From NCBI RefSeq assembly GCF_037975245.1, contig NC_092575.1:4147501-4211500 (forward strand): 64,000 nt of DNA, read 5' to 3'. The stretch comes from Apostichopus japonicus (taxonomy: Eukaryota; Echinodermata; Holothuroidea; Aspidochirotida; Stichopodidae). Each line of letters starts with the position of its first letter. Positions within the stretch are counted from its first letter, which is position 1. The position numbers and the translations under genes are program-made. This document shows, one piece after another, positions 1 through 64,000 of this stretch. The notes under the pieces are model-generated. The model had not been told where the DNA came from and did no database searches. It saw only the letters and a program-made list of their open reading frames with translations.

Positions 1-2249
1 AAAAGTTGCAAAAAGGATGAAAGAATTAAGTTAAATTATACAATGAAGGGTGATGTTACCAAAATTTGTTACCTTCCAAACTTATCAAAGCAACAATCGC
101 AATGAACATGGTAGTACCGACCATCGTTTGAACAATGCTGTCAAGTTGTCTGCATCCGATAGCATATCGATCTGATATTTGTTTCATAGGAAGTCATGCA
201 TGATCCGTTATCAAAACTTTTGATATCGGTTTGTCAAATACGTCCGTGTTGTTCAGTATTTCGGTGAAAGTGAAAGTTTTATATTTACTGACGTTATAAA
301 AAAATCGGGGAGAAGCGATGGCTTAGGTAATCCTTCAAACATACTTTCTAGAATAAACGGTTCAAAATTAATCGTACTAGAGCCACGTGAATTGTTTAAA
401 TAGTCAAATAGGCAGAACTGAGAGACACGTGAAAGATTGACAAAATGCGGTTAAGAGGAACGATGGTTCAATTAGCGCATATAATGCAATTGCAATATAT
501 ACAGGCATAAGCCAAGACAGGGATACAAAGACCACAATAGTGAAAACCGGGCAATTCTTGACGGGTGGGGGGAGGGGCAGTCTATGTTAAAGGTGGATGG
601 AGGAGTGGATATCACAAGATCGTGATAGGGAAGAAACAAAGTTTTGAATCATGTACTTAATAAGACCGCTGGTCATTCCATTACAATGTCCAGGGATACC
701 CATACGTTTTTGTGGCGTCTATTATACATAACAGAAGTTTGCATGATTGACCGTATTTGTGCGACCTTTCTAAAGTCTGTTTCAGCGTGTCAGCCATTGT
801 AAGTATATGTAAAGAGGAAGTGTTGAAACGTGCAAACATTTTACAACATGTGTATCATGACTGAAAACTAACAAAACCAAAGCAAGCCTAAGTACAGTTA
901 ATTAGACAGCAACTTGAATGGAAATTGGTCAGGATTATAATATATTATTATTCTATTGCTTCACCATCGTTTCAATTTTCTTATCTTTCAGACTGGCGAT
1001 TTATCTCTTAGCGTTAAAGACGGGAGGACCTTGCAAAATACCATTTTCAGGCAACTTTCGACGAGATGTAACGCTCACACTTTAATGAGAATTTGAAGTG
1101 AAATCCCAATAGCAAATCTAGGCATAAATATCTATATTTAACAAAGTAAATCATATAAGCGCAAACAACAAGCAAACATATCGTGTGATTAAAAGAGCAA
1201 AACAAACCGAAGTGGCGGAATACGATAAAGCTGTTGTAAAACTACTGTTGATCAATGTTTCTCATAAGCAGTTGAAAGGAAAACTTAAATTACACTGTGA
1301 ACGTAGCCGATAGGACTGAACATAAACACAATTTTCAATCATACATCGTCGACTTTCAGTTAATTGCTCATTTTTAGTTTCGCTTCAAACCTTTTCAAGA
1401 AATCGTGAACAAAGAAGAAGCTTACCATCCAGCCATTATGCACGTATCAAGAATGACTTTCGTTTATTATTATAAATATTATAATTTTTAATAACACCCT
1501 CGACTGTTGTCTCAATGGGAACGTTTACATTAATCGTTACCGTGCAGTGCAGAGTTGGTTACGTTTCAAAATTGGAGATAATTGGCTGTCTGAACAACCG
1601 TTAGTAAAACCACCACTCTTTGTATGATTTTTCAAGAAGGAATCAAAAAGTTATTCTGTTAACAAATAAAGTAAATCAACTTAAAGTAACAATCTGGTTG
1701 ACATGGCCCCATCCGTCAGTCCCGTAACGAGTAGTAAACATATATGATGGAGGGTGCAGGGATATTGATAAATGTTTGTTTGGTAAGGGGTTTACATGCA
1801 TGGTTTGCGTAGTACAAATGTAAATATTGCCCATGTATAAGTAATTTGGAAGGAATTCTGGAAAAATTATCAACGTTTCATCCATGAAATTGGCTGCCCC
1901 TCTCCCACCCACACTGGCTACGCCACAGTCCTTAAGAAAACTGTTCACAATTCAGTGTCTGAGATCAAACTCAGTAAAAATATGAATTGGATCGCATGGG
2001 TTGATTGAATCAAGTTTCTTCAGTTGTCGAAATAACAGGGAACATTTGAAGTATCGGTTGGTGATACTTTACAACGAATTTGCCAATGCTACATCTGGTT
2101 GGCACTACCTTTTTTTTTAAACAGAAGGAAGCATAGCTCAGACAACTTGCTAACAGATTTGGATTAATAAAATTGCAATGTAAACAAATGTAGAAGAGTC
2201 ACATGATATAGCTGTAAAACTACCGCGTATCATTTTTATGTAAGTAGTT
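1..2249. other. Gene-free stretch, no recognised gene
   Basis: I see no credible coding exon here. The only longer open frame (1676-1948, minus) runs through repeat-like DNA. Around 1860-1935 the minus strand reads as a GTGGCGTAGCC-type end followed by a G-rich tract. This resembles the ends of the nonautonomous elements at 4591 and 61626, so it may be a relic of one. The rest is AT-rich and unassigned. Confidence 0.5.
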
Positions 2250-3199
2250 GATACCTGGTTATACGAGCGATACATTACCGGTACCTAGGCCTATACTCTG
2301 TACATGTAGTAAAACAATTGCAGGCCTACTCTGCGATTCAATGTAGCACAACATATGTCAGACCAAATGCATGTGTACTCGCTATATATGTATCGTACTA
2401 GGTAGCGGTAACGCTATATTCAACAATGTATGTATACGTGTGTTTTTGAAACCGTCAAATACCATATCGCCATGTGTACAACGTATGGAACGCCAATTGA
2501 ACGCAGATCGCTGCAGACATGATTCCTGATAGTCTAGTACTGTATTATTTATCCTAAGGTGAGTATCATGTCTTGGAAGTCAATAGCCGGGAGATCTATA
2601 AGCATATTTATATCACTTTTGAAAATGCTGTTCTGAGCAGTTTAACAACATTTCACGTCATGGAAGAAACAAAAACAATCAAAAGAAAACGTGCAATTGG
2701 TCTGTAGAACCATGGCAAGTTTGAAGAACATTAAACATAAGTTCGTTTAGTATATGACCGACTTTTTCGACTCAATTCCCTGTCCCCACTGTAGCTCAAA
2801 ATATGCTTTCAAATAAGTGGAACCTTAATGATGCGTTAAAGTTTATTATTCTTTTTCTTGTGTTTTGTTTATAAACCGTCTCCGTTTGCCTTCGGAGATC
2901 GGAACGTGTTTCTTCTATGATGACCGATAGAAAGAAAATAAAGTATAGTTTTGCCACTGCCTGAGATCAGTTGTTATAAGATTTTCTTACTTGGATTAAA
3001 AGTAAGACACTCAAGTGTATGAAAAGTGCACTGATTGAAATTACTTCTAAAACACTCCATAGGTTTCCCAGGATAAAAATATATATAGAAGGAGAGGAAG
3101 GAATAATCCAACTTCAGCATTGAAACTACATCAGTCCTTGTATGCAAATGTTTACATTCAGCAAATGATTACTGCCCAGAACGGAGCATATGTACTCAC

Positions 3200-3297
3200 C
3201 CTCTTCACGGTTGAAGTTGAAAAAGATATTGACTCAGCTGGCTCTGTCTTTCAATTTCTTCGATTTTTTTTATATGCAATGATCTAATGTTCAGTAA
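3200..3297 (-). pseudogene. Candidate 98 bp exon inside the segmental duplication
   Basis: On the minus strand a TTTCTTTACAG acceptor precedes 3297 and a GTGAGT donor follows 3200. The interval is well conserved in the partner copy (about 47105-47215). There the same frame reads as an acidic, Glu-rich helix-like peptide (TEHQIGANKTEEEEIERQ), but the donor has changed to GAGATT. Here the donor is intact, but the matching frame has a TAG and a small deletion. Each copy has thus lost a different part. This fits a decayed exon of a duplicated gene. It could also be chance conservation within a repeat. Confidence 0.3.
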
Positions 3298-3894
3298 CTG
3301 TAAAGAAATGTTATTTGCTAACATAACAAAGCAAATACCAATAAACTCCAACTAACGGCTACAGCAACCAAAATGCTTCATCTGAAGCATAAAGAATCTT
3401 TAACCTTTTCAGTTGTTTGCTTATTTTTGTTGATAACTATAAACGTTTGAACATTCAGGTGAAAACCTTAACTGCCTTGCAAATAGCTTATTTTTACTGG
3501 AGGGCTACGGGGCTTTCTCCGAGCCCATGATTTTGCCCGCAGTCTGATCATCCAAAATAATAAAGTTATTTCAACTTTTGCAATAGTTAATAACTTCTGA
3601 TTTGTTAGCAACTTGAGTCATTATTGCCTTCAATTTGTTGATTTGTTTGTTGCAATCCGCGACCATCACTTTCATATACATATCGTCATATTGCCAATAA
3701 AATTTTCTATCCACTTATACAGAGCTGGGGAAAATAACAACTGACAGATCGGGCTCCATAGGACAATTTTAAAGAGGTTCACAAAATTCAGCAGTTACAC
3801 ATAATGTTACGTCAATTCCGAGATTCTTACATTATTAAAACAGAAGAATGAATTTCCCCAAACCTAGTACATTCATGGATAGATAATTAGTAGG

Positions 3895-4125
3895 AATGTT
3901 TAATTTTTGATGATAAGAACTGTTTTGGACAATACTGGGCATATTTTCACACATATCTACTAAGTTTGGTTTGGTCTTACTGGAACTCCCTTGGTACAGT
4001 CGGGTCTTGGGGGTATTCACCAGAGGAACTTTCGTTTTGTAGATGCTACAGTGACCCAAAGGAGACATTGGAAATTCCAACCTTTTTATCTCCAAATTTT
4101 TAACTCGGAAAGGTGAGTTGTTCGG
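3895..4125 (-). other. Best-conserved block of the segmental duplication
   Basis: This block and 47540-47765 are the most similar parts of the two copies. On the minus strand both can be read as a peptide containing YQGS(S/A)SKTKPNLVDM and NMPSIVQNS. The partner has a 77 bp insertion just beside it. No start codon, splice-site pair or known domain supports a protein, so I record conservation only. Confidence 0.35.
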
Positions 4126-4590
4126 AGATGTGCCTAGAAATTTTGACTTGATTACATCGAATTTTATCTCCACGGTAGATTTCGGTGTTCAATCAGCATA
4201 ATACATATATCGCAACCCCCCCCCCCCCCCCAAATAAAAGAGAACAGCGCTACTATTTCCAATTCTGATTTAAAGTTTGTATTCTATCGTTATGAAAAAC
4301 AAGAGTAACATTATCTAGTAGTATTCTGACGTAAGCAACCATCGAGATCCAAACGTAATGAATTTACGCCCTCGATTTAAAGCTGCGCTATTTGTGTCGG
4401 TGAGATAAAATGGGCAGACGGGAATGGTTCGTTGTGTTATATATAGTCTCAAATCGTCATTGTTCATTCACACCTGCTTTTTACAAACAGCTGCTTTCCG
4501 CAAACAAGATCAACGCAGAAGTTCCATGTTGATGGCGTGAATTGCTGCAGAAGTGTATTCACTATATAAAGATATAAATTGCTGACATCT

Positions 4591-4927
4591 CAGGGGCGTC
4601 GGAGCCGGTACGGCAGGTCCAGCGAACGCCGGACCAATATTCACGGCGCAAAAAAAAAAAGTAGGACTAAGAAAAAAAATTGGCAAAAAATAAAGAACCA
4701 AAATGAAACAAGCAAGTAGGCTAAATGTGACTACTCTGGCATGGCATGGGTCTTGTTTTCAAGCTCGGGAAGTGCCATTTCCTGCAATCTGGGAGGCATT
4801 TTTTCAAAATTTTCTCCAACCATGGTGGCGCGTAGCGTGGTTTGACCTACCAAACGTCCCGATATTTATGATAGATGGCCACACTCTGATCTGCCGTACC
4901 AATTCCGAATAGCTTCCGACGCCCCTG
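4591..4927. mobile_element. Nonautonomous DNA transposon with CAGGGGCGTCGG ends
   Basis: Terminal inverted repeats pair CAGGGGCGTCGGAGC at the left with GCTTCCGACGCCCCTG at the right. The pairing continues inward (GGTACGGCA with TGCCGTACC). The five bases CATCT flank both sides. The insert is missing from the partner copy of the segmental duplication, so it moved in after the duplication. The inside carries the block GAAGTGCCATTTCC, also found in the elements at 59072-60086 and 61626-62835. CAGGGGCG ends suggest a hAT-like element, but a hAT should have an 8 bp target duplication and here only 5 bp match. No transposase frame. Confidence 0.75.
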
Positions 4928-6116
4928 CATCTCCCTCACAGCCTATACGCGTTGTAGCTTCATTGGATCAAGTTGTTATACGCAGCTAAGGGCACCCTGA
5001 TTAAAACTCACAAAGGTCTCATTTCTTATTGTGAACGATATAGCTATATCCGTCAAATTGGTTATAAATCAAATAATGGTCACTTGCGGTAATGTTAAGT
5101 AGGGAAAATCCATTTGAAAATGTTTATTCCCTAAATATAAGTAATTTCAACTTACAGCAACTTGCTGCGTTGAAGTTGTATAGGCCTACTGCTTTTGATA
5201 TACAAGGGAATTATTACTATTCATATATCTTTTCAATATGTTTATGTACTGAAATTTCCTAATTTATGTAAAAGGGTGCTGGCGGCGATTAGGAACAGGT
5301 ACCTTCTGCTCCCCTGTATCCGTTATTCGGCCGGGGGGCACTAGGAAAATCTGAAATCACTTCGGCTAAATGAAAGTTAAAACGTTTGACTAAAATTCTC
5401 CTACCGGTGTATTCAACCATGAAAATAATAGATATGAAAAAAGGTTACAGCGAGCGAAGCACCAAGGTTTATATAGAGGTTTACATAGAGCAAGAACTTG
5501 TACAAGAATGCGGACTGTTCGCTCCTGTGACCAGAGTAAAGTGTGCAACAGAAACGGAGATGGCAAAGCCCTCGACGGGCGCGAAATTTCTATGACGAAA
5601 GGCCAAACTAAAGTCAAGCAATGAAAAAAATGAATAGCAAGAGCGCAACAAGCGCTCGAAAATGCAACAGGGCTGTGCATGTCATTATATGAATGAACTA
5701 ATGATATACCAAAAGTTTCATTGCTGATGTACCGAGTGACCGTTGATGTGCCGACTAGTATTCGTGGTCACACCCCGCACCCTCCATAGCTACGCCCCGT
5801 CACACATTATTCCCAAACTGGAGAATTTAACACGAACATGTCAAAACAAATCATTGAACTGGACGCCTTTTTGTCTTCTGTTAAAATGACCACACTTGCT
5901 TAATTTAATCTGCTAAACACACAAACAATTTTATACAACAATCCGAAGGACTGGTTTGAATTTCTCTCATACGCGTTATTTAAATTTACAATATCAGCAA
6001 TGACACATCTGCCAGCTTTATTTGTAAACTTTCATCTCCAATATTGTATTCATAACCCACCTATACAGTAAACACAGCACCTCAAATTAATTACCGTATA
6101 TCATTATAAACATACT

Positions 6117-6117
6117 T

Positions 6118-6150
<33 letters not shown>
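6117..6150. repeat. (TA)n microsatellite
   Basis: Uninterrupted TA dinucleotides at the right boundary of the segmental duplication, just left of transposon A copy 1. The partner copy also ends in (TA)n at 49880-49920. Confidence 0.95.
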
Positions 6151-6154
<4 letters not shown>

Positions 6155-6167
6155 TAAGGGTATACTG

Positions 6168-6470
6168 CTCTCTTAAAATGAGAGACTGAAATTTCAGTCT
6201 AATCGACTGAAATTTCAGTCTAACGATGGATGGGATAAGGGATCAGACTACTTAGACTGAATTCCAGTCTGAAATGCAAAGACTGAAGGTCAGTCTTAAT
6301 TAGACTGAATACTCTTCAGTCTAATAGACTGAAAATCAAACCACTTTAGACTGAACAGTCAGCAGTTTAGACTGATTTATTGCAGCACCAGTCTTAATTA
6401 GATTGAATACTTTCAGTCTATTAGACTGATATCAGACTGAACAGTCGGTCCTTTAGACTGAATTATTACA
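6168..6470. repeat. Left subterminal AGACTGA array of transposon A copy 1
   Basis: About 18 copies of the core AGACTGA or its complement lie in roughly 300 bp, in both orientations, with spacers of 5 to 20 bases. The first two form near-perfect palindromes: AGACTGAAATTTCAGTCT at 6183-6200, and the same with CG in place of the first AG at 6204-6221. Such arrays could bind a transposase or a host factor, or fold into cruciforms. Confidence 0.9.
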
Positions 6471-8357
6471 CATCACAGCTATACTGTCAATCTTATAAAC
6501 GGCAAATTCTGGATTGAACAAGCTTTCTATTGATCCTCCGTGTTGGCTAAGTGCTGGAATTCATCAATATAGTTGCATTTAAGGTCATCAAAGACAACAT
6601 TCAATGATCTGTTAATGCAGGGGAATTTACTGAAAGGTGCTACTTCATGGAGTGACTTCGCCTTCACATCAAATCATGATAGGCTATAAAGACCAGAAAA
6701 TCGTTGTGACAGTCACACACAAAGTACATTAAAAATGGTATTCCATCAAGAAATATAATTGTCAATATCCACCGAACAGTAATTTTATTTCCACTAACCC
6801 ACTTATATATTCTTATTTAATTTTCGTTCATATTAAAAAAAAACTACAATATTCTGAGGGATGTTCAACAAAACATGTTATCTTTCCAACAAACATTCAA
6901 ATTATAAAGATACTTTACATAACAGTGACATATTTTCAGTTCAATATTAATCTGTCAAATTTCTGCTTGAATTGGGCCATCTAAAATGTTCTTTAATTTT
7001 TTTTGAAAAGGATTAGGTGAGCTGAGAACAGATCAGTGGTGTCGCCAATGGGTGGCCTGGGGAACCCCTCCCCCCGAGAGGGAATTCACAAATAGACATA
7101 TCACCAACCAAGATTCAAATGTTTGGCAACACCACTGCAACAGAAAGCACTTTAAATTCTTTGTATGTCACCGCCAGGTGGTAATACCCTGGAATTCATT
7201 GACAACACAGCTGTAAATTGAGTCGTTGTATACCCAGCTGATCCCATCTCTCGATCTCACTGAACTTTAAATTTTCCACTGTAAAGGATATTGTAACTAT
7301 ACGATCCTGCCTTTACAAAAGGGATAGGATGGAAACCCGACGATAGTACAATTGATCTGGTACATTGCCTTTTTTCCAGTTGTGAATCATTAATGTATAG
7401 TAGCAACAATTTCTTAGAATGATTTCAAAATGGGGAAAACATATGACAAATTTTCAGCAGGTTATTTATAAAATATTAGGAATGGTTAAACTATATATCA
7501 GTGCGGTCAACATTTAGTACTTTGTGTTTCAATGATATAGATTGGCGATTGCTGAAAGTCATTATCCAGCACACACAAAACAAAATATTACAAGCAGTTG
7601 ACAGAATGGCACTAACTTCATAATGGCTATTAGATAAACATGAATTATTATATACTGCATTCACGATTTCATGATATGGCATTCATATAAAGCAAATTTG
7701 TATGCAAAAACAGTACATGTGACTATTATACCACCCTCAATTATTTCTTAACTTTCTGATAGTAATCATATAGTGATTGTGATTGGGATTTCAATCAAAT
7801 TTTGAAGTTTTATAAATTATCTGACGTGAATCATTTAATGTCGGCCTCTAGCTGAAAAAGAAATGTCACTCGAGAGTCGACTAAAAAATTGAAACAGTTT
7901 TGACTCATTACATCACTAAAATTAAAAAAATAATAGGGGGGAGAATAATGAGGAAAGGATATTCTCAAATGGAATTTTCTACAGTTACTGACTTTATAAT
8001 AATCAGGTTACTTGCTTTTCATGGAACAAATTATGGAATATTGTGCACAATAAATAATATTAGCTTAATTAATTGCTTAATTAAATAAACCTTCAACATA
8101 GTGAGTGCAGTGAAATGTGGGAACATTAAAGTAAACATTAAAATAACATGCTCGAAAAATCATACAACAAAGTTTTTTGGCAACTAGGTGTTTGTTTAAT
8201 TACATTCATAATTAGATCAGTATCATTAAAAAACATTTTTAAAAACCAAAAATCAATTAAATATTTATTTCTGGAGCCCTCCCTATTTATATAAAACTGT
8301 TGGTAAACTCCGGGTTATCAATTTAACGTTTTAGGGTATGTGTTAGTTACTCCTTAA

Positions 8358-8655
8358 AGGCATTGAAAACTTGTCCCAAACAGCATGCAGCCATCTGAAA
8401 AAGTTAACTTTCTGTTGCTTGCAAGTGATGTTTGTTCGTGTCGCTAAAAAAGACAGACAGTAATGAAACGTGATACCTTGATATCTTTAGCTGGACCTGA
8501 GATGTTCATCGCTGTATCGTTTATACACTGTCTTGTGGGTATTGACCGCAGCTGTATGTACTGACTGTACACTAGTGTCTAATTACCGACGGTAGCAAGC
8601 TGTGTTTGTATTTTCTGGGATCGATGGCAGTGTCTAACACTTCTGTTACACCTCA
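8358..8655 (+). repeat. 300 bp module shared by both A copies and 44945-45235
   Basis: This block, from about AAAGGCATTGAAAACTTG to GTGTCTAACACTTCTG, is closely matched in copy 2 (15797-16092). It is matched in inverted orientation, with clear divergence, at 44945-45235 beside a LINE relic. Homology stops abruptly after the ACACTTCTG. The 60-codon open frame that begins at 8606 is identical in both A copies. However, the surrounding noncoding DNA is equally identical, so this is not evidence for a protein. Confidence 0.75.
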
Positions 8656-9703
8656 TTCGAAACTAGGTCAGATTACCGGCATTAGACGTTCTTTTTGCGC
8701 GAGTCTTCACACCCTTTTAAAGCTACTCCATGCTGACACACGTGGTTCCGGACTACAGAGCAATAAAAAAGTAACATTCACTCCTTGAAGTTACTCCATG
8801 CTGGCTGCCCTTGTAGATGTGGCAAGGATTCGGACGAGAGACTTCACTTCTGTTGGTTGCACAATTCCATACACCATGGAAGCATGGAACTCACAAAACT
8901 AGTGTTGTAGAGGGGGAGCATAGTCTATGTTAAATGTATGTTCTATGCCTCTGTCCCTGCTGACATGGCCAGTTTATTTGCAACAATGAAGAATTGTTTG
9001 GGTTCAATTCTGGCCCGAGAGATAGGATGAAAGGCTGCCAATATTGTCCTTGTCTGCTCTGTGCTGCGCTCTCAATATCTGTGCCCTCCTGTTTGGTGAA
9101 GATAAAAATAAATGTGATAAAGGACAAGCAATATGGTATAAATCAAAACATTCTTGAAAAAAGATATGTTGAGAGGTAGAGTTCGATGTGGACTAGACTA
9201 ATATTTGGGAGAGAATGGAGAAACAAGAACATGACTGGCATTGTACGAAGGAGATACATCAATTCATGATAGGCAGCAATATGTCATCCATGGCAGGTGA
9301 GATGTGTTATGCGAAGGTGGATTCAAATTCAACCTAACATTTATGGGTTATCATGTTGATTTTGGCAGGTACATGGTTACCAAGCAAGGTTTTTTGTTAG
9401 TTGTTTTCAGAAATTTCTCTTTTTAAGGATAAATTGTTCATGACATCTCCTGATTCCATTACATCAGCATAGAAAACCAGTGAACAAGGAATATGATTTA
9501 CATTTTAGCCTACTGATTTCACTAATATGTCTATCTGCTTGTAAAAGAAACTGATTTCATAAGATTAGTGAATGGTAATATTACTGTAAAATCTTATAAT
9601 AAAGACTGATGGCCCACTATATGTTTTTTAAAATAACAAAAGCATACCAATTCTTTTCCAGTTTCCACATGATTTAAATACAATGGTAATGGTTTAACAG
9701 AAT

Positions 9704-10226
9704 CGTGTTAGCTTCATGCTGTAATGGCTGTAGCAGTAACTACATTTTCAAATAATTAGGTGCTTACAATCTATGCATAATAGTACTGTGTTTTGCAATT
9801 TCCTTGAGCATTATTATGTTCAAGTATTTGTTATGAGGTAACCTAGCCTAGATTCATTTGGGACGATTGAGTACATATTGCAGTCCTGACAAGCGTGCTT
9901 ATTCGCACGACGATTGAGTACATATGCAGGACAGGCGGGCTAATTTGCCCGACGATCTGGTACCGTGATAGCTTCATGCTGTAATGGCTGTAGCAGTAAC
10001 TACATTTTGCAAATAATTAAGGGTGCTTACAATCTATGCATAATAGTACTGTGTTTTGCAATTTCTTGAGCATTATTATGTTCAAGTATTTGTTATGAGG
10101 TTAACCTAGCCTAGGCTAGATTCATTTTGGGACGATCGAGTACATATTGCAGGACAAGCGTGCTTATTCGCCCTACGATCTGGTACATATGCAGGACAGG
10201 CGGGCTGATTTGCCCGACGATCGGGT
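9704..10226. repeat. 260 bp tandem duplication inside transposon A copy 1
   Basis: The stretch beginning GTGTTAGCTTCATGCTG at 9704 is repeated from 9964 (GTGATAGCTTCATGCTG) with few changes. It includes TTGAGCATTATTATG and the following GACGAT repeats. Copy 2 has only one such unit (from about 17145). This accounts for most of the length difference between the two A copies. Confidence 0.88.
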
Positions 10227-10270
10227 ACATATGCAGGACCGGCGTGCTTATTCGCCCGACGATCGTGTAA
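9863..10270. repeat. 42 bp minisatellite in transposon A copy 1
   Basis: The unit begins GACGATCGGGTACATATGCA and ends GGCTGATTTGCCC, with unit variants containing CGTGCTTATTCGCCC. In this copy it is split in two groups (9863-9965 and 10130-10270) by the 260 bp duplication. Unit junctions read CCCGACGATCGGG, an inverted repeat able to form a small hairpin. It lies in the presumed first intron of the minus-strand gene. Confidence 0.85.
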
Positions 10271-10428
10271 ATAGGCCCCACCAATTATAACAATAGCCTA
10301 GGCCCTATTTGCTATAGTACAGCCTAGCTAGGCCTACCTCGCGCACAAGCCTAGAATAACTAACGTTACGAACTGCCAAGCTTTTATTCTGTATTAATTG
10401 GAAAACAACAAAAAACATACATACATAC

Positions 10429-10498
10429 CCTCGAACACTGTTATCACTTCTTCGTGGAAACCTTTATTTGTAAGAAAAGTTCTTAAAGACTCAGCCAT
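10429..10498 (-). CDS. First exon of transposon A gene, SAM-domain-like start
   Basis: The minus strand has ATG at 10498 followed by 23 codons and a GTATGTATG donor at 10428, leaving phase 1. The peptide begins MAESLRTFLTNKGF and continues to FE. Its spacing resembles the first helices of a SAM domain (L..FL...GF.EEVI..FE). The same 70 bp exon is intact in copy 2 (17646-17715), whereas the longer open frame upstream of it is shifted by an indel there. That is why I chose this Met. No following exon was found in the element, so the gene is a remnant. From memory, transposon-associated genes in fishes, labelled SAM domain protein 3-like, begin similarly. That link is unverified. Confidence 0.45.
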
Positions 10499-10744
10499 TG
10501 CTAATTGATAACCTTTACTCTGCTTAGACATACGGTCGTCTGTCTCGTTCATGCCTAGCTGTGTGTACGGCGTGCGTACGTACAGTACAGCGAGTACCTG
10601 GCTAAGCGAAGAATATAGTAGTATATATGTACACAAATTGTAGCGCTCGTTGTCACTTATTTCTGTGCGGCGTAGTTGCAAGTTTTCGGATGACGTAGTT
10701 GCATTTCTATTCTCTGATTGGATACATTTTTCAGTGGCATACAG

Positions 10745-10941
10745 AGACTGAAAATGGTAAGATGCCATGCCACATGTGATTAGCTGATTGGTTAATACAG
10801 TCAGTCCAAAACAGCGACTGAACGGTGTAACTGATAATATAGTCTAAGTAGGTGTTTCTCAGTCTAAGCTCAGTGTATAACACTGAAAAAAATTTCAGTC
10901 TCACAGAAGACTGAATTCTTCAGTCTATCATTTTAAGAGAG
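10745..10941. repeat. Right subterminal AGACTGA array of transposon A copy 1
   Basis: About eight copies of the AGACTGA core or close variants (CGACTGA, CAGTCTAA) lie in about 200 bp up to the CATTTTAAGAGAG end. The array is shorter and less regular than at the left end. Confidence 0.88.
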
Positions 10942-10943
10942 TG

Positions 10944-13592
10944 TTACTATGTAAATAATGCAGTTTAAATACGTGTGGTTAGATTCGAGCACTTTAGACA
11001 TAGCTACTTCAATGACATGAGATTATACAGCTGCATCTATATGTACATTGGTATAACCTGTACTATAACTTGACAATACTGTAGGCCTATACTGTGTATT
11101 CAAATACAGCAGGAAGTAATGAACATTTAGGCTAGTCTTTGTCTACAAAGGTACAAGGTCCAAGCATGAGCGCAATAGTTAAACCTGAGTTAATGTATAA
11201 TCTACGCCATATGACATATTCCCGTATCTTGGGGTGATATTATCTTCATTAAAGTGACAGTATGTACCAAAAATATCGCACACAATCCTGAATAATTCAA
11301 ACCCGTCTGTTCGGTCGGTATTTGTCACATACGTATTTGGTATACAAACTATTGTTTTGGTAAAAGTAAGACTGATTCTTACTAAATCAGTATAGAAAAA
11401 TATGAAATGTTTTCGCTTATTAGTATCGCGCGCGATAATCTGAATTATTGTTTAGTAAACCTCTACATATGACTTGCTGAGCAGAACGCGCTCTATTTAC
11501 CGGACGCACTGGCATTATATGCTAGTGACCAATTTCTGAAAAAAATATTCGGGTGTTATCTTTGCTATTGATAATGAGAAGGTGAGAATTCACATTTTGA
11601 TAACATGGCTAATGAATAATATGGTTTATCTGACGTGTCTCTTTATATCTAGTACCTAGTATATATCTAGTATCTAACTGCGTTCGGAAGAATCAAACAC
11701 TTATAAGGTTCTCTGATAATACACTCACCGTCATTAAAACAAACAAGAATACGAAATTACGAAAAGAAACAAGATTACGGAATCAGGATCTAATATACAT
11801 ACATACACACAAATTCATTTGCAACACAAAGTTTCTAGGTCCGTAGTCCGGGATGAGCAGGACGGAACCATTTATACTAGGGACATCGCAATCAAAAGCG
11901 AGGACTTGACTTTGACTTTGACAAACGGTTTTCGTTGGAACATTATTTGTGTAAAAAAGAGACCTGATGTGGTGGTCTTCCTTTTGCAATACAACAATCA
12001 AAGTACTATTAACTTTTATACCAAAGAATTTGAAAAAAAAGGAAGTAGGTATAATTGGCCATGTCAGTCGTACACTTCTCACCCCTATGATATTTATGGA
12101 AGAGGCCCGAGAATAGTCTGTTTATATAATTTTTTAAAAACAAGCAGTCACTGCCTCAGTATCGCCAACATTGGAAAATCGAGCCTGAAGTCTTAGCACT
12201 CTGTGAATGTCAGGAGTTTTCTTCATTTGCTTATCAGTTTCTACGGACGATCTGTTGTATCCAAGCTCACGTTCTAAGAACAAAACATCTTGGAAAATCA
12301 TCTAACCACAAAAAATGTAAGTAGTATCGTTATGTTTGATACATATAGCCTATAAAGCCTTTTGTAGTTCTTAATGCGGAATTGACTGAAGGACACGCAC
12401 ACGTCTGAGTGATAATGTATTAGGGGTAGCCACTTAGAAAAGTGGCCATTGATTCTCATTATACTCATATACTTTCAATCTTAACATAAATATATGAATA
12501 TTCATATAGTCTATTGGGATATAATTTTGGAGGGTTAAATGTTAACTGATGTGTTTATAGTCTAATTAAGAGAGTTATGGGTTTAGTAAATCGGCATTAT
12601 TAGTGAGTTTAATGTCTACGACACGTCTGCATATGTTTGGGGGATAATGTTGTTGTTAAGTAAATAGTTAAAGGGGTTGTACATCACATGTTGTATTGTT
12701 CTATTGCTTATTATATATACCAGAGTGACACATCGTCTAACGCGCTCCGAAATTGTTCTTTTCTAAAACTAGTATTCTCATACGATAGATTCCTCAGCGC
12801 AGAGCTTTTCTTGTGTTTGAATCCTGAACTGGTCTCTAGTTTCTGCGGGTAACTGATACACAGGAAAGTAACGATCATTCCGTATAGATCTCCTCGAAGA
12901 CAGTATACTTGCCTGTGCTAAGGAGCCCCGGAACGCAATAATCCCATTCTAACAAAGTAACCCATTCTATAAAATACCATCATATCCCATTCTAAGAAAC
13001 TTTGTTAGGTACGCTACTGGGTCGCCAACATTTTAAATGAAGGGGGTTCATTACAGCTTAGGAATTTTCGAATGGCCAGGGTTCTTCGTTTCGATTCCTT
13101 AAGTTTCTCACCTGTTCAATGGTGTGTAGTATACAAGTGTCCACGTCCTGAGAACACAATACATTCTAAAATGATCTTGCCACAAAAAGTCAGCATCAAC
13201 ATCTGGGTTTGGTATCTAACACAGCTTGTACAGTTTCACTTGAACAATGCCCATAAGTGAATATACGTATATGCGATGGTATTATGTTGAAGTGATTTGC
13301 ATGTTTTGAATACTCTTTTCGAAATCCTTAACATTTCCATTAATTCTATAAATAAAATGCAAAAGAACAGTGGTTGCATGCAGACGGTGCAGAAAGCTTT
13401 GAAGCTGTTTTGAACGGGAATAACCGGAATAAAATATACGGTCAATTCTACTCCCGGGATTTGGAAATTTAAGCAGGGCTGTAGTCAAGACGACTAGTAG
13501 ATCCGAGTCTAGGAACATAATTTTTCTTCAGTTTCTATGTATAGTCGACCATACAAAAGTGGCAGGTAGTTGTTATTTGCTCACTTTCGTTG
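10944..13592. other. Spacer between the two A transposons, no recognised gene
   Basis: No similarity to either transposon. Open frames of about 100-125 codons overlap on both strands at 11783-12196, over a simple stretch rich in CTTTGACTTTGAC. They show no domain, signal peptide or splice context. I found nothing else to name. Confidence 0.5.
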
Positions 13593-13594
13593 TA

Positions 13595-13900
13595 CTCTCT
13601 TAAAATGAGAGACTGAAATTTCAGTCTAATCGACTGAAATTTCAGTCTAATGATGGATGGGATAAGGGATCAGACTACTTAGACTGAATTCCAGTCTGAA
13701 ATGTAAAGACTGAAGGTCAGTCTTAATTAGACTAAATACTCTTCAGTCTAATAGACTGAAAATCAAACCACTTTAGACTGAACAGTCAGCAGTTTAGACT
13801 GATTTATTGCAGCACCAGTCTTAATAAGATTGAATACTTTCAGTCTATAAGACTGATATCAGACTGAACAGTCGGTCCTTTAGACTGAATTATTACACAT
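13595..13900. repeat. Left subterminal AGACTGA array of transposon A copy 2
   Basis: Same arrangement as in copy 1, including the two opening palindromes. A few cores are altered (for example AGACTAA in place of AGACTGA near 13730). Confidence 0.9.
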
Positions 13901-15796
13901 CACAGCTATACTGTCAATTTTATAAATTGCAAATTCTGGATTGAACAAGCTTTTCTATAGATCCTCCGTGTTGGCTAAGTGCTGGAATTCTTCAATAAAG
14001 ATGCAGTTAAGGTCATCAAGACAACATTCAATGATCTGTTAATGCAGGGGAATTTACTGAAAGGTGCTACTTCATGGAGTGACTTCACCTTCACATCCAA
14101 CCATGTTAGGCTATAAAGACCAGAAAATCATTGTGACAGTCACACACAAAGTACATTAAAAATGGTATTCCATCAAGAAATATAATTGTCAATATCCACA
14201 GAACAGTAATTTTATTCCCACTAACCCACTTATATATTCTTATATAATTTTTAATATATTAAAAAAAACAGAAATCAAAACTACAATATTCTGAGGGATG
14301 TTCAACAAAACATGTTATCTTTGCAACAAACGTTCAAATTATAAAGATACTTTACATAACAGTGACATATTTTCAGTTCAATATTAATCTGTCAAATTTC
14401 TGCTTGAATTGGGCCTGGATCTAAAATGTTCTTTAATTTTTTTGGAAAGGATTAGGTGAGCTGAGAACAGATCAGTGGTGTCGCCAATGGGTGGCCTGGG
14501 GAACCCCTCCCCCGAGAAGGAATTCACAAATAGACATATCACCAACCAAGATTCAAATGTCTGGCAACACCACTGTAACAGAAAGCACTTTAAATTCTTT
14601 GTATGTCACCACCAGGTGGTAATACCCTGGAATTCATTGACAACACAGCTGTAAATTGAGTGGTTATATACCCAGCTGATCCCATCTCCCGATCTCACTG
14701 AACTTTAAATTTTCCACTGTAAAGGATATAGTAACTATACGATCCTGCCGTTACAAAAGGGATATGATGGAAACACGACGATAGTACAATGGATCTGGTA
14801 CATTGCCTTTTTTCCAGTTGTGAATCATTAATGTATAGTAGCAACAATTTTCTTAGAATGATTTCAAAATGGGGAAAACATATGACAAATTTTCAGCAGG
14901 TTATTTATAAAATATTAGGAATGGTCAAACTATATATCAGTGCGGTGAACATTTAATACTTTGTGTTTCAATGATATAGATTGGCGATTGCTGAAAGTCA
15001 TTATCCAGCACACACAAAACAAAATGTTACAAGCAAGCAGTTGACAGAATGGCACAAACTTCATAATGGCTATTAGATAAACATGAATTATTATATACTG
15101 CATTCACGATTTCATGATATGGCATTCATATAAAGCAAATTTGTATGCAAAAACAGTACATGTGACTATTATACCACCCTCAATTATTTCTTAACTTTCT
15201 GATAGTAATCATATATAGTGATTTTGATTGGGATTTCAATCAAATTTTAAAGTTTTATAAATTATCTGACGTGAATCCTTTAATGTCGGCCTCTAGCTGA
15301 AAAAGAAATGTCACTCGAGAGTCGACTAAAAAATTGAAAACAGTTTTGACTCATTACATCACTAAAAATGGGGGGGGGGGGGGGAATAATGAGGAAAGGA
15401 TATTCTCAAATGGAATTTTCTACAGTTACTGACTTTATAATAATCAGGTTACTTGCTTTTCATGGAACAAATTATGGAATATTGTGCACAATAAATAATA
15501 TTAGCTTAATTAATTGCTTAATTAAATAAACCTTCAACATAGTGAGTGCAGTGAAATGTAGGAACATTAAAGTAAACATTAAAATAACATGCTCGAAAAA
15601 TCATACAACAAAGTTTTTTTGGCAACTAGGTGTTTGTTTAATTACATTCATAATTAGATCAGTATCATTAAAAAACATTTTTAAAAACCAAAAATCAAAT
15701 AAATATTTATTTCTGGAGCCCTCCCTATTCATATAAAACTGTTTGTAAACTCCGGGTAATCAATTTAACGTTTTAGGGTATGTGTTAGTTACTCCT

Positions 15797-16092
15797 TAAA
15801 GGCATTGAAGATTTGTCCTAAACAGCATGCAGCCATCTGAAAAAGTTAACTTTCTGTTGCTTGCAAGTGATGTTTGTTCGTGTCGCTAAAAAAGACAGAC
15901 AGTAATGAAACGTGATACCTTGATATCTTTAGCTGGACCTGAGATGTTCATCGCTGTATCGTTTATACACTGTAATGTGGGTATTGACCGTAGCTGTATG
16001 TACTGACTGTACACTAGTGTCTAATTACCGACGGTAGCAAGCTGTGTTTGTATTTTCTGGGATCGATGGCAGTGTCTAACACTTCTGTTACA
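15797..16092 (+). repeat. 300 bp module in transposon A copy 2
   Basis: Counterpart of 8358-8655, nearly identical to it, and related in inverted orientation to 44945-45235. Confidence 0.75.
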
Positions 16093-17305
16093 CCTCATTC
16101 GAAACTAGGTCAGATTACCGGCATTAGACGTTCTTTTTGCGCGAGTCTTCACACCCTTTTAAAGCTACTCCATGCTGACACACGTGGTTCCGGACTACAG
16201 AGCAATAAAAAAGTAACATTCACTCCTTGAAGTAACTCCATGCTGGCTGCCCTTATAGATGTGGCATGGATATGGACGAGAGACTTCACTTCTGTTGGTT
16301 GCAAAATTCCATACACCATGGAAGCATGGAACTCACAAAACTAGTGTTGTAGAGGGGGAGCATAGTCTATGTTAAATGTATGTTCTACGCCTCTGTCCCA
16401 GCTGGAATGGCCAGTTTATCTGCCACAATGAAGAATTGTTTGGGGTTCAATTCTGGTCCGAGAGATAGGATGAAAGGCTGTCAATATTGTCCTTGTCTGC
16501 CCTGTGCTGCACTCTCAATATCTGTGCCCTCCTGTTTGGTGAAGATAAAAATAAATGTGATAAAGGACAAGCAATATGGTATAAATCAAAACATTCTTAA
16601 AAAAAGATATGTTGAGAGGTAGAGAGACTAGACTAGAATAATATTTAGGAGAGAATGGAGGAACAAGAACATGACTGGCATTGTACAAAGGAGATATATC
16701 AATTCACGATAGGCAGCAATATGTCATCCATGGCGGGTGAGATGTGTTATGTGAAGGTGGATTCAAATTCAACCTAACATTTATGGGTTATCATGTTGAT
16801 TTTGGCAGGTACATGGTTACCAAGCAAGGTTTGTTGTTAGTTGTTTTCAGAAATTTCTCTTTTTAAGGATAAATTGTTCATGACATCTCCTGATTCCATT
16901 ACATCAGCATAGAAAACCAGTGAACAAGGAATATGATTTACATTTTAGCCTACTGATTTCACTAATATGTCTATCTGCTTGTAAAAGAAACTGATTTCAT
17001 AACATTAGTAAATGGTAATATTACTGTAAAATCTTATAATAAAGACTGATGGCCCACTATATGTTTAATAAAATAACAAAAGCATACCAATTCTTTTCCA
17101 GTTTCCACATGATTTAAATACAATGGTAATGGTTTAACAGAATCGTGTTAGCTTCATGCTGTAATGGCTGTAGAAGTCACTACATTTTTCAAATAATTAA
17201 GGGTGCTTACAATCTATGCATAATAGTACTGTGTTTTGCAATTTCTTGAGCATTATTATGTCCAAGTATTTGTTATGAGGTTAACCTAGCCTAGATTCAT
17301 TTTGG

Positions 17306-17490
17306 GACGATCGAGTACATACTGCAGGACAAGCGTGCTTATTCGCCCGACGATCGGGTACATATGCAGGACAGGCGGGCTGATTTGCCCGACGATCGGG
17401 TACATACGCAGGACAGGCGGGCTGATTTGCCCGACGATCGGGTACATATGCAGGACCGGCGTGCTTATTCGCCCGACGATCGTGTTAATA
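17306..17490. repeat. 42 bp minisatellite in transposon A copy 2
   Basis: Four consecutive units of 42-43 bp. The two inner units are almost the same (GGCGGGCTGATTTGCCC) and the two outer ones share the variant CGTGCTTATTCGCCC. The unit is a multiple of three, so frames stay open on both strands (17286-17544). Those frames are repeat artefacts. Confidence 0.92.
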
Positions 17491-17645
17491 GGCCCCACCA
17501 ATTATAACAACAGCCTAGGCCCTATTTGCTATAGTACAGCCTAGCTAGGCCTACCTCGCGCACAAGCCTAGAATAACTAACGTTACGAACTGCCAAGCTT
17601 TTATTCTGTATTAATTGGAAAACAACAAAAAACATACATACATAC

Positions 17646-17715
17646 CCTCGAACACTGTTATCACTTCTTCGTGGAAACCTTTATTTGTAAGAAAAGTTCT
17701 TAAAGACTCAGCCAT
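17646..17715 (-). CDS. First exon of transposon A gene, copy 2
   Basis: The same 70 bp exon as 10429-10498, with ATG at 17715 and the GTATGTATG donor at 17645. The encoded peptide is unchanged although the DNA around it has indels. No downstream exon is recognisable in the element. Confidence 0.42.
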
Positions 17716-17959
17716 TGCTAATTTATAACCTTTACTCTAGCTTAGACATACGGTCGTCTGTCTCGTTCATGCCTAGCTGTGTGTACGGCGTGCGTACGTA
17801 CAGTACAGCGAGTACCTGGCTAAGCGAAGAATATAGTAGTATATATGTACACAAGTTGTAGCGCTCGTTGTCACACTTATTTTTGTGCGGCGTATTTGCA
17901 AGTTTTCGGATGACGTAGGCGCATTTCTGTTCTCTGATTGGATACATTTTTCAGTGGAA

Positions 17960-18162
17960 TACAGAGACTGAAAATGGTAAGATGACATGCCACATGTGAT
18001 TAGCTGATTGGTTAATAAAGTCAGTCCAAAACAGCGACTGAACGGTGTAACTGATAATACAGTCTAAGTAGAGTGTTTCTCAGTCTAAACTCAGTGTATA
18101 ACACTGAAAAAAATTTCAGTCTCAAAGAAGACTGAATTCTTCAGTCTAACATTTTAAGAGAG
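17960..18162. repeat. Right subterminal AGACTGA array of transposon A copy 2
   Basis: About eight AGACTGA-type cores lead to the terminal CATTTTAAGAGAG, as in copy 1. Confidence 0.88.
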
Positions 18163-18164
18163 TA

Positions 18165-20397
18165 ACACCTATTTATTTCATCTCCATAGTCGTAGTAACT
18201 TCGATATTTATTGATCGCATACAGATATTATGCTATATGAGAGTTATTTTGAAAACATGTCAATTTTAGGTATGCAAGGTTGCAAGAGGTATTTTTAGTA
18301 AATTGTTGGTGCCACTGTTGTGTAGGTAAATACATTACTACATTTTCTACAAAACTGAATAGGCTATAAACTTGTGTGTTGACCCTTGTTATGAGATGTC
18401 CTACAAATTCAAAATAGTTAAAATAATATAAAACACGTCACTCTAAAAATTGTAATTCAGAAGAGCGCTAAAGTGCTTTTCCAGAAATCATTCTATTTCA
18501 TGGAAGGGGTTTCCATGTAAAAACTTTAATAAGGCTAGAATAACATTTCTACAGAATGTTATGTGCATTTCATATGTGATTTTCATATTCCCCCCAAACA
18601 GATACTTCGAGATATGCACCATTGAATATGTGACATGTCTGGAATACTCCTTATTGTCTGTTAAAGTCAGATCCCGAGCTTGTGCCCAAATGGCACTGCA
18701 ATTCCATATTTGAAATTGCCATTGACCTATTGACATTTGATTACTCATTTCGTATCGTTATATTTATTCAGAGGTATATAAATTATGTTTACTCTTCTGT
18801 CGACATAAGATAAGTCAGAATTCTATCTCTAGTTGCACTTCAGTTTGGAAGGTATGGTTTCGTTTTCCTGCATGGCAGGATCATTACACTAACTGTGTAC
18901 CAGTGGTTCCAACTATCGCTAGATTTTGATGCCGTATAGCAGGAAGTTCTGTTTGATCAGCTCGCACTGCACATGACACATATAACGTATCGAAGTATAC
19001 AAATCCAATCATGCCGGTTATGCCTTCACAATACTTATCAGTGGCTTAAAAAATCGGGGAAGGTGGCAGAAATCGGGATTCCACCACAATAAATGTTAAG
19101 TTTGTAGATGCCATATCATGGCTTAGATACATGGAACATTGGAAATTTCTATTAGACATTAAGATTATTCTAACAATGTCGACTATAGGCCTACCACCCC
19201 CGAAATTTCGACTTTCCGCAAACTTTGAAAGTTCGTCGACTTTGTCTCGAAACTTCGATGATGCATGACCTTTTAAAATGTGATTCCATCTTTGTTCAGC
19301 TGCCGAGATAATGCATTTTCTCCGGTACTCGAGCAAACAGTGCGGTCATTACTCCTTATTCTTCTGGCTGTCGGGTGAATATAGCCCTTATATTGCTGTT
19401 GGCTCATTTCTAATGTTTTGAAACTATTCGCGAAGTTAACTTATGATGCGGTACCGTTCAATTTGACAATCTGTACTAATTGCTCGCCTGTTCAGAAATG
19501 TATACATTAAATTTTCTGACTTATATCAATATCATTCTAAAGAATTAAGAACACAGGTTAAGCCGAGTTGTTCCTTTAACCTCATTGAAGAGGGGAGGGG
19601 TGGATTTAGCACCGCAAGTTTATGTTTACAACTTAAAGGATGACTTAAGAGAAAAAATAAGTTTTAATTTTTGAGAAGTATTATTTTAAGCACCGGAGAG
19701 TGGTCAGTGAAGTAACAGGAACAGTGAGTGTATCCCAGAGTTTCTCAGATGCAACACAAAACTCAATAGCTAAACATTAGACGTTAATGACCTTAATAAA
19801 TAAAACAAAACACATGGTTTGGTCGATATAATACTGCAAATTTACAATTGATAAAACTATTAATTAAAATTGATGTAGGCCTGTACTGAGTAGCTGACGT
19901 CATCGGCAATTCAGCCTTGAAGGAGCATTCCAGTGATAATGTATATTTAATAATGAATAACTTGAAAACGGGATTAGATCTTGAAGCAACTCTCAACCCC
20001 TTTGTTTGCTGCTAAACGTTTATCAAACCCAGACATTAGCCTTGTGAAAGGCCTTAGTAGCAGATACTTGCTCGATGTTTACTTTGTATAATGACTATAG
20101 CAATATGTAAACGCAGTGATATGACAAAATGAAGACAACACGTTAGCTGTCCTCGTCTGTGCATGCAAATATAATGTAATTACTTATAACGAACTGATAA
20201 CCATTAATGAGTTCATTATGCAATAAATCAACGTTCATCTCTTCAAGTATAGTATCATCTCTGTATTTCATGCACCTTTACCGTGTAACTATTTAATGGT
20301 TGTGCTTAACTCCCTTATATTATACAGATATTTGCTGTAGAATGATGGTCTGACGGTCTGTACATGAACAAATATTGCTAAACGGATTATACAAGCT
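18165..20397. other. Gene-free stretch upstream of the Ig receptor gene
   Basis: No coding exon I can support. A minus-strand frame at 19046-19336 reads through with a basic, Glu/Arg-rich start, but it has no domain or splice evidence. The promoter of the gene starting at 20398 should lie at the right edge. A weak TATATTATAC near 20315 is the only TATA-like element I see. Confidence 0.45.
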
Positions 20398-21073
20398 ATG
20401 GCGTAAGTCTTTCTGCAATTTGTTACATATTTTTAGGCCTTAATTGTGCGTGCAGAAAATTATCTCGAAAATTGAAAAATATGCCATCACTTAAGTTCTC
20501 CACAGAGTTTCTGGGTGTAATTAGCATTACTATTGTCAATGTAGGGTGTACATTCTTCTCCGTGGATCTTTTCAGAAACAGAACGTTGCAGGTTTCAATA
20601 TAATAATATTTACCAGTATATATTACTGACTTCGAAGCTTCTTTTAGAAATTGCTGTTATGTGAGTTTGTTAACTGAAATTTGATTATCGTTTCATAGAC
20701 TTTGATTGAGATTATCGTTTATAAATTTGTGACAAACAAATCGTTTATCAGGAAAGATTGCAATCAACATTATGCATAGTTGTTCTATCTGTTTGTATCA
20801 GATATCCCTCGACTTTATTATCTTATTAAGTTATGATCCATTGTTAACAACTTGTGTCTATTCTCAAACGTCTCTTCTTCACTTTTAGTGATGTACGAGT
20901 ACAATCAAGTCACTTCATCTGGTTACTGGTATTTATGTCATTGCACATATTTGCGAAAGGTAAGGTGATGGAAGCATCATAAATCTTTATATTTATGATA
21001 TGCATTGACATTTGTTACTGCGTTGTCGCACTTCACAACCATAGTAGCTTGCTGGTCTGTGTAGACATTTAAG

Positions 21074-21143
<70 letters not shown>

Positions 21144-24100
21144 GGTGTTTTCTTCTACAGTTTGGACTAGTATGGCATGCCAGTCACCTCAGTATATGCA
21201 ATTGTGGACCACGTCAACTGTTGAGTGCCAATTTGACCTTGGTTTGTTCAATATATATTGGTACATTCTGGATGGAAATTATGATAGGGATCCTATTGTT
21301 AGATATGAAAAGGAACACGTGCCACCTATTTTTGGCTCTGGTGTCGACGAAGGAACTTACAGTATTAACACCGATGGTTCTCTGATTATCTCCAATGTCA
21401 CAACAATCAACCAGACGACGTACAAAGTAGTTGCATACGACAGAAAAGACCAAAGATATGAAGATTTACATATTACAGTACAAATAATCGGTAAGTACAA
21501 GAAACTTGTATGTTAGTGTTCACAGATGTCCATCTTATATTTATCTCATCCCTATGTAGTGTAATATACTAGAGAACAGACGTTGTATAGCTACCAATAC
21601 TTCAAAGTTGAATCTAGGATATTCGAGAATGAGAAAGAATGTCAGAATATCACTGTTGAAGACTCGAACATATACTCTCTTGTAAAGATGGCACTGACGT
21701 ATAAAAACATAACTTCATCGACTGTGCTTTAGAATCTTACAAAGGTCAACTGGTCTTTAGAGTGGTACCTTTAAGTCAAATATTTCTCATGCGTGTATAT
21801 GTACTGGTCTCATCAGTACTAGCAGATTGTTCGCACATATGTGACATGCAAATGTTTATCCGATATGGCAGATTTTGTTTAGTAGATTTGGCCGACGATG
21901 TTCTTTTTAATCTGGTCATCCGACAATGGAGGTAAAATATCTGTAAAACACTGCCAATTCGATGTAAAAATGAATGCCAGAACATCTGATTTTTTTATAT
22001 TTTTTATAAGTTGGATTACTCTTATGAATCATAGCATTCAAGGTTTGCAGATAGAAAGGTAAGTTTATGTTGACAGTTCAGCGTGTAAAGTGTCGAGTTG
22101 GATTACTAGGAATCTGGACATTGTCTTCCCGAGCCAGTCCGAAAAATTACTTTGGAGAGAGCATTGTTGTTCAGTAAACCTGTCGCTTCGTTACCACAAT
22201 ACAGAGTTTGTGACACCATTTACAAAAAATCCCTTAATCAATGAATATAAATGAAGAAAGTGAATATAATACGCCACTTAAAAATGTTAATCGCGTTTTG
22301 TAGCACGATATGTGAGTCTTACTACAATGTCGTGACTGGCGATTATCTGGGACTGGCTACATTGATTATCTAGAGTTGAATGTAAATTATCCGAACCTCA
22401 TTGATATTGGGACGGTTTTTAACATTGGAAGCCAAACAATTATCTCTCTTGTAAGCCTTCAACAATTTCTAACTAAATGCAGGGCAACAACTACTGTACA
22501 AAGTTTTTTCATGCGTGATGAACCTCTATAAATTCGAATTCTATATACATACACATATAGCGGAATACAATTTCACAAAGAAGACAGACAAAAATATTTT
22601 CAAATTGGTAGCCAAGTGCATTCTTAACAACATGTGCACAGGCTATTCCTGAATCAAATATGTAGTACGCTCGTTGTAATATAAATCCCATTGTACTTTT
22701 AATGAAAGCCTTATAACCGGAATGTTAAATTCCTAATGACAGACGACTGGGATCGGGAATAGGTTATGTATTGCGCTTTAACGTTTGCAATTCGCTCGCA
22801 AGATCCCCTTTGCGTGATTATCCTCCCAACGCGAAAACATTTACTAGCTTAGGGGCAGACATATTAAGGCTACGTTTGTGGGATATTTGTTTTTCATAAA
22901 ATCATAAATGAAGTTCGTCCCAATCATTTCCATTCTTAAATAACACTCATGGTTTTGGTACTCTTCCACTTACAGTTATGTCAGACAAGTATCCAAGGAT
23001 AAACGTCTGCGGAAACCAACGGAACTGCTTGATAAAATCCAGTTCACTAAACAATTTAAACTGTTCCTTCGAAAATGCCAGACCAGCAGTTGAACTGAGA
23101 TGGTACATACAACATGAAGGGTACACAGAGACAGTGGAGGGGACACAAAGTTATATATCTGATGGAAAGTTTACATTTACGTCTGTGTTAACTATGCAAA
23201 GCGGCTACGTTTTCAAAGAACCGTTAACGCACCTTGTGTGTGAAGCCCGAGGATTAGCTGTGGGTGCCAATGTCGTAGAGTCCAGTGTATACATTGACAA
23301 CCCTAGTGAGTGGAATGATATCGTCAGTATTAATAAACAGTACCAAATAAACACGGAAGCTCAATTGCTTTGTGTGGAACATGGTATACCATACACATAT
23401 ATTTGGGAAAAAACAATTGCAGATGTTACCGAGCTTCTTATATTTTCTGTGGACGGGAAGCAGCACGTCAATAAGGCTACACCATCGTGGCGTGTTAACG
23501 ACATAGGGGACCTCATTTTGTCAGAAGTTGATTTGACATCTGAAGGAACATATACATGCAAATACTTCGATGGGATGTTTTTCGGTGCTAGTGCAACAAT
23601 CGTGACTGTTTTAGGTAAGTATGACGTTACCTATACTAGCAGTCTGAAAGCGACGAGTTTGGATCCCTTGCAAAGAAAACGTCTTAGTTGAGCTGCAACC
23701 ATTTTGGAATTGACCTTAAAATATTTGGTTAGTGGGGTATCCTATATGTTATGGATAACAAATATATTCACCTCTTGGCAAGGGTAAAAATGATCATGTG
23801 TGCCATTGTGCCGCATGCACGCGTGTTTGTATAGAGAAATGTACACAAGTCACTACTGTCACAATCCATTTACTGAATAAATCAACTGTTCACTACATCA
23901 AATACAACAAGATTCATTATGTGCATTGACCTATATAAAGATTGATTTGACGTTACCATAAGCCTACTTTGGTCCTATCAGAGGGGAGTGGAGTGGGGGG
24001 GGGGGAAGAGGCAACACAGATCCTTGACCTATTTGAATGAATCCTGTTAGTGAGCTATAGTAATGTATTACGACGCTATACACACATTGACAGTTTTCAA

Positions 24101-25264
24101 ATGATACGGAATATTAAATGGAACATCTACGGAATGGGAACTGTGATCATTCGTTATCTAATCAATGCAGAATCTGATATGAGTAAGTACACTTGTATAT
24201 GATTATAGACAAAAGTGCCGCATTAACTGCAGAGGTAAATAAATGTTACAGAGGAAATGCACTCAGAAGTATCATTTACCATTTTTTTAATTTATTTCCA
24301 GTCGCTCCATCGCCACCGTTTCTTCTGGTTGACAGTTGCGCACAAACTACCCACTCATGTGACATTGTGATACAACCGAATAAAGTGAATACTACCATCA
24401 CTTGTGAAGTCACAGGGGTTTATCCGGAACTTTCTCTTGAGTTCATAAATTACTTCCCATCAGAAATTAAACTTTGGAGTCAGACACAGTTTACTTCTTT
24501 TAGAAACCTTAGGTACCACGTCAGTGTATCTGCAGTAGTTCAGCCATTGCAGAATTTCTTTTGTTCCGCTGAGAAGTACATAGTGTGTAATGCCTTTGGT
24601 CCAGGCGCTTCGAGTTTGACGAATCCAGAAAAGAAAATACAAATTTCTTATGGTAAGGAACAGATAGGTGATATATGACGAGTTTCAGCGATGTCACGAA
24701 TGACATTGTCACTACACTCATTACTAACTAATGGCGTTTCAATAGTGCAGACTAATGTAATATAAAACTCAATTAATGGCACTCTCGAAATTACTTGAAT
24801 AAAGATGATCACGTAGTGTAACAACGACATAGCAAGTCTATTTTATTTACCTCTACAGAAGGATGTAAAGAAGAAGTCAATTCCGCAACGAAAATTGATT
24901 CTGTCATCATAGTAGTTCTGTGCATATATTCGATTTTTACAGTCGTCTTTGTGATGCTTATTATCATTTTATGTGCCGTCTGTTGCGGCTATTGTAAGGT
25001 AAGGATTGACATTGCTTGATTCTTTGACTAATCCTTATACATTTGAAAGTATTAGCTTATAGTAGACGTGTATATGAATGCTCGTAAATATTACAGTACT
25101 TCTTGGAGTAATCCATTGTTCAGTTGCTTGTACAAAGGAAGGTGTTTAATCAGTTCATAAAAAGATCGCTGTCAATATTTTTAAAAAGAATCTTCTCCAT
25201 GTTTTATTTTTATCCATAGTCCATTCGACGTGCAAACAAAACCGAAAAAAACCTTGGTAGGTAA
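20398..25264 (+). CDS. Transmembrane immunoglobulin-superfamily receptor, multi-exon
   Basis: I assemble exons 20398-20402, 20889-20959, 21161-21490, 22976-23614, 24302-24652, 24859-24998 and 25220 to about 25256/25264. All have AG acceptors and GT donors (GTAAGT, GTAAGG), and the phases agree (phase 1 between Ig exons). ATGGC joins exon 2 to give a signal peptide with core FIWLLVFMSLHIFA. Ig domain 1 (110 codons) has VECQF and YWYIL, but its F-strand Cys is replaced (TTYKVVAYD). The next exon (213 codons) holds two domains: LNCSF/LRWY/LVCEA, then LLCVEH/YIWEK/SEGTYTCKYF. The fourth Ig-like exon has TITCEV and FFCSAE. The next exon encodes a membrane segment (SVIIVVLCIYSIFTVVFVML) followed by Cys-rich CAVCCGYC. 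The tail SIRRANKTEKNL either splices on at GTAGGT or stops at 25262-25264. Total about 525 residues. It is probably a cell-surface recognition or adhesion receptor; ligand unknown. Start and exons are inferred without transcripts. Confidence 0.82.
21068..21143. repeat. (TA)n microsatellite in an Ig receptor intron
   Basis: TA dinucleotides fill the intron just before the TTCTTCTACAG acceptor of the first Ig exon at 21161. Length changes here could affect splicing of that exon. Confidence 0.93.
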
Positions 25265-26262
25265 CAGAGTCAATTTAATGATTGATTAATGGAATGTTGT
25301 AATATTGCATTAAAGTATATAAGGAGTTTGAAGCAAACGAAATAACCTTACAAACATTCTAAAATATAGTTGGTTTGAACGTTCAGTACTATAACCCACT
25401 AACAGAGAGTACGTGATGAGCAACTAAGAAAACACGAAATATAAACATGCATTATCTTTTCGATGATGTAATTATATACATCTTGTAGGAATAAGATATT
25501 TGAAGGTTCTCTACCGAGATATCATGTTTATATCAGGTATCAAATATCGACCTCTGATGCCCTCAAATGATATTTGAAGTCCAATAACAACAACAGGGTT
25601 CAGTTACACAACATGGAGCATTTGCCTTCTACACAAAAGATCCTTCAAGTTTTCTTTCTTGAGATATCGTGTTTACAAGGTTTTCGGACTTTGACTTCTA
25701 ATGAAGCCAAATGACCGTTGACCTCTATTTCAAACAATATAGTTCGTTCATTTACTCAATATGGAGGTCCTACACAACGGTATTAAATATGGGATATACA
25801 GCCAAGATCCCATTCTTGGGACATCGCAATTGCAAGGTTTTGATATTTGATGACCTTTGACTTTCATAAAACTAGGGCTCATCTACTTAATATGGGAATC
25901 CTGATACTAAATATGAGATTCATCCAAGTTTTAGTTTGGGAGATATAGGCCCTATCGTGTTTACAAGGTGTTCAGACTTGCTGAATGTGCTGACAATGAG
26001 CTGACAATGAGAATTGAACTCCAGTTATAACACTTAGAGATCATCTACTCAGTATGGAGCATCCAAAACACTAAATATGAGAACTTATGTGTCCATTCCT
26101 TTTCTGAAAGAGTCCTTTGAAATTGTTGTCACATGTTCACCTTTGCTAACAATTAATGGCCATTGTCCTCCTTACATGTCTTCATAACCAATAACCTACT
26201 TGAATTCGCTATCAACGTACAATCAGCATACAAAGTTCGAGCTATAAGCATACTTAATAACA
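25265..26262. repeat. Low-order repeat with GATATCGTGTTTACAAG phrases
   Basis: From about 25480 to 26170 the same phrases recur in imperfect form every 100-150 bases: ATGGAGCATC or ATGGGAATCC, TAAATATGAGA, GAGATATCGTGTTTACAAGG and TTTGACTTC. A related stretch occurs at 43120-43800. This is a degenerate internally repeated dispersed element and not a gene. Later exons of the Ig receptor, if any, could lie here, but I see none. Confidence 0.6.
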
Positions 26263-26500
26263 GGAGTGTTAGCTCAGTGGTTAACGCCGGTGCCTTCCAA
26301 TCATAAGGTCCCCGGTTCAAGTCACCCCAAGATTAATGTATGCCGTCCAGTAAAAGAGTTGTTGACAATTGAAAATTCATAATCATGGATGTAAATATGA
26401 ATGTAAGAGACTGACTTGGCCAGCTTGCGGCTTTGATAAGCCAATGAGGCTTCTTCGCGAGTTCCTGCTTGCAGGAGGATCTAAATACATACATACATAC
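26263..26500 (+). mobile_element. tRNA-derived SINE
   Basis: The head GGAGTGTTAGCTCAGTGG carries a polymerase III A box. GGTTCAAGTCA, 44 bases further on, is a B-box-like element. A tRNA-unrelated body (TTGGCCAGCTTGCGGC, GCCAATGAGGCTTCTTCGCG) follows, and the 3' end is (ATAC)n. The head cannot fold as a complete acceptor and T stem, so this is a retroposon and not a tRNA gene. No clear target duplication. Confidence 0.8.
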
Positions 26501-29185
26501 TTTTGTGATCAAGCGAGACGTCACGCACATTTACACGCACATGCACGGGCATTTAACGTTAATGCTTACATCGGAGGCAAACGAAACAACTATTTGAGTA
26601 TAGGAACCGCTTGATAAAACGTAGTACATTAAAGTGAACATATTAATTATGATCAAAAAAGACAAAAATCGGCTAAGCAGTACAAAGAGTATCGAATGTT
26701 ATGAAACATATGTCTCTAAAAACTGGAACTAAGGAAAAGAGGCAAGGAACATGCAACACCTGCATGTCGGTCAACCATGTGCTTAATACATTTCTTCTTT
26801 CTGAAATTTAAATTATTTCCTTTTGTTCTGATCTATACTGATCATCAATCCAATCGAGTATTCCGATGGCTACGTTGGTTGCAAAACAATTATCGTACAA
26901 ATGTTCTGCATCTGCAAGTCTAAACTACATCCTCATTGCAGCTTTTTTGGAGAAAATAGGACTTTCCAAATTTGGTGCTATTTTTAGAATTTATCTGACA
27001 GCAAGAGAGTAATTGTCAGGTTGGCAATAAAGCTGGACTTGTTTTTGTCTTTGTTAGTATTATTCATATCATTCACCCACATACGTAAATAATAATTCTA
27101 GGCAAGTGGCATATTTTTGAAACTCTGAATTTAGAGAACATTTCCAACTAAAATTACCAACTATCATATGAAAAGCATCACACTTAAAGTTATATCACAA
27201 CAATATCAAAATAAAAAGGCAAATGAAGAATAGTTACCAATGGCATCACAGACCACCAGATAAGATCAACTTCCTGAAGTAAGGGAACGTTTAGCCAGTC
27301 ATAATATTTTCAATCAACTCTATCTCGAGATAGATGGAAAATATCTGGAATCTTTACAATAAAGGAAGAAACTATTTAAAACAATAATTTTAAAAGCATG
27401 GGCGTTGAAGAATTGCTAGTCATGATCGATGCACAAAAAAGAACATATGCTAGAAATCCCGGTAAAATTAATTTACATTCAATTCATATTTATCGTTCTC
27501 GAAATTGTATAGAGGAAGTGCTAGTCATTATCGAGGCAAAGAAAATCTATGTTCAACAAAATTATGATCACATGTGGTTTCAAATCGTCGCCATACAGGT
27601 TGTGGTCGTATGCCAAAACCTGGTGATTGTGCTAAGAGTGCTAAGTTGGTAAGCAAAAGTCGAGCCGTCCGTATGTAATCTTGGATCATTGGTTGTATGG
27701 ATAGTGCGGGGGACGTGGAAACGTTGGATAAGTTGCAACCAGATGTATATATTACACTAGCATTTGTACCCTATATAAGCTCTGCCATTCGCTAATGACA
27801 CATCAAAAGAAGTATTTTGGAAATTGTTGTCGATTTTAGATAATTTCAGTCTTAAAATTAACGACTTTTTCCACCAATGCGTTGTTCTTTTAGAAATTAG
27901 TACACATCTAACCAATATGGATGGGTCTGTGAGTACTGAAAAACGTTACTTCTTTTTACAATAATATTTCTTAGATGATATTAACTGATATATCAACTGC
28001 ACAGAAAAAGAGTACTTCGCATACATATATTTATTTGCGCCCTCCATGTATGAACTTGACAAATCATTTTTAAGCTAGTACCTTTTGTTTTACTAGTTTT
28101 GGTTAAGAACAATGATAATAATAGTGAACAAAGTTTAGTTTTCCCACATAACATCAAACTAAAGTAATGTGTGGAAATGAAAATTGTACAAAGGTTACGA
28201 CACTTTGTTGTGATTGCGGAATTGATATAGTTTCAAATAAATACTTGTTTATAGCAATACTTTACGTTACGAACTGAATCAATCTGCAGTGATCAAATAA
28301 ACACAATGGGAGCTCAGAAACATATTTAACCATATCTGGAGTTTTGTTAACGTAGTCTCACATGAATATTTATGTCTGAAAATGTACTATAAACGCTTGA
28401 ATGTTTATTTAAGTGGTTCTTTAACTGTTAGCAGATTTGGATTAAACTTATATACGACATTTAAGATTATCTACGTAACAAATAGTGCTAATGCATGTAA
28501 TGCCCTACCGGTATTCATACGGTTCGGAACTATTTTTTTGTTGATAGTTAACCCAACTGGATATACGTTTACGTGAACGATGTGGTTGCGAAGTTACTGT
28601 TATATCACTAGGTATAATTCATGAGGTGGAGCAGAGACTACGGTATTTGTCAATTGCTGTACTTGGAAAGTGCTATCACGTGAACCCAGTTCGGGGAAGA
28701 AAAGTACAAAATAAAATGTCTTTTTTTCTCACTTTTATCCCTCAGTGGAATATCAGAACACCACTAGCTCCACACAAAGAAGAAAAAAGGTTTGTCTTAA
28801 AGCATCTTCAATTTGTACAATTTCCTTTCATGGGTTAAGAGTTACAAAAAAGGAATCAAATATACTATTAAACAGAATGAATAAATCTGTTATAAAATTG
28901 CAAGTATATGTCAATATAAACACTAAATTCTACAATACAACATTTCGTAGGCAGGCAGTTCAGTCAACGATATTGTCCAGTGCTGAATGGCTAGAGGCAT
29001 AACTCTTATGCGTATACACAAAACAGAGAGTTTGAAATAGAAGTCGAAATACGACAAAACTAAACATCGAAGCGAAACAATCATCAATTCAACCCAATAC
29101 TTACACAAGTTACTATCTTCATTAAGCGTGTACCAGACTTGTCTCCATAAAAAAGATACGCCAGAAGAAAAGTTATTTTTGCCTG

Positions 29186-29347
29186 ATGAAAGAGGAACAT
29201 TATGCTAGACATCACGGTGAAATTAATTTACATTCAATTAATATTGATCGTTTTCGAAATTGTATAGAAGAAGTGCTAGACATTATCGAGGCAGAAAAAA
29301 CTTATGTACAGCAGATGATCAGATTTGGTTTGAAATCGTTGCCATAG
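29186..29347 (+). CDS. Conserved small open frame in tandem unit 2
   Basis: ATG to TAG encodes 53 residues beginning MKEEHYARHHGEINLHSIN, with CIEEVL and IIEAEKTYVQQ further on. It has exactly the same length as the frame in unit 3, with only four or five residue changes. No homologue, signal peptide or domain is recognised. Conservation may simply reflect recent duplication of the whole unit. Confidence 0.22.
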   Translation: MKEEHYARHHGEINLHSINIDRFRNCIEEVLDIIEAEKTYVQQMIRFGLKSLP

Positions 29348-31215
29348 CAGTGCACAGGCTGTTGTCGTTTTCAGAGACCTTTTATACCCTGGTGATTGCG
29401 CTACGGGCGGCGTTGGTAAGAAAATGTCGAGCCGTCCTTATGGTATCTTGGATCATTGGTTGTACGGATAGTGCGGGCGGCCCGGTCGATTGGTTTCCAA
29501 ACAGGTGTGCAATTACGGAGTTTTCAGCCAATGAGATTGCTCGTGATGTCAGCATCTATAATGACCATCGCTTGGAATTTCGACATACACAGAGTTACAC
29601 ACTGACACTTACTTAATTCTAGTTACGGGGTTTCCCTTCAAACACCCAAGCTTTACTTTTAATGCTTGGATCACATGTTGTCCCTACTTATGAAACATAC
29701 GGTACAATCTATTGGGTTCGTGTTTACGTTATCGAAGATTCGTGAGCCGTTCTATTGACATCGGAATTCGTTTCGTGTAATGGGTAGGTCTACACTAAAG
29801 TCAACTTCACGACGCGAGTTCACGAGTCTTGAATGAATATACGCAAAACAGTAAACAGTGTACAGTATGAGGTATTTCCGTCACTGCACTGTGTACACAT
29901 TTATAATACATATAGGCGTACAGCGCATGTGTGATACACCCTGTACGAAACTTTCACTGTGCGATGTTATCAACTAATGCCTTCACAGAAAACTTCGATC
30001 AATGCAGATCATACAATACTAGTGTGCTAATTATGTCTAAACCGATTCCAAACATATCTACATATATTTATGAAAAGCTTTGAGTAATTTTGAACAGGTA
30101 TGTCTTCGTTGCAACGAATGGATGCAGACATTATGGTAACCTCGAAGTGAAGGTTTCTATTGTGATGACGTAACTTTTCCGACCAATCATGAGCGACTAT
30201 TTATACACAATTGCAAACCTGTTCGGGAAAAAATATCCTGTATAAGCTCTGTCATTCGTTAATGACACCTCAAGAAATGTTTTTTGTAAATTGTTATCGA
30301 TTTTTGATAATTTCCATCATGAAAATTAACGAATTGTGTATGTTTTTTTTACCGATGCGTTGTGCATTTACTAAATGATAGATATCAGAGCAGTACGGAT
30401 GAGTCTGTGAGTACTAAAACGTTTTTACTTTGTTTTCAGTAATATATCTTAGATGCTATTCACTGATATATAAACGGCTGAAAACAAGATAACTTGACTT
30501 GTACTATACCATACGGTTAAGAACAGTTTGTAGTTTAACCAAGTGGATATACGATTACATGATCAATGTGGTCGCGAAGTTACTGGTTTATCACTATAGG
30601 CATAATTCATGATGTGGAGCAGAGACGACGGTATTTGTCAATTGCTGTACTTGAAAGTGCAATCACGTGAACCGAGTTCGGGGAAGAAATGTACGAAATA
30701 GAATGTCTTTTTCTCACTTTTATCCCTCAGTGTAATGAAAACGGATTACAAACTAAAAGCACCGAAGAAAAAGGTTAGTCTTAATACATCTTTCATTTGT
30801 ACAGTTTGTGTTTATGGGTTGCTTTCACCTCAAAAGAATTCCAAATCGCGAAAGCAATGATAGTATAAAACAGAATGGACAAGTCTGTTTCATTATTGCA
30901 AATATGTCAATATAAACACTAAATTCTATAATACTTTCATGTCGTAGACAGGCTAGAATGTTAAACAGTTCAGTCAACGATATTGCCCAGTGCTGAAGGG
31001 CTAGAGGCATAAAAATTATGCTTCTACACATAAAAAGGTGAAACCAGTGAGTTTGAAATAGAAGTCGAAATACGACCAAAACAAAAGAAACATCGAAGCG
31101 CCAAAATAATCATCAATTCAACCAAATCACGTATACAATTGTGTGTCTTTATTAAGTGTGTACAAAACTTGTCTTTATAAAAATGATAGTCCAGGAGAAA
31201 AGTTATTTTTGCCTG

Positions 31216-31377
31216 ATGAAAGAGGAACATTATGCTAGACATCACGGTGAAATTAATTTACATTCAATTAATATTAATCGTTCTCGAAATTGTATAGAAG
31301 AAGTGCTAGTCATTATCGAGGCAGAAAAAACCTATGTACAACAGATGATCAGATTTGGTTTCAAATCGTTGCCATAG
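31216..31377 (+). CDS. Conserved small open frame in tandem unit 3
   Basis: 53 codons from ATG to TAG, counterpart of 29186-29347. The unit 1 version (27398 onward) shares INLHSI, RSRNCIEEVLVIIEA and YVQQ in frame, but has a different N-terminus and no stop at the equivalent place. Function unknown; possibly not translated. Confidence 0.22.
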   Translation: MKEEHYARHHGEINLHSININRSRNCIEEVLVIIEAEKTYVQQMIRFGFKSLP

Positions 31378-32160
31378 CAGTGCACAGGCTGTTGTCGTTT
31401 GTATGGATCTTTTTATACCCTGGTGATTCCGCTACGGGTGGCGTTGGTAAGAAAAGGTCGAGCCGTCCGTAGGCTATGTTATCTTGGATCATTGGTTGTA
31501 CGGATAAGTTGCAACCAGATTTATTTATTAAACTAGCATTTGTGCCTATGTAAGCTCTGCCATTTTGTCGATTTTTGATAATTTCAGTCTTGCAAAGTAA
31601 CGAATTTTGTATGTTTTTTCACCGATGTGTGTTGCTATTACTAAATGGCAGACATCCAAGCAACACAATTGCATATGTGAGTATTACAAAAATCGTTCAT
31701 TTTTTTTTTCAATAATATTTCTTAGATGTATGATATTAACTGATATAATAGCTGCATAGAACAAGTAGTACTTCTCATAGATATATTTATTTGCCCTCTC
31801 CATGTATGAACTTGACAAATCATTTTTAAACTAGTACCTTTTGTTTTGGTTAAGAACAATGATACTAATAGTGACTAAAGTTTAGTTACCACAATACATA
31901 AACTAACATAATGTGGATATTTACGACACGGAATTGATATAGGATTATGATTATAACAACCAATTTTCAAATAGGTATAATTCATTAGGTGGAGCAGAGA
32001 CGACGGTATTGTCAATTGCTGTACTTGAATTGCAATAAAGTGAACCCAGTTCGGGGAAGAAAAGTAATGAAATACAATTACTTATTTTACTTTTATCACT
32101 CAGTGTAATGAAAACAGAGGACAACTAACTCCATGCAATGAATTAAAAAGGTTAGTCTTG

Positions 32161-33390
32161 TAGCATCTTCCGTCAAATATCCGTTGGAACTCTCATTTTG
32201 ATAGCTCTTTTGAATTCAAGTTTCACAGTTTCAGAAGTACATCATAAATTTCAAATGTCTAAAGTCTAATGAACTAGTATGTATCATTAAAAGGGAAATA
32301 CTGAACATGGGAAGATATATAATAAAGCTTTGATTAAACTTTTGAAGTATATACTATGATTATCTACAGACATTTTACCAGCTAGATACAATTAAGACAA
32401 TGTTACACGGTGGACAATCATGTTGATTGGTTTTGTCCTGTTTAGCTGATTTTAGCTGGTTTGAAGATTTAAAAGTTTAGTATTTAACTGTAAATTACAG
32501 TAAATAATAGTAATTTTAACTATAAGACGTTTATAGTAACAGACACGTTTAACTTAAAACTCGCTTTTCGGCTTGGTATTTTTTAAGGAGGGGGGGGGGG
32601 GATGGAGTTGCTTTGTATGGAATACAACTGGGGCATAAACTCCTAATTTCATTATCTGGAAGGTACAGTGGCTGGTAAACCCACATCAAAGCAAATGTTA
32701 AAGTCTCAATGTGTGTTTGCTAATTTATTTCGGAAAACAAACTTCCGAAGCAGATTTAAAGTTTCTTATTCTAAATGCACTCTGACAAGGTCGGTTTAAT
32801 GGAGAAAAGGCTGTCGCAATCGAAAGAAAGAAATTTATTTTCTGTTGCCCTTCTGGCGCGAATGATCTACTGTAAAATCACTGCGACCGCCCATATCAGT
32901 ATGTTCATTACACAACTATAACCTATATATAGTCGTATCGTCCACTTTTTTGACCCAATTTTACGGAGGAAACGCCTGAAATCACCTGTTCATTCCTTGC
33001 AATGTAAGGAAATGACACAATTTTGCAAGCTACATCGGTAAGAACGAAAGAAAGATACTATTCAAGAGAAGGGACGTAACACAGGCTAGTGAAAGTAAGT
33101 CCTTCAGGCCTAACGGTCGTAAACAAAACAGAGAGATTTGATTGGCGCGTGATCTGTTGGGCGGGGCTTGCCACATTTGAATGAAGTTTGTAGAATCTAC
33201 GGACTCGTTAATAAATCTGGTGAATTTCATTCAGCTCAAAATGTTTAACAACAGATAAGTCACTAAAAATAATGATTATTAATATGAAAATAGCATAGAA
33301 TGGTGTCATTTTTACTAAGCTTTTAGGGCGGAAAGCTGGAAAGGTCGAAGTTAAAATTTGGCAAACACAAATTGAGACTTTAGTAAGGCT
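32161..33390. other. Gene-free stretch
   Basis: AT-rich sequence with a poly-G run near 32588-32600. No exon or repeat family recognised. Confidence 0.5.
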
Positions 33391-33394
33391 CCCG

Positions 33395-33470
33395 TCTAAT
33401 TAGATAGCTCAGATGGTACAACACAGAACTTTCATTCTTAAGGTCACAGCTGTTAAGTTTTGCTTAAAAG
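33395..33470 (+). repeat. Degenerate tRNA-like SINE head
   Basis: TAGATAGCTCAGATGGTACA matches an A box. A CATTCTTAAGGTCACAGCTG anticodon-to-T-arm-like stretch follows, but the B box is degraded. It looks like a relic of a tRNA-derived SINE. Confidence 0.4.
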
Positions 33471-33957
33471 AGTCGACGGTAGTTTTTCATCTCTGCCATG
33501 CTTTTGTCTATAATTAGGATACTTTGATTGGGACAACAGGTTTTGGGAGAAGACGTCGAAGAGTGTTTTAAACTGGTGTGGAGACAAGTTTTGTCGATGA
33601 AATGATTTGGCATGAACAAGGTTAAAGCTGTGCTCTAGTATCTATTAAAGCAGTAGAGCATATTGGAAGCAAATGTTTAATCCTTCTCTAAACATCTCTG
33701 TGCCCTTAATTTGGTGGTGTTTAAGTAGATGTATTTTGTTCATGCATGTATTATTCTTTCGTTGTAGATGTGCTTCTTGTAAGCTGCCAATCAAGGGGGC
33801 TGGGGTGATGGATGTAGAGGATATCTTAACCGGAGGAACCCAGTCAAGATGTGTGACTTATTTTTTTCTGTTTCAGACCACTAACTACTCTGAATTTCGT
33901 TTCTTATATTTGAACCTTATAATGGAAAGAGGAAAAGAGCAGGAAATCAAAATGCTC

Positions 33958-34034
33958 TGCCTGGGGTTGAACTCTAGACAAGGAGTTTGTATGTCTCTCT
34001 CAGTTATAGAGCTACTACCAACTGCGCCACAGTA
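33958..34034 (-). repeat. tRNA-like SINE head, minus strand
   Basis: The minus strand reads TGTGGCGCAGTTGGTAG (A-box-like), then, after an arm-sized spacer, AGAGTTCAACCCCAGG (B-box-like). The cloverleaf is imperfect. It lies about 0.5 kb from the plus-strand relic at 33395. Confidence 0.5.
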
Positions 34035-34059
34035 CCTGATGAGAAATTAATCTCTATGT

Positions 34060-37000
34060 CGCAATACACACACTTAGAGAAAGTTTGTAGGTTTCTAATA
34101 ATTTGACCCTAATTTGTTTGGGGGACGTATTTAGTAAAGCCATTAATTTTTTAAACAATCTCAGAGATAAAAATTAGCTGAAGAGAAAATTCTACCCTGT
34201 AGGCAATTTTTGCTTTGGAAAGAAATATATGTACCTTGTTTTTTTTTATCATAGTAAGATTATGGCTAACTAAGTGGCCCATATTGAAATAAAGGACTTC
34301 TGCCTGGAAGGTAGGAATAAGTTTATTCTTTTCTTTTAGTGGAATGTAATATCAAAGTTGAAAAAGGAACAAAACTTAATAAAAATGAAAAACACTTTAT
34401 GCCTCAAACAGTGGAAAAATTGGACATTAATTTTGTTGCTTTTAGCAATTCCTTCTATCACCATCTGGAATATTTCCACACAAATTTGTAAAATATTTCC
34501 GCCCCCCCCCCCACTCCAAGATCATTCAAGAAAGAGCAAAATGGAAGCTCGTGTGGTTCATCTGAAAGCAGATCAGAGCTACCGTGATATTCATCAAGAG
34601 TTATTAACCAAACCTATACTGTTAAAGGGAGGGTGGAATTTTGAGGGCTTCCGGATATTTTGGTAGTTCTTCTTTTCAAGGATGATGTTCAAACGTTCAC
34701 GTTTAGAACACCTATCCTTACAGCAAGTCTATTGCCCAAGATATGAACATCCAATATCAAATATATATTACTGAGTTAAAAAGAAATCCATTTGAACTAT
34801 GGCATATTAAATTATTCAATGATCTGAGATGCCTTCATCTGTGAGTCATGACTGTAAGTTTGTAAACAATCAGTACTTACATTGAAGATATTTCTATGAA
34901 CGGATGGCCAGACGGGAAGAATTGAAATTAATCAGGGCTGTTTCAACAAATCTGAGGAGATTACATTAAATCAAAGGACACTTGCAGTACTTTTTTAAAA
35001 CCGGGATAGTACATGGAATCTGGGGGACTGTCCAGGGAAGTCTTAGTTAAACTCATTCAACTCTCTGTCCAATATAATGGAACAATTTCTGTCACTAAGA
35101 TCACCATCAGAGAATTGCTGTGAATTTTCTCTTTCAAATTGTTCATTATTTTTAAAGGGGATCAAAGGGCCTACTACCAAAGGAACAGCGAAAACCTTTG
35201 TTGATTCCTAGCCGAAGGCAAAAGCAATCTATGCGATGGTGATGGAACTGTGGGTGTTTGTGCTTGTAAACACGGTTACTCGAAAGTACATGGGGGGGGG
35301 GGGGTGTAACTTAACAGATATCACCTAAATTTAATTACAAGAAGCTTATCTTTTTCTGTGATGGTCAAATGTCATTTCACTCATTTGAATGCTATGGAAA
35401 GACAATGACTTTGAATGTGTTTCAAACCTAGTGTTTGGAACCAACTTATTCACAACAAGAACTCCATTAATTTATGTTGAAGCTCATAAGAGTTCAACTA
35501 TTATAACTCAAAAGTACTTTACAAGCTCTAACTCCATTTTGTTTTGGAAATTGTGTTTTGTGTGAAGTTAGTGCCATTGCCAGAGGGGGAGAGGGTGGTA
35601 CAAAAATAGGTTTGCCCCAACTCGTTTACTAATTTGAGAAGAGAGAGTTTTATTGGACAATTGGCTGAAAATAGTTTTGTAGAATAGTTTTGTTTAGAAA
35701 CAATACTGTAATAGTAATTTACGCTTTGTAAAAACAGTTTTTTAGAAAATAATATTAGTTTAAAAAGGAGGAATGTAAAGGTGTTACCTTACCGAGCTGG
35801 ATCATACTAACGTTACGATTATTTTTTCGTTTACAGGTGTAATTTAAATTAGTAAAAAACAATGTACAAATCCAGCATAGAAGTTTCTCCCAATATGACA
35901 TAGAGGATATTTTTGTTTGAAGGCAATAATGTAATAGTATATATAATACGGTTTGTATGCAGTACGGTGTATTTGAGATGGTGCTTCTGTTTTAACATTT
36001 AAATTTTTCACTACATATTTTTAAACTTAAATTAAGTATTTGTTATAAAAAAAATTGCTAATTGAAAGCTATCGATCTGTTCTTACAAATTTGTTATTTA
36101 TTTGTAATTATAAATTATTTTAATGACATGGTATTTATGGGTTTTCCTCTGCTTCAACCCACAACGAAGTAGATTGGAAGGTTTAAATCTTGGTTTCATA
36201 GTAAAAACACATGAACATGAACGGATAAAAAGAGAAAAGAAAAGATTTTAATGGTAATATGTAATTAATGGTTTTTTTCTTTGAGAATTTCTGAAAGTTT
36301 TTAGTGTGCTATTTTCATAACTGTACTTTTCAAACTCTTTCTCCGTTTTTGTTTTGGAAATTGTGTTTCATGGGAAGTTGTCTTCTTTTTATGATGGCTT
36401 CTTATAAAAAATGTTTATTAAGGTTTTCAAAGTGTTGGATGGACTGAGAGAGGTTGGAAAAAAGTAGGAGTGTAAAGGTGTTACATCACCGAGCTGGGTC
36501 AGACTACCGTTACGATTATGTTTTGGTTTATAGGTGTAAGTTTACACTAGAATTTTAATATGCAGTTAAAAGTGATATAAATGGTTTAAAATTTAATTTA
36601 ATAATGTTTAATAGTGTATCATAAAATTAAAGAATTTTATCATGGTATAAATTCAGTAAAAATAATAATAGATAATGATATTAATAGGATCTTCTTAACA
36701 AAAATTATGTGAATCAAAATAGATTTAAAAAAAAGAAAGGGAAATGTGTAGGCCAATTTCTTATTATTATGAAGATCCTTCTGAAGTTTTTGAAAGATTG
36801 TCGACGATAATTGATAAGCCTTTGTGGGCTAGGTGAATAAAGTACAGCCATCATTTTTTCCATTGCGTTTTCGTGTTGGAATTTCTGCTCGACTTGTGGA
36901 TTGCATATTTATAGGATTCAGTAAAACCGCACAGCATAAAGAAGGGAAAAATGAAGATTAGCTGTTGTTAAATTATACACAAGATTGGGACAAGATAACT

Positions 37001-37180
37001 TAAATCCGCAAGCTCTGCTACCTCCAGTTCTTCCTCCGCTCCTTCTTAAACTTCCATGGAGTAAGACAGGTCTTCGATGTCAACTTTGCAGGATTCTCAA
37101 AACCTATAATAGCTGCAAGGAAAGTGGAGAACACAGTATTAACAAAGACAATTTTAAAGATATCCTACGATATCCTAACT
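34060..37180. other. AT-rich region with an imperfect direct duplication
   Basis: Two stretches recur in the same order: GTTTTGGAAATTGTGTTT at about 35540 and 36349, and GTGTAAAGGTGTTAC with ACCGAGCTGG and GTTACGATTAT at about 35772 and 36470. This indicates an old duplication of roughly 0.7-0.8 kb. No coding exon is recognised. Short frames at 34358-34666 and 36985-37185 have no supporting features. Homopolymer C and G runs are at 34501 and 35291. Confidence 0.5.
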
Positions 37181-37194
37181 CTTAATCATTGAAA

Positions 37195-37410
37195 TCCACA
37201 TCCACCCATCCCCAATCATCCACTCCTATCATCCACCCCCATCATCCATTTATCCTCCGTCATCTATCCATCATCAATCCATCGCCCATCATCCATCCAT
37301 ATATCCATCCCCGTTATCCATCCCCTATCATCCATCCCCATCATTCATCCCACAAAAGCCACCCCTCTTCATACATCCATTCCCTATCATCCATCACGGT
37401 ACCATTGCAT
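37195..37410. repeat. Degenerate (ATCC)n microsatellite
   Basis: Variants of CATCCATCC, CATCATCC and CATCCCC fill the interval. The Pro/His/Ser-rich open frame covering it is a product of the repeat. Confidence 0.9.
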
Positions 37411-38069
37411 TTTCAAAATAACTTTGAAACCTTCATACAAACAGAATTTGAGACAAGGATCTTTAGAAGCGTTACTTCCTCCGTTCTGTGAACTGGGTGA
37501 TCCCTATTTCATGATGAGGTGGCAGCAATGGCAATCTTCAGCAGGCACGCCCTAAATCAACAGAAGGGCGCTGTGATATCGATCTAGTTTCGCGATTCCT
37601 GCAATTTTTCGTAATTATTGAAGATTAGTAGATCTTTTTGAAAGATATTTTCACAAGTAGCACATACATTGAGATACCTTATAGAGCGCTATACAAATCC
37701 TTTGTAGATCTATAAACAGCATCGATTACTCGCATTAGGCCCCATGGAACAGTATCTACAGTTTTACTCGATACGCCACAGAAAGCGGAACGGGATAAAG
37801 GGATTCAAAAAAAGTTGGTCTTTCATTAAAAATATATCAGCAAATCATAACAGGAAATAAACCAATTTTTAAATGGAAGATGTACTATAGGTCAACACAC
37901 TCACTGAAAGGTTTTGCCTACCATGAGAGGCTTTTCGGATTCTCTATCTCACCACCCTAGAAAATTGCAAGGGGATTTACATCAAGTTAAAAAGATTGCC
38001 TTCGGTTTTGATGACTTGGCGCTACTAAAACCAAACTAATCTAGACTAAACCAAATGATAGGCCAGAAG
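37411..38069. other. Gene-free stretch
   Basis: No recognisable feature between the (ATCC)n tract and the SINE relic at 38070. Confidence 0.45.
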
Positions 38070-38137
38070 AAGAATGTTGAAAACCAGTGACCTCAGCAAT
38101 AAATGTCGCATGCTCTGATCTACCAACTGAACACACA
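38070..38137 (-). repeat. Degenerate tRNA-like SINE head, minus strand
   Basis: The minus strand reads TCAGTTGGTAGATCAGAGCA (A box and anticodon arm), followed by GAGGTCACTGGTTTTCAAC (B box remnant). Confidence 0.5.
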
Positions 38138-38539
38138 AAAAAAGACAAAAACAAAAAAAGGTCATCCAACCTACTATTATACTTAACATAATTGGAATGG
38201 AGCCTTCAAAATTTTGTACTTTGACATTTTAAAATATTGAGGTCAAAAGGACTGTTTTCGAACTTGAAGTTGACATATTTTGTACCAAAGGTGAACTTGA
38301 AGCAAATACGTCTGATGTCATAGATGCACAATTTAATATTTCCTTTATGTTTACTTTAAACTGTCCAATTTGATTAAATTTGGGATTCATCAGCATATCA
38401 AAGCACTACAGTCAGTAGGGTTATAATAACTCCAAATACACTAGATACACTAGATACATTGGAACCCTTTCCAATCAAAACGATCAAAACAAAATGTGAA
38501 AAAGGAGAAAACAAAGCCTTTTACTGTCAGTGTGCAATT

Positions 38540-39075
38540 ATGATATCACATACCCTATTTGTTTAAAGTTCACTAATGGCACAAAATGTGGCAATTTCAA
38601 ATACCGATATCTCAAAAACAAAATGTGTAAATTACATATAAATGTCATAGGAATCTTACTATATGTTCGTCTTCTAGTAGTCAAAATCAAATCAGGTTTT
38701 GGACGTCGATAGAATTTCCTACATTGGTGTTGTCGGAACGATATAGTTGCCAGTATCTCTTGTGAAGAGGGTACAAACAACCCATTTGCAGACCCTCTGT
38801 CAAAAGGGTTACTTACATCCACCAGAATGGTCGCTGTCGAAATCGACCGGCATAACACTCTTCGATCTTTACAGACGTCCGACCTTCTCGTTAGAGACGT
38901 TTCATCCGGAAGCATTTATAGTGTATGATCTGAACATATCATTGGCCGCAAAGATGGCTAACGTATTCCTGCTCTGTGTCTTATTCTCTATGTTCTTCTC
39001 AAGATACACCTCCACAACAAGATCCTTCTCGTAGATCACATGTGGCCCATGAAACCATGTCCCCGCTTCTTCTCA
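38540..39075 (-). pseudogene. Coding-like relic, possibly retrotransposon
   Basis: Two minus-strand frames are open in succession with a frame change near 38830. The upstream one contains YEKDLVVEVYLEKNIENKTQ, and the downstream one VSNPFDRGSANGLFV. Across the shift, FDSDHSG followed by DVSNPFDRGSANG loosely resembles the ribonuclease H end of Ty1/copia polyproteins (DSDxAGD...RxSTxG). The match is weak and the upstream part does not fit that family, so the identity stays open. It could also be a decayed host exon. Confidence 0.22.
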
Positions 39076-39518
39076 GATTGGGGTATGAAGTTCCTCGGCG
39101 CTTATTGAGGAATACCGACTGAATTCTTTCTCTGCTTTAGGTTTATCACATGACAACTATTTCCATATCAAATAGGACTTTCGAAGCGAGATTATTGCTG
39201 AATTGAATATACAATAAAGATGGTAAGTCAATGTTCTTTCGGTTAGTTTAATCGAACGTCAGTTAGAACTTGAGCTTTTTTTTGTTAGTAGGGCTTATGT
39301 CTTAGTATAATTTAAATAGCCTAGTCAGAGACGAAGTTTTAATAAAGATACGCTATTACGCCTAGTCAAAGAGAGAGATTGTAAAGATGATTGAAGGTCT
39401 GTGATACCAAGTGTGTTAATATGCACCAGTGACCTTAGGCTAGGTTTTGCACACTTATTACTGTTATCTCTGAGTCTGTTATAGTCGCGTCGACGATCAA
39501 GTAGAGCTTCATTGTATA

Positions 39519-39524
<6 letters not shown>

Positions 39525-39614
<90 letters not shown>

Positions 39615-39615
39615 T
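39525..39615. repeat. (TA)n microsatellite
   Basis: Almost pure TA, interrupted once by TTTATTTA near 39583-39590. Confidence 0.95.
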
Positions 39616-39756
39616 GGTTAGAATCATGTTTGATCACTAGAGTAAGGCAAAATATGTCACCAAAAACAGAACTAGTATTGTTCGTTACAGGTAACAAACG
39701 CCTACGGTGGAATGACGACCTTCAGTTACCGGTTTCGAACCTCTGCACATACAATC

Positions 39757-39830
39757 AGCGTCCATAGCTTAGTGGTTAGGGTGTCCGCGTACAGGAAAGC
39801 CCGGGTTCGAATCCCGGTGGAGGCTGGAAG
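39757..39830 (+). repeat. tRNA-like sequence, probable SINE head
   Basis: TAGCTTAGTGGTTAGGG is a good A box. CCGGGTTCGAATCCCGG is a complete T arm with a perfect B box. The putative acceptor stem (GTCCATA against TGGAGGC) pairs poorly and the anticodon stem has mismatches. A 3' stretch and a (TA)n tract follow. It could be a tRNA pseudogene, but a truncated SINE is more likely. It is the best-preserved Pol III promoter in the window. Confidence 0.6.
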
Positions 39831-39869
39831 TTTTTTCACTGTTCTTGATTCCAACTCATTACGATTTTC

Positions 39870-39938
39870 AATATATATATATATATATATATTTGTTAGC
39901 ATATATATATATATTGGTTAGATATATATATATATATT

Positions 39939-40021
<83 letters not shown>
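39870..40021. repeat. (TA)n microsatellite cluster
   Basis: Three TA tracts separated by TTTGTTAGCA and TTGGTTAG spacers. They lie just downstream of the minus-strand Ig exon, so they would sit in its next intron. Confidence 0.95.
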
Positions 40022-40022
<1 letters not shown>

Positions 40023-40188
40023 ATGGAAATTTATGACTGAATGGATTTTGACGCTCAGCAGTGAAAACTTTACCTACAAAATGCTGACACAGTATACTTA
40101 TATTGTTCTATACTATTTTACCTAAGAAAATGTCATATACGGACTTAGTCATGAGAAGAGTCTTAACCGATGTGGAATAGAACCTTAC

Positions 40189-40658
40189 CTAAAGTACTGA
40201 GGCAATACGTGTTTATAATGGTTCCGTTTTCTGTACAGGTATACAGGCCCTCGTAGCTCCTCTGTGTCAGAAAGACTCGAATTGAGTAATCATCGTGGAA
40301 CATTTCAATATGTTCAAAAAATTCTCCTCTGATTGGAGCTTTCCCAGCAAATAGTAAGATACCATCCTTCAGCCAAACGCTTCCTTCGACCTTGGTTGTA
40401 TTACAATTAAGTTGGATGTAATTGCCTAATACTTGTTTCTTCTGTGTACAGACTGGACTATGGAAGACGTCTGCAGAGACCCCTGAAATAGATAAAAAAA
40501 CGTGACATTTAATCACCAACAAAAGCAAGGAAACCAACAAACAGATAAAGTTAGGTCAGGTTACTGAAAGCTTCAATCCGTTTCAATGACAATGTACAGT
40601 CGTGTTACATTATACCTTTAATTAAAATCACAACAGATGCGATCGTTGCAATCAACAT
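40189..40658 (-). CDS. Ig-domain secreted or surface protein, 5' exons
   Basis: Exon 1 is 40658-40616: ATG, then MLIATIASVVILIK and one extra base before a GTATAA donor. Exon 2 is 40482-40189, behind a TCTATTTCAG acceptor and ending at a GTAAGG donor, again phase 1. The joined product has a signal peptide ending GVSA before DVFHSPVC. One V-type Ig domain follows: IQLNCN (B-strand Cys), SVWLKDG (core Trp), and SYEGLYTCTENG (GxYxC, F-strand Cys). Phase 1-1 framing is the same as in the receptor gene at 20398-25264, which lies on the other strand 15 kb away. Further exons should lie below 40189; that DNA is full of (TA)n and I found none. An intron-read-through frame from 40540 looks signal-like but has no ATG. 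Confidence 0.72.
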
Positions 40659-41406
40659 GGTTATGCAGATTTTCCAACTATATAAAGAGAGCTGTTTCTA
40701 ACACGAACAGATGGTAAATGGTAAATGAACAAATAAACTATATATTTAAGTGATTTGAACTTAACCCTGTTCCCAAGCTTTTCAGAATGTAGGCAAAACA
40801 AAGTACTATTGTTATGCCCCATAAATAATCGAAAGGGAAAGCTCTCATCTGTTATGACTATTGCGATGTTTTGAACGAAAAAGTTTGAATGACTCTGAGT
40901 GATCAAGCCTTCGACATTTCTTTTACATCATGTTGATTATATTTTAGTTTATTTTCAAATGTAGATGTTATTAGACTTTCCATCTTTTAGTTTGCAAAAA
41001 TGAAACAAGTAATTCTTATAGTTTGTTATCAAGCATGAACGCACAGTACCATATAAATAAAGTCTTAAATGCTTCAATAACATAGCCAAACTTTTGACTT
41101 TGTCGATAAGAAAGGAGAAGTTTCAAGAAAGAATTGATTTCAAATTTCTAGAAAAATATCCAGATTCCGAGAAAGCTACTAAAGTTGCTATGAAACATTC
41201 AAAATTGTGAGACAATATACTCTTAAAGTTATAAATTTGGCTCGATCGGAACAAGAACTTTCTCACACGATGGAAGTTAAAATCTGAATTTATAATACAA
41301 TAATTAAAGAAACACACGTCTTCCTTGCTTGATCAAGAGGAACAAATAGTTGTAATTAATTTTTGATAATGCTCACGGACATATTCAAGTACACCATGAC
41401 AGGAAC
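40659..41406. other. Stretch upstream of the minus-strand Ig gene
   Basis: It should hold the promoter and 5' untranslated region of the minus-strand Ig gene. I do not see a convincing TATA box or any other exon. Confidence 0.4.
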
Positions 41407-41946
41407 ATATAGCACTGTTGTAGGTTTCCAGACTGTTGCGAGCAGTCAGGATGCACGCTTCAGTTCTATTTAACCTTTTCATTTATCATTTTTTAGTATT
41501 TAATTTCAGGTCACGCTCAGGAAACAATTACGACATTCGTTCACGGTCGATTTGTTTACTGTAAGAAGTATTAACCGTTTTTTTTCTCGGAAATGCTTGA
41601 TAGTCTGAAGTTATTATAACGTGTGCTTTTAGTATACTGCCAAAGAAGTAAGTTGTTGTTTTGTATTGATGTTTTTATATAGCACTGTTGTAGGTTTCCA
41701 GACTGTTGCGAGCAGTCAGGATGCACGCTACAGTTCTATTTAACCTTTTCATTTATCATTTTTTAGTATTTAATTTCCGGTCACGCTCAGGAAACAATTA
41801 CGACATTCCTTCACAGTCGATTTGTTTACTGTAAGAAGTATTTAACCGTTTTTTCTCAGAAATGCTTGATAGTCTGAAGTTATTATAACGTGTGCTTTTA
41901 GTATACTGCCAAAGAAGTAAGTTGTTGTTTTGTATTAATGTTTTAT
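41407..41946. repeat. Two-copy tandem repeat of about 270 bp
   Basis: The unit starts ATATAGCACTGTTGTAGG at 41407 and again at 41677 and runs to about 41676 and 41946. Only scattered substitutions and single-base indels separate the copies. No gene within it. Inside each unit TTTCCAGACTGTTGCGAGCAG and AAGTAAGTTGTTG stand out. Confidence 0.93.
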
Positions 41947-43119
41947 GTAGAAGTAACGAAAATTTAGTATGTTTAGTTTGGTCTAATTGCACCTTTTTTT
42001 TCTGTCCAATGTAGTGCAGGGTTCACTTGCGCGAATTCAAATGATTCTGTTTATGTATATGTATATGCATTGATTCGTAGATTGAGGGTTTTTTGACATT
42101 TATTTGTAATTCAAGCATATTTTTTAGTAGCAAAGTTTAAAGGTTAAGATTAATTAGTTTTCTCTTCTTTTTTTTTTGATCCCAGATTGAATGAAACTCA
42201 TTGACGTAAATAAAAGATCAGATCATACAGTTTAACGCAGTTGCTAAAACTCTGGGTATTCTCTAGTCTTCGCCGGTCCACAGACCATTTGTTACTGGTC
42301 TCGCGCTCTCGATCATGATACTATGTGGTCTCAGTCTCGCCCTTTTCTGGTCTCTAATGTGCATTAATGTAGTGTTAGAAATAGAAAGCCGATAAACCAA
42401 ATTATTTTCTGGTGGTGCAGTGGCTTCTCGCTTTGGAAAAAAAATACACCTCGAACCCTCTCAATTTGCAAAGCCTACTACTTAATTTGTACATTTGGAT
42501 ATGTGAGAGCACTTTTCTTTAGTTATAAGTTTCTCATTTTCCCTTATGTTCATCTCTATTGGTCTATTCATATGCTGCTTGTGTTTTTACGTTGCCTTCA
42601 TCGACAAAAGAAACTTCACACTGCTTCCCTTCTCTTTATAGTCATGTCTTATTCTCGACTGTGGTGGTGATGGTGGTGGTGGGGGTATAATCAACATTTG
42701 TTGAAGATCGTACTAAAAAGACTTAAGAGCAGAGCATAACAAAGACGCACATCTAGTAAAAGCATCTCTATTACAATGTATAAATGCGGTGGATAGGTTT
42801 GTGTCTCCATCAAAGATGCGTCGGCGCAATATTCAGCAGAAAAATCATGTATGAACTTTCGATACAGCAAATACAAATTTTCACTTTGAAAGAGCGATAG
42901 ATAATTTTTATGACCTTTATAACTAACAAAAACAAAGAAAACGATTATAGCGATTAGAGAAGAGAGTGGATTTGACAGCGTAGTTTAAACCAGAGGAAAA
43001 CCCCTCCCAGCGGTTATTTGCCTTTAAATACATTATACATATGTAACACAAGAGTAATTTGAAAGCTAACCCTGGATGAAGTTCATACTGAATATCCCTA
43101 AGCCGACCTTTGATCTCCA
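41947..43119. other. Gene-free stretch
   Basis: No exon recognised. A short GTGGTGGTGATGGTGGTGG run lies near 42662-42682. Confidence 0.45.
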
Positions 43120-43800
43120 CCAAAGACAGCAAGGCGGTTCTACTTCCCTACGGGGAATTCAAACCAGCATAAGTTTCACATCTTCATTGGGACCTGTCCT
43201 TTAGAAATTTCGCAGGGTTTGACTTCTGCAAACCCCTAAATGAGCTGTCACATATACTAAATTCTGGAGCAATTTACTTATCATTTGGGTAATCTACCAA
43301 GCCAAATATGTGTTTACAATGTTGGGTTTATAAGGCTTTGCAGAGTGTTACCGTTGAAGATCCCAATTGACCTGTGACCTCCACCAAAAACATTTCGATT
43401 CTTGTACTCAGTATAGGGAAGCACTTGTAAAGTATGAGAGCCAATAAAACTTCCTATCTGAAGATATCGTGTTTACAAGGATTTCAAGTTTGACCCCTGG
43501 TGGCGTTAATGAATTCAAACCTATGCAAAATTAGTTTAAAAACTTAACACTTATTAAGGCTATCCTACTGTACATATATGAGCTCCTTTGATATTCCATG
43601 ATATATTGAATTTGATATTCTAGAGAAACAGCGTTTATGAGATTTGCACATTTTGCCCTCTGTTGACCCAATGACCTTTCACTTCCACCCAAAACGATAG
43701 AGTTCTTGAACTAATAATGGGAAAGCCGCACCCTAAACTTGAGGACGGCAGAGGTGACCTATCTTGAAATATCGTGTTTACAAACTAGGACGTCACATAC
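43120..43800. repeat. Dispersed repeat related to 25480-26170
   Basis: It contains GAAGATATCGTGTTTACAAGG (near 43460), TTGACCCCTGGTGGCG, CCTGTGACCTCCACC and CCAATGACCTTTCACTTCCACC, the same kind of phrase repeats as the stretch after the Ig receptor gene. It is noncoding. Confidence 0.6.
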
Positions 43801-44309
43801 ACACACACACATGCCAACTTAACTGCGTAGGTTACTTGCTTGCCTATGGTAAACAGAAAATGAAACCAGTCTCCATGATCATGCTGTAAAATACTTTACG
43901 AGATCATTCATGCAATGTTGTAAGGGCTTCAAATAGCTAACAAACATATATTGCCGAATATTCATAACAGTTGTTTTCTTTGTGAGAAGTTGTCATCTGG
44001 TAGAAATAACAATTGTTATTTGGTAGACATATAAGAGCACAAAAGAACTATTATTATCAACAGCTAGAAACACTGTTGTCAGACAAAATTTGTCGCTGTG
44101 GGGAGGTGGGGCGTGAACACAGAAGGATCGCCGTCGCGGGGAGGGTGTGACGGAAGGTGCCCCCTCCCCTTTGAGAAATTTTTGCTCATCTCAGGGGTCT
44201 TAGATGCCAAACGATGCAATATTTTCCATCTGTCTATCCTACATATTTTTTATCCGTGTGCTTTTTACGTGACTCGCCATGCGGGATCCAAAACGTCACG
44301 ACCAAAGAG

Positions 44310-44944
44310 CACTACCCAACTATCCCATTCTGACAAACTAAACTCAAGTCCAGCGATCCAAAAAAGTAATTACGCCCACCGACCTGAAGAGACAAACCCC
44401 CAAACCACCCACTCAAACATTCAAAAAGCCACAAAAGGACGACCAGCACGCAGCGAAACGAAACACCCCTCCCCAGCACACCGGCGTCCAAAAAGGGAGC
44501 CCCAGATAAACGGCGAAAGTCGCCTTCAACCTTAAAGCGAATGTCACTCTCAACCGCCTCCAAGACTGCCTGCCAACTGGCAAATTTCCCCTAAAGCTAT
44601 ATCGCATCTATTCCTCTAAATGATTTTTTTTCAAAATAGCACAAACACAGATAATACGATGCAACACAGCAACAGAACAAACTGGAGGATCTACCCCATA
44701 TAAAACAAAGCACTGTCCTACCGACCATGAACGGTCTCCCGTTACACGGTCGGTCCAGGTCTGGAAACACTCCCACAAGCTTAAAACAAAAGAAACAATG
44801 CCAAAAACATGAGCAGTTCTCTCTAAGCTGTCACAGCCGGTCCTTGGGCACAGTCCATCACCCAATCGCCAATGATACCCTTTTTAGATTGGTCACCAAG
44901 GCACGGTGTGCAATCCTCCAGGCAAGATCCCGGAGCCTGTTACA
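44310..44944 (-). pseudogene. Non-LTR retrotransposon 3' end relic with zf-RVT-like region
   Basis: The minus strand from 44944 reads RLRDLAWRIAHRALVTNLKR, then GDGLCPRTGC and ERTAHVF. This is the usual spacing of the Cys/His region after the reverse transcriptase in LINE ORF2 proteins (WRIAHRAL...GDxLCPR..C...E...HVF). After a frame change it continues with VESDIRFKVEGDFRRLSGAPF, a typical ORF2 C-terminal segment. Stops and frameshifts show it is dead. The reverse transcriptase itself is absent upstream, where the 300 bp module begins instead. Confidence 0.7.
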
Positions 44945-45235
44945 GAAGTGTTAGACACCACCATCGATCCCAGAAAATGCACACACAGCTTGCTACCGTC
45001 GGTAATTAGACACTAGTGCAGTCAATACATACAGCTACGGTCAATACCTACAACACAGTGTACATAGCAGCGACGGACATCTCAGGTCTAGATACAGATA
45101 GGAAGGTATCACGTTTCATTACTGTCTGCATTTCGTAGCGACAGGAGGAAAACTTCACTTGTAAGCAACGGAAAGTTAACTTTTTCAGAGCACGGCACAC
45201 GATTTGGGGCGAGTCTTCAATGCCTTAAAAGAAGA
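44945..45235 (-). repeat. Diverged copy of the transposon A 300 bp module
   Basis: Read on the minus strand this matches 8358-8655 and 15797-16092: AAAAAGTTAACTTTC, AGACAGTAATGAAACGTGATACC-like, and CTAATTACCGACGGTAGCAA are all shared. Roughly one base in six differs. It ends exactly where the LINE relic begins. Confidence 0.75.
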
Positions 45236-46647
45236 ACAATAATGACAGACCCTCCGATTTTATACAGAGTGTAGTTTTCATTTTCCTAAAAATTATTTTT
45301 TATTTTTTTTCAAATAGCACACCTGACACTTATATCCAAAGAGGGCATTGATTTTTCGTCTCCGTACTTGAAATACGAATTTGCAAACACTGCTACGACC
45401 TTGACCAACACTCAGGTCAGGGAATGACACCCCTATGATGATCCTCAAATTGTAGTGAACTGTTCAGTAAGGAGCTGTACAGTATGTGACGTTCATGTCC
45501 GCATAACTGTTATTTTCTTTTAATTTAGGACGCAATGTTCATTACCTTAGATAATTAATGTGATTGTGTTTCTTGATAATCTCACCACATATGTAAAAAT
45601 TGTACTTAATTTTGCAACGGTTTCTCCCCGACAAGGTGTTATATTTCATTCACAAAGCAAGCATGCAAATCTTAAAGGTACACATAGCCATAAAATTCGC
45701 TTCTAAAACAGTAATGATAATAAACAGATCCCTCTATGAATCTATTGATATGGATGGGTAATGAAAGCTATTTTCTGTTGAATGTTTCCAAATATTGGAA
45801 TAACTGTCTTGCAAATTGACCAAACAGCAACGGTCACGGTAATTTAAAAGATCACACAGTTGGCGGGTATGAACCAGTAAGAATGTGTTCACTTACATCT
45901 CAAAATGGCACAGTTACAATTTATAGTAACAATAATTCGAATTATTAAATAAGGCTAGTTTAAAAAAAAAACCTTAAACTCAAATAAAATGCAGTAGTCG
46001 ATCGTTAGGGTAGGGCAACAGGCATTGCAAATACAACAGCCTAGGTATGATTAACCCACAGACATTCACATTTATCACAAAGTACCTTCTCTAATCGAGC
46101 TGCAAACCAAACGTTTGAAAACTTCAGCACCAGTACATAGTCACCATCGTCTTCAACAGGAATCCAGTAACTAAACGTATCTACATGAAAGCGTTCTGTT
46201 TGATATAAGATAGCATCTTGTTAGGGCACTCTTTGAATGTTTAGGGCTTTACTATAGTCAGACGGGGTACCCATAGGATATATGCGGTTGAAATCCGCCT
46301 GCTAGTGTACCCCATTAACGTCTATGTGTTCAGGTCTCCCACAATTGACGGCAAAGATAACTTCTGGGGCCCCGCTCGAGAAACACAAAAAGTCAGACCA
46401 AAATAAAAGGAATACACATGCATCAAGGATGTTCCATGGCTCCAATCTAACTACTTGAATGACAGACTTGCCTCGATAAATTAGGGATTATTTTCTTCAG
46501 TTAGCCTATGCTGGCTATATTTCGCATTGAAATGTTCCTAGGTTGCACGAAGGACACATAAATTGCCGCCTGCACAATTACAACCAGTTCATGGAAAGTA
46601 AAAGCTCGGCCAGGTAGCCTATGATGTGGTCTGACTCAAGTTGAAAT
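45236..46647. other. Gene-free stretch
   Basis: No exon or repeat family recognised before the segmental duplication begins. Confidence 0.45.
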
Positions 46648-49600
46648 CTGGTTATACGAGCGACACATTACCGGTACCTAGGCCTATACTCTGTACATGT
46701 AGTAAAACACAGGCCTACACTGCGATTCAATGTAGTGCAACATCACGGTAGAATCACATCGAGTTTGAAGAAAATTAAAAATGATTTCGTTTAGTAAATG
46801 ACCGACTTCTTCCCTGTCCCAACAGTAGCTCAAATTATATTCAAATAAATGGGGCTCTAATGATGCGTTAAAATTTATCAGTCTCATTGTGTTTATTTAA
46901 CATACCGTCTCCATTCACTTGCAAAGCTCGACAAGATGATCAATGAAAATAAAATAAAGTATAATATCGAGACTGCCAGAGATCAGTTGTGATAAGATTC
47001 TCTCATTTGAATCATTAATAAGACACTCCGATGTTTAAAGAAAGTGCTGCTTGAAATAACTTGAAAAAAAAATATATTGCCCAGAACGGAGCATGTAATC
47101 TCCTCCCTACGGTTAAAGTTGAAAAGATATTGAATCAACTGGGTCTGTCTTTCAATTTCTTCTTCTTCTGTTTTATTTGCACCGATCTGATGTTCAGTAA
47201 CTGTAAAAACATGTAATTTATTACATAATAACATAACAAAGTAAATATAATGAACTCAAATAATGGCTAGCAACCAAAATGCTTTATCTGAAGCATGAAG
47301 AATATTCCAACTTGCTAAGTTGTGTTTGGTTAGTTTTTTTGATAACTTTTTACATTTGAACATTCAGGTGAAAACCATTACTTACTTTCAAATAGCATAT
47401 TCACTGAAAGGCTGCTAGACTTTCTCTGAGCCCAAGATTTCGCCCTGATTTCGCAGTCTGGTCATCCAAAATAGCCAAAGTTAATAATTCTGATTTATTA
47501 GCAACACTTAGTCAAGGCTTGTGTCATAATTGCCTCCCATTTTCCATTTTGATAAGGACTGTTTTGGACAATACTGGGCATATTTCCATGCATATCTACT
47601 AAGTTTGGTTTGGTCTTACTAGCACTCCCTTGGTACAGTGGGGTCCAAAATGCTAAAGGGCAGTTGCGTAGGACGCTATCACAGAGTGAGGGAGGGGTGG
47701 GGTGACGCTGGGGTCTAGGGTGTATTCCCCAGAGGAACTTTCGTTTATAGATTCTACAGTGACCCAAATGAGACGTTGGAAATGTTAACCTTTTTTTCTC
47801 GAAAATTTCCTTTTCTATCGTAATGTGGACTATTTCTCAAAAGTGTATTTTATCTCGGATATGCGACTTGTTCGTAGACAAGTGCTGACTTGATAAACAT
47901 CGACTTTTATGTTCACGGTAGATTTCGGTGTTAAATCAGTACAATGCATATAACACAAAACACTCAAAAAGAGAACAGCGCCACTATTTCCAACACAACA
48001 CAAAACACCCAAAAATACCCCAAAACGCCTAAAAAGAGAACAGCGCCACAATTTCCAATTTTGATTTAAGCTGCTTTACGAAAACAAGATCAACGCAGAA
48101 GTTCCAAGTTGATGGCGTGAATAACTGCATAAGTGTATTCCCTATATAAAGGGAATTTCTCTCTATTCGGTGGTGTTTATTTGTAATTGATTTCGTTATG
48201 TATTTGTTACAAAATATTATGGCAACATAACAACTGATCCAGCGTGTTGAAATGGGAAGACAACACTCACTCATAGACTGTTGGAACATACACTGCAAAG
48301 GACTTTTCAACATTTGGGGGGGGGGGTGGGGAGGAAGACGGAGAGACGGAGGGGAGTCTGAGGTCAGGCGCGTAGCCAGGATTTTGTCATGGGGAGGGTG
48401 CTTCAGGTTGCCAAGACCCTTCGATGGCCTGGGGTCCCCCGAAGCACTGGGGTATTTACAAAATTGTGGGCATTAGAATGAAGCATTTAACTATCTTCAA
48501 ATGGTATTGGATGCGCAAAAAAAAAGACCACAAAAATAATTCAACTTGACTATTTAATTTTACGATAGCTTAACGCAGACTAACGGCCAGTCGATTTGAT
48601 GATGCACAGGGCTTGTGGGTGGGAAGGATGGATGATGGTGGAGTTCCATGGGACTTTGGAAATATAATTTCCCTCTTAAACTATATCTACGATGGGTGCG
48701 GAAAAAAAATAAAAATTGTAAAACATTTTAGTGATGTTTTACTTCAGTTTTCATTGCAAAGGTTATCCATTATTTTATAATTTCCCCTTATTTTTTCTCG
48801 CCTCCTTTCCTTTCCATAATATTTATTATCAAGTTTACCTTGCTGCGATATTTGCACGTCGATTTACAAACTAGTTTGCTGGTGGCCAACCTTACGTGGT
48901 ATCATTATTTTGATGGAGAGACTATTGTCATATCCAGGTTTTGTAACAAAAGGAGCGTCATTGAATGGCCGTCTTGGGGGAGGGGTCCAAGAGGAGGGGA
49001 AAGTTTTTCTTTTGAAAGGGTGCTTAAATACTAAATGGTGCTATCATTCATGCATATTTTCAAATATGTTTATGTACTAAAATTTGCTAATTTTTGTAAC
49101 AGGATGCTGACGGTGATAAAGGAGAGGTACATGTTTTTCCTCTCGGTATCCGTTAGTCGGGGCACTAGGAAAACCTAAAAATCACTTCGGATAAATAAAG
49201 AGTTAAAACACTTGACTAAAAATCTCCTACCGGTGTATTCAACCATGAACATAATAGATATGAAAAGAAGGTTACAGCAAGCGAAGCACGCAAGGTTTTT
49301 ATAGAGATTTATATAGAGCAAGAACTTGTACAAGAATGCAGTCTGTTCGCTTCTGTGCCAAGTGCTAAATTAAGTGTGAAACAGAAACTGAGATGGCAAA
49401 GCCCTCGAAGCGCTTGAAATTTCAATGACTTAAGTCAAGCAATGAAGGAAAGGAATCAAAAGAGGTTGAAAAGCAACAGGGCTGTACATTTCGTTGTATG
49501 GAACATACTAATGAAATACCCAAAGTCTCATCTTTAATGTGTCGACTGGTCTTAACGGTCACACCCCACACCACCCATAGCTGCGCCATGCACACATTAT

Positions 49601-49876
49601 GCCTCAAGATTTATAATTAAACATAAAATGCTAAAGCAAATTATTCAACTAGATGCCTTTTTGTCTTCTGTTAATACAACAATCCGAAGGACTGACTTTG
49701 AATTTCTCTCATACGTCTTATTTGTACATGTAAATTTGCAAAATCAGCAACGACATCTGACTTTTGGTAATATTTTATCTCCAATATTATACCCATAACC
49801 CACCCATACAGTTCATATAGCATAGTAACTTTGAAGATTACAATATTTCACGTACACCATTATATACAGACTTCAA

Positions 49877-49920
<44 letters not shown>
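46648..49920 (+). repeat. Segmental duplication, copy 2 (partner 2250-6150)
   Basis: Collinear with 2250-6150 in the same orientation but shorter. The stretch matching 2365-2690 is missing, and 48240-48840 is extra, with a poly-G run and a GGCGCGTAGCCAGGA end typical of a nonautonomous transposon. A minus-strand frame at 46983-47234 covers the counterpart of the candidate exon at 3200-3297. Another at 47498-47767 covers the block at 3895-4125. The copy ends in a (TA)n tract at 49880-49920, and the LINE follows directly. Confidence 0.8.
49880..49920. repeat. (TA)n microsatellite
   Basis: TA dinucleotides at the right edge of segmental duplication copy 2, matching 6117-6150 in position. Confidence 0.95.
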
Positions 49921-49925
<5 letters not shown>

Positions 49926-49977
49926 GTAAAGAGAAGGAAACATATAGATATCTTTTATCTTAGTACTTTTCTAGGAG

Positions 49978-50833
49978 AGATGTGTAAATTTTACGACAAC
50001 AACATTGCGACGGTTGTTGGTAAATGCGTTCCGATGAAGACTAAAACCATTAGTGTTAGACCTGAATCTCGATGGTATACATCCTCCCATCGTACGCTCA
50101 AAGTCGAGAAACGCAAGCTTGAAAAGAGATGGAATATATCTGGCTCTAACGAGGATTTCGAGACATTCAGAAATGCTAAAGTCAATTACAGGGTTGAATG
50201 TAACAGAGTCAATGCATCATTTATATTGAGAAGGAATCTGCATGTGGTGTTAATAAGAGAAAATTGTATAAAACTTATTTGTTGGGATGGCGCCCTCAAA
50301 ATATCCTGTGGGTTACTCTGACACTGAGGGTGCCAATATGCTTAACAACATTTTCATTAATTAGATTGTAAGAATTTGCTCTGATATTGATGTAAAACGT
50401 GATTCAATTTCTGATAGGAATCGGTTTTGTTCTTGTAACCAAGAGTCTTACGCCATCACCACACTAACTTGTCTGAGTGAGGTGTCTGGTGAGGACATAC
50501 TAAAACTAATCAAGTCGTGCCCGAATAAAACCAGCTTATCCGATCCAATCCCTACACCCCTTCTTAAGACCTGTCACGATGCGGTATTGACCTTCATATC
50601 CAAAATTGTTAACAAATCGTTTAGAATGTTTGCGTACCCTGACACTTGGAAGCATGCCATAGTTATCCCTATCTTAAAGAAGGAAGCTCTAGATTGTATC
50701 CAGACAAAATTTCGACCTGTGAGCTATCCCTGCTTCGTTTCAAAGTTATTGGAAAAAAACCTATTCTGATGCAATCTAGCACTCACTATATCAATAGTAA
50801 TCTTGACTCTCCGCACAACTCTGCTTATTAACA
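49978..50833 (+). pseudogene. LINE (CR1/L2-like) ORF2, 5' half, interrupted
   Basis: In order and in shifting frames I read a linker after the endonuclease (CVPMKTKTISVRPESRWYTS, KRKLEKRWN), then the start of the reverse transcriptase: PIPTPLLKTC, FAYPDTWKHAIVIPILKK, FRPVSYPCFVSKLLEK and NLDSPHNSAY. This is the usual order for CR1/L2-type LINEs. Stops and frameshifts are present. The frame continues not at once but at about 55568, after transposon B and a LINE tail, so this was a single LINE split by insertion. Confidence 0.85.
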
Positions 50834-50835
50834 TA

Positions 50836-51105
50836 CACAGAAAACACAAGTACTCACAAATGCGAGTAAACTTAGATCCCTGATTTTACTATCCGTGGTA
50901 GTATTTATACTTGCCGGTATTGAGTAAAGATACTGATTGGAGGAGTTGATTTACTAGTTTAAATGTTTAAAATTACTAGGCAGATAGTGAAAGTACTGCT
51001 TTCAGTGTTGTCCCTGATTTCACTAACCAAAGTAGTAACATTACATGGTCAGGCATGTAAACTTACTAATACATATTTATAGTACTGATATGGTAGTTAG
51101 TAGAT
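50836..51105. repeat. Left subterminal TACTA/GAGTA array of transposon B
   Basis: Around a dozen short motifs of the type AGTACTCAC, GCGAGTAAA, TTTACTA, GGTAGTA, AAGTACTG and AAGTAGTAA recur in both orientations. The right end (about 54930-55407) has a comparable, looser array (CAGTACTTC, CACTAGTTG, TGAGTAACTT, CGAGTAAGC). Confidence 0.7.
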
Positions 51106-51156
51106 ATACACAGATGAGCGATGATAACAAACAGAAATTTAAAGTTTAATTCTCTT

Positions 51157-51162
51157 TTTATT
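51157..51162 (-). terminator. Polyadenylation signal AATAAA, transposon B gene
   Basis: TTTATT on the plus strand is AATAAA on the minus strand. It lies about 960 bp beyond the stop of the C-terminal frame at 52123 and just inside the left subterminal array. This suits a transcript that runs leftward. Confidence 0.35.
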
Positions 51163-52122
51163 GAACTTGTAAAGAACACTTTCATATTCCAACATCTCAA
51201 AACACAAATACCATGTTTTTGATAATGAAGTTCTTAAGATACATATGATAATAAACTGATGCTGTACTTCCCCATGACATACTAAACCTCTGACAATAAT
51301 CAAGCAGCAAAATGCATGAGAAATTACGATTAACTTTGAGAGAAACACAACTGCTACTGTGGTAAAGTCAGTTGACAAAATCCATCTTCTTAGGTTCGTA
51401 TAAATATTGCAATAGGTCTCTAAAGTTTTTTGGCAACTTTTACTTAAAAACAGCTACTTTATACACTTAAACTCAATGAGACCTCACCGACACATTTGCA
51501 AGGACAAACCCTATAAACTGAATTAGGTGAAATACAAGAAACACAGATAAATGACTAACACAGATAAATAAACAACCATGAACAAAACACAGAACAAAAC
51601 GTTTAAATCACTGATTTCTTTAAGTATGCACATCCTGCAATGTGATACTGTTAGCTTTTGATTTAAACAAATGCAATAACAGAAAACTTATATGTATTTT
51701 GGAACTGTTGAATCAGTAATGCTAATCATTTGGTAATCAATCAAGCTTAAAAAAATCAATTAATTCTGGCCTTGACTTATCTTTACTTTTGCGATCAAAT
51801 CAGGCAAGCTCAGACTGAAACACTAATGCTGGTTTCTATGTAAACCAGCCCTTGCTTTATTTTGATGGTATAATTTAACCACCATGACCATGCTTTGAGC
51901 TTTCCATCCTGTTATCCCACAAAGAGATTTCTTCTGATTATCCAAAATTCAGAAAAAGTCCCGATTCTACGTCAAAACAAATAGAAATGTCTTCTCTCGA
52001 CAAGTACATAAGTGATCTAATTAAGGCAAGAAATATTGCAACAGTGTGCAACAAAAATGTAAAAGTAACGAACACAAAAAGATAAAAATCCTCAGGTAGC
52101 AAAGCTTTGCATCATATAAACA

Positions 52123-52485
52123 TTAAAAGTCTTTATATTTTGTTACGAAAGTTGCAACAGATCTTGGGATCTTTTTAGATTTAAAGCCCAATACCAAATC
52201 CAGGAAAAATAAAGTCTTGTTACTTTTCTTTGGGAAACTGATGTTGAATGTATAAAAGGCGGCAATCAAGCATTCAAACCCTTCCATGATTGAGTCTACT
52301 TCACACACAACTTCGTTCTCCGCCTTAATCTGAATGTGTTTTGCACTTAGGTGATTCGGTCCTGATCCAATGAGACATGGCGCTGAGGACAGAGGCCCGA
52401 CGTTGTCAATCTTTCTGAACCACAGGTGTGGAGATAGTTCTTGCCATGTTTCCTTCTTATATGTTTTTTTAGAGAATTGACAATA
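52123..52485 (-). CDS. C-terminal frame of transposon B protein (remnant)
   Basis: The minus-strand frame is open from 52485 to the stop at 52123-52125. A CTGTGGTTCAG acceptor-like site at 52415 would give a 292 bp last exon. The C-terminal part reads CEVDSIMEGFECLIAAFYTF, then NISFPKK and KTLFFLDLVLGF. From memory, the proteins labelled SAM domain protein 3-like in fish transposons end in a similar pattern (ALxxLFxxYYxFNLxY...TLEFIQ..F.GI). That resemblance is unverified. If right, it joins B to the SAM-like exon in family A. The central part of such a protein is not found, so this copy is probably internally deleted. Confidence 0.42.
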   Translation of the reverse strand, partial: YCQFSKKTYKKETWQELSPHLWFRKIDNVGPLSSAPCLIGSGPNHLSAKHIQIKAENEVVCEVDSIMEGFECLIAAFYTFNISFPKKSNKTLFFLDLVLGFKSKKIPRSVATFVTKYKDF

Positions 52486-52679
52486 CTATATGAGGCTTCA
52501 CAATGATTAATTCCACAGAAAACTCTGAAGTTCTGTTCTCCTGAGTGGACCATTTGAAGATGGTTAAGAAGGTTAATTCGAGTTCTGCTCTCATATCTAC
52601 AATGGCAGCATCTGAAGATGCCTGAATGCTGTGTGTACACATTTTCTGAATCAGTATAACTGAAAGAAGAAGAAGCCAT
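52347..52679 (-). CDS. C2H2 zinc-finger open frame in transposon B
   Basis: The frame starts at ATG 52679 and is open for 110 codons. Two C2H2-type fingers follow a Ser/Tyr-rich start. Finger 1 is FRCCHCRYESRTRINLLNH, with HLQMVH giving its histidine pair. Finger 2 is FRVFCGINHC, with LKKHIRRKH giving its pair. The wide C-x4-C of finger 2 is typical of zinc fingers carried by animal transposons, as far as I recall. The tail after HGKNY overlaps the C-terminal frame in another register and is probably not translated. It would bind DNA, perhaps the subterminal arrays. Confidence 0.6.
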   Translation of the reverse strand: MASSSFSYTDSENVYTQHSGIFRCCHCRYESRTRINLLNHLQMVHSGEQNFRVFCGINHCEASYSIVNSLKKHIRRKHGKNYLHTCGSERLTTSGLCPQRHVSLDQDRIT

Positions 52680-54930
52680 TCTTAGTTGAAGACTTGAGAA
52701 AGTATTTCAGTATTGTCACAATGGACTAGCTCTTCCAGCTAAAATTTTCAATCAAATCAGGGAGGCCAATTAAGAATGTACCAACTTTAATGTGAAGAAA
52801 TCTTGCTTGCCCTTGAAGTACAGCACCTGTTTGAAAATGAGAGGCATAAAAAAGTTTTGCATTAAACAAAGCAAAGGCACTACCATGGAAAGTTAAACTC
52901 TAATTCAAGTGCTTTCATAATGTGCAATTTAACAGAAACAGTTCATTAGTGTTGAACAGGAGGCCAGGTTTAGTTAGCAAGGAAATCCTCCTAAAGGAGT
53001 TTTCGAAGTCAGTGACTCTTTGTTGGTAACTGTAGTGAAATATATTTATCATGACAAGATAAGGACACAAATGATTGTCTGGATTTGCAAGAAAAGGCAA
53101 GCAGGTTTTTAAAATTCAAAGTGGCTGTCAAATTAGGCACCTTGATGTGTAGTACACCATGTGCACCACATGTCTATGCCAATAATATAAAACAGCTACT
53201 ATAATCAAGAAACACAGGCCTGTACATAGTACATGTATCTTACAGTACTCAATTACACTTGAACACTGACCTGTGTGTGTACCTTATTTACTAGGGTAAG
53301 TCTATGGTTAAAGCTGTACAATCATCAGTTCAGATGATTCATATTCTCCCAACATAGTTAAGTTTAGCTCTTCCTCGCACCCCCACAGATTAGTCTCATT
53401 CCCCCACATCTATCTTTCTAACACAACAAGTAGCTTGCCAACAATTTTCAAAGAATACTGTATCCTGAGTACCTTGCAGTAATTTGAGAATGCTGTACAA
53501 TGTTTTGTGCAGTTTAACCTAGTAGCCTTGTTCACATTAAAGAACGCAAGAGCGGTTATTAAGTCCGGGAGGAGGATTTTATCAGTTAACTTAGAACAAG
53601 ACGCCTTAACAGTTTAGAACGATTTAGTTTCATAAGTCCGCTTGCACGATTAACATACTGCGCAGGCTTGAAAAGGTTATATCAGCTGTTCAAATTTCCC
53701 TGTGGTTTGCTGTTGTTACATGTGCTGTACTAATTATACTACTCCGTACACCACTGCACATAAAAAGATTACTGTATCAAGCCAGTCCGTACCACTACCA
53801 GTACATGTGCAGTACGTGTGCATGTAGAAAATGTGAGGAGCGGAACTGTGGGCTATTGTGTGAGTTTATGTACACACTATACGTACACAGCCTTACCGCG
53901 GATTGAGACGATAATCGTTTCTTGCAGTTAAATTTCGTCTGAATTAGTTGTAATTTTGTTGATTCTACAGTTGTTTTGTTATGGTTCTGAGCAATTATGA
54001 CTTGAAATTTGTTAAAATAATCATAAAACTGTCTATCATATGAATAAGTGCAACTTGTGATAGAAGGTAATAGGCTGCATTACATATGTTCATGAAAATC
54101 TATATCTAGCGTTTTCTGGGGTTTTACTTTTGCAAATCTAGCGTTTTTTGGGCATATGCCGCTGGTAACGCTGACTACATTGTTCAATTCACAGTAGTTA
54201 CCACACCAATCACATCATAATAATGTGTCCAATACTTTCACATACTATTTTTATAACTTGGGCAGTACGTGTAGGCAGCTAAGCTGGCGGGCTTATTACA
54301 GAATCACTTATAATATGCACTTGGATCCTACATACGTTCAATGCAGTGCATTGCTGCAGTGCAAAAAAAAAACGTCAAGCTAAACGTAAATTGCTTATGC
54401 CTATGGAGATTGCTTCCATAGCATACAGTACGCCAGTAGTCATGTGATGATCATATTGTTAGTAATATTTTTCCGCCATTACCTTTGACTATTTGGAAAG
54501 GCGAAATTCGGTTGTTGCCGTGTATTTCCGCAATAATACTAACTTTGCTACACTAATTGGGCAGTTTGTTGTAAGCTGACTTTGTTTGGACGAAATGACT
54601 GGTTCAAAAATCAGGCATATCAATGCAAATGCTTTGTGTTGGGTTAACAACGTTGTAGTTAAACCGTCACTCAATACGTTAGGCTAACCGCAGAGTTTAA
54701 CACGAGGCCTCTCCCGCTAATGATCAGTAAGATGTTCAGAATAATGTGATATAATTGCATCAAAATTAGAAAATATTTATTTTAACTACCTAAAAATAAC
54801 ATACATCATAGTACTAAACAAAACACATGACATCTTACCTTGATTTTCCAAAATATCAACAAATATGTCCATAAATTAGAAGGAGCTGTTGTGTCTTATC
54901 GTGCATGTCTTGGTCGTTGCGTCGCTCTGG
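52680..54930. other. Interior of transposon B without recognised exons
   Basis: The minus-strand frames at 52915-53100 and 54489-54674 have no domain or splice support. The upstream part of the minus-strand gene and its promoter should lie here. I see no clear SAM-like first exon comparable to that of family A. Confidence 0.4.
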
Positions 54931-55409
54931 TACTACATAGTACTAACTGAATGGCCTGGGCAGTACTTCTACGAAAGGCAGTTCGCACAATTACGAGGCG
55001 GGTAGTTTAATCGCTATGTAGAGTTGTAGAATCACTAGTTGATCACTCTTAATACTTGGAAACAATCTGTAAATGTACGTGTCACGTTAGTATTTCGACC
55101 AACTACAACATTCTTAATCTACTCACGATGAGTAACTTCGTTCACATCGTTTATTGTAAGCATTAAGGAAGTATCGAAACTCAATGCATGAGTAAGTTTA
55201 CGAATTAGATCAATGAGTTGACTACCTTAGAATTCGGCGTCTAGCATCTGTACACATTGCCCCATGTATTTTCAGTACTGATTAAAATTTGCAAGTACAT
55301 GTATGCGCATATTTTGTGAAATAAGAGTCGCACTACGAGTTGAGGTGCATCCCTACTCATTAAAGGTATAACATCTTACTAACAGACGAGTAAGCAGATT
55401 TTCTGTGTA

Positions 55410-55567
55410 GATAGATAGATATTTATTTAGCCAATCATATAAAAATACAATGGAAATTGGTTGATAACAAGAGCTCAAAACATTAAAAATTGTAAACAAC
55501 AAATGAGATGTATAATAATGCAAAGAGATATGAAAACGTTCCTATAAAATATTAAGATGAACAAACT
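55410..55567 (-). mobile_element. 3' tail of a LINE, minus strand, inserted in the split LINE
   Basis: Read on the minus strand it ends GATTGGCTAAATAAATATC followed by (TATC)n. This is an AATAAA-containing 3' untranslated end with a tetranucleotide tail, as in CR1/L2-type elements. It is about 155 bp long, heavily 5'-truncated, and lies between transposon B and the resumed LINE frame. Confidence 0.6.
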
Positions 55568-56772
55568 ATATAGCACGAAAACCCTTCTGCTCAAAAGTAT
55601 GTTCTGACATTTTCACTGGAATGGAGAATCAAGAAGTTAGTTTACTGTGTATTCTTGACCTACGTTTGGCGTTTGATTCAATTGATCACAATGCCCTATT
55701 TTCACTTTTGAGAAATTGGTATGGTTTAACTGACCAGTCCCTTGGTTGGTTCACCAGCTATCTCACCAACAGATCCCAGTCTGTTTTGATTAGAGAAAAG
55801 CATTCCGACAGACTTCCACTTCCTTACGTTGTCCCACGAGGTTGTTGTACTGGTCCTGTTTGCTTTCTATCCTATCTTTCATCAATGTTTGATATTGTGT
55901 CGACACATCAAAAGTTATACTGATGATATGCAGGTTTACAAGTCTTTCCGTCCTGGGGGTAAAATTGAGTCTGAAGCAACACAAAACTTAGAAAATTGCA
56001 TTGATGATATTAGAGGATGTCTAACTCTTAAATGGCTAACTGTTTGAATGATGATAAAACTGAAGTTATGTACCTTGGTTCAACACAACAGCTCGCAATG
56101 TGACGTAAGCAAGACATCACCGTAGGTCAGAACAAAATTCAATGTGTTTCTTCCGCTAGGAACCTTGGTGCTCTGTTTTATGTGGAACTAAACTTTAAAA
56201 AGCACATCAACAGGATTTGCCACACTGGTTAATTTAATCTTAGGCGAATAAGGGCGATAAAGCCATATCTTGACCAAAGTTCAGCTGTGACCCTGATTAA
56301 TGCATTCATTTCGAGTCACTTAGATTATTTCTATTCTCTTCTATACGGATACTCTAAAAAAGTTACAGCATCTTCAGAAGTCTGCAGCTAGAACTATGGC
56401 TGGTATTACTTATATAAATAATCCAGGTTCTCTGTATTCTATACTCTCTACACTAGCTGCCAGTCAAAGTATAGAATCCTTTTTAAGATATCTGTATTGG
56501 TCCGCAATTGTTTGTCCGGGAACACCCCCGTGTACCTGAGTTAATGCACTGTTCACTATGCCCCTACCCGATTACTACGCTCTAACGCTGCTAACTTGCT
56601 CCGTATCCATAGGTGTAAAACTGAAATGGGTAAAAGGCGCTTTGAATATTGCGGCCCCTATATTCGGAACTCGCTTCCCCTAGTAGACACTCGTAATATC
56701 ACAGATCTAGCTAATTTTAAATCTAGCATAAAGACTGTCTATTTTAACTTAGCTTTTGTTGGTTACTTGTAA
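55568..56772 (+). pseudogene. LINE (CR1/L2-like) ORF2, 3' half
   Basis: The reverse transcriptase resumes with STKTLLLK, LCILDLRLAFDSIDHNALF, LRNWYGL, NRSQSVLI, LPYVVPRGC and, after a frameshift, SYTDDMQVY. The catalytic motif is YTDD where YADD or FADD is usual (55916-55927). Later frames read KPYLDQSSAVTLINAFISSH and, at the C-terminus, YCGPYIRNSLPLVDTRNI and FKSSIKTVYFNLAF before a stop near 56770. Several frameshifts and stops make it inactive. It continues the frame broken at 50833. Confidence 0.85.
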
Positions 56773-56972
56773 TGTCTTAGTACAGAGTATGTTTTATTAC
56801 TGGTGCTTTATAGAAATACCAAAGAAATAAGATATGACTCATAATTGACAAATAATGTTTTAGAAAACATAGAATAATTTTCGGCAACCCTGGGACCTTC
56901 GTCAGCAATACTTGGCAGTCGAATGAAAGTACAAACTGTAACACAATGAAAGTATGACACTAAATAAGTGTA

Positions 56973-57420
56973 CACTCTAAAACCAACCTGGTGAGAGTTC
57001 ACCAGGAACTGGTGAAAATTTCACCAGGAGCTGTGTTTATATGCCACACTCCATATCCTGGTTGTTTTCAACAGGTTTTCTGGTGAATGAGATTTTAACA
57101 AAATCCTGGTAGACAAATAACCAGGAAATCCTGGCTAAATTTCCTGGTTAGATTTTTCCTCTATCCTAGTTAATATCAAAGGGTATTTCACCTCATTTCC
57201 TGGTTAAATTAACCAACATCTACTGGTAAATGTGACAGCATCCTGGTTAATTTCAAACGTATTCCACCTCTTTCCTAGTTAAATTAAACATTTCCAGATT
57301 GATGTGACTACTATCCTGGTTAATACCAATGGGTATTTCACCTCATTACTGGTTAATTCACCATTTTCCTTGTTAATACTATTAGGTATACCACCTTATC
57401 CTCGATTAAGTTGCAATGCA
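56973..57420. mobile_element. Left end of DNA transposon family C
   Basis: CACTCTAAAACC begins directly after a TA dinucleotide. About 17 copies of CCTGGTTAA, CCTGGTGA or TTCACCAGG lie in both orientations in the next 450 bp. This is the same design as the left ends of families A and B. An AATAAA on the minus strand follows at 57481-57486, as in B. No matching right end (TTTTAGAGTG) was found up to 64000. With the nested inserts at 59072 and 61626 it may lie beyond the window, or be lost. Confidence 0.72.
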
Positions 57421-59063
57421 TTGAAATTATGGAAAGGCAAAACATAAATTATAAAACAACATTATTAATGCTACTGAAAGTTTATTTGTGTCTCCTTACT
57501 TTTGAATTGTGAGTAAATGAACATTCGCAAAATAGTTAAATTAATTCCTCAAATATTTATACCATGAATATCTATAAGAAATGCAATACTGAAGTCAAAC
57601 TTTTGAGGACATATGTTTCACATTACCATCGTCACTTGAAAAGATTTTACTACGGAACAAGAATTCAACAAAATTTGACTTAATTAAAGGTCACGTGCTA
57701 TGATTGTACTAGGGCAAATGGACCCTTTCCTGTCACCTAATAAACTTGATCAAAGCCTCTCTCGCAATAACCTTTTATGTTACCACAAAAACCAGCCCTG
57801 TAGCAGTATAAGCTACTTCTTTTTTTTAACTAGATAGGAAAGTCTTAAAAGATCTATGTTCACATTGTCGTTGATATAAGGATGACCTATTACCAAATTT
57901 ATTTTATAAGTTTAATTATTTAATTATTGGTAATTAATTCATATTTCTATTTTAATTACCAATATTTATTACCACTTTGCACTGGCAAACCAACTGGAAC
58001 ATCTTTAATTAATCATTAACTATTAAATCTATAAGCAAGGCTCTGGAAGACAATAATTAGGTTACCAACGATACCATTAATGGTTTATTCATTAGCTCCT
58101 CCTTTGACGTCACATTCATGTGCAAACTAATTTAACTCAAATACAAAGAGGGAATTGTAGCTTATAATAATCACAAGAAAGATTACTTTGAAAAGATTTT
58201 GAGAATGACCTTGCGCATTGAATTCCTGAACACCTATATATGTCTCTTTATCACAGGTCATCTTTGTCCAAGTTTAATTGAAGTTGTAGAAGCGGGTTTT
58301 TTTCAATTGTGGACAGACAGATGGATTGCTCATAAACAGCTACAATCACATTCCTGATGTGCATCGCCCAAGCCAGAGATATGCTTCTACTACTGCAGAG
58401 CTGTATTACTTAGCAGCCTCTCTCAACTTTTCACCTCCTCCAGGTATTGTGGCATGTTTGTACAAATCTAGGAAAGGAATGAAGCAATTAAAGTATTAAA
58501 TGATGTGTTAACGAACTAGGATGAAAAAGAGGATTAATTGCTTTTTTTCAGACTATTAGTTTGTACCAAATATTTTTTGAAAACCCTTTTTTTCTTTATC
58601 AGTTCCGGTTGTAGAAAATGAATAAATTTCATTAGCCTGTCTTTTATAGCAAATGCAGTAACAGGCTGTGTTGGCAGCCAATAAAGGATCACAATTCATC
58701 ACGGTGGTTTTCATCTGATCTTTTCCGACGAACAAAAAAAATTCAGACTTCAGTACACACATCCTGCGTTCATTAACTTTCATAATAGGCAAAGGTCAAA
58801 TGTGTAAAATTGCAGTACACGATAGTTGCTTGGAGCAAAATGTGTCAATATAGTGTTTGTTACTTAAACCACTTCAAAAACCAAAAGGTATGGTATAGCG
58901 TCAAGATTGGTTTTGTTCTTGTCATTTTACGGTACATGAAGGTAGGAGCACTGAAACATCTCTGTCAAAGCGATTTCTCTTCATTTTAGACTAGTTTGGT
59001 TTTCGCTTTGCAAAGTCCTGCCACTTCTGGCTGGCACGCCAGTAAATTAATTGATGCAAACAA
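57421..59063. other. Presumed interior of transposon C, no exon recognised
   Basis: A minus-strand frame at 58556-58792 contains CDPLLAANTACYC but has no identifiable domain. Nothing else to name. Confidence 0.4.
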
Positions 59064-59071
59064 GCTGCAAT

Positions 59072-60086
59072 CATAGGTGTACGAGGCGGGGGCAGGGGGG
59101 CAGAGTGCCCCCAAATTTCCAGAGGACAAGAAATTCGGGCAAAAGTCCTGAAAAATTCGGGCAGCCTAAGAGGAGAAAAAAAATATATAAATATGTAGTA
59201 GCTTGCCCGAATCTTTTTCATATTTTTGCCCAAAAATTCCGTGGAGAGCGTTCTGTGTTATTTGTTTTGTGACATTAATATTAATATAGGCTTAATGATT
59301 TTCTTTATTTAGCATTATGATGCCCGAATATTTCCGTGTAACACCACCGTAAGCGCAGCTCATCTGGGCTACCACGCTTTTTGCACTATCGCCCAAAATA
59401 ATTAACAGTGAACGCCGCTAACAATCGTGTTGACAAGCATGCATGGAGATTAGCAGTCTCTGAAGTGAAAAATCGCAGAAAACATTTTTTTCTAACTAGT
59501 CAACTGTATGCCTGGACATCCCCGACATGAGTGTATATAAGAAACATTTTCTTTTTGGATGGTGGGGGGGGGGGGGGAGTGCCTACAAGCCTAAAAGTAC
59601 AGGTTTATCATATTCTTTGTTATTTTTTATACTTTTTTGTGAGACAAATTGCAGTCTCACCCGACACAGCGACATTTTTCCCGCCTACGTGTCGTTGAAC
59701 AATGTATGTTTTTCTGGGGGTAGCTGAGTACTGTGTTAAAATAATAAATACCGTAATTAAATAGGAGTTCAAAAATATACTGTCCTAGTTTTCCCCGTCA
59801 AAGTGATGTTACCATTTTTTCTTCTTCTAATTTACCAAATTTTTTGGGAAGTGTAAATTTCTAAACGTGAGATTATAAAATAAAGAATGTATAGATGCAA
59901 CTTGCAAGGCCTCAGAAGTGCCATTTCCGGCAATCTGAAAGGCATATTTTGCCTAAAAAATTTGTGTACGCTACGCGCCAACCGATGGTGGTGCTCCGCT
60001 TAGATAGTGTAACGGGAAATTTCGCGCACAAAAGTTTCTGCCCCCACCCCCCAAAAAAAAATTCGAAATGGTCCCGTACGCCTATG
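59072..60086. mobile_element. Nonautonomous hAT-like element, 1015 bp
   Basis: Ends CATAGGTGTACG and CGTACGCCTATG are inverted repeats. The flanking octamers GCTGCAAT (59064-59071) and ACCGCAAT (60087-60094) agree at six of eight places, as expected for an aged 8 bp target duplication. The right part contains GAAGTGCCATTTCCGGCAAT and CTACGCGCCAACC, blocks also present in the elements at 4591 and 61626. Frames inside are short and repeat-derived; no transposase. Confidence 0.72.
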
Positions 60087-60545
60087 ACCGCAATAGTACA
60101 TCTAGTGCACCTTACTATGTTGACCTTCCCCAAAACAATGAAGTGACAAGAGAAAATGCCAAGTTCTTCATGTCATCTGCAAGAAAAGATTTGTGAAATT
60201 GGTGTAAATTTGATAAACTAACGTTACTTTGGATATTGTATCAGAAGGTAAAAACAATATAGGAATCACATATGATAGTCAGTAGTCATAGTAAAATGAT
60301 AAGATGCTACTACTGAATGAAGCATATGAACTCATTCTCTGCTTATAAGAAAAGACGAAACTTAAGCGTTATCTTATATTTAATATATTGTTGTATGTGT
60401 AAACAATTAAATTTAATGTATATATAATTTTTTTTTATGTTGCTGGTGGACTTGGATTAGTGCACTGTTGGATTTATTGTGAATTGTATTTTTTTAAATT
60501 TGGGTATTTTGCTCAGTGGCATTCACACTTTAGGTGGGCGGGTAC

Positions 60546-60879
60546 TGTCACAGTCTGTTACCCTGTCTAATAATTGCTTGTTGATTATATATTTAGCCTT
60601 CTTCCATCCGTAATAGAGGGGCGCTCTCCAGCCGACTACGCCAGAGCCGTATATAGAGCGACTCTGGACTACGCATGTCCAAATATTAGGTGACAACATG
60701 TATTTGCATTACGAAATTCCTGCACCTGAGTATTTAATCATGCCTGGAGAGTGATCCCCCATTGTTAGTCTTGTACAGCGTTTGATTATACTCTTACATT
60801 AAGGTGACATTCTTTCCCTTTTGTATATGTGCGTTGGATTGGTTTGGCAGTTTTGAATAAATATCTTTCTTTCTTTACA
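60546..60879 (+). mobile_element. Probable solo LTR
   Basis: The block starts TGTCACAGTCTGTTACC behind a purine-rich GGTGGGCGGG and ends TTTCTTTACA. Inside, CCGTATATAGAGCGAC could serve as TATA box (about 60651), and TGAATAAATATC (60855) holds AATAAA. This is the promoter-to-poly(A) order of a retrotransposon long terminal repeat. The flanking five bases (GGTAC, GAAAA) do not match. No second LTR or pol gene is nearby. Confidence 0.5.
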
Positions 60880-61617
60880 GAAAACCACAACTTCTTCTCG
60901 AAACACCAAAATTCATTCCAATCCTTTGCACGGATAATTGAATTTTGTTTGAAACCAAATAAATCATAACAATCAACCGCAAGTACATGTTAACAACAAT
61001 TCCATTACAGAGATTTTCATGATGTAATAAGTTAATGGTAATTTCCCAACTTCTTGTGATTTGATTGGCATATCATTGTCTGCATGGATTCTTGCGTCAA
61101 TAGTTTTCAATGAACACAAAGGATGTTAAAATGCAACTACTTGTAACTATATGGTAACTAGTGTATGGCAACTTCGCGCTGCAGAATTTGACAATATAAT
61201 TTTGTTCTTGTATACAAGTTACAGCTTACATCATTTGTTTTTTTTTTGTGCACAAGCCAATAATAGTCAGGGGTCATTATAACTTAGCATTGTGCATTCC
61301 TGTAGATGTACTTTAAAGTGCATGTTTTCATGGAGGTCGGTAGGGACGCAAGTTTTTCTGAGCGGACGCAAACATTCTTATGACGTGTAAACTTATAAAT
61401 CTTGGTAAAAACAATGAGTGTAGAGTTATAGAAATTGTATGTGCATGACACTGTTCATGATTAATCATGTTGGGTTGCGGGAATTTCTGGTATTGAAAAA
61501 TGATTTATGTATTCGTTTCCGATTATTAACAGAAGCAGAGTGTAAGCCCAAGGTTAACAGCATGTACATTGCAGCAACATAAACTAACATGCGGTATGCC
61601 AACATGCACAGTATAGC
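60880..61617. other. Gene-free stretch
   Basis: No exon or repeat family recognised between the LTR and the hAT-like element. Confidence 0.45.
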
Positions 61618-61625
61618 ACTGCATA

Positions 61626-62835
61626 CAGGGGCGGCGATCTGTTTCAAATATTGGGGGGGGGGGGGACATTTGCTTGGATGCAGGCGAATTACTATATAAG
61701 CGGAGCGCCACCATTGGTTGGCGCGCAGCGTACAAGAAAATTTCTGGTTTTGATAGCCCCCCAGATCACCGGAAATGGCACTTCTCGGGCTTGAAACTGA
61801 CCAACCAGATGTACACTTTTGCCTGAGAACAAAGTTTTTCCTAATAGTTTTTTTTTTATTCATAACCTTTTTTCAAGATTGTCACCAGTCACACATCATG
61901 TTCGACCTCATTGCATCTCCTGTGGATCATTGCTTTTTTAGGTAATTCTACGTAACGCCCCACAATCAGCCCTACTTTTCAAGGTTTTAAGCCCATTATT
62001 TGTTCAGAATTTGAATAATAAATTCACTTCAAAACATACCCATAATGTTGTACAAAATTTCATCTATGGACAACCAATATAGAAAAAAAAACCTCAACCC
62101 CTAACAGACCGGTCAAAATTGCACGAGTAGAGGGAAATATGATGAAGAATGTTGGTCAAGGAATTTTCGAAAATTCAGACACAGTTAAATTATTGGTGTA
62201 CAAATATTAAAACCTCTTATAACGGCTACTATAAAACTTCGATATCATAAAAAAAATACCCCAAAAATATGCTCGAGGGGGAGGGCGGTCTCCACCCTTC
62301 ATCCCCCCTCCCTTGGCTACGCACCTGCGGTTAGAAATCTTGTAGGAAAGAGGCCAAATAGAAACCCGGTGAACCCATATCGATGTGGATCATATACGTA
62401 CTTACACAAAGATGCAAACCAAATTTCATTACGGATGCGGTCCGTCTAGCTATTCATTTCGAAAAAAAGTAAAAACTTACTTTCGGTCATATATATAGTA
62501 ACAAATTGTGACACGGTTAGACAGGCGCCTTGCGAGGAATTTGCCAAGAGAGGGGCAAAGCTTGTACCCACTTTCTAAGCGTATCGTATCGTAATTTTGG
62601 CCGAAAATGCCTCCCAGATCGCTGGAAATGGCACTTCCCAGGCCTTGTAAGTTGCATCTAAGCATTTTCTATTTTGAAATTACTAGCGATGTCATAAAAA
62701 AAATACAAAACATATGCTTAAAAAAACTATGCCACCAAATATTGGGGGGGATATTAGATACTATATCCCCCCACCTAAAATATTGGGGGGGACATGTCCC
62801 CCCCCCCCGTCCCCCCCCCATGATCGCCGCCCATG
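61626..62835. mobile_element. Nonautonomous hAT-like element, 1210 bp, with perfect 8 bp target duplication
   Basis: Ends CAGGGGCGGCGATC and GATCGCCGCCCATG are inverted repeats. ACTGCATA is duplicated exactly outside both ends (61618-61625 and 62836-62843). The 8 bp duplication and CAGGGGCGG ends are typical of hAT elements. Inside, AGATCACCGGAAATGGCAC (61764) and its variant AGATCGCTGGAAATGGCAC (62617) form a direct repeat. ATATTGGGGGGG runs occur near both ends, and a GTGCGTAGCCAAGG terminus near 62310-62335 hints at a nested relic. No transposase frame. Confidence 0.85.
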
Positions 62836-62843
62836 ACTGCATA

Positions 62844-64000
62844 CATGTTGTACTCCAGCTAGTTTGTCATATGTGCGTGTGGCCGTGAGGTAGTAAGGAA
62901 GTGTGGTTGCGGCTGCCAGGGCCTGTAGTGTATGAAGTATACGGTACTTTATACGTAACTATTAGTTCATATATACAGTATCCACATTCTGTCTTTACTG
63001 AGTAACAAAACGTGGTAACTACAAGTCAGCTAATGTGTAGAATATACCCCTCATTACGGAATGTACCAACATGTGATTTATTACTTACGCTGTTGCTAAT
63101 ATGAATTGGGGTGATACCAACAACATGCTATTATTTTTTTCGGGTCAGATTTTGATTTTAAAGTGTTGAACACTTGCGGCAAATTCTAGTCGTCTGTAGG
63201 ACAACCTAAGCAGTATTTTATGTTGTCCGAAGTGAATTTTGGTCGAGTCTTGGACGATCGGACGACTGTAAAATTTGAGCCCTGATAGCTATGATCACAA
63301 TAATTGCTCTACTGTCTGCACTAGTTAGCTTGAATGACTTTAAGCCGGGACTCTCTAATTACAATACAGAACCAGCTGCAGCAGCTAGGTCACTTCTATT
63401 TCTTGCAACCATTTCATAGTCTCAAAAACTGGTCACATTTGACACACCTCAACTAAAGAGATTGTTCACCAGTTGCCTTTTTTATATGAAAATGGTATAT
63501 AAATTTGAATGGCAAATCAAATCAATAAGCATATCAGTATTTTGGTATGGAGATATTTTACTTCTACTTGACAGTAGTCAGTTACATTACATTGAACAGT
63601 GCTTACCATCCCAGGGCTAAGTAAACTGCAGCCAGCATTTTTTTCATGTTGTTTGCAAATGGTATTGGAAGGCTCAAGCTTGTGTTTCATTTACTGTAAT
63701 CTTTCATGGCTGTTAAAGCTCCTCTTGGGACAAATCTTCCAATTCTTCCAAAACAAAATGACACATAACAGCAGAAAAGGAGCTATTAATTTCTGCACCT
63801 AACAGAAGCTGGTCACATATGTTAGAAAATATTTTAAAAGTAAAACAAAATCTATTCTATCAAATCTATCAAATAATATCTATATAACCATGCCTCTGTA
63901 CGATAGGGCAGTGACATCTCCAATGAAAACTGTAAATGTGTCCCGTTTTGAATGTTCAGAAAATCAATGCCATAAGGAGTCCCTGCTATGTTCAGTTTAT
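62844..64000. other. Gene-free stretch to the window end
   Basis: No exon or element end is recognised. The plus-strand frame at 63599-63802 has no supporting feature. If transposon C is full length, its right part may lie here or beyond. Confidence 0.4.

Follow-up and report, generated by a model that had tools for sequence, protein, structure and literature searches.

Gene-poor transposable elements with subterminal motif arrays in Apostichopus japonicus and their probable place in a CACTA-like group with zinc-finger transposases

Plant CACTA elements such as En/Spm and Tgmt* are, in the accounts drawn upon here, built of short conserved ends and family-specific subterminal repeats, encode a tnp2-type DDE transposase and a second protein, and give rise to non-autonomous deletion derivatives that are moved in trans (PMC2613891, PMC4158355). 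In En/Spm, the array is bound by TnpA, the second element protein (PMC2613891). The families described below are alike in their ends and repeats and may likewise be mobilised in trans, and their longer relatives appear to have a second gene. However, plant elements end in CACTA and make 3-bp duplications (PMC2613891, PMC4158355), whereas those studied here have CWCW..AAAA ends and 2-bp duplications, and their transposases carry N-terminal C2H2 zinc fingers and fall below the PF02992 cut-off in a genome search.

TRC elements (SmTRC1) also have animal hosts and a relationship to Transposase_21, and 2-bp direct repeats were found in 7 of 14 SmTRC1 copies, as in our families (PMC1636069). They differ in that their ends start with CCC and their proteins have a recognisable Transposase_21 domain, and the C2H2 fingers present in our transposases go unmentioned for TRC in the description used (PMC1636069). 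The fungal ESTA elements, which we likened by description, are EnSpm-like with TA duplications, and the CMCT clade of ESTA and Plavaka has, like our proteins, C(2)C and H(3-4)H motifs between the second D and the last E; its duplications are of 2-5 bp and its ends in most cases 5'-CA..TG-3' (PMC12730594). ESTA and Plavaka are described from fungi (PMC12730594), whereas the families here are from an animal. CMC-EnSpm elements account for 4.69% of the zebrafish genome (PMC4746887). Among the titles and abstract openings searched, with Repbase outside the scope of that search, none described an animal EnSpm element that bears C2H2 fingers.

The window that we analysed is a stretch of 64,000 nt from Apostichopus japonicus contig NC_092575.1 (GCF_037975245.1), and all coordinates are positions in it. 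A sequence-only reading had recognised three transposon families in it, A, B and C, with one plan of short A-rich inverted ends, TA flanks and family-specific motif arrays just inside the ends. The features of family A are as follows, with the strand where one was assigned.

6168..10941, copy A1 of family A (4774 bp), TG/TG duplication
13595..18162, copy A2 of family A (4568 bp), TA/TA duplication
6168..6517, left subterminal AGACTGA array of A1 (10 forward, 5 reverse)
10592..10941, right subterminal AGACTGA array of A1 (2 forward, 3 reverse)
13595..13944, left subterminal AGACTGA array of A2 (9 forward, 5 reverse)
17813..18162, right subterminal AGACTGA array of A2 (2 forward, 3 reverse)
10429..10498, minus strand, possible first exon of A1, MAESLRTFLTNKGFHEEVITVFEG followed by GTATGT, read by eye, unproven

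Family A elements have the termini CTCTCTTAAAATG..CATTTTAAGAGAG. Counted on both strands, AGACTGA occurs 15 times in the left 350 bp of A1 (mean 0.24 and maximum 3 in 300 dinucleotide shuffles), 5 times in the 350 bp at the right (mean 0.08, maximum 1 in 300 such shuffles) and once in the 4 kb middle. An exact 2-bp duplication flanked all 24 complete copies, complete meaning an exact match at both ends, which 7 of the 31 examined sequences failed; none had a 3-bp duplication. The duplicated bases were TA in 19 copies, TG in 4 and CA in 1, so that TA is the commonest flank, as had been read, and the single TG case in the window is a true TG/TG duplication rather than a broken TA. Against the majority sequence of 25 aligned A rows, A2 differed by 0.31%, and 23 of these rows (22 places) lay within 0.64%. 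The length of 20 of the 25 measured rows was 4.75-4.85 kb, and A2 lacks a tandem unit of roughly 260 bp. The common length near 4.57 kb claimed for full copies of A and B thus proved accidental and, since lengths vary, was dropped as evidence of kinship.

In those A copies that were tested, protein and profile comparison gave neither a significant protein match nor a convincing gene trace; the candidate first exon frame of A1 had neither a Pfam match nor support from the transposase profile. Considered as an intact A, a copy of 8.8 kb with A ends (C1, TG/TG) was rejected: in the 751 bp sampled from it there was a nested repeat, bearing arrays of TTGGGTAA/TTACCCA, and no transposase. Comparison by eye of the first 100 of 2215 listed A-type ends with the transposase loci placed no transposase inside an A-ended element, a small check that covers C1 and part of C2, where such loci are few.

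The family B element has the termini CACAGAAAA..TTTTCTGTG and, unlike A, retains coding remnants.

50836..55407, copy of family B (4572 bp) with a TA/TA duplication, a non-autonomous deletion derivative
50836..51135, left subterminal AGTA array of B (9 forward, 9 reverse)
55008..55407, right subterminal AGTA array of B (7 forward, 5 reverse)
52350..52706, minus strand, C2H2 zinc fingers from the transposase N-terminus, profile match E 4.1e-18
52126..52485, minus strand, tail exon, which in longer relatives lies downstream of the transposase; E 9.8e-8 (F7 tail), 9.2e-7 (F8 tail) and 2.5e-10 (F5 tail)

A 2-bp duplication was present in 10 of 10 B copies, that is, the window copy and all 9 others whose ends were fetched (of 11 other copies): TA in 5, CA in 3, TG in 1 and TT in 1. 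A and B are real, complete, repeated elements as proposed, and their target duplications are alike, 2 bp with TA over TG or CA. The B array is real but weaker and less end-specific than the earlier reading had it. AGTA was found 18 times in the left 300 bp vs a shuffle mean of 7.1 (reached in 0 of 500) and 12 times in the right 400 bp vs 6.6 (8 of 500), and it was also mildly frequent in the 3.9 kb middle, 53 vs 40.1 (10 of 500). GAGTA reached 5 on the right vs 1.2 (1 of 500) and 3 on the left vs 1.1 (39 of 500), with no enrichment in the middle. AGTAC/GTACT exceeded chance at the left end (6 vs 1.5) and was elevated in the middle as well (20 vs 7.8, maximum 18 in 300 shuffles), so it is not a marker of the ends.

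The fingers were detected with a profile built from 10 transposases that excluded B, and independent evidence for the tail comes from the F5, F7 and F8 tails, since the tail profile of four sequences included B's own. Judged from these remnants, B is a deletion derivative that kept the C2H2 start of the transposase and the tail exon of longer relatives. The minus-strand gene traces reported earlier thus hold for B and not for A. Its intact parent was not found, F5 being only a cousin with 44.8% identity over 58 finger residues. Two candidate relatives, alike at the left end only, were rejected: L050 shares B's first 1.2 kb, after which there is no transposase and the long frame is GPCR-like by eye, and the 80% similarity of L049 is restricted to the end.

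For family C, the shared plan could be followed at one end and in one array, compared with both ends and arrays for A and B.

56973..58200, end of family C with TA before CACTCTAAAA, a CCTGGT array (first 451 bp) and repeated DNA inside

Within these 451 bp, CCTGGT occurred 7 times forward and 3 times reverse (shuffle mean 0.32, maximum 3), and it was absent from the following 1.2 kb; the longer motif CCTGGTTAA was forward only (3 and 0). Arrays in both orientations are thus borne out for C by the shorter motif. Up to the end of the window there was no exact right end; the sole candidate with one mismatch (63156) has no TA after it, and none within one mismatch was present in the next 6 kb beyond the window. 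The DNA just inside the C end is, a few short pieces excepted, repeated elsewhere in the genome at 70-93% similarity by piece, which makes C a real, older repeat. Protein and profile comparison revealed no significant protein match in C. A tail exon suspected by eye at 58534-58795 was rejected, having no support from two further C copies (L077, L078) or from the four-tail profile. By eye, no transposase locus lay inside a C-ended element, and one near pair of a C copy and a transposase locus (C17, about 13 kb) was judged a coincidence because F5 has its own ends.

Elsewhere in the genome, 36 of 57 matches were stop-free transposase frames of at least 800 aa (806-931 aa). Rough grouping by frame length and identity gave about a dozen families with long open transposase frames, and their finger sequences differ. 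Since these frames are stop-free and 23 of the 25 A rows lie within 0.64% of their majority, the group appears to have moved recently. The F5 frame (842 aa, stop-free, two copies) lies in an element that starts CACAGAAAAC and finishes TTTTCTGTG, with B-type CACAGAAAA ends, 2-bp duplications in 2 of 2 cases (CA/CA and TA/TA) and, at each end, arrays of AGTAAA/GAGTA, which resemble the AGTA-type motif of B and are almost missing in between. In F8, an 885 aa transposase frame is followed by a 425 aa frame and then by the tail exon, and its single end, ..TTTTTACAGTG before TA, has no strong motif. The tail is similar among B, F5, F7 and F8. The same-strand coding sequence downstream of the transposase appears to be a second gene, and the tail would then belong to a second protein; three pieces of the F8 second gene had no Pfam match. 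A weak tail-like frame was also seen at 35758-35991 of the window (E 0.09, tail profile).

Alignment of ten transposases of the B-linked families showed that D325, D419 and C439-x2-C442 are invariant, while H648-x3-H652 and E672 are common to all 9 members that reach so far; B itself retains fingers and tail only. This D, D, C-x2-C, H-x3-H, E pattern is the published signature of the CACTA/EnSpm-Mirage-Chapaev-Transib clade in the source consulted (PMC12730594). The 2-bp duplications of A, B and F5 lie inside the CMC/CMCT range of 2-5 bp. CA-type ends are present in B, F5 and the single F8 end, the one end of C starts with CA, and A starts with CT. The CCC core of TRC ends was not seen, the ends being CTC or CAC. 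PF02992 (CACTA tnp2, Transposase_21) matched 4 of the 10 transposases weakly (best E 0.0019), the first weak match scoring 12.7 bits vs a curated cut-off of 28.6. In the whole-genome PF02992 search, 26 of 57 rows belonged to B-linked families, as assigned by locus comparison; none exceeded the cut-off, and these rows, being copies of only a few families, are not independent. The 15 rows over the cut-off were all outside the B-linked families. A 100 aa piece of one such over-cut-off protein of the same genome, the single piece compared, gave an alignment of 98 residues that spans the second D and C-x2-C, with 10.6 bits vs a best of 2.8 in 1000 shuffles (best BLASTP E 1.9e-5 against 11 sequences), which supports homology to tnp2 transposases. 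None of the B-linked proteins was recognised as a transposase over the cut-off by any Pfam model tried, and a PDB sequence search gave 13 weak matches (E 0.064 or worse), none naming a transposase.

We consider it probable that A, B and, with less assurance, C are gene-poor hitch-hikers of one CACTA-like group, whose members with a zinc-finger DDE transposase lie elsewhere in the genome, apparently intact. The tie of B to this group is supported by its protein remnants and by F5, with B's ends and motif type; A and C would be placed there by architecture alone, and the CTC start of A speaks against its placing. The common protein sought for the proposed superfamily was thus reached for B, through the long zinc-finger frames, and not for A or C. 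It might instead be that only B is CACTA-like and that A and C come from other superfamilies with independent 2-bp, mostly TA, duplications, the shared plan being convergent. The CTC end of A and the lack of significant protein traces in A and C agree with this, as do the 100 A-type ends (C1 and part of C2), none adjoining a transposase, and the one end of C, with no duplication measured. However, the duplication bias of A resembles that of B, the ends align as CWCW..AAAA and each family has arrays in both orientations, and we regard such convergence as unlikely.

If the elements were ordinary Tc1/mariner or PHIS-type MITEs, TA would be expected as the commonest target, as it is, but not the TG/TG, CA/CA and TT/TT duplications, which depart from the strict TA duplication of Tc1/mariner. 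The CMC-type signature of the B-linked proteins, and the absence of Tc1/mariner and PHIS-type models from the 16 Pfam families that they matched, also oppose this reading, which is largely refuted already for B and extremely improbable overall. The arrays could also be neutral expansions of a microsatellite-like kind, close to the ends but without a part in transposition, which would suit the modest B array, with its core slightly enriched in the middle too, and the weak motif content of the F8 end. The A motif, dense at both ends and nearly absent between them, the similar F5 arrays and the plant CACTA arrays, described as bound and needed (PMC2613891), make neutrality quite improbable.

Under the CACTA-like placing, the transposase would cut at the short A-rich ends and duplicate 2 bp of target, preferably TA. 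The subterminal arrays would be recognised by element proteins joining both ends, through either the C2H2 fingers of the transposase or a second protein, and elements that kept both ends and arrays and lost their genes could be moved in trans. The earlier idea of many subterminal binding sites with a motif of each family's own was half right and is not new in kind, since CACTA elements are known to be built in this way, with family-specific subterminal motifs and a binder dedicated to them, and to differ in motif from one related family to the next.

A distinct animal CACTA-like lineage, in which the transposase gained C2H2 fingers and fingers and arrays diverge together into several mutually exclusive systems (AGACTGA, AGTA, CCTGGTTAA, TTGGGTAA and more) in one genome, is a tentative proposal that we think rather doubtful. 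The question of such co-evolution has been raised for plant CACTA, where it is hard because the binding proteins share little sequence (PMC2613891). If the placing holds, about a dozen related, apparently recently active families in one genome would make the co-evolution of DNA-binding domain and subterminal motif addressable. Classifiers would gain the 2-bp TA/TG/CA duplication, the CWCW..AAAA ends and C2H2 fingers joined to a CMC-type core as features. Fish genomes hold repeats starting ACTCTAAAA or CACTGTAAAA whose ends and arrays of motifs seem similar, and proteins predicted in fish may be of the same kind as the transposases here; the F8 end may be set beside these repeat ends.

Eleven other full or near-full copies of family B (50836-55407), with 95-97% identity, were found among the 40 scored of 335 candidates. 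An exact 2-bp duplication flanked the window copy and all nine of the other copies whose ends were fetched (TA 5, CA 3, TG 1, TT 1). The window copy keeps two remnants, C2H2 fingers and a tail, the latter being the exon located downstream of the transposase in longer relatives from the same genome.

52350-52706, minus strand: C2H2 fingers of B
52126-52485, minus strand: tail of B

Searching the genome with both remnants as one query yielded 206 candidates, of which 150 were scored matches. The finger part matched the start of long open frames and, in families where both parts were matched, the exons matched by the tail part lay 6-12 kb farther along, on the same strand. A genome search with the protein of F4, a family of these longer relatives, returned 57 rows (54 of 547 candidates scored), 36 of which had a frame of at least 800 aa without a stop; the fetched copy of another such family, F7, is among the frames carrying a stop. 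Alignment of ten proteins showed 28-45% identity to the first. The finger cysteines and histidines, D325, D419, C439, C442 and H509-D510 were invariant, and H648, H652 and E672 were present in all nine proteins reaching that far, the tenth frame being broken earlier. Residues D325, D419, C439/C442, H648/H652 and E672 follow the pattern D - D - C(2)C - H(3-4)H - E given as the signature of the CMC/CMCT clade in PMC12730594, which also gives CA..TG as the usual ends of that clade and 2-5 bp as the length of its duplications.

Matches to PF02992, the CACTA tnp2 model, were weak and obtained with 4 of the 10 proteins (best E 0.0019). The genome search with this model returned 57 rows, of which 15 were above the cut-off, none from the B-linked families; 26 came from B-linked families, below the cut-off with E 0.022 or worse, and are not independent because they are copies of few families. 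One stretch of 100 residues from the best protein above the cut-off aligned with the B-linked transposases through the second D and the C-x2-C, and beat 1000/1000 shuffles. The B-linked transposases thus appear related to those of CACTA elements, without being recognised members of PF02992. The 15 over-cut-off places include C11:3835198, C17:15312093 and C16:1371798 (contig coordinates), and several lie in 800-880 aa frames, more usual CACTA transposases of the same genome.

Among the longer families, F5 (C18:5571945-5583278, ~11.3 kb; ~12.1 kb for the copy on contig C9) carries an 842 aa transposase frame, and starts with CACAGAAAAC and finishes with TTTTCTGTG. Each of its ends bears AGTAAA/GAGTA arrays, and the duplications are TA/TA and CA/CA. 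Between the two ends of F5 come first the transposase and then the tail exon, and B reads as this order with the middle deleted. The fingers of F5 and B were 44.8% identical over 58 residues; judged by sequence, F5 is a cousin of B and not its parent. In F8, an 885 aa transposase frame is followed by a 425 aa frame and then by the tail exon, and one end, ..TTTTTTACAGTG then TA, was found in two copies; three pieces downstream of the transposase matched no Pfam family. In tblastn comparisons, the tails from B, F5, F7 and F8 matched each other, with E values of 2.5e-10 to 9.2e-7 among the listed pairs. A weak tail-like frame at 35758-35991 of the window, minus strand (E 0.09), is possibly due to chance.

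The sequence-only reading had suggested one superfamily for families A, B and C, with family-specific subterminal motif arrays. Comparison with dinucleotide shuffles bore out the AGACTGA array of A and the CCTGGT array of C, both far above expectation. In B, AGTA was counted 18 times at the left end (7.1 expected; reached in 0/500 shuffles) and 12 times at the right end (6.6 expected; 8/500), and GAGTA 5 times at the right end (1.2 expected; 1/500). The B array was nevertheless weaker than claimed, since AGTA was also in slight excess in the middle (53 vs 40.1; 10/500), and AGTAC/GTACT does not mark the ends, its excess over chance being equal in the middle and at the left end. Each end of A and of B has the family's motif in forward and reverse orientation; at the only known end of C, CCTGGT occurs in both orientations and the longer CCTGGTTAA forward only.

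Two complete copies of family A lie in the 64-kb window, A1 (6168-10941) and A2 (13595-18162). The whole-genome DNA search (672 Mb, 35 contigs) gave 2518 first-look candidates, 30 of which were scored and fetched. Among 31 sequences (30 loci and A1), an exact 2-bp duplication flanked 24/24 complete copies (TA 19, TG 4, CA 1) and a 3-bp duplication 0/24, the remaining 7 having no exact end; several copies lie within TA repeats, where exact placement of the duplication is impossible. Divergence from the majority was 0.19-0.64% for 23 of 25 aligned rows (22 places, since locus L001 is A2) and 2.69% for A1, while the row of locus L025 was misaligned (46%) and uninformative. Family B, with copies 95-97% alike, is therefore older than A. 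Family A is non-autonomous, since the longest frame in its majority is at most 96 aa. A ~260-bp unit in the tandem-repeat region varies between copies.

9704-10228: tandem units within A
17306-17493: tandem units within A

The sequence MAESLRTFLTNKGFHEEVITVFEG then GTATGT in A1 is a putative short exon and may resemble the start of a SAM domain. A 300-bp piece of the A interior (8351-8650) is found again, inverted, at 44938-45232 with 84% identity. Nested in one A copy (L076, C1:11665900-11666650) is a repeat whose TTGGGTAA/TTACCCA array is dense and runs in both orientations. It probably represents a further family built in this style, and its array resembles the CCTGGTTAA of C in look.

Window A and the fetched copies L005, L007 and L021 gave no significant match to the transposase or tail profiles (best A-locus E 1.1), so that A is placed by the bias of its duplications together with its ends and arrays. 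Family C has a single end (56973) and a single array in the window, and a search of the last 7 kb of the window and of the following 6 kb did not locate its second end. Copies elsewhere were mostly 70-93% alike by piece across the first 1.2 kb (40 of 137 candidates scored), so that, of the three families, C has the most diverged window copy. Window C and two further copies gave nothing significant with either profile, so it is the end and the array that place C. A tail candidate in C was rejected.

Repeats and predicted proteins that appear much like those found here occur in fish genomes. The subterminal motif of CACTA elements differs between families, and the proteins binding it have been proposed to be correspondingly diverse (PMC2613891). 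SmTRC1, an animal CACTA relative described in 2006 with matches in sea urchin and zebrafish, has 2-bp direct repeats in 7/14 copies, but CCC ends (PMC1636069), and CMC-EnSpm is given as 4.69% of the zebrafish genome (PMC4746887). From all of this background, the elements fit an already known type; a distinct C2H2-bearing lineage is a possibility. For En/Spm, PMC2613891 describes TnpD as the transposase and TnpA as binding the subterminal repeats, both being required, and defective elements as moving in trans if the required sites are kept. By analogy, the arrays would be read by the transposase's own fingers or by a second protein, the steps from array binding to cutting would resemble those of En/Spm, and gene-less elements would be moved in trans. 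Such mobilisation predicts many near-identical gene-less copies, which is the pattern of family A.

Introns and immunoglobulin-like and GPCR-like frames point to an animal genome. Common blocks at 2246-6156 and 46639-49913 (~3-4 kb each, 69-93% identity) form another dispersed repeat, and A1 starts 12 bp past the end of the former. Between B and C, broken reverse-transcriptase-like frames seen by eye on the plus strand (55561-56772) are probably a decayed LINE. A THAP-domain-like frame (MPVRCVVGGC..) was seen by eye ~4 kb past the window end (locus L051, ~4082-4370). Internally repeated blocks, 72-83% alike, cluster at 27435-32170, and one tRNA gene match at 39758-39825 is the sole Rfam match at gathering score in the window.
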